From Hexactinellida sp. DTS-2022 (taxonomy: Eukaryota > Porifera > Hexactinellida): a DNA stretch of 64,000 bases. The stretch covers positions 1,488,001-1,552,000 of the forward strand of contig JAPNXP010000008.1 of assembly GCA_028753945.1 (NCBI GenBank). The letters are read 5' to 3'. A program made the translations under genes and the position numbers. Positions 1 through 64,000 of the stretch are shown in pieces (within the stretch, counting starts at the first letter, position 1; each line of letters starts with the position of its first letter). The notes below the pieces were generated by a model that was not told the origin of the DNA, searched no databases, and saw only the letters and a list, made by a program, of their open reading frames with translations.

Positions 1-1375
1 ATCCTGAAGAAACCCCTTTGTACTATGTGAGTATAGAGGATACCTACGATGTGGTTAGACGAGCACACCTATCTACTGGTCATGGGGGACGTGATCGAAT
101 GTTAAAGGAACTTAGCAAAAAATATGCCAATGTCACTCGGGATGCTCTGGAACTGTTTAAATCCCACTGCCCGGAGTGCCAAAAGAAGCGTAAACGTCAT
201 ATGACCAAAGGTGTTGTTGTACAACCTATTCTCACAAATGAGTTTTCTTCCCGTGCCCAAATTGACTTGATTAACATGCAATCTATGGTACAGAACTCGT
301 TTAAATGGTTTCTTGTGTATCAGGACCACTTGACCAAGTTTGTGATCTTAATAGCTTCAACCTCAAAATGTGCAGCTGGAGTAGCACATCATCTCCTGGA
401 CATATTCCTTCTCGTTGGTGCCCCTGCCATTCTCCAGAGTGACAATGGCAGTGAGTTCACAGCACAGGTGATCCAAGAACTCAAAATCGTATGGCCTACG
501 ATCATTATGGTTCATGGAAAGCCGCGCCACCCACAGAGCCAAGGTTCAGTGGAACGAGCCAATGGTAACATCAAAGATATGCTTGTTGCATGAATGGGAG
601 ACAATTATATAGCTGATTGGTCAACAGGCATCAAGTTCGTTCAATTCCAAAAAAATTCCAGTCTCCATTCTGAGGTCAAAAGAGCTCCATACGCTGCCAT
701 GTTTGGCTGCGATGTTAAAGTTGGTCTGACTTCTTCATCTCTTCCTACAGAAGTCATTGAACGCATGTAGAGCGAGGATGATCTCTTGTCAGTTCTAAGC
801 ACACCACTCATAGAGACACATCAACAAAGTCCCTCTGCAACTATAACTGAACCAAATATACCCAATAGCAGTCAAAGCGACTTAAATGTAGTAATTACAG
901 GTCATAACTATTCCATGTCTACAAACGATCTACCAATAGCAACTGTCTATGAAAATAATTCAGCGATTGGCACCACCATGTCAGTACTCACTACAATTCC
1001 ACATCTGTCACAAACAGTCTATCCCAGTCAGATGATCCACCTCCCATGAGCTCTGCACCTATGGATATCATCACCTCACACATAGATAGCATATTAGTGG
1101 AACGACAGGGTGTCAGAACTGCCCAGTTTGCCCAAGCTGAATGAATGGTGAAGAGAAGTCGGATTGATCTAGCTCACGGACATCCTGGTGATAATGTAGC
1201 AGTACCAATACCTCTGGTTGACAGAGGACGTGGTGACCCCCGTAACATTCTGGGAGTGATCCTTGACTGTAACGAGAACAACATGTACAGTATTTGTGTT
1301 AAATCTGGTATTCTTAAATCAAAGTATGCCCGCAACCAGTTTGACCTGTGTAAAGCGGTTCATAATCCCTGGTAA
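1..1375 (+). pseudogene. KRBA2/SCND3-like integrase gene, decayed, 5' end off the window
   Basis: The reading frame is open from the window edge to a stop at 591-593. The 191-residue piece has an H2C2 zinc finger (H17, H22, C51, C54) followed by an integrase-type RNase H fold with D83 (AQIDL), D142 (QSDNGSEF) and E179 (GSVERAN), i.e. a D-D-E triad with 36 residues between the last two. After the stop the same frame continues readable (MGDNYIADW..RAPYAAMFG), so a W codon probably became TGA. Further lesions are a TAG near 768, a frameshift near 1035 and a TGA at 1142. The tail (GDNVAVPIPLVDRGRGDPRN) is, from memory, typical of KRAB-A domain-containing protein 2 / SCAN domain 3-like proteins of transposon origin. 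Such proteins would join DNA ends in the nucleus; this copy cannot. No terminal repeats are visible, so the parent element type is unresolved. Confidence 0.85.
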
Positions 1376-1479
1376 ATTTTGAATTTCCGGAATTCAATAA
1401 TAAAACTGGCCCTATATAGATATTTTGTCATGCCTTAATCAGAATTGACCAAGATTATTAAAATTTGTATGATAAATAT

Positions 1480-1666
1480 TAATTTTCTATTAAGCGAGCA
1501 CAATTTCCACCCAATTTATTGAGTTTGCCCCAATTAAGCGGAGTTTGTCCCGATTAACCAAATTTTTAAGTATTAGCTTCTATGGAAAGGAGTCGGTTCT
1601 TGGGGAGTTGTCCCAATTAAGCGGCTGTCCCGATTAATCGGTGTCCCAATTAAGCGGAGTACACTG
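1480..1666. mobile_element. Partial pogo/Tigger-like MITE
   Basis: The stretch repeats CCCAATTAAGCGGAG and CCCGATTAA motifs several times and ends in AGCGGAGTACACTG followed by TA. This matches the ends of the better-defined copies at 43126-43294 and 51939-53310. The opposite terminus is not recognisable, so the copy is truncated or diverged. 1376-1479 shows nothing. Confidence 0.55.
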
Positions 1667-2169
1667 TACTATGTATATTACCTTTGATGCTACTTACGGC
1701 TATATCTTTAACTGTTAATGTTCTATAATGATCCTCCTGGGGCCTTTTTCCCACTCGTAGACTGTAAGAGAGGACATACTGTAGTAACATATTTTTTAAT
1801 AAAAGATAGGGGGTTTAGTGATAATGGAACCAGTCTCATAGTATAAATTCAATACTATAACTTTAATATCTATTAGTTTGCGGATTCCAGCTGCTCACCC
1901 TCTCTGCAACATAAATGGCGACAACCATATTATAGGAAATTAACGCGCCATGACATTAACGCGAATTGCTCCAATTCGCGTTAATTAAGTCGCGTTAATT
2001 TCATCTCGCGTTAATTTCCTATAATAAGTAATATGCACTCTGTCCACCTGTATACATGGAGTGATAAAATTCCTTTTAAGTAAACGAGAATACAATACAA
2101 ACATATATTCTGACATTTTTGAAACACTGATTAGTCACTTATTTGTGGAATATTCATAAATATAAATAC
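1667..2169. other. Non-coding stretch with one small palindromic MITE
   Basis: No coding signal was found. The only structure is an inverted repeat at about 1935-2026, with ends TATAGGAAATTAACGCG and its complement around an inner palindrome (ATTAACGCGAATTG..CAATTCGCGTTAAT). It could be a TA-inserting MITE of about 90 bp; the short TA flank is not decisive. Confidence 0.5.
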
Positions 2170-2176
2170 ATTCAAG

Positions 2177-4628
2177 CATAGCATACTCTATATATGGCCT
2201 GACATTAACCTAGAAATATAGACCAAAGATGAAGGAGAAGATGGTAATATTTATCGAACCACAATATTTAATTTCAAAATAATAATAATAATCAACCACA
2301 TTTATTAGAAATATTCTTGAAATAAATACAAGTAATACAACTATTGATCAGATTTTATTCCAAACTCTTCTATTGACGTAATATCTCATCCTTAAAAATT
2401 TCACTTTGTTATTTTATTCATATTAGCTTCTTTCATGCCTACACGTGTTCTGTCCCCGGATGCAAGAGCAACTACAACCCAGATGACCATGTTCCTGTTT
2501 TCAAGATGCCTCAAAGTCCACCTGAATCATGCCTGGACATGCGCTCTTCGTCTCGCGGATATTGGTGACCTGAAGGTGGTCTATGTATGTAACAAACATT
2601 TTCAGAAAGAAGACATAGACTACACTTTCAAAGTCCCAAAAGGAGATGGTACTTTTACTGAGCGTATTACTCAACCAAACCTACCAAACGGAGTCGCTTG
2701 TTATACGATGCAAAAGAGGAAGCCTTGATGAACCAAACACAATAATTAGCTTGAGATCCGAGATCCGAGAGTCAGGAGAAAGAGAAGTTTGTGGTCAACT
2801 CTCTACAGGACTTGAAAGAAAAGTTAACCTTGGTTAATTTACCTAATAGTTGGTTGGTGTGGTTCCGTAATGAGAGCAACATAACGTTTATTCTCGCTAA
2901 TATGGCTGAAAAAATATCTCAGTAGATTTGTACTTTGAAATCAATGAGTCTTCATCCACCTCAGTCTATTTTAATGGACAGAGTATATCCGTTCCCATTT
3001 CTGCAATTAGTGACATCCGAGAAATTGAATCTGTTCTGCAGGAACTTGCTTTAAAATACAACTCTCGTTCTGAAAATACTAAGGAGTCGATTCATTTACC
3101 TCGAGCCAAAGAGCTATTAAGGAGGTTTTCAATAATTTACTACTTAATAATGAACATAATAATGATTCCTCAGAATTAGCGCGTTTGCAATAAATACTGG
3201 GTCAATTAGAAAATTCATTTATTCCCAAGAACAGACGAAGGTACAAGATCATAACCAAATCATGGCGATTAAACTCATTTGATTTCTCCTGCTTGTTATA
3301 AGTATCTTCAGAGTTTAAACTGTATCTCTCTTCATCATGTCAATACATTAGAGAAAAATTGGCAAACTGAGTAAACAAACATACACCAGTTTTAGACATG
3401 TTTGTATTGCCTTACCACAAATTACCAACCATTTGACTCAATCTTGTGGCTTTAAATACGTGTTGTCCTCCTTTCTACAGACGAATCCCTTGGAACACCA
3501 TTTCGGTCTATACCGTATGATGTCAGGTTCTAATTATTACATCTCCTATCTTCAAATCTTTGAAACCGAGCGTCGACTTAAACTTTTTAGCTTTCAATCT
3601 ATTCAGTCATTTGCAAAGTCATTTTCTTGTCCGTATTCCACTACTGATGGTGAATTCAATTTGGAGCCATTTCTTGATGAGATTCATGATCTATCAACAA
3701 TTGATTGTGATTCACAGTTGCTTCAATCATTAGCCTTTATTGCAGGCTATACTGTCCATCAGTACCTGAAACAAACAAAACCGTGGCATGTCTGTCTACA
3801 TACCTATGTTAACAGTTGATAAAGAATTTCTCCTTGATTTAGACCTGGACTCTCGGTATAAACTTCTGCAGCTAACGGACAGTGGCGGACTTAAATATCC
3901 ATCTGAGCCAGTTTTGAATTCCATCCTTGTTTTATGGAAGACCTTTAGTGCCATCGAAAACAATAAAGAGCTGTTGGCGAAGCTTATAAGTGGACCTTCT
4001 AGAAAAATAATAGTTGAACTCGCGTTGATGTATTTGGAAGTGATAATCGTGATCCAAGTATTTGGAAGTCTACTTGTATTAGCTGTGGTGTGTTTAGTTG
4101 GAAAATCTTATCGAAGCTCGTCTTTACCGCAGCGAATTGCTTTCTTGCAAACAAAGTTAAGAATTATAACACACTGGTTCTTTTAAAAAGTATAGAAAAG
4201 CGAAATTAAATAAATTCTCTTAATTATGTGTCTACTTATTTGTATTTACCATGATTTTTATTACTCTGTTTATTCTTATTTTCTATTATGTAGTTAAATG
4301 TGTCGTGTGTCACTGCTTGAGCCAGGGAGAGAAAGAGGAGAGAGGAAAGAAAGCAAATAATTGTGTATTATTTACTGTAGTATTAATATTAGGAATTGTA
4401 CTGTTTGTGTTTATTATTAATTTATTATGAAAAATTAAGAAAATTCAATCACCGTTCTCATTACGGCTATTGATAATTACGGGATAGCAAGGCTGAGTAA
4501 TGTTTACGACCTAGAGACGTACAAATAACTTAGTAATTCAATATACTGAACATTAAAAATTAAAATTTGCCATCTTCCTGTGCATCCCTGGTACATCTAC
4601 TGTCAGGCAATATATAGAGTAGGGTATG
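2177..4628 (+). mobile_element. P-superfamily element, internally deleted copy (P1)
   Basis: The left end is CATAGCATACTCTATATATG (from 2177); the right end is the complement of CATACCCTACTCTATATATT (to 4628). The flanks are ATTCAAG (2170-2176) and GTTCAAG (4629-4635), a 7-bp TSD with one mismatch. Inside are plus-strand remains of a THAP/P transposase. At 2452 bp it is about 1.15 kb shorter than the copy at 56835-60436. The missing part is the middle of the transposase gene, as in the classic internal deletions of P elements. The element also holds AT-rich non-coding ends. Confidence 0.85.
2435..4196 (+). pseudogene. THAP/P-element-like transposase remnant in P1
   Basis: The THAP finger is readable across two frames: CSVPGCKSNYNPDDHVPVFK (about 2449-2510) and, after a frameshift, GDLKVVYVCNKHFQKEDIDY (from about 2568), giving the C2CH pattern. 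Next comes ISVPISAISDIREIESVL (about 2980-3040), matching the copy at 58891-59481, then NSFIPKNRRRY (about 3213). Around 3365-3380 the text jumps from a VNTLEK motif straight to TSFRHVCIALPQITNHL. The part of the RNase H-like core containing the DEI and HILKSVRNNWLN motifs is therefore deleted. The C-terminal part follows: TNPLEHHFGLYRMMSGSN (3483-3536), LAFIAGYTVHQYLK, LTDSGGLKYPSEP. A frameshift near 4040 and other lesions make it inactive. Confidence 0.85.
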
Positions 4629-4742
4629 GTTCAAGATTCCGGGTAAACCGACTGTGATCAAAGTAAATATATTCAGGTTTGTATAGAAATGGAGTTTTCA
4701 CTTTGAACTAACCTAATGATTCTCAGCGACAATATAGATGTT

Positions 4743-4905
4743 ACAGTCATTCTGTGTAATCAGTCATTTCACGTAATGCATAGAAATTTTAGGCATTTCG
4801 CGTAATAGCTGTGACCCTTAGTCATTTCATGAAATGCCTAAAATTTCTAGTTGTTTCATGAAATGACTAAATTTATAGAGTTCTTGTTACATGAAATGAC
4901 TGAAT
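4743..4905. repeat. Short MITE-like array of inverted TCATTTCATGAAATG motifs
   Basis: CAGTCATT ends (4743; complement near 4897-4903) bracket several copies of a self-complementary motif (TCATTTCACGTAATG, TCATTTCATGAAATG, TTTCATGAAATGA). The layout, with CAGT ends and iterated inner boxes, resembles the pogo-like MITEs elsewhere in the window, but a clean TA duplication is not visible. Confidence 0.4.
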
Positions 4906-4917
4906 TGTAATTATGAT

Positions 4918-5220
4918 TCATACAGATGAACGACTTATGTTAGTAAATGACAGATGATGTATTTCAAATATTTTTTGACACATTGCCAATTTTCCAGTCC
5001 TTGCTAGGTTACTTCTGTTTACATGCCAAGCTGCTATGACAACGACTAGAACATTTGATGTTGTTCTAGAAACATTTACATCTGGAACTTTCGCAACGTT
5101 TGGGCCAGCACAGTTGCATTTCACATAACCTTTACCTCCACAAGTGGACTGTTCTGTGACTGCTTGGCGTAAAGATGTAGTTTTTGTGCGATCTATATCT
5201 GTTTCTCCAACATTAATCAT
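4918..5220 (-). pseudogene. Cysteine-rich CXC-like remnant of a KRBA2/SCND3-type gene
   Basis: The minus-strand frame reads TEQSTCGGKGYVKCNCAG and then, after a +1 shift, CESSRCKCF*NNIKCSSRCH followed by SSLACKQK. The spaced C.C..C, C.C and CS.CH pattern is a Tesmin/TSO1-like CXC motif that, from memory, is found in KRBA2/SCND3-like repeat proteins, the same family as the plus-strand pseudogene at the window start. It has at least one frameshift and two stops. No flanking integrase was found on this strand, so it is either an isolated fragment or a separate gene of the same family. Confidence 0.5.
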
Positions 5221-5387
5221 AATATCCTCCGCCTTAAATAATTGTCATTTCAAATAATATGTTTTTTCGAATAACGGAAATGCAAACTGTTTATTTCCAT
5301 CTTGGTATTCAGGAACAGGAAAGAGATTGTCCCAATTAAGTACGTCGAAAGTTGTAGAAAAATGTTAGCAATTAGCTTATTGTTAAT

Positions 5388-5543
5388 CAGAGTTTTTTTT
5401 TAAGGCCGATCTTGGTGTAAATTTTGTAAAAAGATTTTTTGGAGTTACACCACGATTATGGGTCGGTAGCGGCCGCTGCAGTGTTGAGTAACACCAAGGC
5501 CGCGCTGCGTTACATCAAGGTCTCAACCTTAAAAAAAACCCTG
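5388..5543. mobile_element. hAT-type MITE with perfect 8-bp TSD
   Basis: Ends are CAGAGTTTTTTTTTAAGG and the complement of CAGGGTTTTTTTTAAGG. The flanks TTGTTAAT at 5380-5387 and 5544-5551 are identical, as expected for a hAT insertion. It is 156 bp and non-coding, with a G+C-rich centre (GGTAGCGGCCGCTGCAG). Confidence 0.8.
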
Positions 5544-6234
5544 TTGTTAATATATTTACTAATTGTGTAATTAATTATCATAATTTTCGGACTTTGTAGT
5601 AATATGAAGAGTACGTCGGGTACTTGCTACAGCCATAATATTTCGGAAAGATTAATGAGGAATTAGTTCAAATATGGGTAACAAATGGATGGTGAACAAA
5701 CATTATTTGTACCAAGGGTGGCGTTGGTTAACCGATCTGAGGCTACGGTTACAATTCGATTTCTCGCCACGGTTAACCGGTTAACCGCCCATCCTACTCA
5801 ATAGAATAAATCCTTTATAAAAATTTGACTATACTACAGAATAAGACTCAGCTGTATAAAATATAACCGCATAAGTATATTAACTGATATATTTCGTGCT
5901 TTAGGTAAATTTAAATCAATGTTGTCTAAGAAAATGTATAAAGTGGTGATGATAAATAGATTTAGGACTAACCATAGCCTACTCTATATAAGGCCTAACA
6001 GTAACCTTGAAATTAATGACTACGGATGCACTAATAGATGGTAATATTTAACCAACCACAATATATTAACCCATATTTATATTTATAATGAACCACATTT
6101 TTTTGTTACAACTACCCCACTAAATTGTAAGTTTAAATTTTCATTGATTATTAGCCTCTCTTTTAATTTATTTTGTCATTTTCTTGTCCACTTACTGTTC
6201 CTATTCACTTCTAACTATTAGATTCATTTACATT

Positions 6235-7156
6235 ATGCCCAGCCCCCGGATGCAGAAGTAACTACAGCCCAGATGATCGAGTTCCTATATTCAGGATGCC
6301 TGAACATCCACCAGAACTCAGCTTGGATACGGGCTCTTCACCGAGAGGATATTGATGACCTGGGGGTAGTCAACGTATGCGTGAAGCACTTTCGAGAAGA
6401 AGATGTCGAAGTTTCTCACAAGGTTCCCAATGGAGACGGAACTTTCACTGAAATACCTCGTGCAAAGCCCAAGTTGAGAGACGGCGCAGTTCCCTGCTTA
6501 CTTCCCGGTTGTCCATCCTACTACTCTTCAACCACAACAACCAAACGGACTCGCTTGTCGTATGACGCAAAAGAAGAAGAATTGATGAATCAGACACTGT
6601 AATGCCTTTTCTTGATGAAATTGGCGATCTATCATCTATTGAATGCTCTCAACAAATCTTTCAGTCGTTAGCTTTTATCGCAGGCTATACGGTCCATAAG
6701 TTCTTAAAAAGATCTCCGGAATGCCATGTGTGCATTGATACTTTAACTTATGATAAAGAATTTGTTTTTGATGTTGAATCACATACTGAGTTTAAGCTCT
6801 TACAATTAACAGATCGTGGCGGACTTAAGTATCCGTCCGAGCCTGTTCTTACTTCAGTTATAACTTTATGGAATATAATGATTGCAATAGAAAATTATAA
6901 TCAGCTGTTGACTTTGCTTGTAGACGGTCCCTCTAGAAGGTTATTAGTAGAACTCACCTTGATATACATGGAAAATTATGATGATATTGCTATCTGGAAA
7001 TCAAATTGTATTAATTGCGATGTGTACAGTTGGAGTATTTTGAGCAAGTTAATCTTTACTGCTGCTAATTGTTTTCTTGCCAATAAAATTAAAAACTACA
7101 ACTCCTCTGTGCTTCAAATAGGTATCGATAAACGTAAATTGAAAAAATTATCATGA
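6235..7156 (+). pseudogene. Truncated THAP + C-terminal P transposase remnant in P2
   Basis: From an ATG at 6235 the THAP region is readable in two frames. The N-terminal half is PGCRSNYSPDDRVPIFRMP; the second half (6273-6602) has VNVCVKHFREEDVE, GDGTFTEIPR and GAVPCLLPG (an AVP-box-like end). The first zinc-ligand cysteine is missing. Right after LMNQTL and a stop, the C-terminal part starts (6602-7156): FLDEIGDLSSIEC, LAFIAGYTVHKFLK, CHVC, LTDRGGLKYPSEP, ending KLKKLS. All of the central catalytic domain is deleted. The arrangement recalls the internally deleted KP repressor elements of Drosophila, but the frames are not joined, so any product would be two short pieces. Confidence 0.85.
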
Positions 7157-7257
7157 ATTATTATTTACCATTACAGAATATTTATTGTTGTTAGCACTTA
7201 ATTTCTTTTATTTGTATCTTAGATTTCGCGTATCAAGTATACATAATTGTCAAGTTT

Positions 7258-7306
7258 GAGAGAGAGAGAGAGAGACAGAAAGAGAGAGAGAGAGATAGGA
7301 GAGAGG
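7258..7306. repeat. GA-rich simple repeat
   Basis: A run of GAGAGA with a few interruptions in the 3' non-coding part of P2. A similar but shorter purine tract occurs at 4322-4350 at the same relative place in P1, so it is an inherited part of the element. Confidence 0.8.
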
Positions 7307-7713
7307 AGTTACAAGACATGTTGTGTTTCGTATATGTGTTGTGTATTACAGTAGTTTATATTTTGTATGTAGGTTTACTTATTATCATTAAAAATATTAA
7401 TTCCAAATAAATGTATGGGTTTATTCTTCACAGGATATAGTTGGTTTGTAAATATTTGACTTGATATGCACTTAAGTGCTTTTATGTTCACTCCATAAGA
7501 TTATTCTATTCCTAAAGTCCATCTATTACCGCATCCATGGTGCATATACTGTTAGGCCTTGTATAGAGTAGGCTATGGACTAACATATTCTGATTAATAC
7601 ATTATGCATTTATTTCCCAATTAATCTGCTGATATTCAACAGACCGGCTAACTGGTTAATAAAATCTCTAACCGTTAACCAATGTCAGCAACGGTTAACC
7701 GAATCCAGCCTTG

Positions 7714-8705
7714 TTTCTACAATGCTCTTATAACTAGAATACCCTTAAGGGATCATGTATAATGCAGTTTGTAGAATCCAACAACTTTAATAGTAATTAT
7801 TCACATAACTGTGTCCCCAAATATGTTAATGTTTGGTATCGCGGTAACTTATATTTCAAGGAATCCACTTCAATTTAATCTAAATCCCTAATGAATTAAA
7901 CTTTAAGGCATGCAAAGAATCACCACTAACTCGATCAATATCAAATTGTTTTCCAAACAAATGTCCTAAAGGTTACACATTAATTTAATATTATTTGCTG
8001 TATCATAGCCTACTATATAAATGCCATTTCACTGCTTTGGACAAGGGATAAGATAAAGGCGGGATTATTTTTCTAACTGTAACCAATTACCTGATTAATA
8101 CTAGACTCATTATATCAACTACACATATCAAAGTTTTATATATGGGTCATAGTTGTCTCCCAACATAAATTCCAACTCAAGTAAATTATTACATGCAAAC
8201 TAGATAGTATAATTATGAAAACTAAGCAAATATTTAGTGGAATTTCTCATGATTTTCTTTGGGCAGGTAGTAGGAACAATAATACAATATGGTTCTTTGC
8301 CTTGTTGCTGTTAAGTAACAATTGGCTACTGTTGTTAAAATTTAAAGTAATAAATTCATTTTCCTTCTGTACTAAGCAATCTATACACTCATCAACGAAG
8401 TCTTCGCACTTTTCACCATCGAGTTTTAGGAGGGGGAGTTAATTGAATCCGATTGACAACAAAATTGTAAACACTTTCCAAGGAATAAACACCACATTTA
8501 GCACGTATTGGAATTTGGAAGGGCCATTTTAAGCAGCCACGATCAAAAAGGCCAATCAAGGCAAAAGTAAAAATCCGGGTCTTCAAATTCCATTCAATTC
8601 CATATATTTTCAGTGAGCACTGAACAACAATCGGGGTACAAATCTGAGATTTTAGACAATTTACTTAATAAGAAAGGCAGCATTGCGTATGAATTCAGGA
8701 AAACT
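7714..8705. other. AT-rich non-coding stretch
   Basis: No coding pattern, terminal repeat or TSD pair was recognised. A short plus-strand frame at 8215-8442 has no family resemblance and low-complexity composition; I do not call it a gene. Confidence 0.4.
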
Positions 8706-8999
8706 TCAAAAGAGTGGCCACACACACATTATGTGTGAAATCAAAATTCTCAGGATGGCTGTCATAAAATCATCTTCATGGGTTTCGAAGCTGCTGATAA
8801 ATTCCATAAACGAATCTCTATCTTTATGAACATAATCTTTCCTATTATACAACATGAGAATATTAGACTGTTTAAGTGCCCTCTCATTTTCCAGGACATG
8901 ACAAACCAATACATTGTAATTACATCTGTTAGTATAATCCAAAATGGTGTTCAATAAGATCAATTTGTATAAATGATGACAATAAATAGGTAATTCCAC
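8706..8999 (-). other. Unrecognised minus-strand reading frame, possible exon or repeat coding remnant
   Basis: A 97-codon open frame, unusually long for the local A+T content, with balanced composition (core LVCHVLENERALKQSNILML and DRDSFMEFISSFETHEDDFM). I do not recognise the family. Possible acceptor-like AG sites lie upstream but no convincing GT donor ends it. It could be a host exon, a decayed transposon gene, or chance. Confidence 0.25.
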
Positions 9000-9343
9000 A
9001 TTTCGCCGGTCAAAATACTAAAAGGTTAGGCAGTGTAATACTTGAATGGTGAAAACTCGTGAAGGTTTGAACTGTTAATTTCCTCATGAACTGGCAAGCT
9101 TCCCCAGACTCTAACCAACGAATTAGAGTAGACATTCAATTAAATATGGCATCATTATGTATAAGTGGAAAAAATCTCGGTTCTTGAGACGAACTTCCTT
9201 CCAAGAGTGTTGATTATAAGTTTGTGTGTCAATAATATGATCAGGATCAAAGTGTTTAGCACAAACGAAAATGTTTTTCAGTGTGTGAAGATCTAGCATA
9301 TAATTACATAATTACGTATGATTAATTAAAGAGCATCCATAAA

Positions 9344-9499
9344 TGTAGACGGTCTATTTCTAGACGTTCTATAAAAGCCCATACATATAAGTCAAAAAGC
9401 TGTAGACCGTCTATAAATTCTGTAGACCAAAAGCACTGCCGTCTATGGGTAATACTAATGTATAGGTAAGAAATCTGGTCTAGAAATAAACGGTCTACA
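9344..9499. mobile_element. Small inverted-repeat MITE (GTAGACGGTCTA ends)
   Basis: ATGTAGACGGTCTATTTCTA at the left pairs with GAAATAAACGGTCTACAT at the right, with more GTAGACCGTCTA boxes inside. It seems to interrupt a Helitron-like copy, whose sequence resumes immediately to the right (TCGCCAAGTTATGACGTCA). The TSD is unclear. Confidence 0.55.
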
Positions 9500-9830
9500 T
9501 ATAATTTTTTTTCTTTTTCCCCAATCCTCGCCAAGTTATGACGTCACATTTTGAGACGCGTGAAAATTCACTATAATCGATCAGGATTCGTAACTTGTAT
9601 AGATAAAATCAAGAAATTTAATTGAAGATGTACATTAAATATGCGGATATGTTGGTCACACATATTATGAACATGCTTGTACATTATCAAATAATGACAT
9701 GATCATTATAAACTCACATAATTAAATTTGACTATTTTAGCCCTATATACGTAATAATAAATGTTTGAATGAAACCACAAATCAACCGCGAAGCGGCTGT
9801 TGTGCGATTGGGTACTCGCCAGAAGAGATC
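9500..9830 (+). mobile_element. Degraded Helitron-like copy
   Basis: The order of landmarks matches the unit at 62281-62771: AGTTATGACGTCACATTTTG, a TGTACATTAAATATGCGGA box, GTTGGTCACAC, and a 3' hairpin stem CCAACCGC / GCGGTTG (here CAACCGCGAAGCGGCTG). The CTAG end is not preserved. Confidence 0.5.
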
Positions 9831-10813
9831 TGGAAAGCAAAACACACTACTTTATAATCAATTATTGAAAGCAAGCTCTTACCCAGGATTACAAAATAAC
9901 GTACGTATTCGTATACACCGTAAACCTTAGTTAAATAAAGTTCAAGTATCGTTCACTTGTTTCAATATATGCAGATAGAAGAGAATATTCTATAATAAAA
10001 AAGAAAAACATTTCAAAAACAGTTGGAATGACAGAGTCAATGGAAGTTTCACGAATTGTTATTAGAAATGAAATTTGGATGCCGTATTGGACCAATTTAA
10101 ATATTGTCATAATTAGTAGAATAAATATTGGTCTAATGAATAAAATATTAAAACAATATAATATTGTAATTGTTTCCACAATTATGTAATGGAAAGTGTG
10201 AATAAGTGACAATATCACTTAGTTATTCAAATGAAAAAGTGCACTTACATAAAACTCAGAGAATGGGAACAAAAAGAAAAACAAAATTTACTGAGCAAAC
10301 TAAATTCATTTTAACTACAAAATAAAACTTAACTTATGTAGTTATAATCACTAATCTTAAATATCACAATTTCATAATGAAATAAATGTTACTTGCGTTT
10401 ATAGGCTTTCCAACAATAGTGAAAATTCAAATTGTAGAAAATTATGGAACAAAGTTAAGTTTCAGCATACAGAATCAGCAACCACAGTTTTTTATGGGGA
10501 TTATATAACAATATAGTGCAAAGAAATTATATTTAAAAATTTGAAATGATTCTGATAATTTATTTTACTAAATTGAAAACGTGAATATAATACATAAAAA
10601 ACTAATTAGTCAGTTATTTAGGAAGTGTAAATACATTGACATAAAGATAAATCAGATTGAGTATGATATTGATATTAATTGAGATTCTGAACTAACAAAT
10701 TCAAAAAGTAAAATTTAAAGTTTGTGTGAATTTACGAGACATTTAAATCACATAACCTCTGTTCCCCAATTTTTTCCAACAAATTTTCAAATTTTCAATT
10801 AAAATTTAGCGTT
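9831..10813. other. AT-rich non-coding stretch
   Basis: Very A+T-rich, with no terminal repeats, coding motifs or tandem structure seen. A minus-strand hydrophobic frame (9931-10218) is explained by T-rich composition. Confidence 0.4.
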
Positions 10814-10818
10814 GAATT

Positions 10819-11868
10819 CACAGTGGGAATTTTCAGAGGTGTAAGTGGAAATAGGAAAACTATGCTAGATAGACTCTAATTTTAATATTATTTGCAGATA
10901 GGTAATCGGTAGCTGCAAACTGAATGCCAATATGAAAAATTATGCACGTAGTCTCCTAAACATAGTTCTAGACAATTCATGTTAATTCTGTCATAAATTA
11001 TACCTTAGGTTTGTTAACAAATTTTCAATGTTAACATATGATTATTGATTATATTTCTTGAACAAGGTATCATTTTTTCAAAAATCCTAATATATATGGC
11101 TCAAAGTTATTAATTGACCGACGTCGCGCCTTTAGTAACTTTTTATAAGAATATTACATCACCTAGGTATTAGAGCTAGTAGAAACCAGTTTTGACAATA
11201 ATGTTGAGATCTCCGTATGTAAAGTATGTTTCCAATAATTTGCCGACAGTTCCGCTCCCTGCTAAACTTTAATTCATCAAATTGTCACCGAATTGTTTGA
11301 TATTAGTCAGATTCTAATTCATCGTAATCAATAACTCACTGGATTCGAGTCAAGAATTCAAAAGCTTCCTTGTCATACATAAGAAATAATTATATTGAAG
11401 GAGTATAATTTGTACTTGAATCACTTATCTTAATAAATTAAATAATATTAAAATAAAATATCTGTGGGCAAATTTGGGCGCATCTGGAATTTTGTTTATA
11501 TTGAAGTTAAATATGTCCACTTTAAATTAAAAAACACTAAAAAACCCGCCGGAGCCTGGACATGATATTTCCCATCACCTTGAAGGAAGAGGACTAAGCA
11601 AGAATTTATTGTCCGAAATCGTATATTTTCGTTAGCCACATCCCATAATCAATTTATACTGAGATGTTATTTTTATATCCGCAAAATTGAAATTCTGATT
11701 GTCAAAAATATAATACTTTGAATAGTGATAACAACCAAAATATTTCCTAGATCAGAATGAAATTAGGCATTCTAGGTTATTTGATATTCTGAATTCAGTG
11801 GCAACCACGAATTCAAGTTCAAGAGAATGATAATTTTATCCTGGTTTTCCAAATAGATTCCCACTGTG
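10819..11868. mobile_element. Transib-like (CACAGTG-ended) non-autonomous element T1
   Basis: The element begins CACAGTGGGAATTTTCAG and ends with the complement of CACAGTGGGAATCTA. It is flanked by GAATT (10814-10818) and GAATA (11869-11873), a 5-bp TSD with one mismatch. Subterminal GTGGAAATAGGA is shared by both ends of the family. It is 1050 bp with no transposase. Homologous copies at 18009, 33568 and 45687 confirm the ends. A CAC(A/T).TG terminus with a 5-bp TSD is the hallmark of Transib/ProtoRAG elements. Confidence 0.65.
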
Positions 11869-11873
11869 GAATA

Positions 11874-12805
11874 TTTTACGGTGAACAAGGCCTACTAAGG
11901 ATAATGAAAATAGTCAAGTAAACATAATTTTTTAGAAATAATCATATCTGGGAAAACTCCGAATCTCTTTTGTCGAATGCTATTCAAAATTATATAAATC
12001 TGGTCTCTAGAAGTGAGGAAAATTTTATACAAAAGGAGCCGAAATAACTAATAAGCCAACTGCACACTTCTTTCTAGTGCATTTTTGGATGCCCATTTAA
12101 GTCTTACACGATTTAAAGTCGAAAAAATTTCTCAAGTTCCATTGATTTCTATTCAGTGAGCAACACAATATGAAGCCTCAGAAATTTTGACAGACTTAGC
12201 GAAATTGGTCCAAATTAAGATCAGCGATATTTGTCCTATCGCAGATCCGCAGAGCTTGTGTAAAATTTACACATAGTTTTGCAAAGAAAAGTTTGAACAC
12301 CAAACTTCAAATCCTAAAGGATACTGAATGAGATACTATACAGTCTAATGAAAAGTCTCTTGTAATTATACAGATCATGTACAATCAGAAAAATGTATCT
12401 TGATAATCTTAGTTTCGAGGTGTGAAAATTAGAAAGTGCAAATGAAATCTTTCTGGAAGAACAATATATTACTGTGGCGACTATTATGTTGTGGACAATT
12501 ATTGAAATTGCTGCCTTTATTTTTTAGGTTTTTTTTTATCGTAGACGGTATTTTCTCACACTTAAATTTCAGTATAACTGCTAAATCAAACTCTATCGGT
12601 TCAACTTGTTAAATATTAATGTATAGTTTCAACTTTCGATAAATATATCGATTTAACTTTCGATTTCGAACTGGCTTCCATTGAGGTAAGTATTTCTATA
12701 CTACACGTATATAAAAGCTTTATCTATAAAAGGGATGAAGCATTGGGTGGACAGTAAATATTAAACAATGTAATCAATATGAATTTATAAACAAATACAC
12801 AAATA

Positions 12806-12837
<32 letters not shown>

Positions 12838-13259
12838 GTGAATGTCCTTATACCATGGTTTTTGTCCTTCAAAAATTGTCCCTAGTGTAGGGCTTTAAGG
12901 ACAAAATTGTCCTTAGATCGTAGGCTTAGAGAACATCGACATGGATAGACACAATGACAATGACATCTAAGACACATACACAGTATTACACACAATAATC
13001 TACAGTTGTCCAATGTAAATTCTAAGATCCTCTCATCTATAATGTGATACATTGCTCCATTGACATTTGGACATGACTTCATTGACATTTGGACTTTACA
13101 TCAATTTACTAGGTTTCACATCTGAGGGGACACCATCTAAAACAACAACAAACAATAAAATTAGATAAGTCGAAACAAAATCAATGAAAAAATCTTTAAT
13201 TCACGATTTTCAATTGTTCAAGAATTTTAATAAGGAGTTGTAAATATATATTACAATAT
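11874..13259. other. Non-coding stretch with a dispersed-repeat end and a CA run
   Basis: 12540-12640 (ACACTTAAATTTCAGTATAA, GGTTCAACTTG) resembles the terminal part of the dispersed repeat at 39691-40620 and, inverted, 55380-56270. A CA microsatellite lies at 12800-12838. No gene was seen. Confidence 0.4.
12800..12838. repeat. (CA)n microsatellite
   Basis: About 19 CA units with small interruptions at the start. Confidence 0.95.
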
Positions 13260-13905
13260 GCTGCAGTAAAATTGCGCAGGATGTTCTATCTACAAGTATC
13301 GCAATTAACACACAATTAAATCTCCAAACATTATCATCACCAATTTCTCCTAAGAAGATTTAAGAGAGTTGTACAATAATCTCTCCAGAGCTTGTACAAG
13401 TTTAAACAAGAGGTTGTAATCACTTTCAACTAGAACGAATAATTCCTCAGGATAATAACCAAAGAAAGCAGCAGTTCAGATGGATACTTTAGTCGACTAC
13501 GATCTGTTAACTGGAGGAGCTCAAACTCCGAAAGAAGTGAAGATCAAATAGAAACTCTTTATAAATGTCAAGGTATCGAGGTAGACACGACGAAGTTGGT
13601 GATGTTTAAAGTATGATGAACAGCGTAACCTGCGAAAAGGTTAAAGAATTGTGTATTAATTCGATGTACGTATGAAAAAATTGCATATATCTTCAAAGAA
13701 CGGTTCCAAGATAATATGGTCACCACAATCAAAATTAATATAACAGGGAAAAAGGATTTGACGAATGTTTGAAAGTCCGATTGCTGAGAAAATACAAAAT
13801 ATATTCAAGAAAGTGGGGGATCCCGACATCACACGATATAGTGCTAATGATGCTAGAGCGGGTTTGTTTACAAAAAGGAAGCTAGAACGTGTGAAAACCC
13901 ATAAT
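13260..13905 (-). pseudogene. P transposase C-terminal remnant
   Basis: Minus-strand fragments, in the order expected for the C-terminal third of the transposase: ALYRVMSGSP (matching LYRMMSGSN), a stretch ending ILEPFFEDICNF (matching LEPFLDEIHDL), KSFYLIF, LTDRS/LK-like sequence, ESDYNLLFKLVQALERLLYN, and a tail resembling the cysteine-containing end. Multiple frameshifts. No P-type ends were found nearby, so this is a bare fragment. Confidence 0.7.
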
Positions 13906-13944
13906 TTTGAATTAAATGGTTGGCGATTCCTGGTAGTGCTGTTG

Positions 13945-14065
13945 TATGACAGTTTCACTACCATGACAGAATTACTATTTTATATTACAGTGACCATGGA
14001 TGCCTAGCCATGACAGTTTTACTACTTTCCATGACAGAATCACTACCTATGACTTGAATAATAAT
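13945..14065. repeat. Short dispersed repeat, inverted partner at 17893-17997
   Basis: TATGACAGTTTCACTACCAT .. ACAGAATCACTACCTATGAC, with the same segment inverted at 17893-17997. The inverted partner was the insertion target of the hAT element ending at 17892. Its own class is unclear. Confidence 0.6.
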
Positions 14066-14620
14066 CAAGCGTATCTTAGTTACTCTACAGCCCCTCATAA
14101 TGACTTCCAAAATGTCTCCTTCACACTTCAAAATCGAAAGCAAGACCATTTACCGCGATGGGAGGAATGGTTCCTGTCTAATTTGAAGGTTGCGAGCATA
14201 GTAAAGCACGCCTTTTAGAGATTTTAGCGTGAGAGCGTGATATATTGCATTCACCTGTTGAAAAAGTGACGCATCCTCCAGCTGTTTATAGAAATTTAGC
14301 AGTCTGGTGCTGCGGTGGAAGAGATGCTACGATCTGACATTGATGACAACTTTGAATCTAAATGATAGAATACACACGTAGTTCAATCAAAACTGAAGTA
14401 GAATCAAACCCTTTTTGGTATACTTAGGTATTCACGAATGTCTTTTTGCAATTCCCGCCATGTAAACTCCATATTAATCATTTCAGTAGTACTATTAATA
14501 CCTATATGCTCAGGATCATGATAGATATGTAGAATATTGGGGATCTCTCCGATTGTAGGATAGCGATATAAACACTCATTTCAATCTGATATGTGTGACT
14601 AAGTATTTTTAAATAATAAG
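14066..14620. other. Non-coding stretch
   Basis: No family motif or repeat end recognised. A 72-codon frame at 14000-14218 overlaps the dispersed repeat and has no resemblance I can name. Confidence 0.35.
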
Positions 14621-14621
14621 T

Positions 14622-15110
14622 ACAGTTGACTCCGCTTAATTGGGTCAATTTGGTACGAGGTTGTTTTGTCTAAGTTTTGCAATAGTAAACCATAAAAATA
14701 ATGAAGTAAATATCAAGGTGACCCAAATTTATTCTTTAATAAACGATGATTGAACTCTTAAACATAGAGTTTTGTACCCAAGAGAAGATTTAGCAAATAT
14801 TTCTTGGATATTTCACCACATAGGAGCAATTTTTAATAAAATGAAAAGAAATCAACCCAATTAAGAAGTTTCACCGGTGTCAGAGCAAATCCTGTTCCCC
14901 AGTAAAATTGTTCCCCGAACAACATTTCCTAGGACAAATTGTTCCTAGAAAATGTGCATGCGAGGTTTAATTAATTAAGAGATGCAGAATAAAAATGCCG
15001 TGCTTATCCAGTGCAAATATTGTTGAGATGAAAAGTATTCCTTAGGAAATAATGTTCGGGGGAACAAAGAGATTAGGGAACAGGATCTACTACGACACCG
15101 GTTAAATTAA
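14622..15110. mobile_element. pogo-like MITE left end with a second inverted-repeat MITE inside
   Basis: CAGTTGACTCCGCTTAATTG at 14624 is the pogo-like terminus. Its other end is not clear. Within it, about 14876-15103, is an independent inverted repeat: GTGTCAGAGCAAATCCTGTT at the left pairs with the complement of GTGTCGTAGTAGATCCTGTT at the right, and GTTCCCCGAACAACATTTCC pairs with GGAAATAATGTTCGGGGGAA. Both ends lie in an ACCGGT context. Confidence 0.55.
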
Positions 15111-15152
15111 AGCTAAGTAAATAGGCTAGATAGAAACGAAAAGTAGCTCAAG

Positions 15153-15330
15153 GGAGGGTCCCTCCAAAAAAAGGGGGGAGTGGGGGGGTTCTCCCACGCA
15201 CCCTTTAGAGGTCCACGTGCGCTGATAGGGGTCCACAGGATAAAAAATGGTACTACGGTCTATATGGGAGGGGATCCACAGAAAGAAAGGGATTTGCAAA
15301 GGAAGAAAAAGGATGGGAAGGGCTACATGA
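15153..15330 (+). other. G-rich island in AT-rich DNA
   Basis: Several runs of G (AAAGGGGGGAGTGGGGGGG; GGGAGGGGATCC; GGAAGGG) on one strand, unlike the flanks. It could form G-quadruplexes. It may be part of an old mobile element; no ends were seen. Confidence 0.5.
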
Positions 15331-15928
15331 ATATAAATATATTTTCAAAACAACCATATAAAAGGAATCGGACAAACCTTGTATAGTTGACCTTTACAAT
15401 CCAGTTGAAAGTAGACGAACGTTCGTTGTAATATTGCCTTTTTAGATTTCGAGGGAGCAAGTTCAATAGGGGATCACCAGTAAATGGAAAAAGTACCAAA
15501 TTGCGATACTCCACATACTCCATTTTGAATACAATCAGAGTTATTGATAATCTACTGGTCTAATAAAATGCAATTTAACTAGAACAAGTTTAATGAAATA
15601 AACACATAACTGTGTAAATGGAACTAAGAAACGCGTGATTAATATTCAAGTAGTGTTTGCCGGAAAAGACCATCCCGGTAAAACCCCAAGAAAAAAACGG
15701 TTTTTCCATCCCGGAAAAGGGAAGTAAATTCTAAAACCCACTTATGACCATATATGGCAACACTGCATGCCCATTTATGGTCAGCCTCTATATACAAGAG
15801 ACAGATATTCTAAAGAGATTCTACACTTTTAGTGCCACCGATTGTTAAATTTAGGACTTTTGAGAGTTTTCCCTATGTTAAATTAAGGTTAGTGGATTAA
15901 CCACTAAATACAATGAAATACGTATATG

Positions 15929-17579
15929 CGTGACCTACGTTATATAAGGAATGTTGCTTGTAAAATTGAAGCACGTGTAATTTTGAGTCAAAGCATTAGC
16001 GGACCATGGATATTACTTTACCGGGTAATTTTGACTCAAATGCATTAGTGGACCATGGATATTACTTTACCGTGTAATTTTGAGTCAAACCAAGTTCCTT
16101 TTGTGTAATAATACATACAGTCCGACTCAATCTTATTTTGACAAAGATAATTTTTAAGATTGTATTAATTTGATTGAATAATTTAACAATTGACGATCAA
16201 TTAAAACTCAATTCAAGAGCTCAGTTGGAACTCGTTTTCTAGAAGTAGTCAACCAATTACCGGGGCTAATAGTAATTCTAAATATTCAGATAAAATTGAA
16301 CAAAGAAACATTTTATAACTTCTATAAGTGTTTATAGAATCCGCTATAATATATATTGGACTTATGTATTATTACACAAAAGGAACTTGGTTTGACTCAA
16401 AATTACACGGTAAAGTAATATCCATGGTCCACTAATGCATTTGAGTCAAAATTACACGGTAAAGTAATATCCATGGTCCACTAATACGTTTGACTCAAAA
16501 TTACACGTGCCTCAATTTTACACGCAACAGGACTATGCACCAACTTTGTGAAACTGGACGATGGATTAAAGGAAGGCTATTGATAAAAAGGTTATCTATC
16601 GTATCTAAATAACTAGTAGTGATAGACCTCATAAATGTTCTATAACTATATAGGAACATGGTATCAAGGTATACATAGCACCCTTCAGAATTGAGCTATG
16701 TCATCATTTGATTACGTAATCGCAATTTTTGGTGGGTATTATCGTGTTTTTAAAGCTTGCTTTTACATAATTAGACGCGTTATAAATGTTCAAAATTGTA
16801 ACAAGATGATGTCCATTACTAGTTAGATGAAATATATCGAAATTATAAATGGAATGTTGACACATTCCTCGGTTTCCAGGGAAATGTAAATTTCCCAAAT
16901 TGTACCATAACTAAAAACTGTCTATTTTATGTAAACTAGGCTAGTGCTGATCTATCCGCAATAGGTAACTTCCTATTCATTGATAATACATTACATATGC
17001 CTAACTACAATAATTTTGAGAGAATAAGATAATTAGAACTTAATTCCTTATGAGGTAATACACTCATTATCTCAAAGATTATTGTAGTTAGGCATATATA
17101 ATGTATTATCAATGAATAGGAAGTTACCTATTGCGGATAGATTAGCACTAGCCTAGTTTACATAAAATAGATAGTTTTTTAGTTATGGCTCATTTAGGAA
17201 ATTTACATTTCCCTGGCAACCGAGGAATGTGTAACATTCCATTTATAATTTCGATATATTGTATTCAACTTGTTATGGGCATCACATGTTACAATTTTGA
17301 ACATTTATAACGCGTCTAACTATGTAAAGCAGGCTTTAAAAACACGATAATACCCACCAAAAATAGCGATTACGTAATCAAATGATGACATAGCTCAATT
17401 CTGAAGGGTGCTATGTATACCTTGATACCATGTTCCTATATAGTTATAGAACATTTATGAGGTCTATCACTACTAATTATTTAGATAACGATAAATAACT
17501 TATTTATCAATAGCCTTCCTTTAATCCATGGTCCAGTTTCACAAAGTTGGTGCATAGGCCTTATATAACGTAGGTCACG
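15929..17579. mobile_element. P-superfamily foldback element with ~0.5-kb arms
   Basis: Ends are CGTGACCTACGTTATATAAG and its complement; GTATATG at 15922-15928 and 17580-17586 is a perfect 7-bp TSD. Apart from the insertion at 15952-16529, the whole element is one palindrome. The left arm (about 16530-17020) mirrors the right arm (about 17075-17560) around a ~50-bp loop near 17045. Examples are CAACTTTGTGAAACTGGACG against CCAGTTTCACAAAGTTGG, and TAGGTAACTTCCTATTCATT against its complement. The arms share many boxes with the element at 42398-43434. No protein is encoded; the ends resemble those of the P-type coding elements (CATAGCCTAC..ATAAGGCC). Confidence 0.85.
15952..16529. mobile_element. 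Foldback insertion inside the P foldback
   Basis: Ends TGTTGCTTGTAAAATTGAAG and the complement of TGTTGCGTGTAAAATTGAGG. Each arm (about 15960-16137 and 16360-16525) carries a ~62-bp direct duplication (ACCATGGATATTACTTTACC twice on the left, mirrored on the right). Its removal restores continuity of the host palindrome (ATAAGG next to ACTATGCACC). The TSD is short or unclear. Confidence 0.7.
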
Positions 17580-18859
17580 GTATATGATATGTTGACTAAT
17601 AGTACCAAAGGTGCTAGGTTAACGCTGATAAGTGTGGTATGAGGAATTCTTCGATACCAAATAAATCTTTTAAAAGTAATTACTTCTAACTAAGTTCTAA
17701 CCATGTGAAATATATCAAAGTTGTGAAATAAGCATTAAATTGACTGTAGACAGTAAAATAGTATCCGCACTGTCACCGAAATATACTAATTATGAGTAGG
17801 CCAGTCAACAGAAAAAGGAATTAAGTCCAGAAAAGGGCGTTTTTCCTCCTGCCCCGGTCTATTCTAGAAAAGGGCGGTTATTACGAACACTGTATTCAAG
17901 TCATAGGTAGTGATTCTGTCATGCTAGTGCATTCATGGTCACTGTAAACATAAAGCCGTAATTATGTTATGGTAGTGAAACTGTCATACACAGTGCAATT
18001 AATGAGTGCAATGGGAATTTTCAGGGGTGGTAGTGGAAATAGGAAAACTATGCTAGATAGACTCTAATGAAGTATTATTGACATATAGGTTATCGGCAGC
18101 TACAAACTGAATGGCATTATAAAAAATGATGTACGTAGTCTCCTAAACGTGGTTCCAGACAATTCATGTTAATTCTGTCACAAATCATACTTTAGGTTTG
18201 TTAACAAATTTTTTATTGTTCACCCACGAATCCATGATTAATGATTATATTTCTTGAACAAGATATTTTTTTTCAAAAATCCTTATATATATGGTTCAAA
18301 GTTATTAAGTGACCCACGTCGCGCCTTTTCCCGCATTTAGTAACTTTTTTATAAGAATATTACATCACCTAGGTTTTAGAGCTAGTGGAACTCAGTTTTG
18401 ACAATATTGTTGAGATTTCCACTAGTTTTCCGACAGTTCAGCTCCCTGCAAAACTTTAATTCATCAAATTGACACCGAATTGTTTGATATTAGTCAGAAT
18501 CTAATTTATCGTATCCATAACTCACTGGATTCGAGTTAAGAAATTCAAAAGCTGCCTTGTTATGCATAGAAAATAATTTTATTTGAAGGAGTATAATTTG
18601 TAATTGAATCACTTATCTTAATAAATTATTTAATATTTAAAGAAAATCTCGGTGGGCAAATTTTTGCGCATCTGGAATTTGGTTTATATTGGAGTTAAAT
18701 ATGTCTACTTTATATTAAAAACATTAAAAACCCGCATGAGTCTGGACGCGATATTTGCCATCACCTTGAAGGAGGGGGACTAAGCAAGAATATATTGTCC
18801 GAATCGTATATTTTCCGTTAGCCACATCCCATAATCAATTTACACTGAGATGTTGTTAT

Positions 18860-19784
18860 GAATATCTAATATACGAGCCCTTCGGTCTCGGTCGCTTTGC
18901 GACAGATCGGTGATACGCACTCAAGTTAACGGCCGCTGTGCAGCCTTACTCCTCACAATTTTTACCATGAAAATGGTAGAAAGGGACGTTATGATTTTTA
19001 ATTTTCATTAATTTGTTTACAAATTTGTGCAAACAACAACAACAACTATTCATATTTGAATATTATAAACGCGAAATCCGTGTTCAGAAAACTTGTTTAC
19101 CTATAATACCCGTTGAGAGCTAACATCTAGGTCGATTTTGAATTTTCATTAATTTGTTTACCCATTTTGAGTAAAGAACAACAACAAAAATTCATATCAG
19201 AATTTTTAAACGCGAAATTCGTGTTCAGCATACTTGTTTACCTATAATACATGTTGAAAGCTAACTTCTAGGTTGATTTTGAATTTTCATTAATTTGTTT
19301 ACCTATTTGTGTAAACAACAACAACAAATATTCATATTATAAATTCATAAACGCAAAATTCGTGTTCAGCATACTTGTTTACCTATAATCCCCGTTGAGA
19401 GCAAACTTCTAGGTTGATTTTGAATTTCATTAATTTGTTTACCTATTTTGTGTCAATAACAACAATAAATATTCACGTTAGATATTTATAAGTGCGAAAT
19501 TCGAAATAATCATACTTGTTTACCTTTATAACATTTGTTTACCAATTATAACAATTGACAGTTAGTTTATATATCATATATTAATGCGGTTTCTTTTCCC
19601 CCATCACTTTAATACAATCCGGACAAACACACACACAAACAAACAAACTAACAAACAACAATCGAGAGTTAATAATATAGATATAAATAAACTATGCATA
19701 TCAGAATATTGAAAAAAGAACTCATTCTCAAGAACAGTGTTCTCAAAATCTGCAATGAAGCATTAGCAACTTTCTATAACCGCA
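18860..19784 (-). mobile_element. Helitron-like insertion with minisatellite core
   Basis: The T1/T2 comparison shows this block is inserted. Its left edge (ACGAGCCCTTCGGTCTCGGTCGC) resembles, inverted, the Helitron-like 3' end near 29360-29400 (GACCGAGACCGAGCGAACTAGT). The centre is a tandem array (18992-19540). The right part holds a CACACAAACAAACAAAC simple repeat (19624-19658). The class is inferred from the end motif and minisatellite content. Confidence 0.45.
18992..19540. repeat. 141-bp tandem repeat, about four copies
   Basis: Units start at about 18992, 19132, 19273 and 19414 (TGATTTTGAATTTTCATTAA), period 140-141 bp; the last is partial. Each contains AACAACAACAACAA and ACTTGTTTACCTATAAT. 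Single diverged units occur at about 54980-55110 and, inverted, near 51040-51130 and 51240-51290, so the core also exists as dispersed monomers. Confidence 0.85.
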
Positions 19785-19972
19785 AAATAGAAATTCCAAT
19801 TGTAAAGAATCCAATCTTTGAATAGTCATAACAACCAAAATATTTCTTCGATCAGAATGAATTATGAATTGCAAGGTTATTTGATATTATGAATTCAGTG
19901 GTAACCACAAAATCGAGTTTGAACAGAATGATAATTTTATCCTATTTCCACCTAAATTCCCACTGTGGAGTG

Positions 19973-21523
19973 CTTAACACAAGTAAATGTTTGGTTACTA
20001 AATTTTTATAGTTTCTCATGTACCGCTTCCCAAGCTTCATAAGAAAATGCTAAAGGAGTCAATTAGAAAAATATTTGATCATTGAGGGTTCAAAGGGTTC
20101 GAGAGGCCATCCTTTAAACGGTGTAATTGAATAATTTCCATAATGAAATAAGGATAAATATGAAGTCAGAAGTATTCTTACGATATAATGGTAATCGAGA
20201 TTAGTCTAGAATTCTTAGTGCAGCTACTTAGCCTAATTTTGACTTTCCTAGTAATAAAGAAGAAGTTTATCTTGGAAGTGAGCTGATGGATTTGAAAAGG
20301 ATAATGGAAATAATCAACTGAAAATTTTCGAGATTTGGATATTGAAATGTTTTCCCCGAATCTTTTTGATCTAGTCAATTGTTGCGGATACTGTTCAATA
20401 TATGTGAACAAAGTCAAACGTAAGGAATAGAATTTCAATGTCTTGTCGTTTATTTAGCATGCTATGTTAAACTTAATTAAATTAACTGTTAAAATATCAA
20501 TATAAAGACAAAATAGGATATAATTGTAAAATAAGTATAATAGAATTGTATAATAGAATTGTAAAATAAGTATCATAGAATTGTTTAATAAACCACACAC
20601 GAACTGCGATCCGTTTGATGTGTGGATGTGCTCTGCCTCGAAGCGACATAGCAAGCGAAGCGCGCGAGTAAACACCTAAATTCATTATCTATTTTCTTTT
20701 ATTATATTAGATGAATTTTTAATTATACCGCCAAATATTTGGTCCAGATTTAGGACAATAGTTGGTCTGTACACTAAAGGGATTGTTAAATAATATCAAA
20801 ATAATCTACTGAAATTCTTCCTAAAGAAATTATGGAAAACTTACAACTAAACTCGAAAGCAAACTTTTCAAAATTTAGCTAAGCAACCACCATGTTTATA
20901 TACAGCAACAAAATTGGAATTTGCAACATATTTCATAAATTCAAGTAGGTTCGAGGTACATAACAGAAGAAGTTTTAGGAAAATTCGGGAATTGAGTTGC
21001 CTTTATTGAATAGAGAATATAAAATTATATCATATAAAACTTACGGGATAACTTGACAGAACACGACAGATAGTTTTGAGGCTTGGAGTTAATTAATGGA
21101 TGAAATATCTAGTAATAAATTTAACAAATCATTGAAAGTTATCATTTTATGTGTTAGAAGTAGGAATAAATGCTCACTGTATTATGAAAGTATTTTATAA
21201 TAACAAAGAAATAAGTTGTTAGAATGTATAACTCAGATTTATTTAAGAATTTAGCTAGATGATACACACTGTTAATTTGTGGTTTGAATAATTCTTTATG
21301 AACTACTAATTTATCACACGAGAAGAAGTTCAATTGTAGATATAAAAAATGAGGTGTTAGAGCTTTTGTTCTTTCTGAAGGATCAAGATATAGCGCTTTC
21401 AGTTTAGCGTTAAACGTATCTATAATTGAAATAACAAAAATGTCCTACTTCCAGATAGTGTGCAACCGTGTGCACTTTTAGAGAGTAGCCATGTATTATA
21501 GATATGTAGATATTGTAGAAAGC
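19973..21523. other. Non-coding stretch with a Helitron-like 3' end
   Basis: 20592-20670 resembles the Helitron-like 3' region (ACATAGCAAGCGAAGCGCGC). The following ~80 bp match the flank after the similar end at 61350, so a longer common segment is shared by both sites. Otherwise AT-rich DNA with no coding motif. Confidence 0.45.
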
Positions 21524-22173
21524 CAGGGTTGGGTCCAAATACGCATTTGTATTTTTTTTGTATTTGATTTTTCTGAAATTGCGTATTTGTATTTGTATCT
21601 GTATTTGATATCATACGTTAGGTGCAGACTTTCATCTAGGCAAAATTACCCGCGCGCGTAGATTGAGCTCGTTCACACGCGCCTAAAAACTCAATTTGTA
21701 TTACGTCTATGAGAGCATCTCTCAATTTTCGCGCGCGCCTAGAAAAGTTTCCTTTTGAAATTACGCGCCTGGAGGCGGGTCGCATACGCCTGGATGAAAC
21801 CCTGGTTAGGTGTATTTGCATTTGTATTTGAAGTCGTAAATAAGGATTCATATTTGTATCTGTATTTGGCTTCAAATATTTGACTCATTTGACACATAAA
21901 TTTATAACACGAAAGAATGCATGGTTAACAAAGGAAGTGTGTTCCTGTAATAACAAATCTCAGTTATAGCACTACTAATCAAAAAACTTAGTCGTTCAAA
22001 GAAAAAATCGAATAAATGAATTTTTGTTTAATTTGGTAATTGCTAAATCGTATTTGTATTTGTAATTGTATTTGAAACTATTAATTTAGGCGTAATTGTA
22101 TTCGTATTTGGCTTCTGCTCAGTGTATTTGAATTTGTATTTGATAATGAAAAATGTATTTGAACCCAACCCTG
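21524..22173. mobile_element. hAT-type MITE with TATTTG hexamer arrays
   Basis: Ends CAGGGTTGGGTCCAAATACG and the complement of CAGGGTTGGGTTCAAATACA; the inside is largely iterated GTATTTGTATTTG. It is the same family as 61537-62101. The flanking 8-mers (TAGAAAGC / TAGTCAAC) match at only 5 of 8. It hosts the 180-bp MITE at 21625. Confidence 0.75.
21625..21804. mobile_element. Nested hAT-type MITE
   Basis: Ends CAGACTTTCATCTAGGC and the complement of CAGGGTTTCATCCAGGC. GTTAGGTG at 21617-21624 and 21805-21812 is a perfect 8-bp TSD. The interior has GCGCGCCTAG boxes in both orientations. Same family as 50506-50722. Confidence 0.85.
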
Positions 22174-23439
22174 TAGTCAACTAAACGCTACTATGCATAC
22201 AGACTTGGATATAAAGGGTGAATATTTTAAGCTAGCAAAAGCTTATATTGATTTTCAATAATTTTGATTTTCAGAAAGTATAATCTAACCTTTCGCTGAA
22301 AATAATCCAACATGAAAACTTTTATCCCGTATTAAACTAAACAGATTGTATTATAAACAGAATTGCCTATAAAAAATCCTGAATGGTGGCATTTACTCCC
22401 CCCACCCCAATGCCCTTTTTAATATAAAAGTCTTAATATTAGAAAATTTGTGTTATTGTCTGCCGAAACCGTTATTATTTCAATTTTGTTTGAATATTTT
22501 GACACTAAATACACCAAAAATTGGAAATAAATATTCCATGAAAATCTACATAGATATTGAATGTACTTATGCATCAACAACATTGCATTAAAATATCAAT
22601 CTGGTGTCATATTGTGTGGGAAATCTTTTCAAGCAACCCAGGTATATCAAAATAATAATATGAGTTGTGCAGAAGTGGGTCAAACTAGAACTAAAAACAT
22701 CTGTCTAAGCTACATAAAATAGTTCATGAGATTTGCAAATTATCAAAATGAACTGTAGGAGGCCAGAGCAAAGCTCTAAATCAGCGATTCCCAAACTCTT
22801 CAACCATGGACTCGCTATAGTAAATATTTTACATTCTGTGGACCCCCTCCCATTTACGTAATACATCTTGTGGACTCCAGGATGGGAACCTGGTTGGGAA
22901 TCTAACAATGAATTCAAAGCAACAGATTTAAAAGCGTAATCTTTTATAGTCACTTTCCATCACCATATACACTAACAAGCCAAAATTATTTGAACAACAA
23001 TAATTTGCATTCATACATTCAAGCTTCTATCAGGATAATGACATTTGTAAATGCTTCAAGATGGATGTTGACATAAAACTATAAGTTAACTAAATAAAAT
23101 AAGATTATATTTGAATTTACATTTTTCTGGAGGTGTTAGACTCAATTTACTAATTAATTATTTAATGTATGATCATTATGAGGCAATTAGAATATACAAA
23201 TTCTGATTTCAGATTTGAATACCCCATGGTCGAATTAATCTAGAACTTAGTTTCTAATCACTACGATTATTTTCCATCGGATAAAGTCACATTCCCTTTT
23301 GTGCCACTTGTGCCACAAGTGGCACGTGGCAGGGACACTTATGCCTCCTCATGGGTATTGGATTAAAATGACTTAAAATGCATAACTATAGCAACATATT
23401 TAACTTCATTACACATTACTCATTACTTATATACTGAAC
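22174..23439. other. Non-coding stretch with a hAT-like end and a perfect hairpin
   Basis: CAGCGATTCCCAAACTCTTC at 22770 looks like a hAT MITE end (its inverse is at 48465-48480). GTGCCACTTG-TGCCA-CAAGTGGCAC at 23301-23325 is a perfect 10-bp-stem hairpin. No gene seen. Confidence 0.45.
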
Positions 23440-24209
23440 CATGGCCTACTATAATATGGCTATACATGCTGCCGAATCATAGTAGAAAATAAGAGTCCAG
23501 TTTTGTAATTTAATTCTAAGAAAAATAATGTTTCCTATTGGCATAATTTACATTGTGTATGGGGTAATCAACCATTGCGAGTCCAATGGAACCACTTTTG
23601 AGATTCTGAGATTTGTGGTTAAGCCGTTTAGGCGCCAAATAACGATGACATCACAAATATATAAAATATATAATTCGAGTCTAAAGAACTACGAGAAAAT
23701 GAAATAATTTGCTAATATACTTAGTATACATTTTCCGAATATATAATGAGAATGAATATATATAAACCAGCAATTAAATACACTTTATGGACGAAAATAG
23801 TAAGTTGTAATTCGGATAATACTTGTATTTTAGCATGTGGTTGCTTTAGAATTTTTCAGAATGTCGCCATTTCTGTGATTTAGTAGCCTTTGGGGTATGA
23901 AATAAATTCCTATTTAGTATTCGTGTTATAAAATTATTAGAAAGTAAGAAGAAAATGAAATTTATGATATTGGAATGTTTTCATTTACCATAAATTTTTA
24001 CCGTCATCGTTAAATGGTGCCTAAACAGCTTAACCACAAATCTCAGAATCTCAAACTGGTTCCATTGGACTCGCAATGTTGATTACCCATACACAATGTA
24101 AATTATGCCAATAGGAAGCATAGTTTAGCATAGAATTAAATTACAAAACTGGACTCTTATTTTCTACTATGATTCGGCAGCATGTATAGCCGTATTATAG
24201 TAGACCATG
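23440..24209. mobile_element. P-superfamily MITE with ~200-bp inverted repeats
   Basis: Ends CATGGCCTACTATAATATGG and the complement of CATGGTCTACTATAATACGG. ACTGAAC at 23433-23439 and 24210-24216 is a perfect 7-bp TSD. The inverted repeats run about 23440-23640 and 24010-24209 with high identity (GGTTAAGCCGTTTAGGC / GCCTAAACAGCTTAACC near the inner limits). The ~370-bp centre is unpaired and non-coding. Confidence 0.85.
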
Positions 24210-24353
24210 ACTGAACTAATTAATATATTATTTCTGAACACTATGAAGCGATATAATTTGAAAAGTTCTGAAACTTTAGGAAAACTTGTTTAATAGTAAT
24301 GTAAATATAAAGCATTTGTTAGAATAATGAAATTCTGAATTTGTATTTTTAGG

Positions 24354-24426
24354 AGCAGTTTATCTGCGAATATATCCAAGTTTTACAGAAAATGAACGAG
24401 CTATACACATAAAACAGTATTTCGTG
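24354..24426 (+). other. Possible host exon (unrecognised)
   Basis: A 73-bp open stretch between an acceptor-like TGTATTTTTAG and a consensus donor GTGGTAAGT. The frame reads AVYLRIYPSFTENERAIHIK and continues QYFV. The peptide has exon-like composition, but I cannot assign a family. Alternatively it is chance in AT-rich DNA. A matching phase-0 acceptor is possible near 24546, leading to a short frame ending at 24620. Confidence 0.25.
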
Positions 24427-25389
24427 GTAAGTGTTCAACACAACAAATTCCATATATTTAATAATTCATCCTTTTGTCAAGCGATGGAAATTCCCAGTAC
24501 GATGTTATGGGAACGTTATGATCATTTGAGAGTTTGTCCTTCCTGCAGTTTTCTCCCAGAATCTTCTGGGAGGGTTTATCGGACAAGCCAGGCAGTGACA
24601 CGGTAGATGCTGAAATATAATGTCATACCACAAAGTGTTGAGAAGTGGAAATACTCATATTGTACGGCATCTATCATATTACAAGATGTAGATCTGATAC
24701 AGCAGACTATATCGAAGGCACAGAGCTACTCCTTGATTCTACTGACGCTTGAAACATAAAGTTTTTAGGATATAAACACGGAGAACATGGAGGAGTTTTC
24801 TTGCAAGAACTTGAAAGAGGGTTCAGATTGCCCCATTAACAACATGGTCTTAAATCTCTTGCAAAAAAACTTGTTGTATCCAAAAAAATATGTAGAGCAT
24901 TTATTATGAAAATACTTCCACTTGTGGATGCTCCTCTTGCTCAGTCCTGGGTGGCCAACCAATATTGACTAAGTAATTATTTACATATGACTTAACAATA
25001 ATACATTTCTTTTGTAAAACTCCAACTGAAGTGAGAATTTGAGAATTACCATATATGGAAAAGGTGTGTAAACGGCAAAACTCACATTCACAAATATTTT
25101 AGATAAGGCAATATGACCAATGGACTCCCAAATATGACTTCCTATAGGAAAATAATACATTTCCTGTCTAATATTATCGGGTGCGACATAAGTATCAATA
25201 AGTACACAATAGACCCAAGTTCCAGGACCCGAGCTAGCAGTCTACAGTGCTAATTAAAAGAGTCAAGGCCCTAGGGTAACAACTAGCAATAATACGGAGA
25301 CCCCGGCGTTCTTTTAAGCCAAGTGGTTTACTACAAAAAGCTTTAAATTAATTTATTGTAGTAGAGAGTAAATTTAGATAAACAAGTAA

Positions 25390-25612
25390 TTATGTAGTAT
25401 TAATTAATCTTGAAAGTGGAAAATAGTTTTCACTACGTGTCAAATTTACAATTTGAGTATAACATGAACAGTAAGTTGACTTAAAAGTATGATGTGGTCG
25501 AATACATTTTGAAAACAAACACTTGGGATGAAGATCATACCATTTCTTAGATAAAGTTGATTCCATTAAAATAGGAATATCATTTGCTGGCAGAGTCAAA
25601 GATGAGTAATTC
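25390..25612 (-). other. Open minus-strand frame beside a P foldback, possible host coding
   Basis: The frame reads NYSSLTLPANDIPILMESTL and continues SKKWYDLHPKCLFSKC. It begins exactly at the insertion point of the P foldback (25613) and lies downstream of the candidate exon at 26545-26856. I could not find phase-compatible splice sites joining the two. Confidence 0.2.
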
Positions 25613-26467
25613 CATAGCATTCTATGCATAAGGCAATGGCACTCACTCAAATTTATGGACCAGGGATTGGTTAGTATAGTCAACTTAATATATGCAATGC
25701 AATTATTCTTCGAAATAAGTATTCCAGGGTGCTTCTACTTATGTAATTTTCTGAGAATTGTGATTATTGTAATATACATTCAAATGGTTATACTCATTTT
25801 GCGCAAAATTGATGGAGTTAAAGAATCGAAATGTATTATCATTGAATAGGAAGTTGAAGACGGGCTATCAATTGGATCCATTGAATAAGCAAGAACTATA
25901 TTTCTTCTTGAGATATGACCTCAATCATTCAAATCACGTTTCAAAGGCAACAGAGGAATGTGGTAACATTCCATAATTGATTCTGAGATATTTTATGCAA
26001 AATGACTCGTATATGGGTTAGTCCATGGCCTACTATATAATACGGCTAGAAAAGTCAAGCATTTGCCATTTTATTTCCAGGCCAGTGTTTACTTTCTAAT
26101 TGCTCGTAAATAAATCACCTATTGTCATGGAATAAACTAAACTTAGGTTTTCAAATACGCTGGAAACATCTAAAATACTTTTGAGAATGATTTCTCATCG
26201 GATTTAACCACAATGACGTAATCAAATATACGTCATTGGCATAGTTGGCCTATTAACAAAACGGTGACGTCATTTCGACATAGTGCTTTCTCAAAAATAT
26301 GCGTCTTGTACATGACTACCTTTATAAAAAACAATTACAAAAGTAGATCACCCTGGAATACTTATTTCGGAGAATAATTGCATTGCATATATTAAGTTGA
26401 CTATACTAACCAATCCCTAGTCCAGAAATTTGAGTGAGTGCCATTGCCTTATGTATAGAATGCTATG
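25613..26467. mobile_element. P-superfamily foldback, asymmetric copy
   Basis: Ends CATAGCATTCTATGCATAAG and the complement of CATAGCATTCTATACATAAG; flanks GTAATTC / GAAATTA agree at 5 of 7. It is the same family as 48780-49847. The right arm keeps a piece (GCGTCTTGTACATGACTACC) that the left arm lacks, and the loop sequence lies close to the left end, so one arm suffered an internal deletion. The central ~300 bp are unrelated to the other copy. Confidence 0.75.
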
Positions 26468-26544
26468 GAAATTATCATCAAAATAAATAATAATATAAAA
26501 AATGCGGAAGTCAATGCATAAAAGGTAGAGTATTCTATGCTTAC

Positions 26545-26856
26545 CTCTGTATAAACGTCAAATGAGTTGGCAAAATAGTCCATCTCCATGGAGTGAATAT
26601 TGATTCTTTCAAATCGGAAATGAGGAACCTCATTTTGGGAAATTGTGCCTTGATGTAATACATTTTTAAGCAGATGTTTGATATGTTCAGAATTGTCTCT
26701 AACTAGAATACGATATTCTTCATGAAAGGTCAATGTGGTCCACTTTAACGAATTTAAATCATTCCGTAATTTTCCTAGTCGTTTAGAAAATTCGACAATG
26801 GATTCTCTCGGAGAAAGTGCGTTAAAAAATCGATCACTAGTGGGGAAATGAAGATG
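26545..26856 (-). other. Candidate host exon, possible periplasmic-binding/iGluR N-terminal-type domain
   Basis: A 312-bp (104-codon) open stretch on the minus strand, bounded by an acceptor (TTGTATTTATTTAG) and a donor (ACAGAG|GTAAGC), both in phase 0. It reads FFNALSPRESIVEFSKRLGK, then LKWTTLTFHEEYRILV and HIKHLLKNVLHQG. The alternation (Arg-Pro-like start, hydrophobic helix, 'W..+TF..EYRI', then a helix) reminds me of the receptor-family ligand-binding fold of ionotropic glutamate receptors. That is weak recognition from memory, not an alignment. The P foldback at 25613 would sit in the following intron. Confidence 0.35.
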
Positions 26857-28340
26857 CTAAATAAATACAATAAAGATTGTGATTAAAAATAGGATAAATT
26901 AAGCATATTAATTACAAGCGGAACGTCCGAGAGACGCAGGTAGATACACCTTGCACGTCACCGAAATTTTTTATGTAATCTAATGAATTCAGTTAAGGAA
27001 TCCATCAGATTTAAAGTGTGCATTAAAGAATGCATTTCTGCAACCGGTTGTAATTTAATTGATTTCATCCATATTTGAAACCAAAAGATCTTAGATTAAA
27101 AGATGGAAATCCGGCATATAATTATGTAGTGTCTGGTTAATTTCTGCATTTCTTGCCTTCAAAGGAGAAATTATAGAATGCTTGGAATAGAGAACATTTA
27201 TAAATAGACAGGTCTGACAGGTTCATATTAGTAAACATAATGTATAGATGACTCTTAAGCAATAGAATAGACCATTAATGTACCATGTAAGAGCTCAAAG
27301 GTCATTCAATAATATTTAAAAGCATACTTATTTTTGAAAAACTATAGTTTATTCTGATTTTCAATTAGAGCAAAAATGTGAGGTTATCATAAGACATCTG
27401 ACATAACAGGGGCGTAGGAACCGATTACCGATTGGTCCGGCGGGTTTCTCCACTTCGTGCTTGGACATGAAACATATATAAATGAATTTCGATGCATGAT
27501 ATGCACTTAAGTATAAATATTTATGCGCCCTTACTACTATTAGCCTGGTGAAATGAAGATAATTATTCCACTGTTAATTAATTAAATTCAAATTTTAGAA
27601 AATACGTAGTAATCAACACAAATATAATATTACAAAAATATGGAGATTAATCATGATTATATTATCAAAATGAATTTAAATTCTATCCGACTAAACATTA
27701 TAGCTTTTGTAAAAGTTCATCATGAAATTATTAGTTCGGCTTGCGCCGGGCCCGGCGGGCCTACTCCTACGCCCCTGCATAAATATATGATAAATGTAGC
27801 AATAGCTTCTTTAATAAGGCCTACAATCAAATGTACTAGGGTGAATTAGTGTACGAAAAAAGCATACCTATAATACCAATTAAATTATAAATGAATTATA
27901 GTCTATATGTTTGTATTATGTAATACTTCATTCAAAATAAAGATTAGTTAATGGCTTATCACATCTCTATATGGTTAAAGATATGAATAATGATAACAAT
28001 TGGTAATAAGTAATAAGTTAACCATATAAAATTAGTAATATTAATAAATATTTATCTTGTACTAATGTGAGAAGATTTGAGGGCTTGTGAATTGCATTCA
28101 AAGAAATTAAATCGACTATTTCATTCAGGAATGAGTCCCCAATCGATTTCTTCATTATTGCCCGTAACACCAGGTGAAGAGAATTAATCAATAAATGTTT
28201 GAATTGAATCTAAACCAGAGTCCTGTTTCAAGGATATGAAGAAAAGAAATATGATAGTTTGATCCTAAGCTGAATAATACGCTTAATCTAAGATCAACCA
28301 TGGATGTTTTCGAAGTAATACAGTAGTATCTCTATATTAA
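26857..28340. other. Non-coding stretch
   Basis: Mostly AT-rich. A small G+C-rich patch (GCTTGCGCCGGGCCCGGCGGG, 27738-27758) and a similar CGGCGGGTTTCTCC at 27438 hint at a decayed inverted-repeat element. No coding evidence. Confidence 0.35.
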
Positions 28341-28347
28341 AAACACA

Positions 28348-28350
<3 letters not shown>

Positions 28351-28397
<47 letters not shown>
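28351..28397. repeat. (TG)n microsatellite
   Basis: About 23 uninterrupted TG units. Confidence 0.97.
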
Positions 28398-28399
<2 letters not shown>

Positions 28400-29300
28400 A
28401 GAATTAATATGAAAGGCCATAAGCTCTAGAAATCTAAAAATCTATATGCAGGGGAAATTTTTCACGCTGACATCGATCTATTGGTTTCATTATGACGTCA
28501 TAAAAGCACATATTTGGGAATAAATATTTCAGTTTTTTCGAATCGGCCACAATTTTAGATGACAAGACAACATGAAATGAGACACACATATAACGATTCA
28601 TGGGATAATTAAGTCACGTAAGAAAGGATTTCGATTAAATTCTTACAATTTAGATCAGTCGTCACAAAATTTTGTCAAAATATAAAATATATTGTATTAC
28701 ATGTGTATAATTTTCACATTTAATCTGCGCCAGGTATTAACAAAAATGAAACCTCCTACTGCTGCCTCATACCAAATATTGAGGTTTGGTGATTTAATCT
28801 TCACCTGCATTATTTCCGAAATTGCATACTTTTATTTTTCCAGTTTTGCTTCCATCAGTTTACATTTATTGGTGATGTATTATTAGCTTACGTGAATCAA
28901 AAAAGTAATCATAACATTACAATAAACCTTTAGAAAGAGAACATATTGGGAACGAGCAAAAATGTTCACTTTTGAGTGGAGTTCACTTTTCGTGATATAT
29001 TATACGGAAAACCTGGAGCAAAGTAAAAATTTGGGATTGAGAAAAAGTGTTGATATATTTGGAGTTGTTCATTTCTTGAAGGTGTTAACGTTTTTAAGAT
29101 GTTACTTTACTATCAAAGTTATCTGAATCAATTAACTAACACGAGGATGTATATTCTGTATAATATTTGTCATATTGATGAGAGTAATGCAGCGAATTAA
29201 TAATAAATAGCATTAATGAATTAGTTGACATACTTGGATGCCAAATAGGAATATACATTAATGTGTAGTGTAATTTGAGAATCACAGGTTAAACAAATCA
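28398..29300. other. Non-coding stretch
   Basis: No repeat ends or reliable coding pattern. A 64-codon plus-strand frame at 28692-28886 is not supported by splice context. Confidence 0.35.
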
Positions 29301-29304
29301 CTTA

Positions 29305-29400
29305 TGAGTGATATTTTGAGGAAGGCAAGGCTGAAGCGACCTTTGTGAGAGAGTGAACAGTCGCTAAGCGACCGAGACCGAGCGAACTAGTATTTTTTAA
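29305..29400 (+). mobile_element. Helitron-like 3' end, family 2
   Basis: GTCGCTAAGCGACCGAGACC .. GAGCGAACTAGT: a GC-rich hairpin close to CTAG followed by T, resembling Helitron 3' termini. The same signature, inverted and decayed, marks the insertion at 18860. Confidence 0.45.
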
Positions 29401-29413
29401 ATATTATTGAAAA

Positions 29414-29860
29414 CTAGCGCGCTTCGCTTGTTAGGTCGCTTCGCGGCAGAACACAACCACACACCAACCGCTTCGCGGTTGGTATGTGGTTTATACACTC
29501 ATAATATTGATTATAAAGCGTAAATAGGCCTAAAAAGTAGAATTTAACAATGTGAAATTTAGTGATTACGTCATCATGCGATAATGAGTAAGCATATTGG
29601 TGATCTGGTGTACCAACGTGTCCGCATCATTAATGTACATGTTCTATTAAATTTTCAGATTTTTATCTCTTAAAGGGCGCATATTATGTGCGATTAAGTG
29701 AATTTTCAGGGTTATCGAAATGTGACAATGACGTCATAACATATCGAGGTGTGATAAATTTTGAGTGGAAACCTCAACTTGTTTGCGGGTGCCAAAAGTT
29801 ACCCCTATATGCCAAAAATCACATTTGGAAACCGTCCACTTTCTTCAATCAACTCGTAAC
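29414..29860 (-). mobile_element. Helitron-like copy, inverted
   Basis: The 3' end lies at the left (CTAGCGCGCTTCGCTTG, reading CTAG|T on the minus strand), then the hairpin CCAACCGCTTCGCGGTTGG (29466-29484). It is collinear with 62810-63331: TTATAAAGCGTAAATAGGCC, GATTACGTCATCATG, TGTCCGCATCATTAATGT, ATGCCAAAAATCACA. The 5' end is diverged. Confidence 0.6.
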
Positions 29861-29891
29861 ATACAAACAAATATATAAATATATATATATA

Positions 29892-30131
29892 CCGTTTTCC
29901 CCGAATAAGCGCCGGGTCAATATAAATGACATTGGTATGATAAAATTTATACACATTAGTTGATCACTGTAATATAATTCCATTGATTTTGACAACTTCA
30001 GTAGGTATACTGTTGGTGGAAACCATTAGAACCCACCTAAATATTATATTCTCGATTTTTCACAAATATTTCACCATAATTTTGGCCCACGAAAACAATA
30101 AGCGCCGAGGCGCTTATTCGGGGAAATATGG
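29892..30131. mobile_element. TA-inserting MITE, CCGTATTTCCCCGAATAAGC family
   Basis: Ends CCGTTTTCCCCGAATAAGCG and the complement of CCATATTTCCCCGAATAAGC, flanked by TA on each side, 240 bp. Near-identical copies at 36503-36741 and 47093-47352 fix the ends. Confidence 0.85.
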
Positions 30132-30139
30132 TATGCACA

Positions 30140-30372
30140 CCCAGGCTTGTGTTTTAATAGTATAGATACAAGACGCTAGCAAATAATCAAATTTGTATTA
30201 TACAGACTATGCTATGTATTAGATTAACAATAAAAGAATAACAGTTGAACCGAAAGTTGAGGGCGATTTTTGGTTTATTCCATGAGCGGGATATTATAAG
30301 TAAGGTATACGTATAAGACGTGTTACATAAATTATTACCTATAATACCTATCCAATAAAAGACATATTAAAC
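30140..30372. mobile_element. Truncated copy of the CTAAGTTGTTTAATACG MITE
   Basis: Right part collinear with 56416-56775 (AAATAATCAAATTTGTATTA .. CATATTAAACAACTA). The left end is missing. It abuts the P remnant to the right. Confidence 0.65.
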
Positions 30373-30840
30373 AACTAAGGTTTGATCCAGACAACATACG
30401 GTAGAGGCCAACATTGTGTTCAAGTGGGTCTGTCTGTAGAAAAGAGCTCTAAGGTAAGTATAGCCACAATAACGAGGTAAATGGTTTGAAAGCTGTGTTA
30501 ATACAGTACAAGCATGTTTAAAGCTGGTAAATGTTTGATTACATAACTTTCCCATAAAATTTGTCAAAACTTGCCAAACCTCTAACTAAAATACAAACAA
30601 GCCAAGAAGGAAATCATTCGTCTTGGAAAGTTAGACGTCTTGAAATATCGTCATTCAAACGTTGACCTTTAAGTGGTGAATTATATAGAACATTGTCCAA
30701 ATGTAGGAGAACATCAACAAATTAATGTGCATTTATTCTGGTTTAAAGTGAACGGTGTACATTCTGTAACTTCAAGGCACCACAAGTCAATTCGTTGACT
30801 ACTTTCAAAATCAATTTTAATATTCAGATGTACAATTGCA
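30360..30840 (-). pseudogene. P transposase remnant, central/C-terminal part
   Basis: On the minus strand, in order: VVNELTCGALKLQN (matching VIHESTIGALALQND at 58300), NSPLKGQRLNDDISRR (matching NVPYKPIRLNDFSCR), then QTFTSFKHACTVLTQLSNHL and RYCGYTYLRALF (matching SLRHACIVLPQIVNYL..CGYAYILTRF). Several stops and frameshifts. With the THAP remnant at 32310-32680 on the same strand it probably belonged to one element, now scattered by insertions. Confidence 0.75.
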
Positions 30841-31741
30841 GAAGGCTCAATTGCAATTGCAGAATTGCAAGCTTAGCGAAATATTCTTTCTCTGATTTGT
30901 AAAGGAGACGAACATCACCAAAAGAAGAAGAAAAAACTTGAACAGAATATTGACAATATCAAAATTAAAGTTCTGAAAGTGGGGAATATGAAATGTACTG
31001 TGAACATCTTTCTGAATTAATCACTAGTTTTGAATACTTTTTAAAATGTGAACAAAGTGTAAGTGTATATGAGGATCGCAGGACCAATTTATAGTAAACA
31101 AGAAATCGTGATAGTAAATACAGTTCTTGTTGGATTTTCAGGTGATAAGTTTAGTTTGGTCCATAGCCAACGCTACAAGAAAGATAGAAATTTACATGGA
31201 TCTCAAATTCACAATTATATTATTCTTTTAAGGACTAAAAGAAGAAGTCACACGGCTAAGATACGTACAAAGTAATTTTCTAGGCCAAAAGAAGAGTATA
31301 ATTTCTTTAATGTCTGAAATGTGGCAAAAAATAAACATTTTAAACTTTGTAGAAAGCTGTAACAATCAGGAGGTATGAGATGCATTTTGATGGCCATAAT
31401 CTGTGTGATAATATTATACCCCCTTCTCTTATTGGAACACAGACATTCTCTATTAGACCAATACTAAATTTGTATTGTGGTAGTTTCGAACAAATAGACA
31501 CTTCGAAGATTCGAAGTAGATTAGATATGGCCTCCCCAAAATGTTCCTTTTCTTTAAATATTTGGTTAAATGATTCTTCTCAGGATAAGAGTTAGGTTTC
31601 ACAAAACTCTCAGATAAAAGAGGACAATCTGTTGGATATCAGTAATAGAGTTAAGCAAGAGTGATAATAATTGACCAAAAAAGTAACCAGTTGCAGACAA
31701 AAGGAATTTACAACGAGGAAAAGATCGAAGCGTATTCTATG
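30841..31741. other. Unassigned interior between two P fragments
   Basis: Lies between minus-strand P transposase pieces but carries no motif of the missing middle part that I can recognise. Two plus-strand frames (31063-31275 and 31380-31595) have coding-like composition but no family I can name. Confidence 0.3.
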
Positions 31742-32090
31742 CAAGTTGATTTACACGCGTATTGCGTATTATACGTAATACGCTATCCATCAGTCGTATT
31801 ATACGTTAAATCTATGAGCAACCGGGGATGTTTTCGAGGTAAATTCAATAGAATATTCCTAATCTTGTTGTAAATACAACATCTAGAAAATAATCATATT
31901 TGTACTATACAAACTATACTATAAGTTGATTAACAATAAATTAATAACGATTAAACCAAAAGTTGTTCAAAGCAAATTCCATGAGCTCGATGGTATAAGT
32001 AAGGTATACATATAATACGTATTTCATTCGTATTTCGTTATGCGTATTATACGTAATATGTGACCAATAAATACGTATTAAACAACTTAG
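31742..32090. mobile_element. MITE with CTAAGTTGTTTAATACG ends, 8-bp TSD
   Basis: Collinear with 56416-56775, ending TACGTATTAAACAACTTAG. Flanks ATTCTATG (31734-31741) and ATTCTAGG (32091-32098) agree at 7 of 8. The interior is rich in TACGTAATACG/CGTATTATACG palindromes at both ends. It inserted between two parts of a P remnant. Confidence 0.75.
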
Positions 32091-32309
32091 ATTCTAGGAT
32101 TATCTACCTTAGGCAGGAAGAATCTTGCACAATTATCTGAAGAAAACCAAACTATCCAGTCAGTAGGGAGTGTAATCAGAAATAACTTAACTCGCAATTC
32201 TTGGACGCAACCAACACTAAACTATCTTTTTCTTCATCTTCTGACCTCAGGCCTAGATAAGGTTGATTGATTCAATAAAATCATCTTATTTTGAGTTTAA
32301 AGAGAAACA

Positions 32310-32680
32310 CTTACGTTTAGTTCCAGATGATGGAGTTGATGAATACGTAATATGAATGACAGCCGGGAGGTAAAGAAGGTAAAGCACGGGTACAAATTTT
32401 GGCTTCCGTGTGGGACCTCACCGAATGAACCATCTCATATGGGTACTTTGTGGGAAGAACCAATATATTCATTCTGGAAGTGCTTAGCGCATACTTACAC
32501 GATCTTGAGGTCAGAAATATAGCTAAGATGGAGACCACGTATCCATGCGTGTCGTAACTCAGGGGGACCTTTTGGAACTTGAAAGACTGGAACGCGATCA
32601 TGTGGGATAGTTTCCCTTACAGCCAAAGGCAGACAGTTCGGCGTGGATGAGCTAATTAAGACAAAGTCTTAGTAAACAAA
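32310..32680 (-). pseudogene. THAP domain remnant of a P-like transposase
   Basis: Minus-strand reading in mixed frames: FGCKGNY (second zinc cysteine), DRVPVFQVPKGPPELRHAWI, SDLKIV, VCAKHFQN (C..H pair), a degraded SHKVP.DG.F.EVP stretch and a PGCHSYY-like end, all in the order of the THAP region at 59525-60007. At least three lesions. Likely the 5' part of the element whose C-terminal half is at 30360-30840. Confidence 0.75.
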
Positions 32681-33567
32681 GCATGTTTAGTCGTGAACTA
32701 CGGTATAATGTATTTATAATCAATAAAATTAGTTACCAGGTGAAAAACTTGATCTATCAGTATCAAAAATGAAGAATATGTACAAGTAAATATGAGATGG
32801 TGATGGGTTAATGATTAAATCGTACACTACTTCATCCCTAGTGCCAAATTTTGATTATAATGTAAGGGCTTATTAAGAAGCTATGATGCAGCAAAGTCTG
32901 AAAACGTGTAAGTTAAATTCTTGACCTTTTGACCATGGTATCCACGAGCAGAGGGTAACTTAAAAATTCATATTAGACAATTCGTCAAACTAAACAGCTA
33001 CATCAAAAATCAAAATACATGTTTCAATGCATGTATTCTTAAACGTTTCGCTGAAACTCCCTTAAAATATTAAGTTATATTCTACGTATATATTCTATAC
33101 CAAAATCTGCATAAAAAGGCTATTGGACTAGGAGTGATATAAGAGATCCATCCATAAACTAATCACTGCTCTAGAATAGAAACTGAAGGAAATTTGAGAA
33201 ATAGTGTGTGCATGATTGTAAATCCTGGAGTTGTTCATTAAATTATTTCCCAATAGTGAAGAAAGAAAGTATACAAAAATATTGTAGTGTTTCATCCATA
33301 GATTTAGGCAAGGGGAGTGAGACTTAGGATCCAAGGGAGGGGAAAGCCCCCCAACCCCCCGTTAAATGAAAACCTGTGTTGTACTCCATATGGATATTCA
33401 GCCACATATGCTAGTGTTTGCAGAGGTGAAAGCAATATTAAATAGTTAGTAATTATAGGAATTTGGTTTATACCAATTCTTTTAAGGTTTGAGATAATCA
33501 GTTGAGAAATCCGTACTGTACTCGATTTATTGCACTATGCTGATACATTCAGTCAATGCAAAAACTT
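32681..33567. other. Non-coding stretch with a C-rich patch
   Basis: AAAGCCCCCCAACCCCCCG at 33343-33361 follows a G-rich patch and resembles the patch at 38265-38310; probably ends of an old repeat. No gene seen. Confidence 0.35.
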
Positions 33568-34718
33568 CACAGTGGACGAGAATGACAATTTAGGGGAAAT
33601 AGGCATTTTAGTAGCAGATAGCCAATCATGAAGTATTATTGACATATAGGTTATTGATAGCTGGGATCACATTAGTATCATTGAAAATGATATATTTAGT
33701 CTCCTAGTAAAGTTCTGAATGATTTAATGTGATTTGATTAACAATTATGTTTTTGATTTGTTAACATCCTTTATTATTCACCCATTATTATTGATAAAGT
33801 ATTTTACCTTGGGGAAAAATGAGTAAATCTAGTCTTACTTACCCCAGGAAATTAATACTGCAGCATATGTAAGCAGGTCAGATGTATACTAGGTGAGATT
33901 CTCGCAAATATAAGTACTCTTAACAATCTTAGATCTCTTTTATAACGTAGTTCTCTGTTTTTGATAATAGCTAGCTCACTAAATATCGTCCCAAGAATAT
34001 AAAACCCACTTATTGGAATTTCGAGAGCCTTTTTGAGTTCATAGGTTGATACCTGGTTGATGGTTTTGCAATTAATAGATGGTATACTATTTGTTGTTTA
34101 TTTTTAGATTCTAGGAAGTAAGTAGGGTAAACATATATGCATTACTATATTCCCAGGCAATATGTCAAAGTCTTCGGCCAGTTCTTTAACCAAATACATG
34201 GTCGCCGTCGCGCCTTTTCGCGGGGCTGTAATTATTTTATTATATAGCCTGTATATAAATGTATAATATAAAAGTTTCAAATTATGTGGCCACTACTGGC
34301 CACAACAAGTTTCAACACTTTATTGTGAGGAGATATGATGTCCGAAATGGTAGTCAGCTCATGAAATACAAAATGTTACGCTAACAAATATTTTAGCAAG
34401 TAGTCTAGCTAATTGGTGTCATTCAAGATGTAATATACATCTCATTTATTACTGAAAATTACGAGTCTATGCGCCTAATACAAAAAGAGATTTATAAGAA
34501 ATATTAGGTAGGCGATTTTAACCACTGATATTGACCATGAATTAACATTTTAACATTACTCAATAATAGCTTAGTGGGTGTGGTTATAACACGAATACAG
34601 TATATTGCCAATTGAAATGCTTTCTAGGTTTTCGATAGTGCTTAGTATGATTAACTTATTATTGAATAGATTTGTACAACTTGAAAATCAAGCCTATTTC
34701 CAGGGTCTAGCCACTGTG
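33568..34718. mobile_element. Transib-like element T3
   Basis: Begins CACAGTGG and ends CCACTGTG; AACTT at 33563-33567 and 34719-34723 is a perfect 5-bp TSD. It is homologous to T1 near the left end (GAAGTATTATTGACATATAG, TTAGTCTCCTA, TTTGTTAACA) but is a diverged subfamily inside. 1151 bp, non-coding. Confidence 0.7.
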
Positions 34719-34723
34719 AACTT

Positions 34724-35410
34724 AAGAATTTGACAATAGGAAAATTATAGTTTGCTTCAAGACAGTCAGACGTATAGTCCGATCATCATTCTGGATGAAA
34801 GAAGGTGTGAACATATAAGCAATTGTTCGTTATATGACGAAATGGCAGAGCCTGGCAAGTGTTTAATTAACAGATGAAGGTCAAAAGTGCTCATATTTCG
34901 TCTGATACAAGAGGCTTGGTAGATATGTTTCCAAACGAAGTCCCTTTAGAGGTGCACTAATCAGAAATTACAAATAATATAAATACATTCTTCCAATTGA
35001 GCTTAGAAATAATTGTTTCGCAATTGATTTTGAACTTAGGAAGCACTAGTTGAATCATTATATAGTACATCAGAACTTCAGGCAAGTATAATTTAGATGC
35101 AAGTAGATTTGAATATAATTTAAAGCATAAATAATGTTTGTTTACTTAGATTGAACAAGATTTGTCTTACAAGTATCATTCACTTAAAATAAGAATAAAA
35201 TTAGGATGGATTTCAATTTGACAATTATCTGTCAGACAGAAGGGAAAGAGGAATTAATATGTTATGATGAAAAGCTTTGGTATCAATATGAAGATTGATG
35301 ATTAGGAGGACTTTGATTGTAACCCTGGAATATTCGACCATCGGAGTACTAAATGGATTGCATCTAACTTAAAGACTACAATACCCATTTCTAAGATAAA
35401 TAAGTTTAGG
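34724..35410. other. Non-coding stretch
   Basis: AT-rich, no motif, repeat end or coding signal recognised. Confidence 0.35.
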
Positions 35411-35428
35411 CGTAGCCTACTTTATATA

Positions 35429-35870
35429 CAGTGGAATTCGCTTAGTACGTACTCGGCTTAAGACGCACTCTCGGATATTACGTACTGTTCGCTAATAACC
35501 GATTTTCTCTCCTATCTGATCCATTATAAATGATTCGGTTAATACGTACTCGGATAAGACGTACATCAGATAAGACGTATCAATTTATATTCCCAAGTAA
35601 ACAAAATGTATGTATTTTAATTCGGTTAGTACGTACTCTAGAAAAGTATTAGCAGAACTCGGTTATTATTTGGTTTAAGTATGCAGGTGATAACTAAAAT
35701 ACTTCAACCATATCGTTAGGTATGTTATGTATTGTATACCATACATCTTATTATATCATTGAACAAGTCAGTATTTCAACTTGTGGAATATCCATACGGA
35801 TAAGACGTACCTCGGTAGTACGGACTTTTTCTTGTCTCCCAAGGTGGTACGTCTTAACCGAGTTCTACTG
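35429..35870. mobile_element. pogo-like MITE (CAGTGGAATTCGC family) inside a P terminal repeat
   Basis: Ends CAGTGGAATTCGCTTAGTAC and the complement of CAGTAGAACTCGGTTAAGAC; TA at 35427-35428 and 35871-35872. Reiterated TCGGATAAGACGTAC / GGTTAGTACGTACTC boxes near both ends. 442 bp. It splits the P terminal repeat exactly (TTTATATA / TAAGG), fixing its ends. Truncated relative at 46880-47086. Confidence 0.88.
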
Positions 35871-36359
35871 TATAAGGTATAACAGATGTACCATGGATGT
35901 GATAATAGATGGACTTTCCGAAATATAAGAATCTTATGGGGAGCGAAAATAAAAGGACTTAAGTGCATCTCAAGTCAAATATTACTAAACCCAGTATATC
36001 CGGTGAAGAATAAACCATAAAGTTATTTGGAATTAACATATTTTAATGTAAATAATTCAACCTACATACAAAATACATTGACATATGAACTACAGTACAA
36101 CTATGATACACATACGGAACACGCATGGAATTCACTCTTTCACAATGTCTCGCAAATTGACATCAGTTGAGAAATAGTATGCGTGATAGCGAATCTAAGA
36201 TATAAATATGAAGAAATAAAGTGGTAACAACAATAAATACAGTCGAAACCTGTTTATTAAAATAATCGGTTTATTCCAACGATCGGATTTTTCTTTCTTT
36301 ATTTCCATGCAAAGAAACGGTTATAGAAAGGTTTCGGAAGTACTATGCAATGATAAACA

Positions 36360-37562
36360 ATAGTTAATGATAATCTGATAAATTTACGTTTAGTGATACG
36401 TATTTGAAGAACAAAAGAGTTGTTCTAAATTTATCGGCAAGAAAAAATTAGCAGCAGTAAAGATGAGCTTACTCAAGATAATCATCTGTACACATCGGAA
36501 TACCGTGTTTCCCCGAATAAGCGCCGGGTCAATAAAAATGACATTGGAATGTTAAAATTTAAGCACATTAGTTGATCACTGTATGTAATTCTATTGATTT
36601 TGGCAACATCGGTACGTATACTGTTGGCGGATACCATTAGAACCGACCAAAATATCATATTCTGGATTTATCACAAAATTTCAGGATAATTTTGGCCCAC
36701 GAAAACAATAAGCGGCGTGGCGCTTATTCGGGGAAATACAGTAAATACAATTCAATTTCCAGATAGCAATATCATCATGTTTTCCACGTTAATAAACGTG
36801 AGTCCCTAATAACCTGGTAGATGAACCGTCTACAAGCAAAATCAAGAGTGATTATGGTTTTCTGAAGTAATTAATCAATATCTTCCATAAAGATATTACT
36901 GTAGTAAGAATAGGCTCAGACGGATACGTTAGTCCGCAACGATCTGTTAATAGCATGAGCTTAAACGCAGAATGTGATTCAAGATCAAAAACAAACTCTT
37001 TATCATAAGTTGAACCATCAGTGCATACATGACATTCCTTAAATCTTGTCAGGAACATATGGATTGCATAATGTGCGATAGAAGCTAAAGAGTGAGGACC
37101 TGCTGAGAGCATTCAAAGGATAATAAATTGCCAATTTCATCAAGAAAAAAGGCGCTACAACTATTTAATCCTCACTAGATACGTATAACATAGGGGTTAA
37201 AAAGAGTTGACAAATGTATAAATCGATTAGAAAGAGTCTTGTTAGTCTGCGACATGTTTAATATACTGGAAAGTTTAAGACGTCGCTCGGAAAAAAGAAT
37301 CTGAAGCTAAGAACTATAGTAATAATTAGAACCCGAAATCATATGGAAGTCCAAATGATGTTCCAACGGATCAGTTTGCAAAAACCATGATAATACATAA
37401 GAAAAGGCAGAAAATTCATCTACATAGAAAAATTCATATACGTTTTCCAATCGCAATATGTTCAAAATTGGGAAAAAGTATTGATTTACCAATATTTTTC
37501 AATGATTTAACCAATTATTTGGCATACTTTTCAAAATACCGTATGGACAAAATCAAATGTAA
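36360..37562 (-). pseudogene. P transposase remnant with internal deletion
   Basis: Minus-strand order: TLTFDFVH next to the 37565 MITE, NNWLN (about 37520), then after a deletion of roughly 450 bp relative to 56835-60436, YVLSWFLQTDPLEHHLDFH and MISGSN (37310-37400), FLDEIGNLL, HYAIHMFLTRFKECHVC, KEFVFDLESH, LTDRCGLTYPSEP (36900-37080), NYDDIAIWK, [MITE], CDVY and the C-terminal tail. Stops and shifts throughout. Confidence 0.8.
36503..36741. mobile_element. TA-inserting MITE, CCGTATTTCCCCGAATAAGC family, within the P remnant
   Basis: Ends CCGTGTTTCCCCGAATAAGC and the complement of CTGTATTTCCCCGAATAAGC; TA at 36501-36502 and 36742-36743. It interrupts the codons for the conserved IWK..N..CDVY region, confirming the ends by comparison with P2 (7000-7030). 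Confidence 0.9.
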
Positions 37563-37564
37563 TA

Positions 37565-38053
37565 CAGTGTAACCTTGCTAACCGGGGCCTCGATAACCGG
37601 GGAGCGGGGAATTTTTTTATTTTATTTCGTCGTTTAATATACAAATGACTCTCTCTAACCGGGGAATTGCCCTAAGCGGGGAATGGGGAATGTGATCTGG
37701 TTACGACGTATATTACTTTAAATCCTAACCTCGCTAAACGGGGAATTTATAACATAAGTCGAGATGAATAGTATTATTCAGTGTCTTACTAATAGTACTT
37801 TACTTAATACAAACAATCATTCTACTAGTTTCCCTAAATCTGAAAGTTTCTAGAACACAAATAAGCTACACGGCTAATTAGAATTTCCGAAAAAGTCTGT
37901 GATGCTTGCCTGCTTAAGTGTACTAAATTATAAGTTTCAATAGAAAGTCAAGACCATACGAAAATCAATAAATAGAGACACCCTCTACCCGGGGACAGGG
38001 GAATAACTTCAAAATCTGTAGTCCCAAATTCCCCGGTTAGCTAGGTTACACTG
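37565..38053. mobile_element. pogo/Tigger-like MITE (CAGTGTAACC, CCGGGGA boxes)
   Basis: Ends CAGTGTAACCTTGCTAACCG and the complement of CAGTGTAACCTAGCTAACCG; TA at 37563-37564 and 38054-38055. CTAACCGGGGAAT-type boxes are repeated five or more times near the ends. 489 bp, non-coding. It inserted next to the P codons for LTFDFVH. Confidence 0.88.
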
Positions 38054-38744
38054 TATATAACAAATCGTCAAATAAATTCAAAAAACAACATAAAATAATT
38101 TAAATCAATTTTCAAGGCATTTTCCAAATACATAAAGTATTGAGAAGAAAACAACATCAACAAATAATACAAAATTGAATATCAAGTTGCTGGTGACACT
38201 CAATAACGCAGAGAGTTACTGAAATGTCCTTTACTAGTATTATTTAAATTAGTATAATGTATATGAGGGGGGAAGTAGGGGTGCTGAGCCCCCCTAGCCC
38301 CCCCCTGCTTCCGCCGCCCTTGCCTGGTGCACAATACCATATCTCATATTTACAATACTAGTCCGCTTAAAATATTATCACACCAACAGGGTCTGCATTT
38401 GACACGTCATCAAAAACAACAGAAACATCTAATTGCCAATAAATTTTCAGATGATTTAATCTAACCAATTTTCCAAAATTAATAGGACTGTGGAATACAG
38501 AAGTATCAAATTGCTGTACTACTAAGGTCAAAGAAGTAATTTTAAAATAGAATGTAATGTATTGTGCTAGTATAGAGACATTGAATTCTATTAGATAAGA
38601 GATAACTAAGTATATAAATTATTTTGGATAACAAATTTCAATTTCTACCTGGATAGAAAATGGTGAAAGGTAAACTTAGTGTTTTGAGGTTCTTTGGCAG
38701 CAAGGGAACTTAAGACAAAATATACTTAGTAAACTGTACAAGTT
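38054..38744. other. Non-coding stretch
   Basis: AT-rich except for a G/C-rich patch at 38265-38330 (GAGGGGGGAAGTAGGGGTGC; CCCCCCTAGCCCCCCC) that looks like the end of an old repeat. P coding sequence does not resume. Confidence 0.4.
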
Positions 38745-39256
38745 ATGGGGAAAATTGACCTTAAAAATATACTATCTACTTGTGGGTGCAGAATGGATGA
38801 TGACTACGATCTCAACGACGGGACACAAGGGGAAACTGCCTTGATCTCCCGTACCATTGATATAGAGAGGCGTTTACTGTCAGATAGTCAGGGCACATCC
38901 AGTGTAATAACTGAAACTACAATACATCGCACACTAGTCGAGGAATTAAAATGAGCCACTTTATTTCTAGGGAGTTCCAAACCTTTGAGAGATGAGAATA
39001 AGCGCCAATATATGTAGATGTTTGTTGTCAAATACTGAATTCATGGAGAGAAAGATTTTCTTGGTTGCCTAGTCACCGGGGACGAATCATGGCCCATTAC
39101 TATGAACAGAAGACATACTTTCAAAGTAGCCAGTGGAAAAGACGCCAAGAGCCTACCCGAAAAAAGCCTAGTTGCAAACTTCCGCCGGGTAGAGAATGGT
39201 CAGCGTAGGACACACTGCTAACAGATTGGAAAGTGAAAAGTCAAACATGAATTGAG

Positions 39257-39382
39257 ATTATTACTGTGCCGACTATACTATAGTATAGTGGCCCAGTATT
39301 GGTCTTAGTGCTTTGGTATATTATTACTGTGCCGACTATACTATAGTATAGTGGCCCAGTTCTAATCTCAGTGCCTTGGTTA
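39257..39382. repeat. 63-bp tandem duplication containing a perfect palindrome
   Basis: Two units start at 39257 and 39320 (ATTATTACTGTGCCGACTAT), each with ACTATACTATAGTATAGT, a self-complementary 18-mer, then GGCCCAGT. A third, inverted, diverged copy of the core is at 60504-60540. A (TTA)n run follows at 39383-39404. Confidence 0.85.
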
Positions 39383-39690
39383 GTTATTATTATTATTATT
39401 ATTTATCCGTAGCCACTCCACAGAACAGAGTTTTATTAACTAAGAGCCCTAAATTTTTTGGATGGGTGTCTCATGGGTTACAGATGTGCACCTGGGGTCA
39501 CGATTTTTTATTACATTTTTTTGGACACATTTTTGCACCTGTTTAATATTGAAACAGGAACAATAAATAGTACCCGAAAATTAAATTTATATGCATTCGA
39601 TAGAGAATTAAATTCTACACCTTTTCACAGTGCACGAATTTTCAAATTGTACTTAGTTTGTGCCACAATTGAGTTGCAAGTTTCCTTTGT

Positions 39691-40620
39691 TTACTAACAC
39701 TTCAGTTCAATTGAAAGTGTTAAATTTAATTCTATTGTTTCAACTCGTTATTATTATATTGATTCAACTTGTGAAATCGAGTAGGCTTCTATTTTCCATT
39801 TGAAAACTTAGATTTTACATTTCATAACAACGACAAATTATGTCATTATATTTATTTCTGCTTAGAATATTCTTGCACAATGGATACATGACATATATAA
39901 TTCTAATTAATTCGCTCTGTGTTTAACTTATAGAGACGGTTCCAATTAGATTATTGGGGTTATCGAGTGTGCAGAATTCAAATATGATAGTGAAATTAAA
40001 ATTAAATTATTAATAATTGCAAATAATTGAACTTAATTTATTTTGCTGTACATAATAATGGTGTTAAATTATTGATAAATAAATTAAATATTTAGACAAA
40101 TTAGCCAAATTTGATAAATCTCAGAGATTATGCAAGATGGAGACAAAAATCCAATTTATCAATTGATCCATATGCCACGTACCACCTCTACAAATTGGTC
40201 TTGACACCTTGAGGTGTTTATGACATCGTAAATAAAAGTGTTTTCACAATTTTGTGAATTATAAAATTCAAATGGGTCGGTTGGTTTGGGTGATCACCCA
40301 ACACGCACATAAAAAATGCTGACTCATAACTTATTATTTTGTACTGAAACTTGAATAGCTTTGAAACGAAGTGAGCAAAATGGTAACTTCCACCACTCTA
40401 AGGGTAGTTGCCTTCTGAAACACCTTTCTGAAATAATTTAACACCTTCATAGTAATGATGACATGGCGAAAAAAATCCAAAATTGCAGCCTGTGGCGACA
40501 GCATGTTCCTTTGGCGGCACTATCAATAAACAACCAGCAAAATATAGTGCCACCAAAGGAACATGCGTCGGCACAGGCTGCAATTTTGGATTTTTATATA
40601 ACCGAATTAGAGAGCCATCA
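39691..40620. repeat. Dispersed repeat with terminal hairpin, inverted copy at 55380-56270
   Basis: Landmarks shared with the inverted copy: TTTCAACT..TTATT near the outer end, AATTTTGTGAATT, GTTTATGACATC, GAAACACCTTTCTGAAAT, and a strong hairpin at 40470-40600 (TCCAAAATTGCAGCCTGTG against CACAGGCTGCAATTTTGGA; inside, GCATGTTCCTTTGGCGGCAC against GTGCCACCAAAGGAACATGC). The hairpin lies at one end of the repeat and, on the right, abuts mariner sequence. Class unknown. Confidence 0.65.
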
Positions 40621-40955
40621 AGCGTGGGAAACTAAGCAGGAACGTTATCCTACAACCACATAGATTATTGCTAGGTTGAAGCCAGTGCTCTAAATGCCAA
40701 TGCCATTAGACGTTTGGGTCTCGAAATTCTCCAGAAAAAGGCCTATAGTTCAAACCAAGCAGCAATTAACTGGTGGCTGTTTGGATAGTTGAAATGGACC
40801 CTTCGTGGAAACGGTTCAAGGAGTTCAGTAAACTAAGTTCGTTGGGAGAACTGTGGGAAAGTGTACCGGCAAGGAATTTTTCGCCACAGGCATTGACAAA
40901 GTTCCAAAAAGGTGGGACCGGTGCATAAAACTTAAGGAGGAATACATTTAAAATT

Positions 40956-42397
40956 TAGATAACTATTTAGATTAACAATTGTTAGCATACGTAATAGTTT
41001 TATGATCCTATTAATTAACGGATAATCCATGTACATATAATGAAAAAGAATGATTCCTACCAGCACCTGCAGGGTTGCATATAAAATAAATTCTGATGTT
41101 TCCACTTAGTCCAGGAAATAATAAGCAATCAGTACACATAGCAGTTGATCCTTATCCACGAATTAATGTAAGTGCAGCTAGCGTAGACATATCTGCGGAA
41201 AAGGTTTCTGCTGGATATTAGAATTTCAGGCGGCCCAGATGACGGATAAGTATTTACACGGACTTCCCCAAAATATAAATCCAACCAGCCAAAGTATTTT
41301 TCGCCCGGCCACATAATTTTTCTACTTTCAATCGGGAAGATTTTGCAAAAGCTAAATATTGATCTACGTATTAACTGGATATGGTATACATTTGCCATGT
41401 TATGTAGCCATGTTCGAATTTCGAAATAATTGACTATGATATCTCACTAATCTTACCACATTCATGCGTCGACAAGGAATCTGCAACAAAAGACTATTTA
41501 ACGAGATGTAATTATGTTAAGTAATGACGGCATAAAATTGGTAAGGATTTTAATTGTATCGACACTTAGAATTTGGAGATGAGAGTACAATCCAAAATAC
41601 ATCATTTGATTCAAGAACAAAAAAAAAGTAAGAAATGCCAAATTAATGTTTCGCAACCAGACTGATGAATATAAAATATACAATATAAAATGTGAATCAT
41701 TAGGTCATCATTTAATTATGAATAAGTTTATAGTATATGATTAATTGAGAAAATCACAAATGCACAGGGTCTAATAATTTCAGAGATTTATCTCAAGGAG
41801 ATCATGCGGGTTATACACGATTAATATACAGTATTTTCACAGGTAGACTGGAACGAGAAAATTACACACAACATGAGAAAATGGTGATTTTGGGATAATA
41901 GTTATTAAAGTCAATGGTCAACACATAGTTGTCTTAATACAGTTAGCCAATCCACTCTGTAGGTTGGGAAATCTTTGTCGTTTTTTGCTACCTCCTCTAT
42001 AAATGTAAAATAACAAGACCGGGCTGGCCCGTATGGTAAAATTTGTACAGACAACGAACTGGGACCGCCGGTCCCGGTCCTGTCCATACCGTAGGTCTAG
42101 TGGTCCCGTCGAAACCCCGCTTTAACACCTCCAAAAAAATGTGAATTCAAATTTTTTGCTATTTTAGTATACTTAACATATTGATTTATGTAAATATCCA
42201 TGTTGAAGCATCCATAAATGTTATCATGCTGCTAGAAGCTTGAATGAATACTAATTGTTGTTGTTCAAATTCCTTATGCCGGAGATAGTGTATCTGAACT
42301 TCTAGACTGGTTCCAACGAGTTAGGGCATCAAAGTTGCAGTGTACTATGAATTGACTAGACACTTATTGAGAATTTGAAACTTTCAACAAGTTGATT
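40956..42397. other. Non-coding stretch
   Basis: Mostly AT-rich. A minus-strand frame at 41129-41398 has mixed coding-like composition in two frames but no family I recognise. A GC-rich patch with CCGGTCCCGGTCC at 42020-42115 may be an old hAT-like repeat. Confidence 0.35.
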
Positions 42398-43434
42398 CGT
42401 GACCTTAGTTATATAAGGCCAATTCACGACTTAAAAAAATTGGACCATGCATGAGTTCGAAGTCCATTGTAAAATAGAGGGTACTTTTTTATCCCGATTA
42501 TTAGAACTGGTAGACCTGAAATATAACTTGTAACTGTATGGGAACATCCGAACATGATATCAAGGTATACATAGCACCTTTCAAAATTGTAATATGTCAT
42601 CATCTGATGGCGTAATTGTCAATTTTCGCGCGAATTATAATGTTTTTAAAGCATGCTTTTAACACAGTTAAACGCTATATAAATGTTCAACATTTGGTAC
42701 ATAGTTAACTCGTATTCCGTTTATAGTATGAGCTCATAAACTAAAAAAAATATTAAAGTTAGGCATATAAAATGACTATCCATGAATAGGAAGTCACCTA
42801 GAGCGGACAGATTAGCACTAGTCTAGTTTATATAACATTTAAAGTTTTGGAGTTATGGCTCATTTTAGGAAATATACATTTGCCTCACAACCGAGGAATG
42901 TGTCAACATTCCATTTATAAATTCGATATATTTTATTTAACTAGATCTGGGTATCACTATGTACCAATGTTGAACATTTATAAAGCGTTTAACTGTGTTA
43001 AAAGCAGGCTATAAAAACATGATAATTCGCGGGAAAATTGACGATTACAGCATCAGATGATGACATATTACAATTTTGAAAGGTGCTATGTATACCTTGA
43101 TATCATGTTCGGATGTTCCCATATACAGTCGACTCCGCTTAATTGGGTCACATCGGGACCAGGTCATTTTGACCCGATTAAGCGAAGAAACCGATTAACC
43201 GAAAATATTTTAAGCAAAACTGTAATTCCGTCCCAAAAATCCGGTGAAATTTTGACCCTTTTAAGCGGAGAAACCGATTAAGCGGAGTCTACTGTAGTTA
43301 CAAGTTATATTTCAGGTCTACCATTTACTAATAATCGGGATAAAAAAGTACCCTCTATTTTACAATGGACTTCGAACTCATCCATGGTCCAATTTTTTAA
43401 AGTCGTGAATTGGCCTTATATAACGAATGTCACG
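42398..43434. mobile_element. P-superfamily foldback element
   Basis: Ends CGTGACCTTAGTTATATAAG and the complement of CGTGACATTCGTTATATAAG. GTTGATT at 42391-42397 and 43435-43441 is a perfect 7-bp TSD. The outer ~300 bp on each side form a near-perfect inverted repeat (e.g. TTCGAAGTCCATTGTAAAAT vs ATTTTACAATGGACTTCGAA; GATATCAAGGTATACATAGC vs its complement). The middle is a weaker palindrome whose boxes (GGAATGTGTCAACATTCC, CATGAATAGGAAGT) are shared with 15929-17579 and 48780-49847. Hosts a pogo MITE. Confidence 0.88.
43126..43294. mobile_element. pogo-like MITE in a P foldback arm
   Basis: Ends CAGTCGACTCCGCTTAATTG and the complement of CAGTAGACTCCGCTTAATCG; TA at 43124-43125 and 43295-43296. 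CCGATTAAGCGGAG-like boxes alternate inside. 169 bp; present in only one arm of the palindrome, so younger than it. Confidence 0.92.
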
Positions 43435-43759
43435 GTTGATTATATTATTTAAATAATTTAGAATTTAGTTTGTTATTAACGTTTTCACCAATCTAACCTG
43501 GAAACAATTTCTTCCAGTTTAGGGTCGCTAATATAACATATATTGTATATTGTATATAATTCAAATTTAGCTCCGCATATTATATCCGGAGCTAAAATCC
43601 TTTACATAAAAAAATTAATGCTAATCCGTGAATGTTTTTTTGGGATTTAAATGTAAACTCATATAATGATATCAGTTACAGGTAACTTCTCTCAATAACT
43701 AGATAATTAACTAATTATCTCCAACACCGGAATTAACAGAAAATAGTATGCAGCAGATG

Positions 43760-43911
43760 TCGGATTTAAGTCACCGGTTATAAGAACATATCAGATATAA
43801 GAACACTATGTTGGAAAACGGTTGCCATATACCCTATATAATTTATGTCGTTATAAGAATATGCCGGTTATAAGCACCTTAAGTGCAGTTACCGACGATG
43901 TGCTTATAACC
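43760..43911. mobile_element. Degraded pogo-like MITE fragment
   Basis: Repeats of CGGTTATAAGCAC / CGTTATAAGAA in both orientations, in the style of 52439-52849. It interrupts the repeat-family pseudogene right after its TVDTDVVEL motif. Ends not precise. Confidence 0.5.
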
Positions 43912-44812
43912 GGCATCAAGATAACTCTACCACATCGGTGTCAACTGTGCGTATTGAAACTTTGGTATTCCCTTCTTTCACAGCATCTTCCAGATGCAAA
44001 AATATCCTTGTGTCTGCCCCTTCATGTGTGAATGGAGCTAGCCTTGAAATATTTTTTGGAAGTTTACAAAGGACCTGTGTGCTGAATACCTGTTTATTCC
44101 TACTTAATGGATGCTATACAAGTTTGTTGGAAAGAGTAAAGCTCTACTATATTTTCATCAATGCGGCGAAACTCTTACCAGTTTCTAGGAACTAAACTTA
44201 AAGGCTCCACACTTCTCCGAACACCATTCCCCCTCTTTCTTCGTGTTTCGGCTGTCGGGTTTGTACTCGTTGCAAACAATGTCGACTCGGCTTGCATTGC
44301 AACTGGGACTCAATGTATGGCAGGAAAACTTGTTTTGAGTAATCCGAGAGAGTCTTTGCAGAAGCAGGACGTAGCATATTCACAATAACAGAATAATAAC
44401 TTGTACATTGGGATTGATGGCGTCCTCCTGAAAGGCCACCAAGTCCTCCAAGCATCTAACTAGATCGGACTTTGTACCCAAACTGAGTTTACCATTTTGT
44501 GATAACGCTGGTGGATATGCATGATTTTCATGCTAAAAAAATCATCTAGGTTACCGCCAAGTACTTGTATGTAACATACAGCCGAGAATGAGGGAACAAT
44601 CATTCTTCAGAGAAGTTAGCTGTAGATGTGACTTAGTCTTCTCTCGGAAAGGAAGCCGGTTAAAGAGAGGAATATTGTTCTTATTGATGGGAGCTGAAAT
44701 GAGTTTGGTTTAATTGACAAGCTGATCACTAACATAGGTGTCATACTGCTCTTGTCTTAGTTTCTCAATTTTACTCACAGTGTTAATAACGGCTGGAAAG
44801 AAAGGCCTCTAC

Positions 44813-45267
44813 TAGAGGTGAGCGTCGTGTTCAACTTTTTTTAAGACTACACGAACACGAAACATGTGACATGAACACGAATTGCGCCACACCAATATGT
44901 CACGATACGAACACGAACACGAAACACGAACATCGACATGAAATGCAAATTGGAAAAATAAATGAATAAATATAATGAATTAAGATCATAACATACGAAT
45001 ATTATACAATAACTTGTTCACCACAAGTATTGTATAATACTAATAATAAAACCCCATGAAACTTTAACCGAACACGACACGAACACGACACGATACATGA
45101 ACCTTGAACAAGAAAACGACACGAACACGAACACGAAATCTTTGCCCACCACGACACGAAACATTAAATTTGAACACGAAAACGACACGAACAGGAAAAC
45201 TTTGGTCTAACACGACACGAACATGAATTCGTGTAGTGTCGTGTTCGTGTCTTATCACTCTGCTCTA
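44813..45267. mobile_element. hAT-type MITE made of ACACGAACACGA repeats
   Basis: Ends TAGAGGTGAGCGTCGTGTTC and the complement of TAGAGCAGAGTGATAAGACA. GCCTCTAC (44805-44812) and GTCTCTAC (45268-45275) form an 8-bp TSD with one mismatch. The interior is mostly iterated CGAACACGA in the two arms. It splits the repeat-family pseudogene. Confidence 0.8.
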
Positions 45268-45686
45268 GTCTCTACTATCCAGTACAAGAAGATCGCTGCT
45301 GTTCTCAGTGAATAGGGTTTCTCATTACTTCTATTGTATTTGCTAGACTTTCCACATCTCAAGCGAAGGCCAATTGTACGTGTTTAGACTCCTCGTTTTC
45401 AGCATAATTTATTGTGCTGAGAAATATTCGAGATCAAGAGTTATGTGTAATGAGATCATCATGTTACACCAATTCTCAAAAAAGCAATTTTTGTTGTTTC
45501 AGAATCGCAGTGTCAAAGTCGAACAAAATTCAACAAATTATATTATGTTGATGAAATATTCAAGTTAGCTTTATCACGAAGTTTACATTGTCATTGGCAT
45601 GTATTGAAATCAGTGTACATGAATGCATTTTAACTTCTTATACTGTATAATCTAAAATTATAATACATTCCGACCAGAATGTTATG

Positions 45687-46130
45687 ATTCGGACGCATTT
45701 ACTAATTTCCAATATTGTTCAAGAACTTTTGAGAGCCATCATGAGCCATTGGTTTTTACATTTTAAATGAAAGGTTATGATGATACCTTCAAATTAAAAA
45801 GTATTCTAGATGCGCGAAATGGCGCGACTAATGACTTTTAAGCATAATATATTAGGATTTTAACCATTTTAGAAATTTTTTATCAGGTTCAAGAATAATA
45901 ATCAATAATCATGGTTGAACAATAAATTTTTGTCAACAAACCTAAAATTTAATTTATGACTGATTTATCATTAATCGTCTAGAACTGCGTTTAGGAGACG
46001 ACATATATAATTTTTGATATTGCCATTCAGTTTGCAGCTACCGAAACCTATATGTTAATAATACTTCATTAGATTCTATCTAGCATAGTTTTTCCGATTT
46101 CCACATACACCCCTGAAAATGCCCACTGTG
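45687..46130 (-). mobile_element. Transib-like element T4, one end lost
   Basis: The right terminus reads CACAGTGGGCATTTTCAGGG on the minus strand and is collinear with the left end of T1/T2 (CTATGCTAGATAGA, GTCTCCTAAACGCAG, GTTTGTTGACAAA). TTATG lies at both 45682-45686 and 46131-46135, consistent with a 5-bp TSD, although the left end lacks CACAGTG. It interrupts the repeat-family pseudogene after its VYMKAITQ-like codons. Confidence 0.6.
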
Positions 46131-46626
46131 TTATGGCTTTCATGTAGACCATTTCTGCCAATTCTATCTGTAGGATAAATAGCCAGAACTTGAACTGTGG
46201 GTATAATTCGGCTGGAGCACCAATCTTCCAGTGACGAACTGTTCTGTTCCTCTCCCAAACTAGTGCAATACTCTAAGAATGATTTCTTCAGAAGTGGATA
46301 GAAGCTGCAAGTTGTGATCTGGTGAGCTCGTCGTGTGCGTGACACATGAACGACCAGAAGAATTGATTCAGGTGTACCAACATTGCTTTGCGCTAGTCAC
46401 TCTGTTCAACCACTGGCATCTAGAAGATCGCCAATTATCTTGAAAGCTGCCATATCTACACTATATATAGTCCTCCAAAAATGAATCGATCTTCACAGTG
46501 GCTTGTTGTCCAGTTCCACTGGATTTGTTTTGCAATTGCGTACAGAGAGTCAGAGGCTGATCCGCAACACAGCTATTTAATGCTTAATTGGGAGGTTGAA
46601 CGCTAGCATGGTAAGCAGTAGAGATG

Positions 46627-46745
46627 CACCGGATCCACCTTTTTTGGTTCCGGCCGGATCTGGATCTCGCCGGATCCTGGATCTACAGATCCGGCCGAAC
46701 CGGATTTTACAGGATCCGGCCCGCTTTTGAATATTCCATCAGTCT
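46627..46745. mobile_element. hAT-like end (AGAGATGCACCGGATCC)
   Basis: TAGAGATGCACCGGATCCAC followed by alternating GGATCCGG/CCGGATCC boxes is typical of hAT MITEs with 'CAGAGATGCACCGGAT' ends. The other end is not seen. Confidence 0.5.
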
Positions 46746-46879
46746 AATACGGACTTGTTAGATGATATGAACACGATGTAGGGAATACAAGACTATAACA
46801 TATCTTACGATAAGATTCAAGTATTATAGTTGTCACGTACACACTTAATCAAAATACTAACTGAGTCCAGCTGACAGTT

Positions 46880-47086
46880 TTTCAGTACGTACCAACCGAA
46901 TATAATATATATATTTTACTAGAGAATAAAAATCGGTAGGTCTTATCCGAGGAACTTCTTATCCGACTAGGGAATAACCGAATTATTTATAATGCATTTG
47001 ATAGGGGGGAAAATCGATATTAGAGAATAGTGCGTAATATCCGAGAGTACGTCTTAATCCGAGTAGTAACTAGACGAGTTCCACTG
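46880..47086. mobile_element. Truncated pogo-like MITE
   Basis: The complement of its right end (CAGTGGAACTCGTCTAGTTA) and the following GGATTAAGACGTACTCTCGG match the left part of 35429-35870. Followed by TA (47087-47088). Left end unclear. Confidence 0.7.
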
Positions 47087-47092
47087 TAAGTA

Positions 47093-47352
47093 CCGTATTT
47101 CATCGAAAAAGCGCCGGGGGCTTGAATAAGCGCCGGGTCAATAAAAATGACATTGGTCTGATAATATTTATACTCATTAGTTGATCACTGTAATATAATT
47201 CCATTGATTTTGGCAACTTTGGTAGGTATACTTTTGGTGGAAACCATTAGAACCGACCTAAATATTATATTCTGGATTTTTCACAAAAAATTCAGGATAA
47301 ATTTGTCGCACGAAAACAATAAGCGCCGGGGCACTTATTCGGGGAAATACGG
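47093..47352. mobile_element. TA-inserting MITE, CCGTATTTCCCCGAATAAGC family
   Basis: Left end CCGTATTTCATCGAAAAAGC; right end the complement of CCGTATTTCCCCGAATAAGT. TA at 47091-47092 and 47353-47354. It differs from the other two copies by an extra AAGCGCCGGGGGCTTG repeat near the left end. It sits 4 bp from the preceding pogo-like MITE. Confidence 0.88.
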
Positions 47353-47354
47353 TA

Positions 47355-48772
47355 TATATAATTATTTTTCCTTGTAAAATTTCGGGAAATTTAGCTATTT
47401 TTTGGAAATTTCCGGAAAATGTCAGACCTTAGAACACTACTACTAGTTACCCAAACACCAAATGTAGTGCACTCAAAGTGAAATATTTTTCGGCACAGGC
47501 TGCGATTTAGATTTGTTATTCAGGTAACACTAAGTAATATTTGTTCTTTTCACCTTGTCCATTCATAATACATATCACCACAGTGACCACACTATATTTC
47601 CAGAAAGTAAATTATAATATAGGACCAATCGCTTAGCCATTGATAGTCGTGGCCAGACCCAGATTGTCGCAACCGTTGTGGACCCCACCTAGAGTAGTTT
47701 CCAGTGTGAGGCACCTGTAGAACAGGTTGCACAAAAAATGCGAGTCCAGAATAATGCCCATTAATATAATACTATAGTTAGGTAATGTCGCAATCAAATT
47801 TAACAGTGTCGAAGCCACACCTCGGATCCCACCGTCTAAGTATTTCAGCCATTAGGGAGGCCCTTAAATAGTTAGGGCCTGGGTAAAGGGCGGATGCGAC
47901 AAAATCTAAACACTCATATATTTTCTCGAGTTAGTTATATTTTAACTAAGTGCTACACCCGATTAAACTTAACTAGTTCGGAGCCCATAAGGTTCGGAAT
48001 TCGAGGTCTCGCGAAACATAGACCACAGTGTAATGGGAATGAAACTTGGCACCAGTGGGCATGTTAGGCTAAACAAAATATCTAGAGGAGAACGCCGAAT
48101 TTTTTTCAGTTTCTAGTTACCGTAGTTCGGTGTTCATAATGTAAATTTTACACGGTTTTTCCAGCAAACCTATTCCTTTTCGAGAAATTACTCCGCTATG
48201 GAAGTACATCAATTTTCTGAATGCGCTCCTAAAGAGAAAACTGTGAGAAACCTTTAAAAAGGTTAAAATACTGCTGAACGTAGGTAAAGACCATTTGATA
48301 TGTTATTCAAATCACAGACGGTATAATAATTCAGAAGTTTGCAACAACATTGAACCCAGATGTTCCATTAGTATAGTAACTTTGTATGTAGGCCCCAAGT
48401 TATACTAGGTGAACTCTAATTTCAGCTACCACATTGGCGAACCCCTCTTAGTGGTTCATTAACCCCAGTTTGGGAATCACTGACTTAGAAGTAAGTACAG
48501 CCTGATTTGTTACTATTTAGGGGGCGCAATACCTTACTTCACTTAACAGGAAGTATGAATTTATTAGATACCCATAACATAGATATTATATAAACAAAGA
48601 TATAAACTAATGACGTTTCTAACACACTGAGATGGTAGTTGTTCGTTCGTGAACACATAGCAAACTTTGTGCGCAAGTGAACACAAAGAAGTTTCTAATA
48701 CCCTGCACAAATATACCAAAGATTGATCTAAATCAACACATTAAATATTTTGATGAAAAAGGAAATTCAAAG
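47355..48772. other. Non-coding stretch with a hAT-like end
   Basis: CCCCAGTTTGGGAATCACTG at 48462-48481 is the inverse of the hAT-like end at 22770. A few frames shorter than 65 codons have no recognisable family. Confidence 0.35.
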
Positions 48773-48779
48773 GCTATAC

Positions 48780-49847
48780 CATAGCATTCTATACATAAGG
48801 CAATGGTACGCACTCAAATTTCTGGACCAGGGATTAACTAGTATAGTCAACTAAATAGATGCAACTCAATTATTCTTCGAAATAACTAATCCAGGGTGCT
48901 TCTACTTATGTAATTGTTTTTTATAAAGGTAGTCATATACAAGACGCATATTTTTGAGGTGCCACTTGGGCGAAATGACGTCACTGTATTGTCTAAAAGT
49001 CGAAATATGCCAAAACTTTGAACGCATGTAAAATGTTCAATTTCGCTTTTTAAAACAAATCGCTGTGAATAACCCATCTAGGAGTCATTTTACATAAAAT
49101 ATCTCAGAATCAATTAGGGAATGTTGACACATTCCTCTGTTGCTATGGAAACGTGATTTCAATGCTTGAGGTCATTTCTCGAGAAGAAATATAGTTACAG
49201 CTTAGTTAATGGATCCAATTGATATCCCGTCCTCAACTTCCTATTCAATGATAATACACTTCGATGCTCTATCTCCAACCAATTTTCTGAGAATTGTGAT
49301 TATTGTAATATACATTCAAACGGTTATACACATTTTGCGAAAAATTGGTTGGAGATGGAGCATCGAAATGTATTATCTTTGAATAGGAAATTGAAGACGG
49401 GCTATCAATTGGATCCATTAACTAAGCTGTAACTATATTTCTTCTCGAGATATGACCTCAAGCATTGAAATCACGTTTCCATAGCAACAGAGGAATGTGT
49501 CAACATTCCCTAATTGATTCTGAGATATTTTATGTAAAATGACTCCTAGATGGGTTAGTCACAGCGATTTGTTTTAAAAAGCGAAATTGAACATTTTACA
49601 TGCGTTCAAAGTTTTGGCATATTTCGACTATTAGACAATACAGTGACGTTATTTCGCCCAAGTGGCACCTCAAAAATATGCGTCTTGTATATGACTACCT
49701 TTATAAAAAACAATTACATAAGTAGAAGCACCCTGGATTAGTTATTTCGAAGAACAATTGAGTTGCATCTATTTAGTTGACTATACTAGTTAATCCCTGG
49801 TCCAGAAATTTGAGTGCGTACCATTGCCTTATGTATAGAATGCTATG
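48780..49847. mobile_element. P-superfamily perfect-style palindrome (1068 bp)
   Basis: Ends CATAGCATTCTATACATAAG and its complement. GCTATAC at 48773-48779 and 49848-49854 is a perfect 7-bp TSD. The two arms (about 48780-49288 and 49346-49847) are near-identical inverted copies, differing at scattered bases (e.g. TTCCCTAATTGATTCTGAGA against TCTCAGAATCAATTAGGGAA), around a ~55-bp loop. One strand could form a hairpin of about 500 bp. No coding content. Boxes GGAATGTTGACACATTCC, TTCCTATTCAATGATAATAC and ATCCAATTGATA recur in the 25613 copy. Confidence 0.92.
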
Positions 49848-49854
49848 GCTATAC

Positions 49855-50497
49855 ATAAATAATATGTTTGGAGTTCACAGAGTACTGAGTCGTGAAAATA
49901 TTTATTTTTTAACCCGAGTCAACTCGTGACAAAATTCGCTGCAACGTGGTGACTCGCGAGTCATTGAGGGAATCAGATGACTTATGCAAATCGAGGGAAA
50001 CACACTAAAGTTCTAGGAAATCTTCTAGACAGCTGAGTATGCACAAATATTACATTGTGTATGATATTTTGAGGAGTCGATGTTTTCCGAAAATAAAAAC
50101 GATAAAAGTAACTACAATTAGTAAGAGTAAACATAAAATAGACAGAATATAAATACAAAACATTGACCCTTACATTGCTGGAAACTTTCTCTCCTTCACT
50201 GTTAATATCATATTTTCGGTTCAAATAAATCGAGACAATTGATCCTTCAACTAATTGCTCTAACAGAAGCAAGGACTAAAAGATAGAAATTGTAGAAATA
50301 ATAGGATTAGGGTCATCAAAAAAGTTTTGTCGCTTGAAATCAAATCACTGTAGAACTTCAGCGTTAATGCATTCGTTAAAATCAGTTTGGTTTCCAAAGA
50401 ATATTATAACGGAGAAATGCGGCTTTAGTTTTTTACTATGAGGGTGCAAGTTAATAACAAAATATTACTATAACATCCATATTTTATTGTACAACTA
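49855..50497. other. Non-coding stretch, one weak exon-like frame
   Basis: A minus-strand open piece at about 50172-50280 (LEQLVEGSIVSIYLNRKYDI) is bounded by an AG and by AAT|GTAAGG. No family recognised; may be chance. Confidence 0.25.
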
Positions 50498-50505
50498 GCC
50501 GAATG

Positions 50506-50722
50506 CAGGCCTTCATCTAACCATAAGAGATCCGCGCACCCTAGATAATGTTTTTTTTTTTACAATCGCGCACCCAAATTTACCAAAATAATGCATTTAC
50601 TAAAAGAAATGCCAAAATTAGTATTAAAAATACTCTGGGTGCGCATTGCGCACCCAAATTAATTCAATTTCACGCACCCTTCCAACATTTTCCTTAAAAT
50701 CGCGCATCCAGATGAAGGCCTG
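50506..50722. mobile_element. hAT-type MITE, CAGGCCTTCATCT family
   Basis: Ends CAGGCCTTCATCTAACC and the complement of CAGGCCTTCATCTGGATGC. GCCGAATG at 50498-50505 and 50723-50730 is a perfect 8-bp TSD. GCGCACCC boxes recur inside in both orientations. 217 bp. Confidence 0.9.
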
Positions 50723-50730
50723 GCCGAATG

Positions 50731-51938
50731 TGATTGCATTGGTAGACAAATGTTTAAAAACTCAAGAAAATTGGCACAAAATAGAATTGAATCTACATTA
50801 GATAGCTTCATAATAGATAATCACCCCTGAGAATTTGATGTCCACCACCAGGATTGCAATAAGGCTTCATATATTTGAGTTATGGTTCCTCCTTAGTTTA
50901 TCTATTTGTCGCTGGGGAACTTCAGTTCCAGGCGAAAGTCAGTCTCATATTCGTCTAGTCGAATTGAGTCGTACTTAGAGAAATTGTTCAACTAAATATT
51001 CTGGGTTGTTAAAAATAAAATATATCCCAGATTTATTCCCATTATTTGTAAACAAGCTGAATAAGAATTATAATATTCACAAATTTCTATTATGCTCTAT
51101 TTGTTGTTGTTATTTACAAAATAGTTAAACAAATTAATGAATATTCCAAATTAATAAAGTGCCTAACTTCCAAGGGAATTATAAGTATGCAAGTAGGCTG
51201 GACATTATTGACTCATTTATAAATTTCTGAAACGTATATTTATTGCTGTTATTGTTGTTGTAGGTGAACAAGTTTGTAATATATTATAATTTACCTAGAT
51301 ACAAGCTTTCGACGGCTATATAAGTAATTGTATATGCTGAATACGACTTTTTGTTGTTAAAGGTGGGAATTAAACTAGGATAAGATTGAGATTTTAAAGT
51401 AAAGTAAGAAAACTAGTATAATATTGTACAAATATAAAATAATATTTATACTTGACAAAATGAATACGAGTCCTTCTGTAATTTAATTATATTGCGAGTT
51501 AAAGGTGTAAAGTATACATAACAATGAATAAGTAAATAGTTAAGAATTCCCTAACAAAAGAGAACGATATTGTAAGCTCGTAATAAATATTTATCCTAAT
51601 TTATACGCGAATTCAACCAATTCACTCGAGCCACCAGTTTAATCTTCAATACATATGTACACTAAATAAGCATGACATAATTAATCGGGAGAATAATTCA
51701 AGTTCCTTAATTCCCTTACACTGACCTTCAGTGTGAGATTTTCAGATTAATTCCCAATATTATCCTGAATGCGACTTGGATTAATCTTTAAAAATTTAAA
51801 ACTCTAATTCTTATGGATTTGGCTCCGTCTCTTGTTGCCTATTTTACAATTTTATTTTTAGCACAATTAAAATTCAGCGTTTAATAATTATAATATTTCA
51901 TGATACTTACTCAATATTGAGAAAAGTAGTATGAAATA
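50731..51938. other. Non-coding stretch with diverged minisatellite monomers
   Basis: 51040-51130 and 51240-51300 resemble, inverted, the 141-bp unit at 18992 (GTTGTTGTTATTTACAAA, AACAAATTAATGAATATTC). Otherwise AT-rich with no gene. Confidence 0.4.
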
Positions 51939-52438
51939 TAATCGACTCCGCTCAGTGGCGTAGCCAGGGTGGTGCGCGGTGGTGCGGCGCACCACCAAAA
52001 AGTTTTTGCGCACCACCTGAGGTGGTGCGCATTAATTTAGACACCTCAAGTAGTAAGCATTAATTCCCAAATCATCACTTGTAATGATTGAAATTACCAC
52101 TTAAAAATAACCGTGATTGAAATGAACACTTAAACATAACATGAGTTAAAACTCATATTTGTCCTCATCAAGGAAATTAATGGATTTGCGATAGAAGCAA
52201 AATCTTTGACGATAATATCTTGCTTATCCCAAGAAATGTTTTACTTCTTTTTGACTTGAGGATGAGGCCATTAAATAATCGATTCTACGTTAGATTGATC
52301 TGGAGAAATTCCCAAACTCGAAAACGTATGCCCGAGATCTGAAACTTTACTCCTCCCAATTTAGCATTTTTTACCCTGCAGAGTAAGGTGATAGCCCCTT
52401 CGATCGGACCAGAAATTCGAAAATTTTGAAAGGAGATA

Positions 52439-52849
52439 CAGTAACTCCCGTTATAACTAAGTGCTCGGGGCCGTAGTTTCATTTCGTTATAAGCGGAGTT
52501 TGTTATAACCGGAGTTCGTTATAAGCGGAGTTCGATCTAAAAAGAGTTCATTACTAGTTTAATTTCGTTGTAACCGGAGTTTATTATAAACGGATTTCGG
52601 TATAACCGGAGTTCGTTAAAAGCAGAATTCGTTATAACCTGAGTTCGTTATAACCGGAGCAAAATCAATAGCTTAGAGGCTATATGGGATTTAAATCACT
52701 TCGTTATAAGCGGAGTTTCGTTATATCCATTTAGTTGTAACCGAAGTTTTAATAATGTAATAAGATAGAAAAATTTCCGGACCATTGAATGACTTCGTTA
52801 TAAGTAGGTACTTCGTTATATCCTACTTGGTTATAATGGGAGTTGACAG
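52439..52849. mobile_element. pogo-like MITE (CGTTATAACCGGAG boxes), third nesting level
   Basis: The left end CAGTAACTCCCGTTATAAC follows TA; the right end, complement of CTGTCAACTCCCATTATAAC, precedes TA. At least ten TTCGTTATAA(C/G)CGGAG boxes line the interior. It lies inside the hAT element at 51953. Confidence 0.75.
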
Positions 52850-53142
52850 TACTTCAATATCTAAGAACTGCACAACGGCATTCCCAATCATCGTCGATAC
52901 TTGTATACACTATGTTTGAAATGGAATACATCTCGGATATAAATTTTTTGTGGACTGTACATTAACTTTTGGAAAATCCCCTCGACGTTTCTGCGTAATT
53001 AATTCGCCTATCACCGGGCCGATTAAACTTCGTTCGCAAATTGATTTGCACTTAGTGAATTGCCAAGGATTGTTTGGGATATAGGGGGAGGGGAGGGCAG
53101 AAAATACTACCTCGTGCACCACCGAAATGAGCCCATTACCAC

Positions 53143-53187
53143 CGACGCACCACCGACGCACCACCGACGCACCACCGACGCACCACC
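53143..53187. repeat. 11-bp tandem repeat (ACCACCGACGC)
   Basis: About four units of CACCACCGACG just inside the right end of the hAT element. The left end has related GGTGGTGCG motifs in opposite orientation. Confidence 0.85.
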
Positions 53188-53701
53188 ACAAGTCTAGAGC
53201 TGGCTACGCCACTGACTCCGCTTAATAGAGACACCTTGGGACCAGGTTGTATTGATCCGACTAATTGGAGAAACCGATTAACCGGTGGCTCTAATAAGCG
53301 GAGTTGACTGTATGTCAGCATCTAGATTCGGACAAATCCCAAATACGGAGTTCGACGTACCCTCGGAATTTAATGACCACCCCAAATAATATTGAGGGAC
53401 GAAATGATGCGTATTTTAATTTGAATATAAAGTACTTTAATTTATAATAAATTACGAGTACTTAAATAAGTTATCACTTCTAAATTCACAAGTCTAGACT
53501 GAATTCGCTTAGCCGGGTCACCACTTAACCGCTGTTAATATTGGTTAACTGTCACATGTATTAATATTGACCAGTTAACCGGTCTGTTAAATAATACCAA
53601 TTTAGTTGCTTATATAAAAGATGAAATTCTCTGAATTTTGTTCGAATATGATAATCGTAAATCCATGAATTTTAATATGTACGTAGTAAATTTCTATACA
53701 C

Positions 53702-54109
53702 CAAGGGTGGGGTAGTTAACCGTTCTGAGACTACGATTGTCATTCGATTTCTCGACGGCTAACCTCCCATTTTACTCAATACAAATAACCCATATGGAAC
53801 ATTTAGTTTATACTAAGGTAGGTATCATAAAGTAATTACCCCATAAGTAGTGCATTAACTGGTGCATTTCGTAAATTGGGTAAGTTAAAAACAGTGCAGT
53901 TAAAATATTATATGTGGTCATTGTAGTGAAGGGAAATTGATTAATGAACATCATTTTACAACCAGAGTGGACCATGAGTCAACATTGGCGACCCATGAGA
54001 TTCATGGGTCACGGAGTCAGGACCTATGACCTATTTGACCAATCGATTCACGTGACCCATCTGACCCATTATTCATGGTCCACTTTGTTTCAAACTAAAT
54101 CCAGCCTTG
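53702..54109. mobile_element. CAAGG-ended MITE with a small palindromic insertion
   Basis: Ends CAAGGGTGGGGTAGTTAACC and the complement of CAAGGCTGGATTTAG; internal segments (GATTTCTCG.C, TTTACTCAATA) match 5702-5972. A palindromic insert at about 53967-54083 (GTGGACCATGAGTCA .. complement of GTGGACCATGAATAATGG) carries alternating GACCCAT/ATGGGTC boxes. Flanks TATACAC / TATAATC match only partly. Confidence 0.6.
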
Positions 54110-54197
54110 TATAATCAATATTTAATATGTAAATGAAGTAAGATTCGTAGCAGTAGGAAGTAAGAAAAGAAAAGCTGAATCTCACTACTTATGTAGG

Positions 54198-54530
54198 AAG
54201 GCTGGATTCGGCTAACTAGTCAAGCGTCAATGAAATTGGTTAGCAGTACAGATTTCGTTAACCAGTTAGCTGTTGAAAATCAGCATTGTTATTCAAAATA
54301 ATTGTATTAATAATTAAATTATCTGAATTTTGTAAGAATATGATAATCATAAACCCATTTCAGATCACAACATTGTATATTATCTGTAACTACAGTGTTT
54401 CTAACTTAGCCAAACACTGAGTACAGTACTATACTGTAGTATAAGCAATTTGCTATATATGATTTTGTATGAGTAAGATGGGCGGTTAACCGGTTAACAG
54501 TGGCGAGAAATTGAATCGTAAGCGTAGGCC
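54198..54530. mobile_element. Partial CAAGG-family MITE
   Basis: AAGGCTGGATTCGGCTAACT at the left and GATGGGCGGTTAACCGGTTA (54477) at the right, with inverted GGTTAGC/GTTAACC boxes, match the family at 5702 and 53702. TSD not seen. Confidence 0.5.
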
Positions 54531-55379
54531 AATAATCTTTAACTATTCACACTAGGGTGTACACTAGGGGAGCTAATAAACACGTTGTATGGATCTGTTT
54601 AACATTGAATAAAATATTGGGATACTCTTGCCCCATGCTTTGAGATTGGGCATAGACTGCACCCTCTTGATAACACAGTATTAGTGACAATAAAGGAAAT
54701 GGCTTAGAAATAAGTAATTATCTCAAATACAAGTGTCACGACAACTGGAAAAAGAAGAGAAATAGCGTATTAGCCATTTGGTGTCGGCATCGGTCGCTTC
54801 GTGACTAATCAGTCAACCACTACACGAGTTCGCTAAAATCTCAATCTAATTCTTAGTCATTAATTCCAAATTTAACAACAAACAACTCTTATTTGAAGTA
54901 GATAATTCTGAATTTGAATTCATTATATGCAATTACGTACTTATAATTATAATCGAAAAATAGTATACGTGAATTCTAATATTTACAAACTTGTTTACCT
55001 CTTTTGTAACAACAACAACAACAACAATAGACATAATGGAAATTTGTGAGTGTAGAATACGTATTCAGCAAACTTGTTTACCTACTATAACATTTGGAAG
55101 TGAACAATATAATAGGATTGGAAAAAAGTTAATAATTTTTAGTGAATAAGGCACCTGGAATATATTATTTTGTACAACCCATATTTTTAGATGAACATTT
55201 TCTATAAGTGTGATTGAGACAGTCAATTTGGACTAAGCGAAATTGAGATTCATTTTCGCCTCAAACTCAATTTCACCTACAACATACTCAAGTCTGAAAT
55301 TACTAGTAATCATCATTTAAAATAAGCGGATTAACTAACTAATTCAGGAATCAAACTTAGTACGTGCTAATTATTGGCT
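54531..55379. other. Non-coding stretch with a decayed Helitron-like end
   Basis: GGCATCGGTCGCTTCGTGAC at 54785 resembles the family-2 Helitron-like end. 54980-55110 is one diverged 141-bp minisatellite monomer (AACAACAACAACAACAACAA; CTTGTTTACCTACTATAAC). No coding signal. Confidence 0.45.
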
Positions 55380-56270
55380 CATAGATGAGTCCGAAGTCCA
55401 TTATACTGATGAAACATGCAAAATATATATGGCAATATTTTTTCAACTTGGTGAAAATAATATTGATACAAGTTGTCAACCGGTAGGCTTCTATTTTATA
55501 ATAAAAAATATTTAGTAATTAGTTCATAACAACGACTAATGAAAATTAAGCCTTAATTATTCATGAATAATCTAAAAATATATTTGTGCAGACAGCATGT
55601 ACCTTTGAAGCACTACACGTATATTTTGGTGGTTGTGCGTGAAAGTGCCTCCAAAAGAACATGCTGTCAGCACAGATGTAATTTTAGATATTTTGATCAA
55701 GTCATTATCACTATGAATGTGTTAAACCATTTCAGAAAGGTGTTTCGGAAGGAAACAACCCTTAGTGTGATGGAAGTTTCCATTTAGCGAACTTCATTTC
55801 AGAGATATTCAAGTATCAGGAGAATATGAGATATGATTAGTCAGCATTTTTTTGTGCATGTTGCGTATTGACCCAACGCTAACCAAGTCACTCGAAATAT
55901 AGAATTCACAAAATTGTAAAAGACATATTTGAGATGTCATCATCACCTGAAGGTGTTATGACCAATTCTTTGAGGTTTTACGCCAGGTACTACCCTTAAA
56001 AATTAGTAAATTAAAGTTTGTTTCTGTCTTGTGCCAACTCTGTTATAATTTACAATAATTCAACATTAGTATCCACAGTGAATTTAATAAAATCAAGTGG
56101 ATTCCTTTATTTAATTTAGTTACCTTTTAAGCCATTGTACAACATTACTACAATTAAATAGATGCCTTCTACGTAGACTTCACAAGTAAATCAATAAAAT
56201 TATCTCAAGTTGAAACAATATAATTAGATTTAACTGTTATACTCAAACTGAAGTGTGAGTAAAAAAGAAG
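55380..56270. repeat. Dispersed repeat, inverted relative to 39691-40620
   Basis: Contains the same hairpin (GACAGCATGTACCTTTGAAG against CTCCAAAAGAACATGCTGTC, about 55590-55670) and the same flanking boxes in opposite order. The far end (TCAAGTTGAAACAATATAAT) matches the complement of ATTCTATTGTTTCAACTCG at 39730. Confidence 0.6.
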
Positions 56271-56415
56271 AGAAATAAAAGGTTCATACCCCAAGTATGG
56301 CTTAAACCAGGGGAGTCCAACATTTTGAGTTATGAACCATACAAATTTTTGATTGTGTTAAAAAGTGTCAAAATTATTTAATCAAAAATCGTGTCCCCAG
56401 ATGCACATCTGTAAC

Positions 56416-56775
56416 CTAAGTTGTTTAATACGAGTATTGCGTATAATACGTATTATACGTATTATACGTGATACGCTATCCACCAGTACGTATTATACGT
56501 TAAATCTATGATCAACCAGGGTTATCTTTGAAGTAAATTCAATAGAATATTTCTAATTCTTGTTGTAAAAACAACATCTAACAAATAATCATATTTGTAC
56601 TATACAAACTATACTACGAGTCGATTAACAATAAAAGAATAACGATTAAACCAAAAGTTATTCAAATCAAATTCCATGAGCTCGATATTATAAGTAAGGT
56701 ATACGTATAATACGTATTACATTATACGTATTATACGTAATACGTAGACAATAAAAGACGCATTAAACAACTTAG
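56416..56775. mobile_element. MITE with CTAAGTTGTTTAATACG ends, perfect 8-bp TSD
   Basis: Ends CTAAGTTGTTTAATACGAGT and the complement of CTAAGTTGTTTAATGCGTC. TCTGTAAC at 56408-56415 and 56776-56783 is a perfect 8-bp TSD. Subterminal GTATTATACGTATTATACG palindromes on both sides. Copies at 31742-32090 and 30140-30372. The 8-bp TSD suggests hAT, although the terminus is not a classic hAT one. Confidence 0.85.
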
Positions 56776-56834
56776 TCTGTAACTCATGAGACACCTTACC
56801 TGAAAATTGGGCTCTTAGTTAATATAACTCTGTC

Positions 56835-59800
56835 CATAGCCTACTATACATAAGGCCTCACAGTAAAATATGATATCTGGACCAGGGATGCGGTCGCCGC
56901 CGGGAAACGAAAATTATGGTATTGCAATTTTAGATCAAATATAGTGACTTACTGCTTAAAAACAGCTACCTCAATAACTAGCAACTGTAATAAAGTAATA
57001 CGTATACTCTCATTATACCATTAATCTTGTTACTTTGTGAGTTTGAATACAGTCACATAACATACACAATACAGAAACTACTAGAAAACCTCTATTTACT
57101 CTGGTAGATATAGTTACTTCACATAAGACAACTAACTCGTATCTAAATAATCAGGAATCGAACTTTTTCAATTTCCGATTTTCTAATCCCTTTAAAGTAA
57201 GGCACGAATTGTAATTCTTGACAAGATTTGCAATTAGACAATTTGCTTCACTCCGAACGAGACTTGATAGAATGGTTAAACTTTTCACATTACAAGAAGG
57301 ACAAGTAGTTCTCCAAACCTTCAAAACCACTATCAAGACCAGTTAGGGAGCCAAAAGCAAGTGTTACTAAATCTTTCTAGTTTGACCTTCTATCAACAGG
57401 GACATAAGTTCACTATTACTTTGGATTATAGTTAGAATCTTCCAAATAATAATTAAAGATTCCAATGCAAGCTCTGAAGGATACTTTAGACCACCACGAT
57501 CAGAAAGCTGCAGTAGTTGGTACCGGAATTCGAAGGATTCATCTACTAGAATATCTTTGTCGATAATTAAAAGATCTCGGCATATTAAGCACGGTGAAGA
57601 ATGCTTAAGGTATTGGTAGGCAGCATACCCAGGAAAAAAGCTAGTGACTGGAGTGTTGGGGTATCGCACTCAATGGCTGATACATCTGATAGAGCATCAA
57701 GAAAAGGATCAATGTCAATTTCTGTATCTGTATGTACTCTATAAATGGGAGAGAAAGACAGAATAAATTCCTCCATAGAAATCTGGCTGGATGGTTGAGT
57801 GTTGGTATTAGAATAGATTGGAGATCTTCAAACGACGTTCAGCTTCTAAAATTTGAAGGTACGAAACATGGTGATTTGATCCAGACATCATCCGATAAAG
57901 TCCGAAATGGTGCTCTAGTGGATCTGTCTGTAAGAAACGTGTTAAAATGTAAGCATATCCACACTGTCCAGTTAGATAATTAACTATTTGAGGGAGTACA
58001 ATGCACGCGTGTCTTAAGCTTGTAAAGTTTGCTTGCTCAATTTGCCATCTTTCAAAGAGTGTGATTCCCAAGTCTCTAGCCAATTTACTATCCAGGTTAA
58101 AAAGATAAAGCGTTCGTCATTAACTGTGAAAGGGCGACATGAAAAATCATTTAAACGAATAGGCTTATATGGAACATTTACATTAAACATGTTCCATAAC
58201 GTGAGTAGAATTTTTACGAAACTAGATGTGTTTGTTTTCAACTCACTGCAACGTTGATCATTTTGGAGAGCTAGAGCACCAATCGTGGACTCATGGATTA
58301 CTTTCACGACTAATTTGACAATTTGGCGTCCAATACAGAAGGATAACATGATTTAAATGTCAACCGCGGGGCTAATTTTGCAAGACTCTCCTTCTCTGAG
58401 CTATAAAGGGCGCCTACACCTTAGAAAGAAGCGCAGCACACCGTTAAAGGAAATGAACAATAATCAAATCCAATATCGTCAAAATCAGGGTAGAAAAAAC
58501 ACATATAACTGGACTTCAGATTTAGCCAATTGTTTCGTACAGATTTCAAAATATGGACGAAATCGAAAGTGAGATACAGAGGCCTGTTAGGAACACAAGG
58601 ATGAGGCACACATGTTTCAAGCTTACCAACAGGAGAGAATAGTTTGAATAACTTGACGTTAAGAGGATGAGATTACATCCACACATAAACCAAAGTTTCG
58701 ATATCTTTAATATAAGCGAGTATGATGGGGAATATCTTCTCAGCGGAAAGAGAGGCACATGGTATACGAACTATAGTGGACCATTTTTTCTGGAGACTTG
58801 ATACCATAATAGCGAATACAGTCTTTATTGGATCTTCTGGGCTTAGACTAGAACCATATATCTTGCCTCCTTTATATGTGACATCAGATTTTACGTGAAT
58901 TTCGTCCATTTGCATAACGATATGTTTCTCAGCTTCAGTGAAAGAATTTGTTGTTTGCTTGAGGAAAGGAAAGAATTCACACTAAGCCCGAAAGAAGAAT
59001 ACAACTTCTCCAAAGTGTTGACATGAGGCAGAGATAGACAAGCCATTTGTTGAAGATACTTATAACATGCTGGTGAAATTAAACGTGCTTTAAGTGCCAT
59101 AACCTGTGTGAGGATGTTGTACCTCCGCCTGTTTTTTGGTACAATACTGTTTTCAAGCTGACATTGGATGAATATTTCGGGAGAATCAGTTAACTCTAAT
59201 TCACCTTTAGATGAAAGTACTTTGTTAATGAGTAGTTGGATATTGTCCTTCGCTAAAGATAAAGTCTCATTAACGGTCTTTGAAACAGATTCAGTGGACA
59301 GAACAGGACGAGGGGATATAGAAAGCTCACAGAGAATTGATTCAAGGTGTCGTATATCGCTGATTGAGCAAATTGGAATTGGTAAAATTTCTCCATTACG
59401 ATAAGCTCTAACTGACAAATCGAAGGACACTAATATATGGGTGTTGACAATTATATTGTGTTCTGTCAGTAGAGGTAGCATAAAAATTAGACTATGATCA
59501 TCTGGGTATCATAAAGACCATGTTCTAGGTAGGGAAAGCAAAGGATAACTTAGCTTGGATATCCTGGAAACAATTGATCTGATATTTCTCTTTCTCTTCA
59601 CTCTCAGATGCCAGGCTAAGTGTCAGTGCTTCATTGAACATTTCCTCATCTTTTGAGGTAGGTGACACACATCTGCGCTTTTTGGAGCTAATAGATTGAG
59701 AACAGATTGAAGGGTGTCCTGGTAGAAAAACTGGAACGGCACCATCTTTTAGTTTTGGGTTGACTCTTGGAATTTCACGATAAGTACCATCTAGGTTTGG

Positions 59801-60436
59801 AAGTTTGTGAGTATAGTCAACATCCTCCTGGCGAAAATGATTTATACACAAGTAAACACCCTTGAATGATTGTAAATCGTCTCTCCGAAGAACCTGAAGC
59901 CATCTGTGTCTTAGGTCATCTGGTTTCGTAGGTAGTTTAAAAACTGGGACAACGTGATCGTCGTTGTAGTTGATTTTGCATCCGAAAACGGCACAACTGT
60001 TGGGCATCGTTGGAAAAAAACTAATAAATTAATGGTAGTAGCATAAATCAAATTATAAGGTTAATTAGTTATTAGGGAAATGGGCTCTGTAGGGGTATTG
60101 TACTAATGGGAATGACATAAATAAATAACAAGATGGATTATTTAGCTGTAGAGCGTAATAAAAGTAGAAATTTGCTATGTATGTTATCTACCATAAACCA
60201 CTTATAAACCACTTATTTATATTATGGGTGAATAACAACACAAAATTCTAAAATTAGCTTTGTGGTTAATATGCATATTTTTCGATATATATCGACTGCT
60301 AGTCACCGGAATATCTGTTTTTAAGCGGAATGTCACTAAATTTGATAAAAAATTGCAATTTCGTTTCCCGGCGGCGACCGCATCCCTGGTCCAGATTTCA
60401 TATTTTACTGTGAGGCCTTATGTATAGTAGACTATG
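56835..60436 (-). mobile_element. Near full-length P-superfamily element (P3)
   Basis: Terminal inverted repeats of about 85 bp, almost identical (CATAGCCTACTATACATAAG at the left; complement of CATAGTCTACTATACATAAG at the right), run inwards through GCGGTCGCCGCCGGGAAACG on both sides. CTCTGTC at 56828-56834 and 60437-60443 is a perfect 7-bp TSD. 3602 bp. The minus strand carries the whole length of a THAP-type P transposase, but with many lesions. From memory, ACATAAGG at positions 14-21 of the end also occurs near the same place in the Drosophila P-element end. Confidence 0.93.
57151..60007 (-). pseudogene. THAP/P-element transposase, near full length, frameshifted
   Basis: The first piece (60007-59525, 160 residues) starts MPNSCAVFGCKINYN: THAP C2CH finger with C5, C10, C54, H57, invariant-type W36 and an AVPVFLPG end near 90-97. 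The next pieces, in order: 59481-58891 (ISDIRHLESIL; NSIVPKNRRRY; LPHVNTLEKLYSSFGLS), 58915-58673 (MDEIHVKSDVTYKGGKIYG, expected first catalytic Asp; FAIMVSSLQKKW), 58609-58421 (LTFDFVHILKSVRNNWLN), 58349-58014 (ESTIGALALQND), 58083-57808 (TDPLEHHFGLYRMMSGSN, with the likely catalytic Glu), 57669-57367 (AAYQYLKHSSPCLICRD; SDRGGLKYPSE), 57336-57151 (C-terminal tail). Frames change at least six times, and the second catalytic Asp region (near 58670) is broken. The family cuts and pastes DNA in the nucleus using GTP (Drosophila P) or no known cofactor (THAP9). Not functional here. Confidence 0.9.
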
Positions 60437-60443
60437 CTCTGTC

Positions 60444-61059
60444 CCATTGAGTGGATACGGAATAATAATAATAAAACTAACAGGGGGAATTTATTTTAGA
60501 ACGGGCCACTATATTATAGTATAGTCGACACAGTGAAAGGGGCATGTCGCAAATTCAATCAAAAGTGAATAGTAAGAATTTCAAAGATTCAAATTCTTTA
60601 TAATTAGTTCACTATCATAGTAAATGCTTGAAGGGGCCAACTGTTTAAGGGAGACTAAATGGTTATTTTAATAGAGTAATAAATCCATTAAAAAGAACTA
60701 ACTCTCAAGAAAAATTGAACAAATGTTATAAATGGTGAAATCTTGGAAGTAGCTATTAGGGTAAGATAGCGCATTAGACTAATTATTTACCTATGGGAAA
60801 TCGAATTCATATAATCCATTTGTAAAATTAGATTTTTAAAAAGACTTCAGATGTGAAAGTTATGACGTAATTGTCACAATTTGAAAGTGCAATAATCCAC
60901 CTGATTCCTCACAACTCACATTTCATATCAGTTAGAAAACGTAACAATAAATATACATTATGTACATTCTTAGTGCCTACATATTATTACTCACCAAAAT
61001 CACGAATATAATATTCATTATCAAATTACTGCGTCATCATGATAAATACAATATCTTGA
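60444..61059. other. Non-coding stretch
   Basis: Contains an inverted copy of the palindromic core seen at 39257 (60504-60540) and otherwise AT-rich DNA. Confidence 0.4.
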
Positions 61060-61350
61060 AACTTCACTCAATCGCACATAATTCGCACCCTCAACGAGAT
61101 ACAGTTTGAAAATTTAATATAATATGTACATTAATGATGCGGACATGTTGGTCACACCATATTATCAATATGCTTGCTTACTCATTACCGCATGACGACG
61201 CATTCATTGATATTTCACAATGCTAAATTTGATAATTAGAGGACTATTGAAGAATTTATTAATATAATAAATATAAACAACGCAAGATCGGCGAAGCGGT
61301 TAGTGTGTGGATATGTTATGTCGCAATGCGACCTAGCAAGCAAACGGCTA
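61060..61350 (+). mobile_element. Degraded Helitron-like copy
   Basis: Landmarks in the order of 62500-62771: CACTCAATCGCACATAATTC, TGTACATTAATGATGCGGAC, GTTGGTCACACCA, TGCGACCTAGCAAGC. The terminal CTAG is lost (CGGCTAATAAAC). Confidence 0.55.
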
Positions 61351-61536
61351 ATAAACATCAAAAGACATTATCTACTAAATTTTGATTATTTTAGATGAAT
61401 TTTTAGTCATACCGGGAATCATTTTGCCCATATTTAAGAAAAAAGTAGGTCTGAACACATAATAGCTTGTTAGATATTTTTAAAATCATATACCAAAGAT
61501 TCTTCCAAACAAAATAACGAAAAGTAATATCAAAAT

Positions 61537-62101
61537 CAGGGTTAGGTTCAAATACATTTTTCTTGATCAAATACAAATACAAATACACTGAGCAGAAACC
61601 AAATACGAATACAATTACGCCTAAATTAAAAGATTCAAATACAATTACAAATACAAATACAAGTACTAATACAAATACAAATACAAATACAAATACACAA
61701 ATACGAATACAAATACAAATACAAATACAAATACAAATACAAATACAAATACAAATACGATTTAGCAATTACCAAATTAAACAAAAATTCTCCAGAAAAC
61801 GATAATTGTTATTAAATATTATTTCTATCATAAATCACCTAGTTTAACTATCACTATACTTTTCTTGGTGGCAATTAATGAAAATAAGTTGTCTTTCGTG
61901 TTATAAATTTATTTGTCAAATATAGAAGGAAATACAAATACAAATATGAATACTTAATTTCGACTTCAAATACAAATACTAATACACGTGTTTAGTATTT
62001 GTATTTGAAGTCATATGATATTCAAATACAGATACAAATACAAATACGCAATTTCAGAAAAATCAAATACAAATACAAATACGTATTTGGACCCAACCCT
62101 G
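61537..62101. mobile_element. hAT-type MITE with AAATAC hexamer expansion, perfect 8-bp TSD
   Basis: Ends CAGGGTTAGGTTCAAATACA and the complement of CAGGGTTGGGTCCAAATACG. ATCAAAAT at 61529-61536 and 62102-62109 is a perfect 8-bp TSD. 565 bp. AAATACAAATAC arrays are longest at 61640-61757, with further blocks near both ends. Same family as 21524-22173. Confidence 0.9.
61565..61757. repeat. (AAATAC)n / (ACAAAT)n hexanucleotide array
   Basis: More than 20 hexamer units with variants (AATACG, AGTACT). It creates long artificial frames on both strands (Ile-Cys or Asn-Thr repeats) that are not genes. Confidence 0.95.
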
Positions 62102-62280
62102 ATCAAAATACAGTGAGAACTGAGGAACCATGGGATAATAGGTAAATTTGACATAGCCAAGTGCTAATTTAAATGCGTACACTGTATTCTATAATGTTGA
62201 ACGAATCGAAAAATGGTATTGTCAATCTCCTTCGTTAAACATTTCATGCCTACACAAAGTCTCAAAGTTATGCATAAAAT

Positions 62281-62771
62281 TCATAGACTCCTTAAGTAAA
62301 GGACTGGAACGTCGCGATCTCGGGGGTTTTAACTTGAGTCTGAGAGGCTCCAATTATAAAAATTGATAAAGCATTAAGTTTCCGGTCTCCAAGTGTGATT
62401 TTTGGCATATAGGGGTAACTTTTGGCATCCGTCAACAATTTGAGGTTTTCACTCAAAATTTCTCACACCTCGACAAGTTATGACGTCATTGTCACATTTC
62501 GAGAACCCTGAAAAGTCACTTAATCGCACATAATTCGCGCACTCAAAGAGATAAAATCTGAAAATTTAATAGAACATGCACATTAATGATGCGGACACTT
62601 TGGTAACACCAGATTGCCAATATGCTTACTCATTATCACTAAAATTTCACATTTTAAAATTTGACTATTTAGGCCTATTTACGCTTTATAATCAATGTTA
62701 TAAGTGTATAAACCATACACCAACCGCAAAGCGGTTGCTATGTGGTTGGGTTTTGCCGCAAAGCACGCTAG
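62281..62771 (+). mobile_element. Helitron-like unit, left arm of an inverted pair
   Basis: Begins TCATAGACTCCTTAAGTAAA and ends with the hairpin CCAACCGCAAAGCGGTTG, then GCCGCAAAGCACGCTAG followed by T. A 5' TC, a 3' hairpin and CTAG|T without a TSD are Helitron features. No Rep/helicase gene; 491 bp. Confidence 0.65.
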
Positions 62772-62809
62772 TATCTATATAGATTGATTCTACAGTATAT
62801 CTATATATA

Positions 62810-63331
62810 CTAGTGCGCTTCGCTTGCTAGGTCGCTTTGCGGCAGAAATAACCACATAGCAACCTCTTTGCGGTTGGTGTATGGTTTATACACTTATAAC
62901 ATTGATTATAAAGCGTACATAGGCCTAAATAGTCAAATTAAAAAATGTGAAATTTAGTGATTACGTCATCATGTGATAATGAGTAAGCATATTGGCAATC
63001 TGGTGTTACCAAAGTGTCCGCATCATTAATGTGCATGTTCTATTAAATTTTCAGATTTTATCTCTTTGAGTGCGCGAATTATGTGCGATTAAGTGACTTT
63101 TCAGGGTTCTCGAAATGTGACAATGACGTCATAACTTGTCGAGGTGTGAGAAATTTTGAGTGAAAACCTCAAATTGTTGACGGATGCCAAAAGTTACCCC
63201 TATATGCCAAAAATCACACTTGGAGACCGGAAACTTAATGCTTTACCAATTTTTATAATTGGAGCCTCTCAGACTCAAGTTAAAACCCCCGAGATCGCGA
63301 CGTTCCAGTCCTTTACTTAAGGAGTCTATGA
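62810..63331 (-). mobile_element. Helitron-like unit, right arm of an inverted pair
   Basis: Mirror copy of 62281-62771 over its whole length, reading on the minus strand from TCATAGACTCC (63331) to AAGCGAAGCGCACTAG|T (62810). It keeps ~18 bp near the 3' end and GATGACGTAA, which the left arm lost, so the two arms have aged independently. The 38-bp spacer is AT-rich (TATCTATATAGATTGATT..). Confidence 0.65.
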
Positions 63332-64000
63332 TAAAATTTGATAATTCAATTTTTGAAAAACCACAAATAGTTATTGTTAGCCAACGTTGCTAAATTTAAT
63401 TATTCTTAATTCTTTGGTAATTCAAAACATATATGTGTATTCTTATACATTATTTGATAGATTTTAACTAGTTTTCAAACCGAACTAACTATGTGATTAT
63501 TTTTTATGAATTTTATTTCGGGCTATTATATAAATAACTTCCTGCATTGTGGCAAATATTCCAACTGATCGATCTTAGAATGCAAACAATTGCGAGCAGA
63601 TTTGTTTGCGTTTTTATATTGTCTATATATGTAGGTTTAGATTTAAATTATTTCTGCGCCCGCATAAAGTCGCAAAATATAATTTCGAGGCAAAGTTAAA
63701 GTGGGTAAAATATCGGAGATTTTTAAATTTTCCCAATTTTAAACATCCATCTGAATTTACTAATTTCAATACAAGTTGTAACGAATAATGATTTTAAATA
63801 ATGACTGTGAAGTAGGTTTAGCATTCGACCAGACTCACTTCAGTCATATATTTGGCTCACTTCTAGTTATATGATTTGAATAAATTTAGTGTAATTCGAA
63901 AGAGGAGATACGGAGGTTTTCCGTGGATGATTTAATTTGAAATTTAAAAAAAGAAAAAAAGAATTTATCATACAAAGCTGCACTGGTATCTCATCAAAAA
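63332..64000. other. Non-coding stretch to the window end
   Basis: AT-rich; no coding motif or repeat end recognised. Confidence 0.4.

Follow-up and report, generated by a model that had tools for sequence, protein, structure and literature searches.

In the 64-kb window, by which we mean the whole stretch of DNA analysed, the heptamer CACAGTG occurs 15 times compared with 4.2 expected, a count reached by none of 100 shuffles. The repeats annotated in the window and their parts are given below, the spacer being the distance between the terminal heptamer and a second, internal motif, and TSD standing for target site duplication.

10819–11868, minus strand: non-autonomous Transib, family A, complete; TSD GAATT/GAATA
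10847–10855, plus strand: GGAAATAGG at long spacing, exact (9/9), spacer 21 from the heptamer at 10819–10825
11354–11678, minus strand: retained stretch of an autonomous element, 5' UTR and first codons of a T4-type transposase frame
18009–19967, minus strand: family A copy with a damaged left heptamer, expanded by a tandem array; TSD GAGTG/GAGTG
18035–18043, plus strand: GGAAATAGG at the long-spacer end, exact (9/9)
18992–19568, no strand assigned: tandem array of a 141-bp repeat, family D1, within the family A copy
19941–19949, minus strand: GGAAATAGG at the short-spacer end, spacer 11, exact (9/9)
33568–34718, minus strand: non-autonomous Transib, family B, complete; TSD AACTT/AACTT
33595–33603, plus strand: GGAAATAGG at long spacing, spacer 20
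34693–34701, minus strand: GGAAATAGG at short spacing, spacer 10
45793–46130, plus strand: family A fragment, long-spacer end only, matching family A positions 1–339 at 80%
46094–46102, minus strand: GGAAATCGG (8/9) at long spacing from the heptamer at 46124–46130

An earlier, sequence-only reading had proposed four copies here, three of which hold. The copy at 10819–11868 carries CACAGTGG at both ends, with one mismatch in its TSD; its left end corresponds to the 3' (long-spacer) end of the transposase and its right end to the 5' (short-spacer) end, where the second motif is degraded (best match 5/9). The copy at 33568–34718 has intact ends on both sides, and its orientation was inferred from the spacers (left long, right short). 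In the copy at 18009–19967, the TSD and the right end are intact, whereas the left heptamer is damaged and reads CAATGGGAA instead of CACAGTGGGAA. The fourth proposed copy (45687–46130) was rejected as a full element: its similarity to family A, followed from 46130, ends at 45793, and the proposed TTATG/TTATG has no support as a complete element's TSD because neither a heptamer nor a family match was present at 45687. The CACAGTGG ends, the 5-bp TSDs and the many copies genome-wide support identification of the window copies as non-autonomous Transib transposons. Family A derives from a T4-type element by internal deletion; the stretch 11354–11678 matches L072 positions 1–147 at 92.5% and positions 297–475 of the T4 5' stretch (L099) at 89.5%. 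We take the window repeats to be defunct passengers of a Transib family that is large and was active until recently.

Genome-wide, the expectation of a real family with a 5-bp TSD was borne out: among 97 elements with placed ends, all of which were kept in the junction counts with no rows dropped, 61 have exact and flush TSDs (54 of 84 in a first set and 7 of 13 in a follow-up set). When three same-flank pairs are collapsed, 58 of the 94 distinct elements have an exact flush 5-bp TSD, 14 an exact TSD plus 1–6 extra bases on one side, and 22 no exact TSD relation; mismatched flank pairs, used as a control, gave a flush 5-bp match in 0.2%, and the flush elements T2, T3, T6 and T7 were located partly with the help of the TSD. 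Among the 22 are elements that are flush with one TSD mismatch (the window copy at 10819, L112/L113, L175/L176 and L190/L013), elements sharing 4 bp (L016 and L041), and elements with poorly placed ends (L156/L157, L034 and L185/L186). Transib termini are defined by a heptamer of the CAC(A/T)(A/G)TG type, and an inverted terminal heptamer of this type accompanies the 5-bp TSD here. The target preference over 58 sites is symmetric and CANTG-like. Passages of PMC8289069 report GC-rich TSDs for other Transibs; no such bias was seen among 54 flush copies, with a GC content of 39% in the TSDs and 37% in the flanks.

An active Transib or RAG-like transposase had been predicted to exist or to have existed elsewhere in the genome, and transposase genes are indeed present, within complete elements that share the ends and TSDs of the window copies. 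A search for RAG1/Transib-like cores with the RAG1 Pfam profile gave 33 places with E of 0.001 or lower, and a single transposase query against the same genome gave 70 listed matches, 62 of the 942 candidates having been scored; 13 of the 70 matches listed have frames of 700 aa or more without interruption. Long copies with window-type ends are represented by four complete elements of 3.0–3.3 kb, which have CACAGTGG ends and exact 5-bp TSDs; each holds a single long forward frame (711–731 aa) for a RAG1-core-like DDE transposase. Among solved proteins, the Hztransib transposase of Helicoverpa zea is closest (PDB 6pqn; profile E 1.5e-52), followed by weaker profile matches to lancelet RAG1L (6.2e-26) and RAG1 (4.2e-17). 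T2 residues D270, D374 and E627 align to D126, D225 and E436 of Hztransib, the latter taken as catalytic from passages of PMC6941560. By this alignment, the predicted transposases are shown to keep the positions of the Transib catalytic triad. Their N-terminal region resembles the RAG1 nonamer-binding domain (NBD) in a weak match: the 16 best sequences retrieved from the PDB with the N-terminal profile are all RAG1, hence one protein, and the best of them, 3gna (E 0.0094), we take to be the NBD. Lancelet RAG1L and Hztransib are absent from these PDB matches, and the solved Hztransib chain lacks an NBD-like counterpart because only four of its residues precede the point matching T2 residue 164.

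A conserved nonamer, which the sequence-only reading had suggested looking for at a fixed spacing, was found, though at two different spacings; that reading had the kind of element right and missed the asymmetry of the ends. The second motif lies 10–11 bp from the heptamer at the transposase 5' end and 20–21 bp from it at the 3' end, and is GGAAATAGG in most families and TCGATTAG in one. A genome search for CACAGTG-N{3,33}-GGAAATAGG returned 416 sites, against 0 for the reversed control. Among the 100 listed of these 416 sites, the spacers peak at 10–11 (39 sites) and 20–21 (56 sites), and 18 of 18 facing end pairs combine a short with a long spacer. In a motif-free register scan covering 11 elements or families, the best register was +9/+10 in 10 of 11, with T2 tied with 0 and with T2 (0.15), T7 (0.42) and C17 (0.08) not significant alone; the facing pairs and the scanned families are not all independent, because families A, B and C have long ends alike at 69–83%, and A, T4 and C1:2213127 are closely related. 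Most elements whose ends could be paired carry one short-spacer and one long-spacer heptamer–nonamer end, and with GGAAATAGG the spacers are 10–11 and 20–21 rather than 12 and 23 bp (±1), their length depending on where the motif is taken to start. At six more transposase loci with examined flanks, both ends were identified in two, the 5' end in one, a 5' heptamer without GGAAATAGG in two, and no clean end in one (C1:15928407, in the stretch examined). The 3' ends of C12:1045541, C5:3979958 and C1:16863367 were not found in the stretches examined, nor was the 5' end of T1.

The asymmetry might be merely inherited, all families descending from an ancestral Transib whose motifs lay ~10 bp out of register, with no role in pairing. 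The likeness of the long ends fits such a descent, as does the identity of the T3, T6 and T7 transposases to T2 (69, 46 and 43%). Nevertheless, the +9/+10 register stayed despite divergence of the spacers and even of the second motif, and both ends of the TCGATTAG family changed in concert, with spacers of 11 and 20 kept. We consider inheritance without a pairing role unlikely.

Besides flush junctions, 11 copies have 2–6 extra bases between the element end and the TSD, and in 10 of the 11 the first 2 nt of these are palindromic to the flank, whereas permutation gave a mean of 0.85 and a maximum of 6 in 200,000 trials. L097/L098 and L114/L115, which fit a palindrome with one TSD mismatch, were excluded from the counts. 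Of the three 1-nt inserts, two are not palindromic; L022 is palindromic if read on the left and not on the right. Eight of the 10 palindromic inserts lie at the short-spacer end, which is a trend only, because p is about 0.11. The 2-nt palindromes, which would be an indirect sign of nick-hairpin cleavage on the flank, are seen at 10 junctions, with no clean case among the 13 follow-up elements. We read them as possible fossil open-and-shut joints resembling P nucleotides; our literature searches gave no sign of such palindromic scars.

An alternative source of the palindromic bases is gap repair at insertion, by snap-back or slipped synthesis across the 5-nt gaps, instead of later hairpin opening. 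This would suit the predominance of flush TSDs and the inserts of L017, L047 and L049 (3 of 10), self-complementary dinucleotides that fit a palindrome and a direct duplication equally. The other seven, however, fit a palindrome only, and none fits a direct duplication only; each of the 6-nt inserts in L051 and L110/L111 can be broken down into three 2-nt palindromes in a row, suggestive of recurrent events at an element already in place; and the 2-nt size agrees with hairpin opening in V(D)J recombination, human P nucleotides being mainly 2 nt according to passages of PMC3528771. Gap repair is, in our estimate, improbable. Chance, whether through miscalled TSDs, subsequent mutation or bases added at random to the ends, is very unlikely: mismatched flanks do shift by at least 2 nt in 1.4% of pairs, L132/L133 (one of the eleven) can also be read as flush with one mutation, and the follow-up set yielded no clean palindromic inserts, but the observed 10 were never reached by permutation.

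Assignment to Transib rather than ProtoRAG is supported because Hztransib matches ahead of RAG1L and RAG1 and because a RAG2 (PF03089) search of the genome, whose controls were silent too, gave no match. That a RAG1-RAG2-type RAGL transposon mobilises the repeats is highly improbable: it would share the heptamer-like ends and 5-bp TSD, and the C-x2-C-x3-GH-x5-C tail of T2, T3 and T6 is, in our own reading, reminiscent of the RAG1L tail, but T1, T2 and a five-protein profile are all best matched by Hztransib, and each of the four complete elements has one long forward frame instead of convergent RAG1L and RAG2L genes. Lancelet ProtoRAG also differs in spacing (asymmetric 27/31 in passages of PMC8289069 and PMC7204232).

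Ends of the 12/23 type are already known for Transibs of insects. Transib5 of Drosophila and Transib2 and N1–N3 of Anopheles (Kapitonov and Jurka 2005, as given in passages of PMC8355894) likewise combine heptamer ends with 12/23-type 5'/3' asymmetry, whereas the ends described here have GGAAATAGG or TCGATTAG with spacers of 10–11/20–21, across many families in one genome. A search of this genome for the arthropod cuticle domain PF00379 gave no match, the control genomes being silent too. The at least 13 uninterrupted transposase frames contrast with the one or a few copies mentioned in passages of PMC4411706. Hztransib forms flank hairpins (passages of PMC6941560), and its ends are described in passages of PMC8289069 as symmetric and almost or entirely devoid of a nonamer, unlike the asymmetric ends here. 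To our reading, the paired ends resemble the 12/23 rule, in a genome with no detected RAG2 (controls silent): like 12RSS and 23RSS, they have a CACAGTG heptamer, a second 9-mer at a distance of about one or two turns, and pairs of unlike ends, and the 2-nt palindromes recall V(D)J P nucleotides at opened ends. They differ in that the second motif is unlike ACAAAAACC, the register difference is 9–10 and not 11, and they are transposon ends, not immune genes.

Taken together, we propose one explanation, to which we assign a probability of about 0.8: internally deleted Transibs mobilised in trans, synapsis of unlike ends, and hairpin-derived scars. RAG1-like Transib transposases encoded elsewhere in the genome would move the window copies. 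In a transposase dimer, the catalytic cores would hold the heptamers, and the linked N-terminal domains would grip the two second motifs, presumably sitting about one and two helical turns from the heptamers; with the domains so linked, only an unlike pair of ends would synapse well, as in the 12/23 rule, without RAG2. Cleavage would proceed by a nick at the heptamer, the flank being sealed as a hairpin. After a single-end cut, a host nuclease could open the hairpin at a point about 2 nt from the tip, and rejoining of the opened flank to the same end would leave a 2-nt palindrome (P nucleotides), the 6-nt inserts being the product of repeated cut-rejoin cycles. The more specific claim, that a RAG2-less system enforces 12/23-like pairing via a RAG1-type NBD while resident copies record hairpin opening and rejoining, mostly at the short-spacer end, we rate slightly above even odds.

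The Transib transposase is a relative of the enzyme that shuffles antibody genes. A standing question about how adaptive immunity originated is where the 12/23 rule came from. Passages of PMC8355894 list asymmetric Transib ends for only a few insect elements, and passages of PMC7204232 argue that recognition by invertebrate RAGL is relatively insensitive to asymmetry. Here, the transposase families of one genome, many with uninterrupted frames, keep the short/long rule while the second motif has changed in one family, which makes the rule and its protein partner directly testable. The palindromic scars, if confirmed, would make the history of single-end cleavage readable from genome sequence. 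If the proposal is true, the V(D)J pairing rule and its junction chemistry would have been already in place in transposons.

The heptamer CACAGTG occurs 15 times in the window, against 4.2 expected. The sequence-only reading had proposed four copies of a repeat with such ends; three of these stood, one of them with a damaged left heptamer, and the fourth (45687-46130) proved to be a fragment, as comparison with the family revealed no element end at 45687. The copies belong to two non-autonomous families, A and B, and the three that stood are flanked by 5-bp target site duplications (TSDs):

Copies in the window
10819-11868: family A, both heptamers intact, TSD GAATT/GAATA
18009-19967: family A, left heptamer damaged, TSD GAGTG
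33568-34718: family B, both heptamers intact, TSD AACTT/AACTT
45793-46130: family A fragment, similarity to the family confined to this stretch

A 141-bp tandem array lies inside a family A copy (18992-19568), and related sequence occurs beside a Transib gene elsewhere in the genome (L004). Among the other repeats in the window, a short one with CGAATAAGCGCC...GCGCTTATTCGGGGAAATA-type ends, present in three copies (29896-30134, 36508-36760, 47117-47371), is perhaps another MITE family. Large, near-perfect inverted repeats at 15990-16490, 16602-17487, 23440-24209, 25601-26479 and 42398-43434, with arms of 107-162 nt that are 94-98% complementary, are perhaps foldback or MITE elements. Frames at 58891-60007 and 6602-7156 look, by eye, like pieces of P-element/THAP transposases, and 18-593 resembles the integrase core of a retroelement.

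A transposase had been predicted elsewhere in the genome, and the RAG1 Pfam search located 33 places with E of 0.001 or better. One transposase query raised 942 candidates, of which 62 were scored, and yielded 70 listed matches; by a hand count of the table, 13 of these are frames without interruption, 700 aa or longer. Complete elements are as follows:

Complete transposase-bearing elements
T2: 3081 bp, TSD TAGTA
T3: 3010 bp, TSD GGGCA
T6: 3326 bp, TSD CTGTT
T7: 2975 bp, TSD GGTTA
T4: C11:5533026-5537257, TSD CTATA, frame split into two separate pieces
C17:1666011: TSD CATTA
C12:2493570: TSD GACGG

The assignment to Transib, which the sequence-only reading had named together with ProtoRAG, is secure. 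A profile of five transposases matches Hztransib best (1.5e-52), followed by lancelet RAG1L (6.2e-26) and RAG1 (4.2e-17), and the Hztransib residues D126, D225 and E436 (as given in PMC6941560) correspond in the alignment to D270, D374 and E627 of T2. A C-x2-C-x3-GH-x5-C tail, read by eye at the C-termini of T2, T3 and T6, resembles the CCGHC tail of invertebrate RAG1L, as described in PMC7204232; Pfam zf-CCHC matched two of five proteins, below its cut-off (best E 0.013), and the transposase alignment contains no such tail in T1 or T7. T1 (G000:C2:3228069-3230203; L001/L069) is a divergent Transib-like gene with a 698-aa frame, 29% identical to T2, and its phmmer match to lancelet RAG1L (1.6e-21) is much stronger than that of T2 (1.2e-7); its 3' end has a spacer of 21, and its 5' end was not found. 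DNA identities of 98.6-99.7% in the five pairs of T2-type copies compared, and of 99.7% over 2.4 kb between T5 and T6, point to recent Transib activity in this genome.

Across the 112-Mb genome, in which the window lies on contig C17, the first family A copy and the third window copy (family B) retrieved 469 and 506 first-look candidates, respectively, of which 40 each were scored and 60 loci were kept in all. An initial script could pair the two ends of 36 of these 60, 24 of them with an exact 5-bp TSD flush with the ends. After the set was enlarged with family C, further copies and small flank fetches, both ends were placed in 97 elements (84 in the main set, 13 in the follow-up): 61 with an exact flush TSD, 14 with an exact TSD plus 1-6 extra bases on one side, and 22 whose flanks have no exact relation. 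The flanks are the same within three pairs of rows, two resembling segmental duplicates and the third being two different elements at one target; collapsing them leaves 94 elements (58 flush, three with one extra base, 11 with 2-6, and 22 without an exact relation). Elements were selected for locatable ends and not for a TSD, except T2, T3, T6 and T7, which were found by heptamer plus TSD. A symmetric preference resembling CANTG marks the 58 target sites (C 0.40, A 0.53, N, T 0.53, G 0.40) rather than a GC-rich one, which was not seen in these sites or in the GC content of 54 TSDs. The two different elements at one target are T2 (C2:2732852-2735932) and a family C copy (L106/L107, C11:11781730-11782875), which occupy the same position in shared host sequence, with the same TSD and flanks identical over at least 24 bp on one side and 17 bp on the other; this reflects either independent reuse of one target or exchange of elements.

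The heptamer is followed by a second motif, GGAAATAGG, at two distances. CACAGTG-N{3,33}-GGAAATAGG has 416 exact matches genome-wide and none in the reversed control, with spacers of 3-15 in 154 and longer in 262. Among the 100 listed sites, spacers were 10 (6), 11 (33), 13, 15 and 19 (one each), 20 (29), 21 (27) and 22 (2), and all 18 pairs facing each other within 6 kb combine one short and one long end. To avoid presupposing the motif, a further scan took, for each of 11 elements or families, the best 11-mer that its two ends share at any register: an offset of +9 or +10 was best in 10 of 11, tied with 0 in T2. Taken singly, T2, T7 and the C17 element are of poor significance (chance 0.15, 0.42 and 0.08), and family A, T4 and C1:2213127 are closely related; the weight lies in the agreement across cases. 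In the C12:2493570 family TCGATTAG stands in place of GGAAATAGG, with spacers of 11/20; searching the genome for TCGATTAG produced eight matches (control 0): the short and the long end of each of two elements, one extra long end, and three that may be chance. The short end of the window copy at 10819 has lost its second motif (best match 5/9). The short end lies 5' of the gene in all eight transposase-bearing elements whose two ends were located (T2, T3, T4, T6, T7, the C17 and C12 elements and C1:2213127; the T7 motif is weak), and eight more with one end each have the same polarity, as judged by eye from their positions. The 5' heptamer of C5:3979958 and of C1:16863367 lacks an adjacent GGAAATAGG; the stretches fetched contained no 3' end for these two and no clean ends for C1:15928407. 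As a sequence feature the asymmetric bipartite ends are secure, and we infer their role. In the literature on these systems (PMC8355894, PMC8289069, PMC7204232, PMC11844651, PMC6941560, PMC4411706), asymmetric 12/23 ends are ascribed to a few insect Transibs and 27/31 spacing to lancelet ProtoRAG. The arthropod cuticle domain PF00379 had no match in this genome, nor in the controls, which may fit a host outside the arthropods.

The first 475 bases of T4 match the family A copies at 10819 and 18009 in pieces (88-90%), as do the next 147-158 bases, including the first transposase codons (89-93%), and at the short end T4 has the very sequence that is most frequent in family A among the listed sites with spacers of 3-15. 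Family A thus arose from T4-type elements by internal deletion and was presumably mobilised in trans. Its other end is nearer to the transposase-bearing C1:2213127-2216011 (95% over 62 bp) than to T4 (69% over 160 bp).

In the 11 elements with an exact TSD and 2-6 extra bases on one side, 10 inserts start with the reverse complement of the two bases at the edge of the TSD:

Extra bases at junctions
L017: CG, palindromic
L023: CA, palindromic
L049: TA, palindromic
L076/L077: GG, palindromic
L118/L119: TG, palindromic
L136/L137: AA, palindromic
L047: AT then T, starts with a palindrome
L051: TAGAG-CT-AG-CT, three 2-nt palindromes in succession
L110/L111: AA-TT-AA-TTCTC, three 2-nt palindromes in succession
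L144/L145: starts with a 2-nt palindrome
L132/L133: no 2-nt palindrome, the sole exception

All six 2-nt inserts are palindromic. When TSDs were swapped among elements, palindromic starts averaged 0.85, with a maximum of 6 in 200,000 trials; seven inserts fit a palindrome only and none a direct duplication only. Eight of the 10 palindromic inserts are at the short-spacer end. We infer that the transposon would be cut at one end only and the flank sealed as a hairpin, which would be opened 2 nt off its tip and rejoined to the same transposon end, leaving a 2-nt palindrome. In the main set the statistics for the scars are strong, and the mechanism is plausible; a larger set is needed. Against this reading, the 13 follow-up elements contained no clean palindromic insert (1.5 expected pro rata to 10/84), and of the three 1-nt inserts two are not palindromic. 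Among the matches listed from the open-licence PubMed Central literature, titles and abstract openings gave no sign of palindromic bases at resident Transib copies.

A candidate protein partner of the second motif lies near the transposase N-terminus. With a profile of region ~70-165 from six transposases, the 16 best PDB sequences are all RAG1, with the four printed alignments falling on one and the same part of it; lancelet RAG1L gave no match in this PDB search. The top hit is 3gna, which we take to be the nonamer-binding domain (NBD) of RAG1; its E of 0.0094 is weak alone, and the 16 sequences represent one protein. The position and exclusivity of the match make homology of this region to the RAG1 NBD likely. 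The solved Hztransib chain has only four residues ahead of the point matching T2 residue 164. PMC8289069 describes the ends of Hztransib as symmetric and as having hardly any nonamer or none. Hztransib therefore has neither the second motif nor the NBD-like region, whereas the elements of this sponge carry both.
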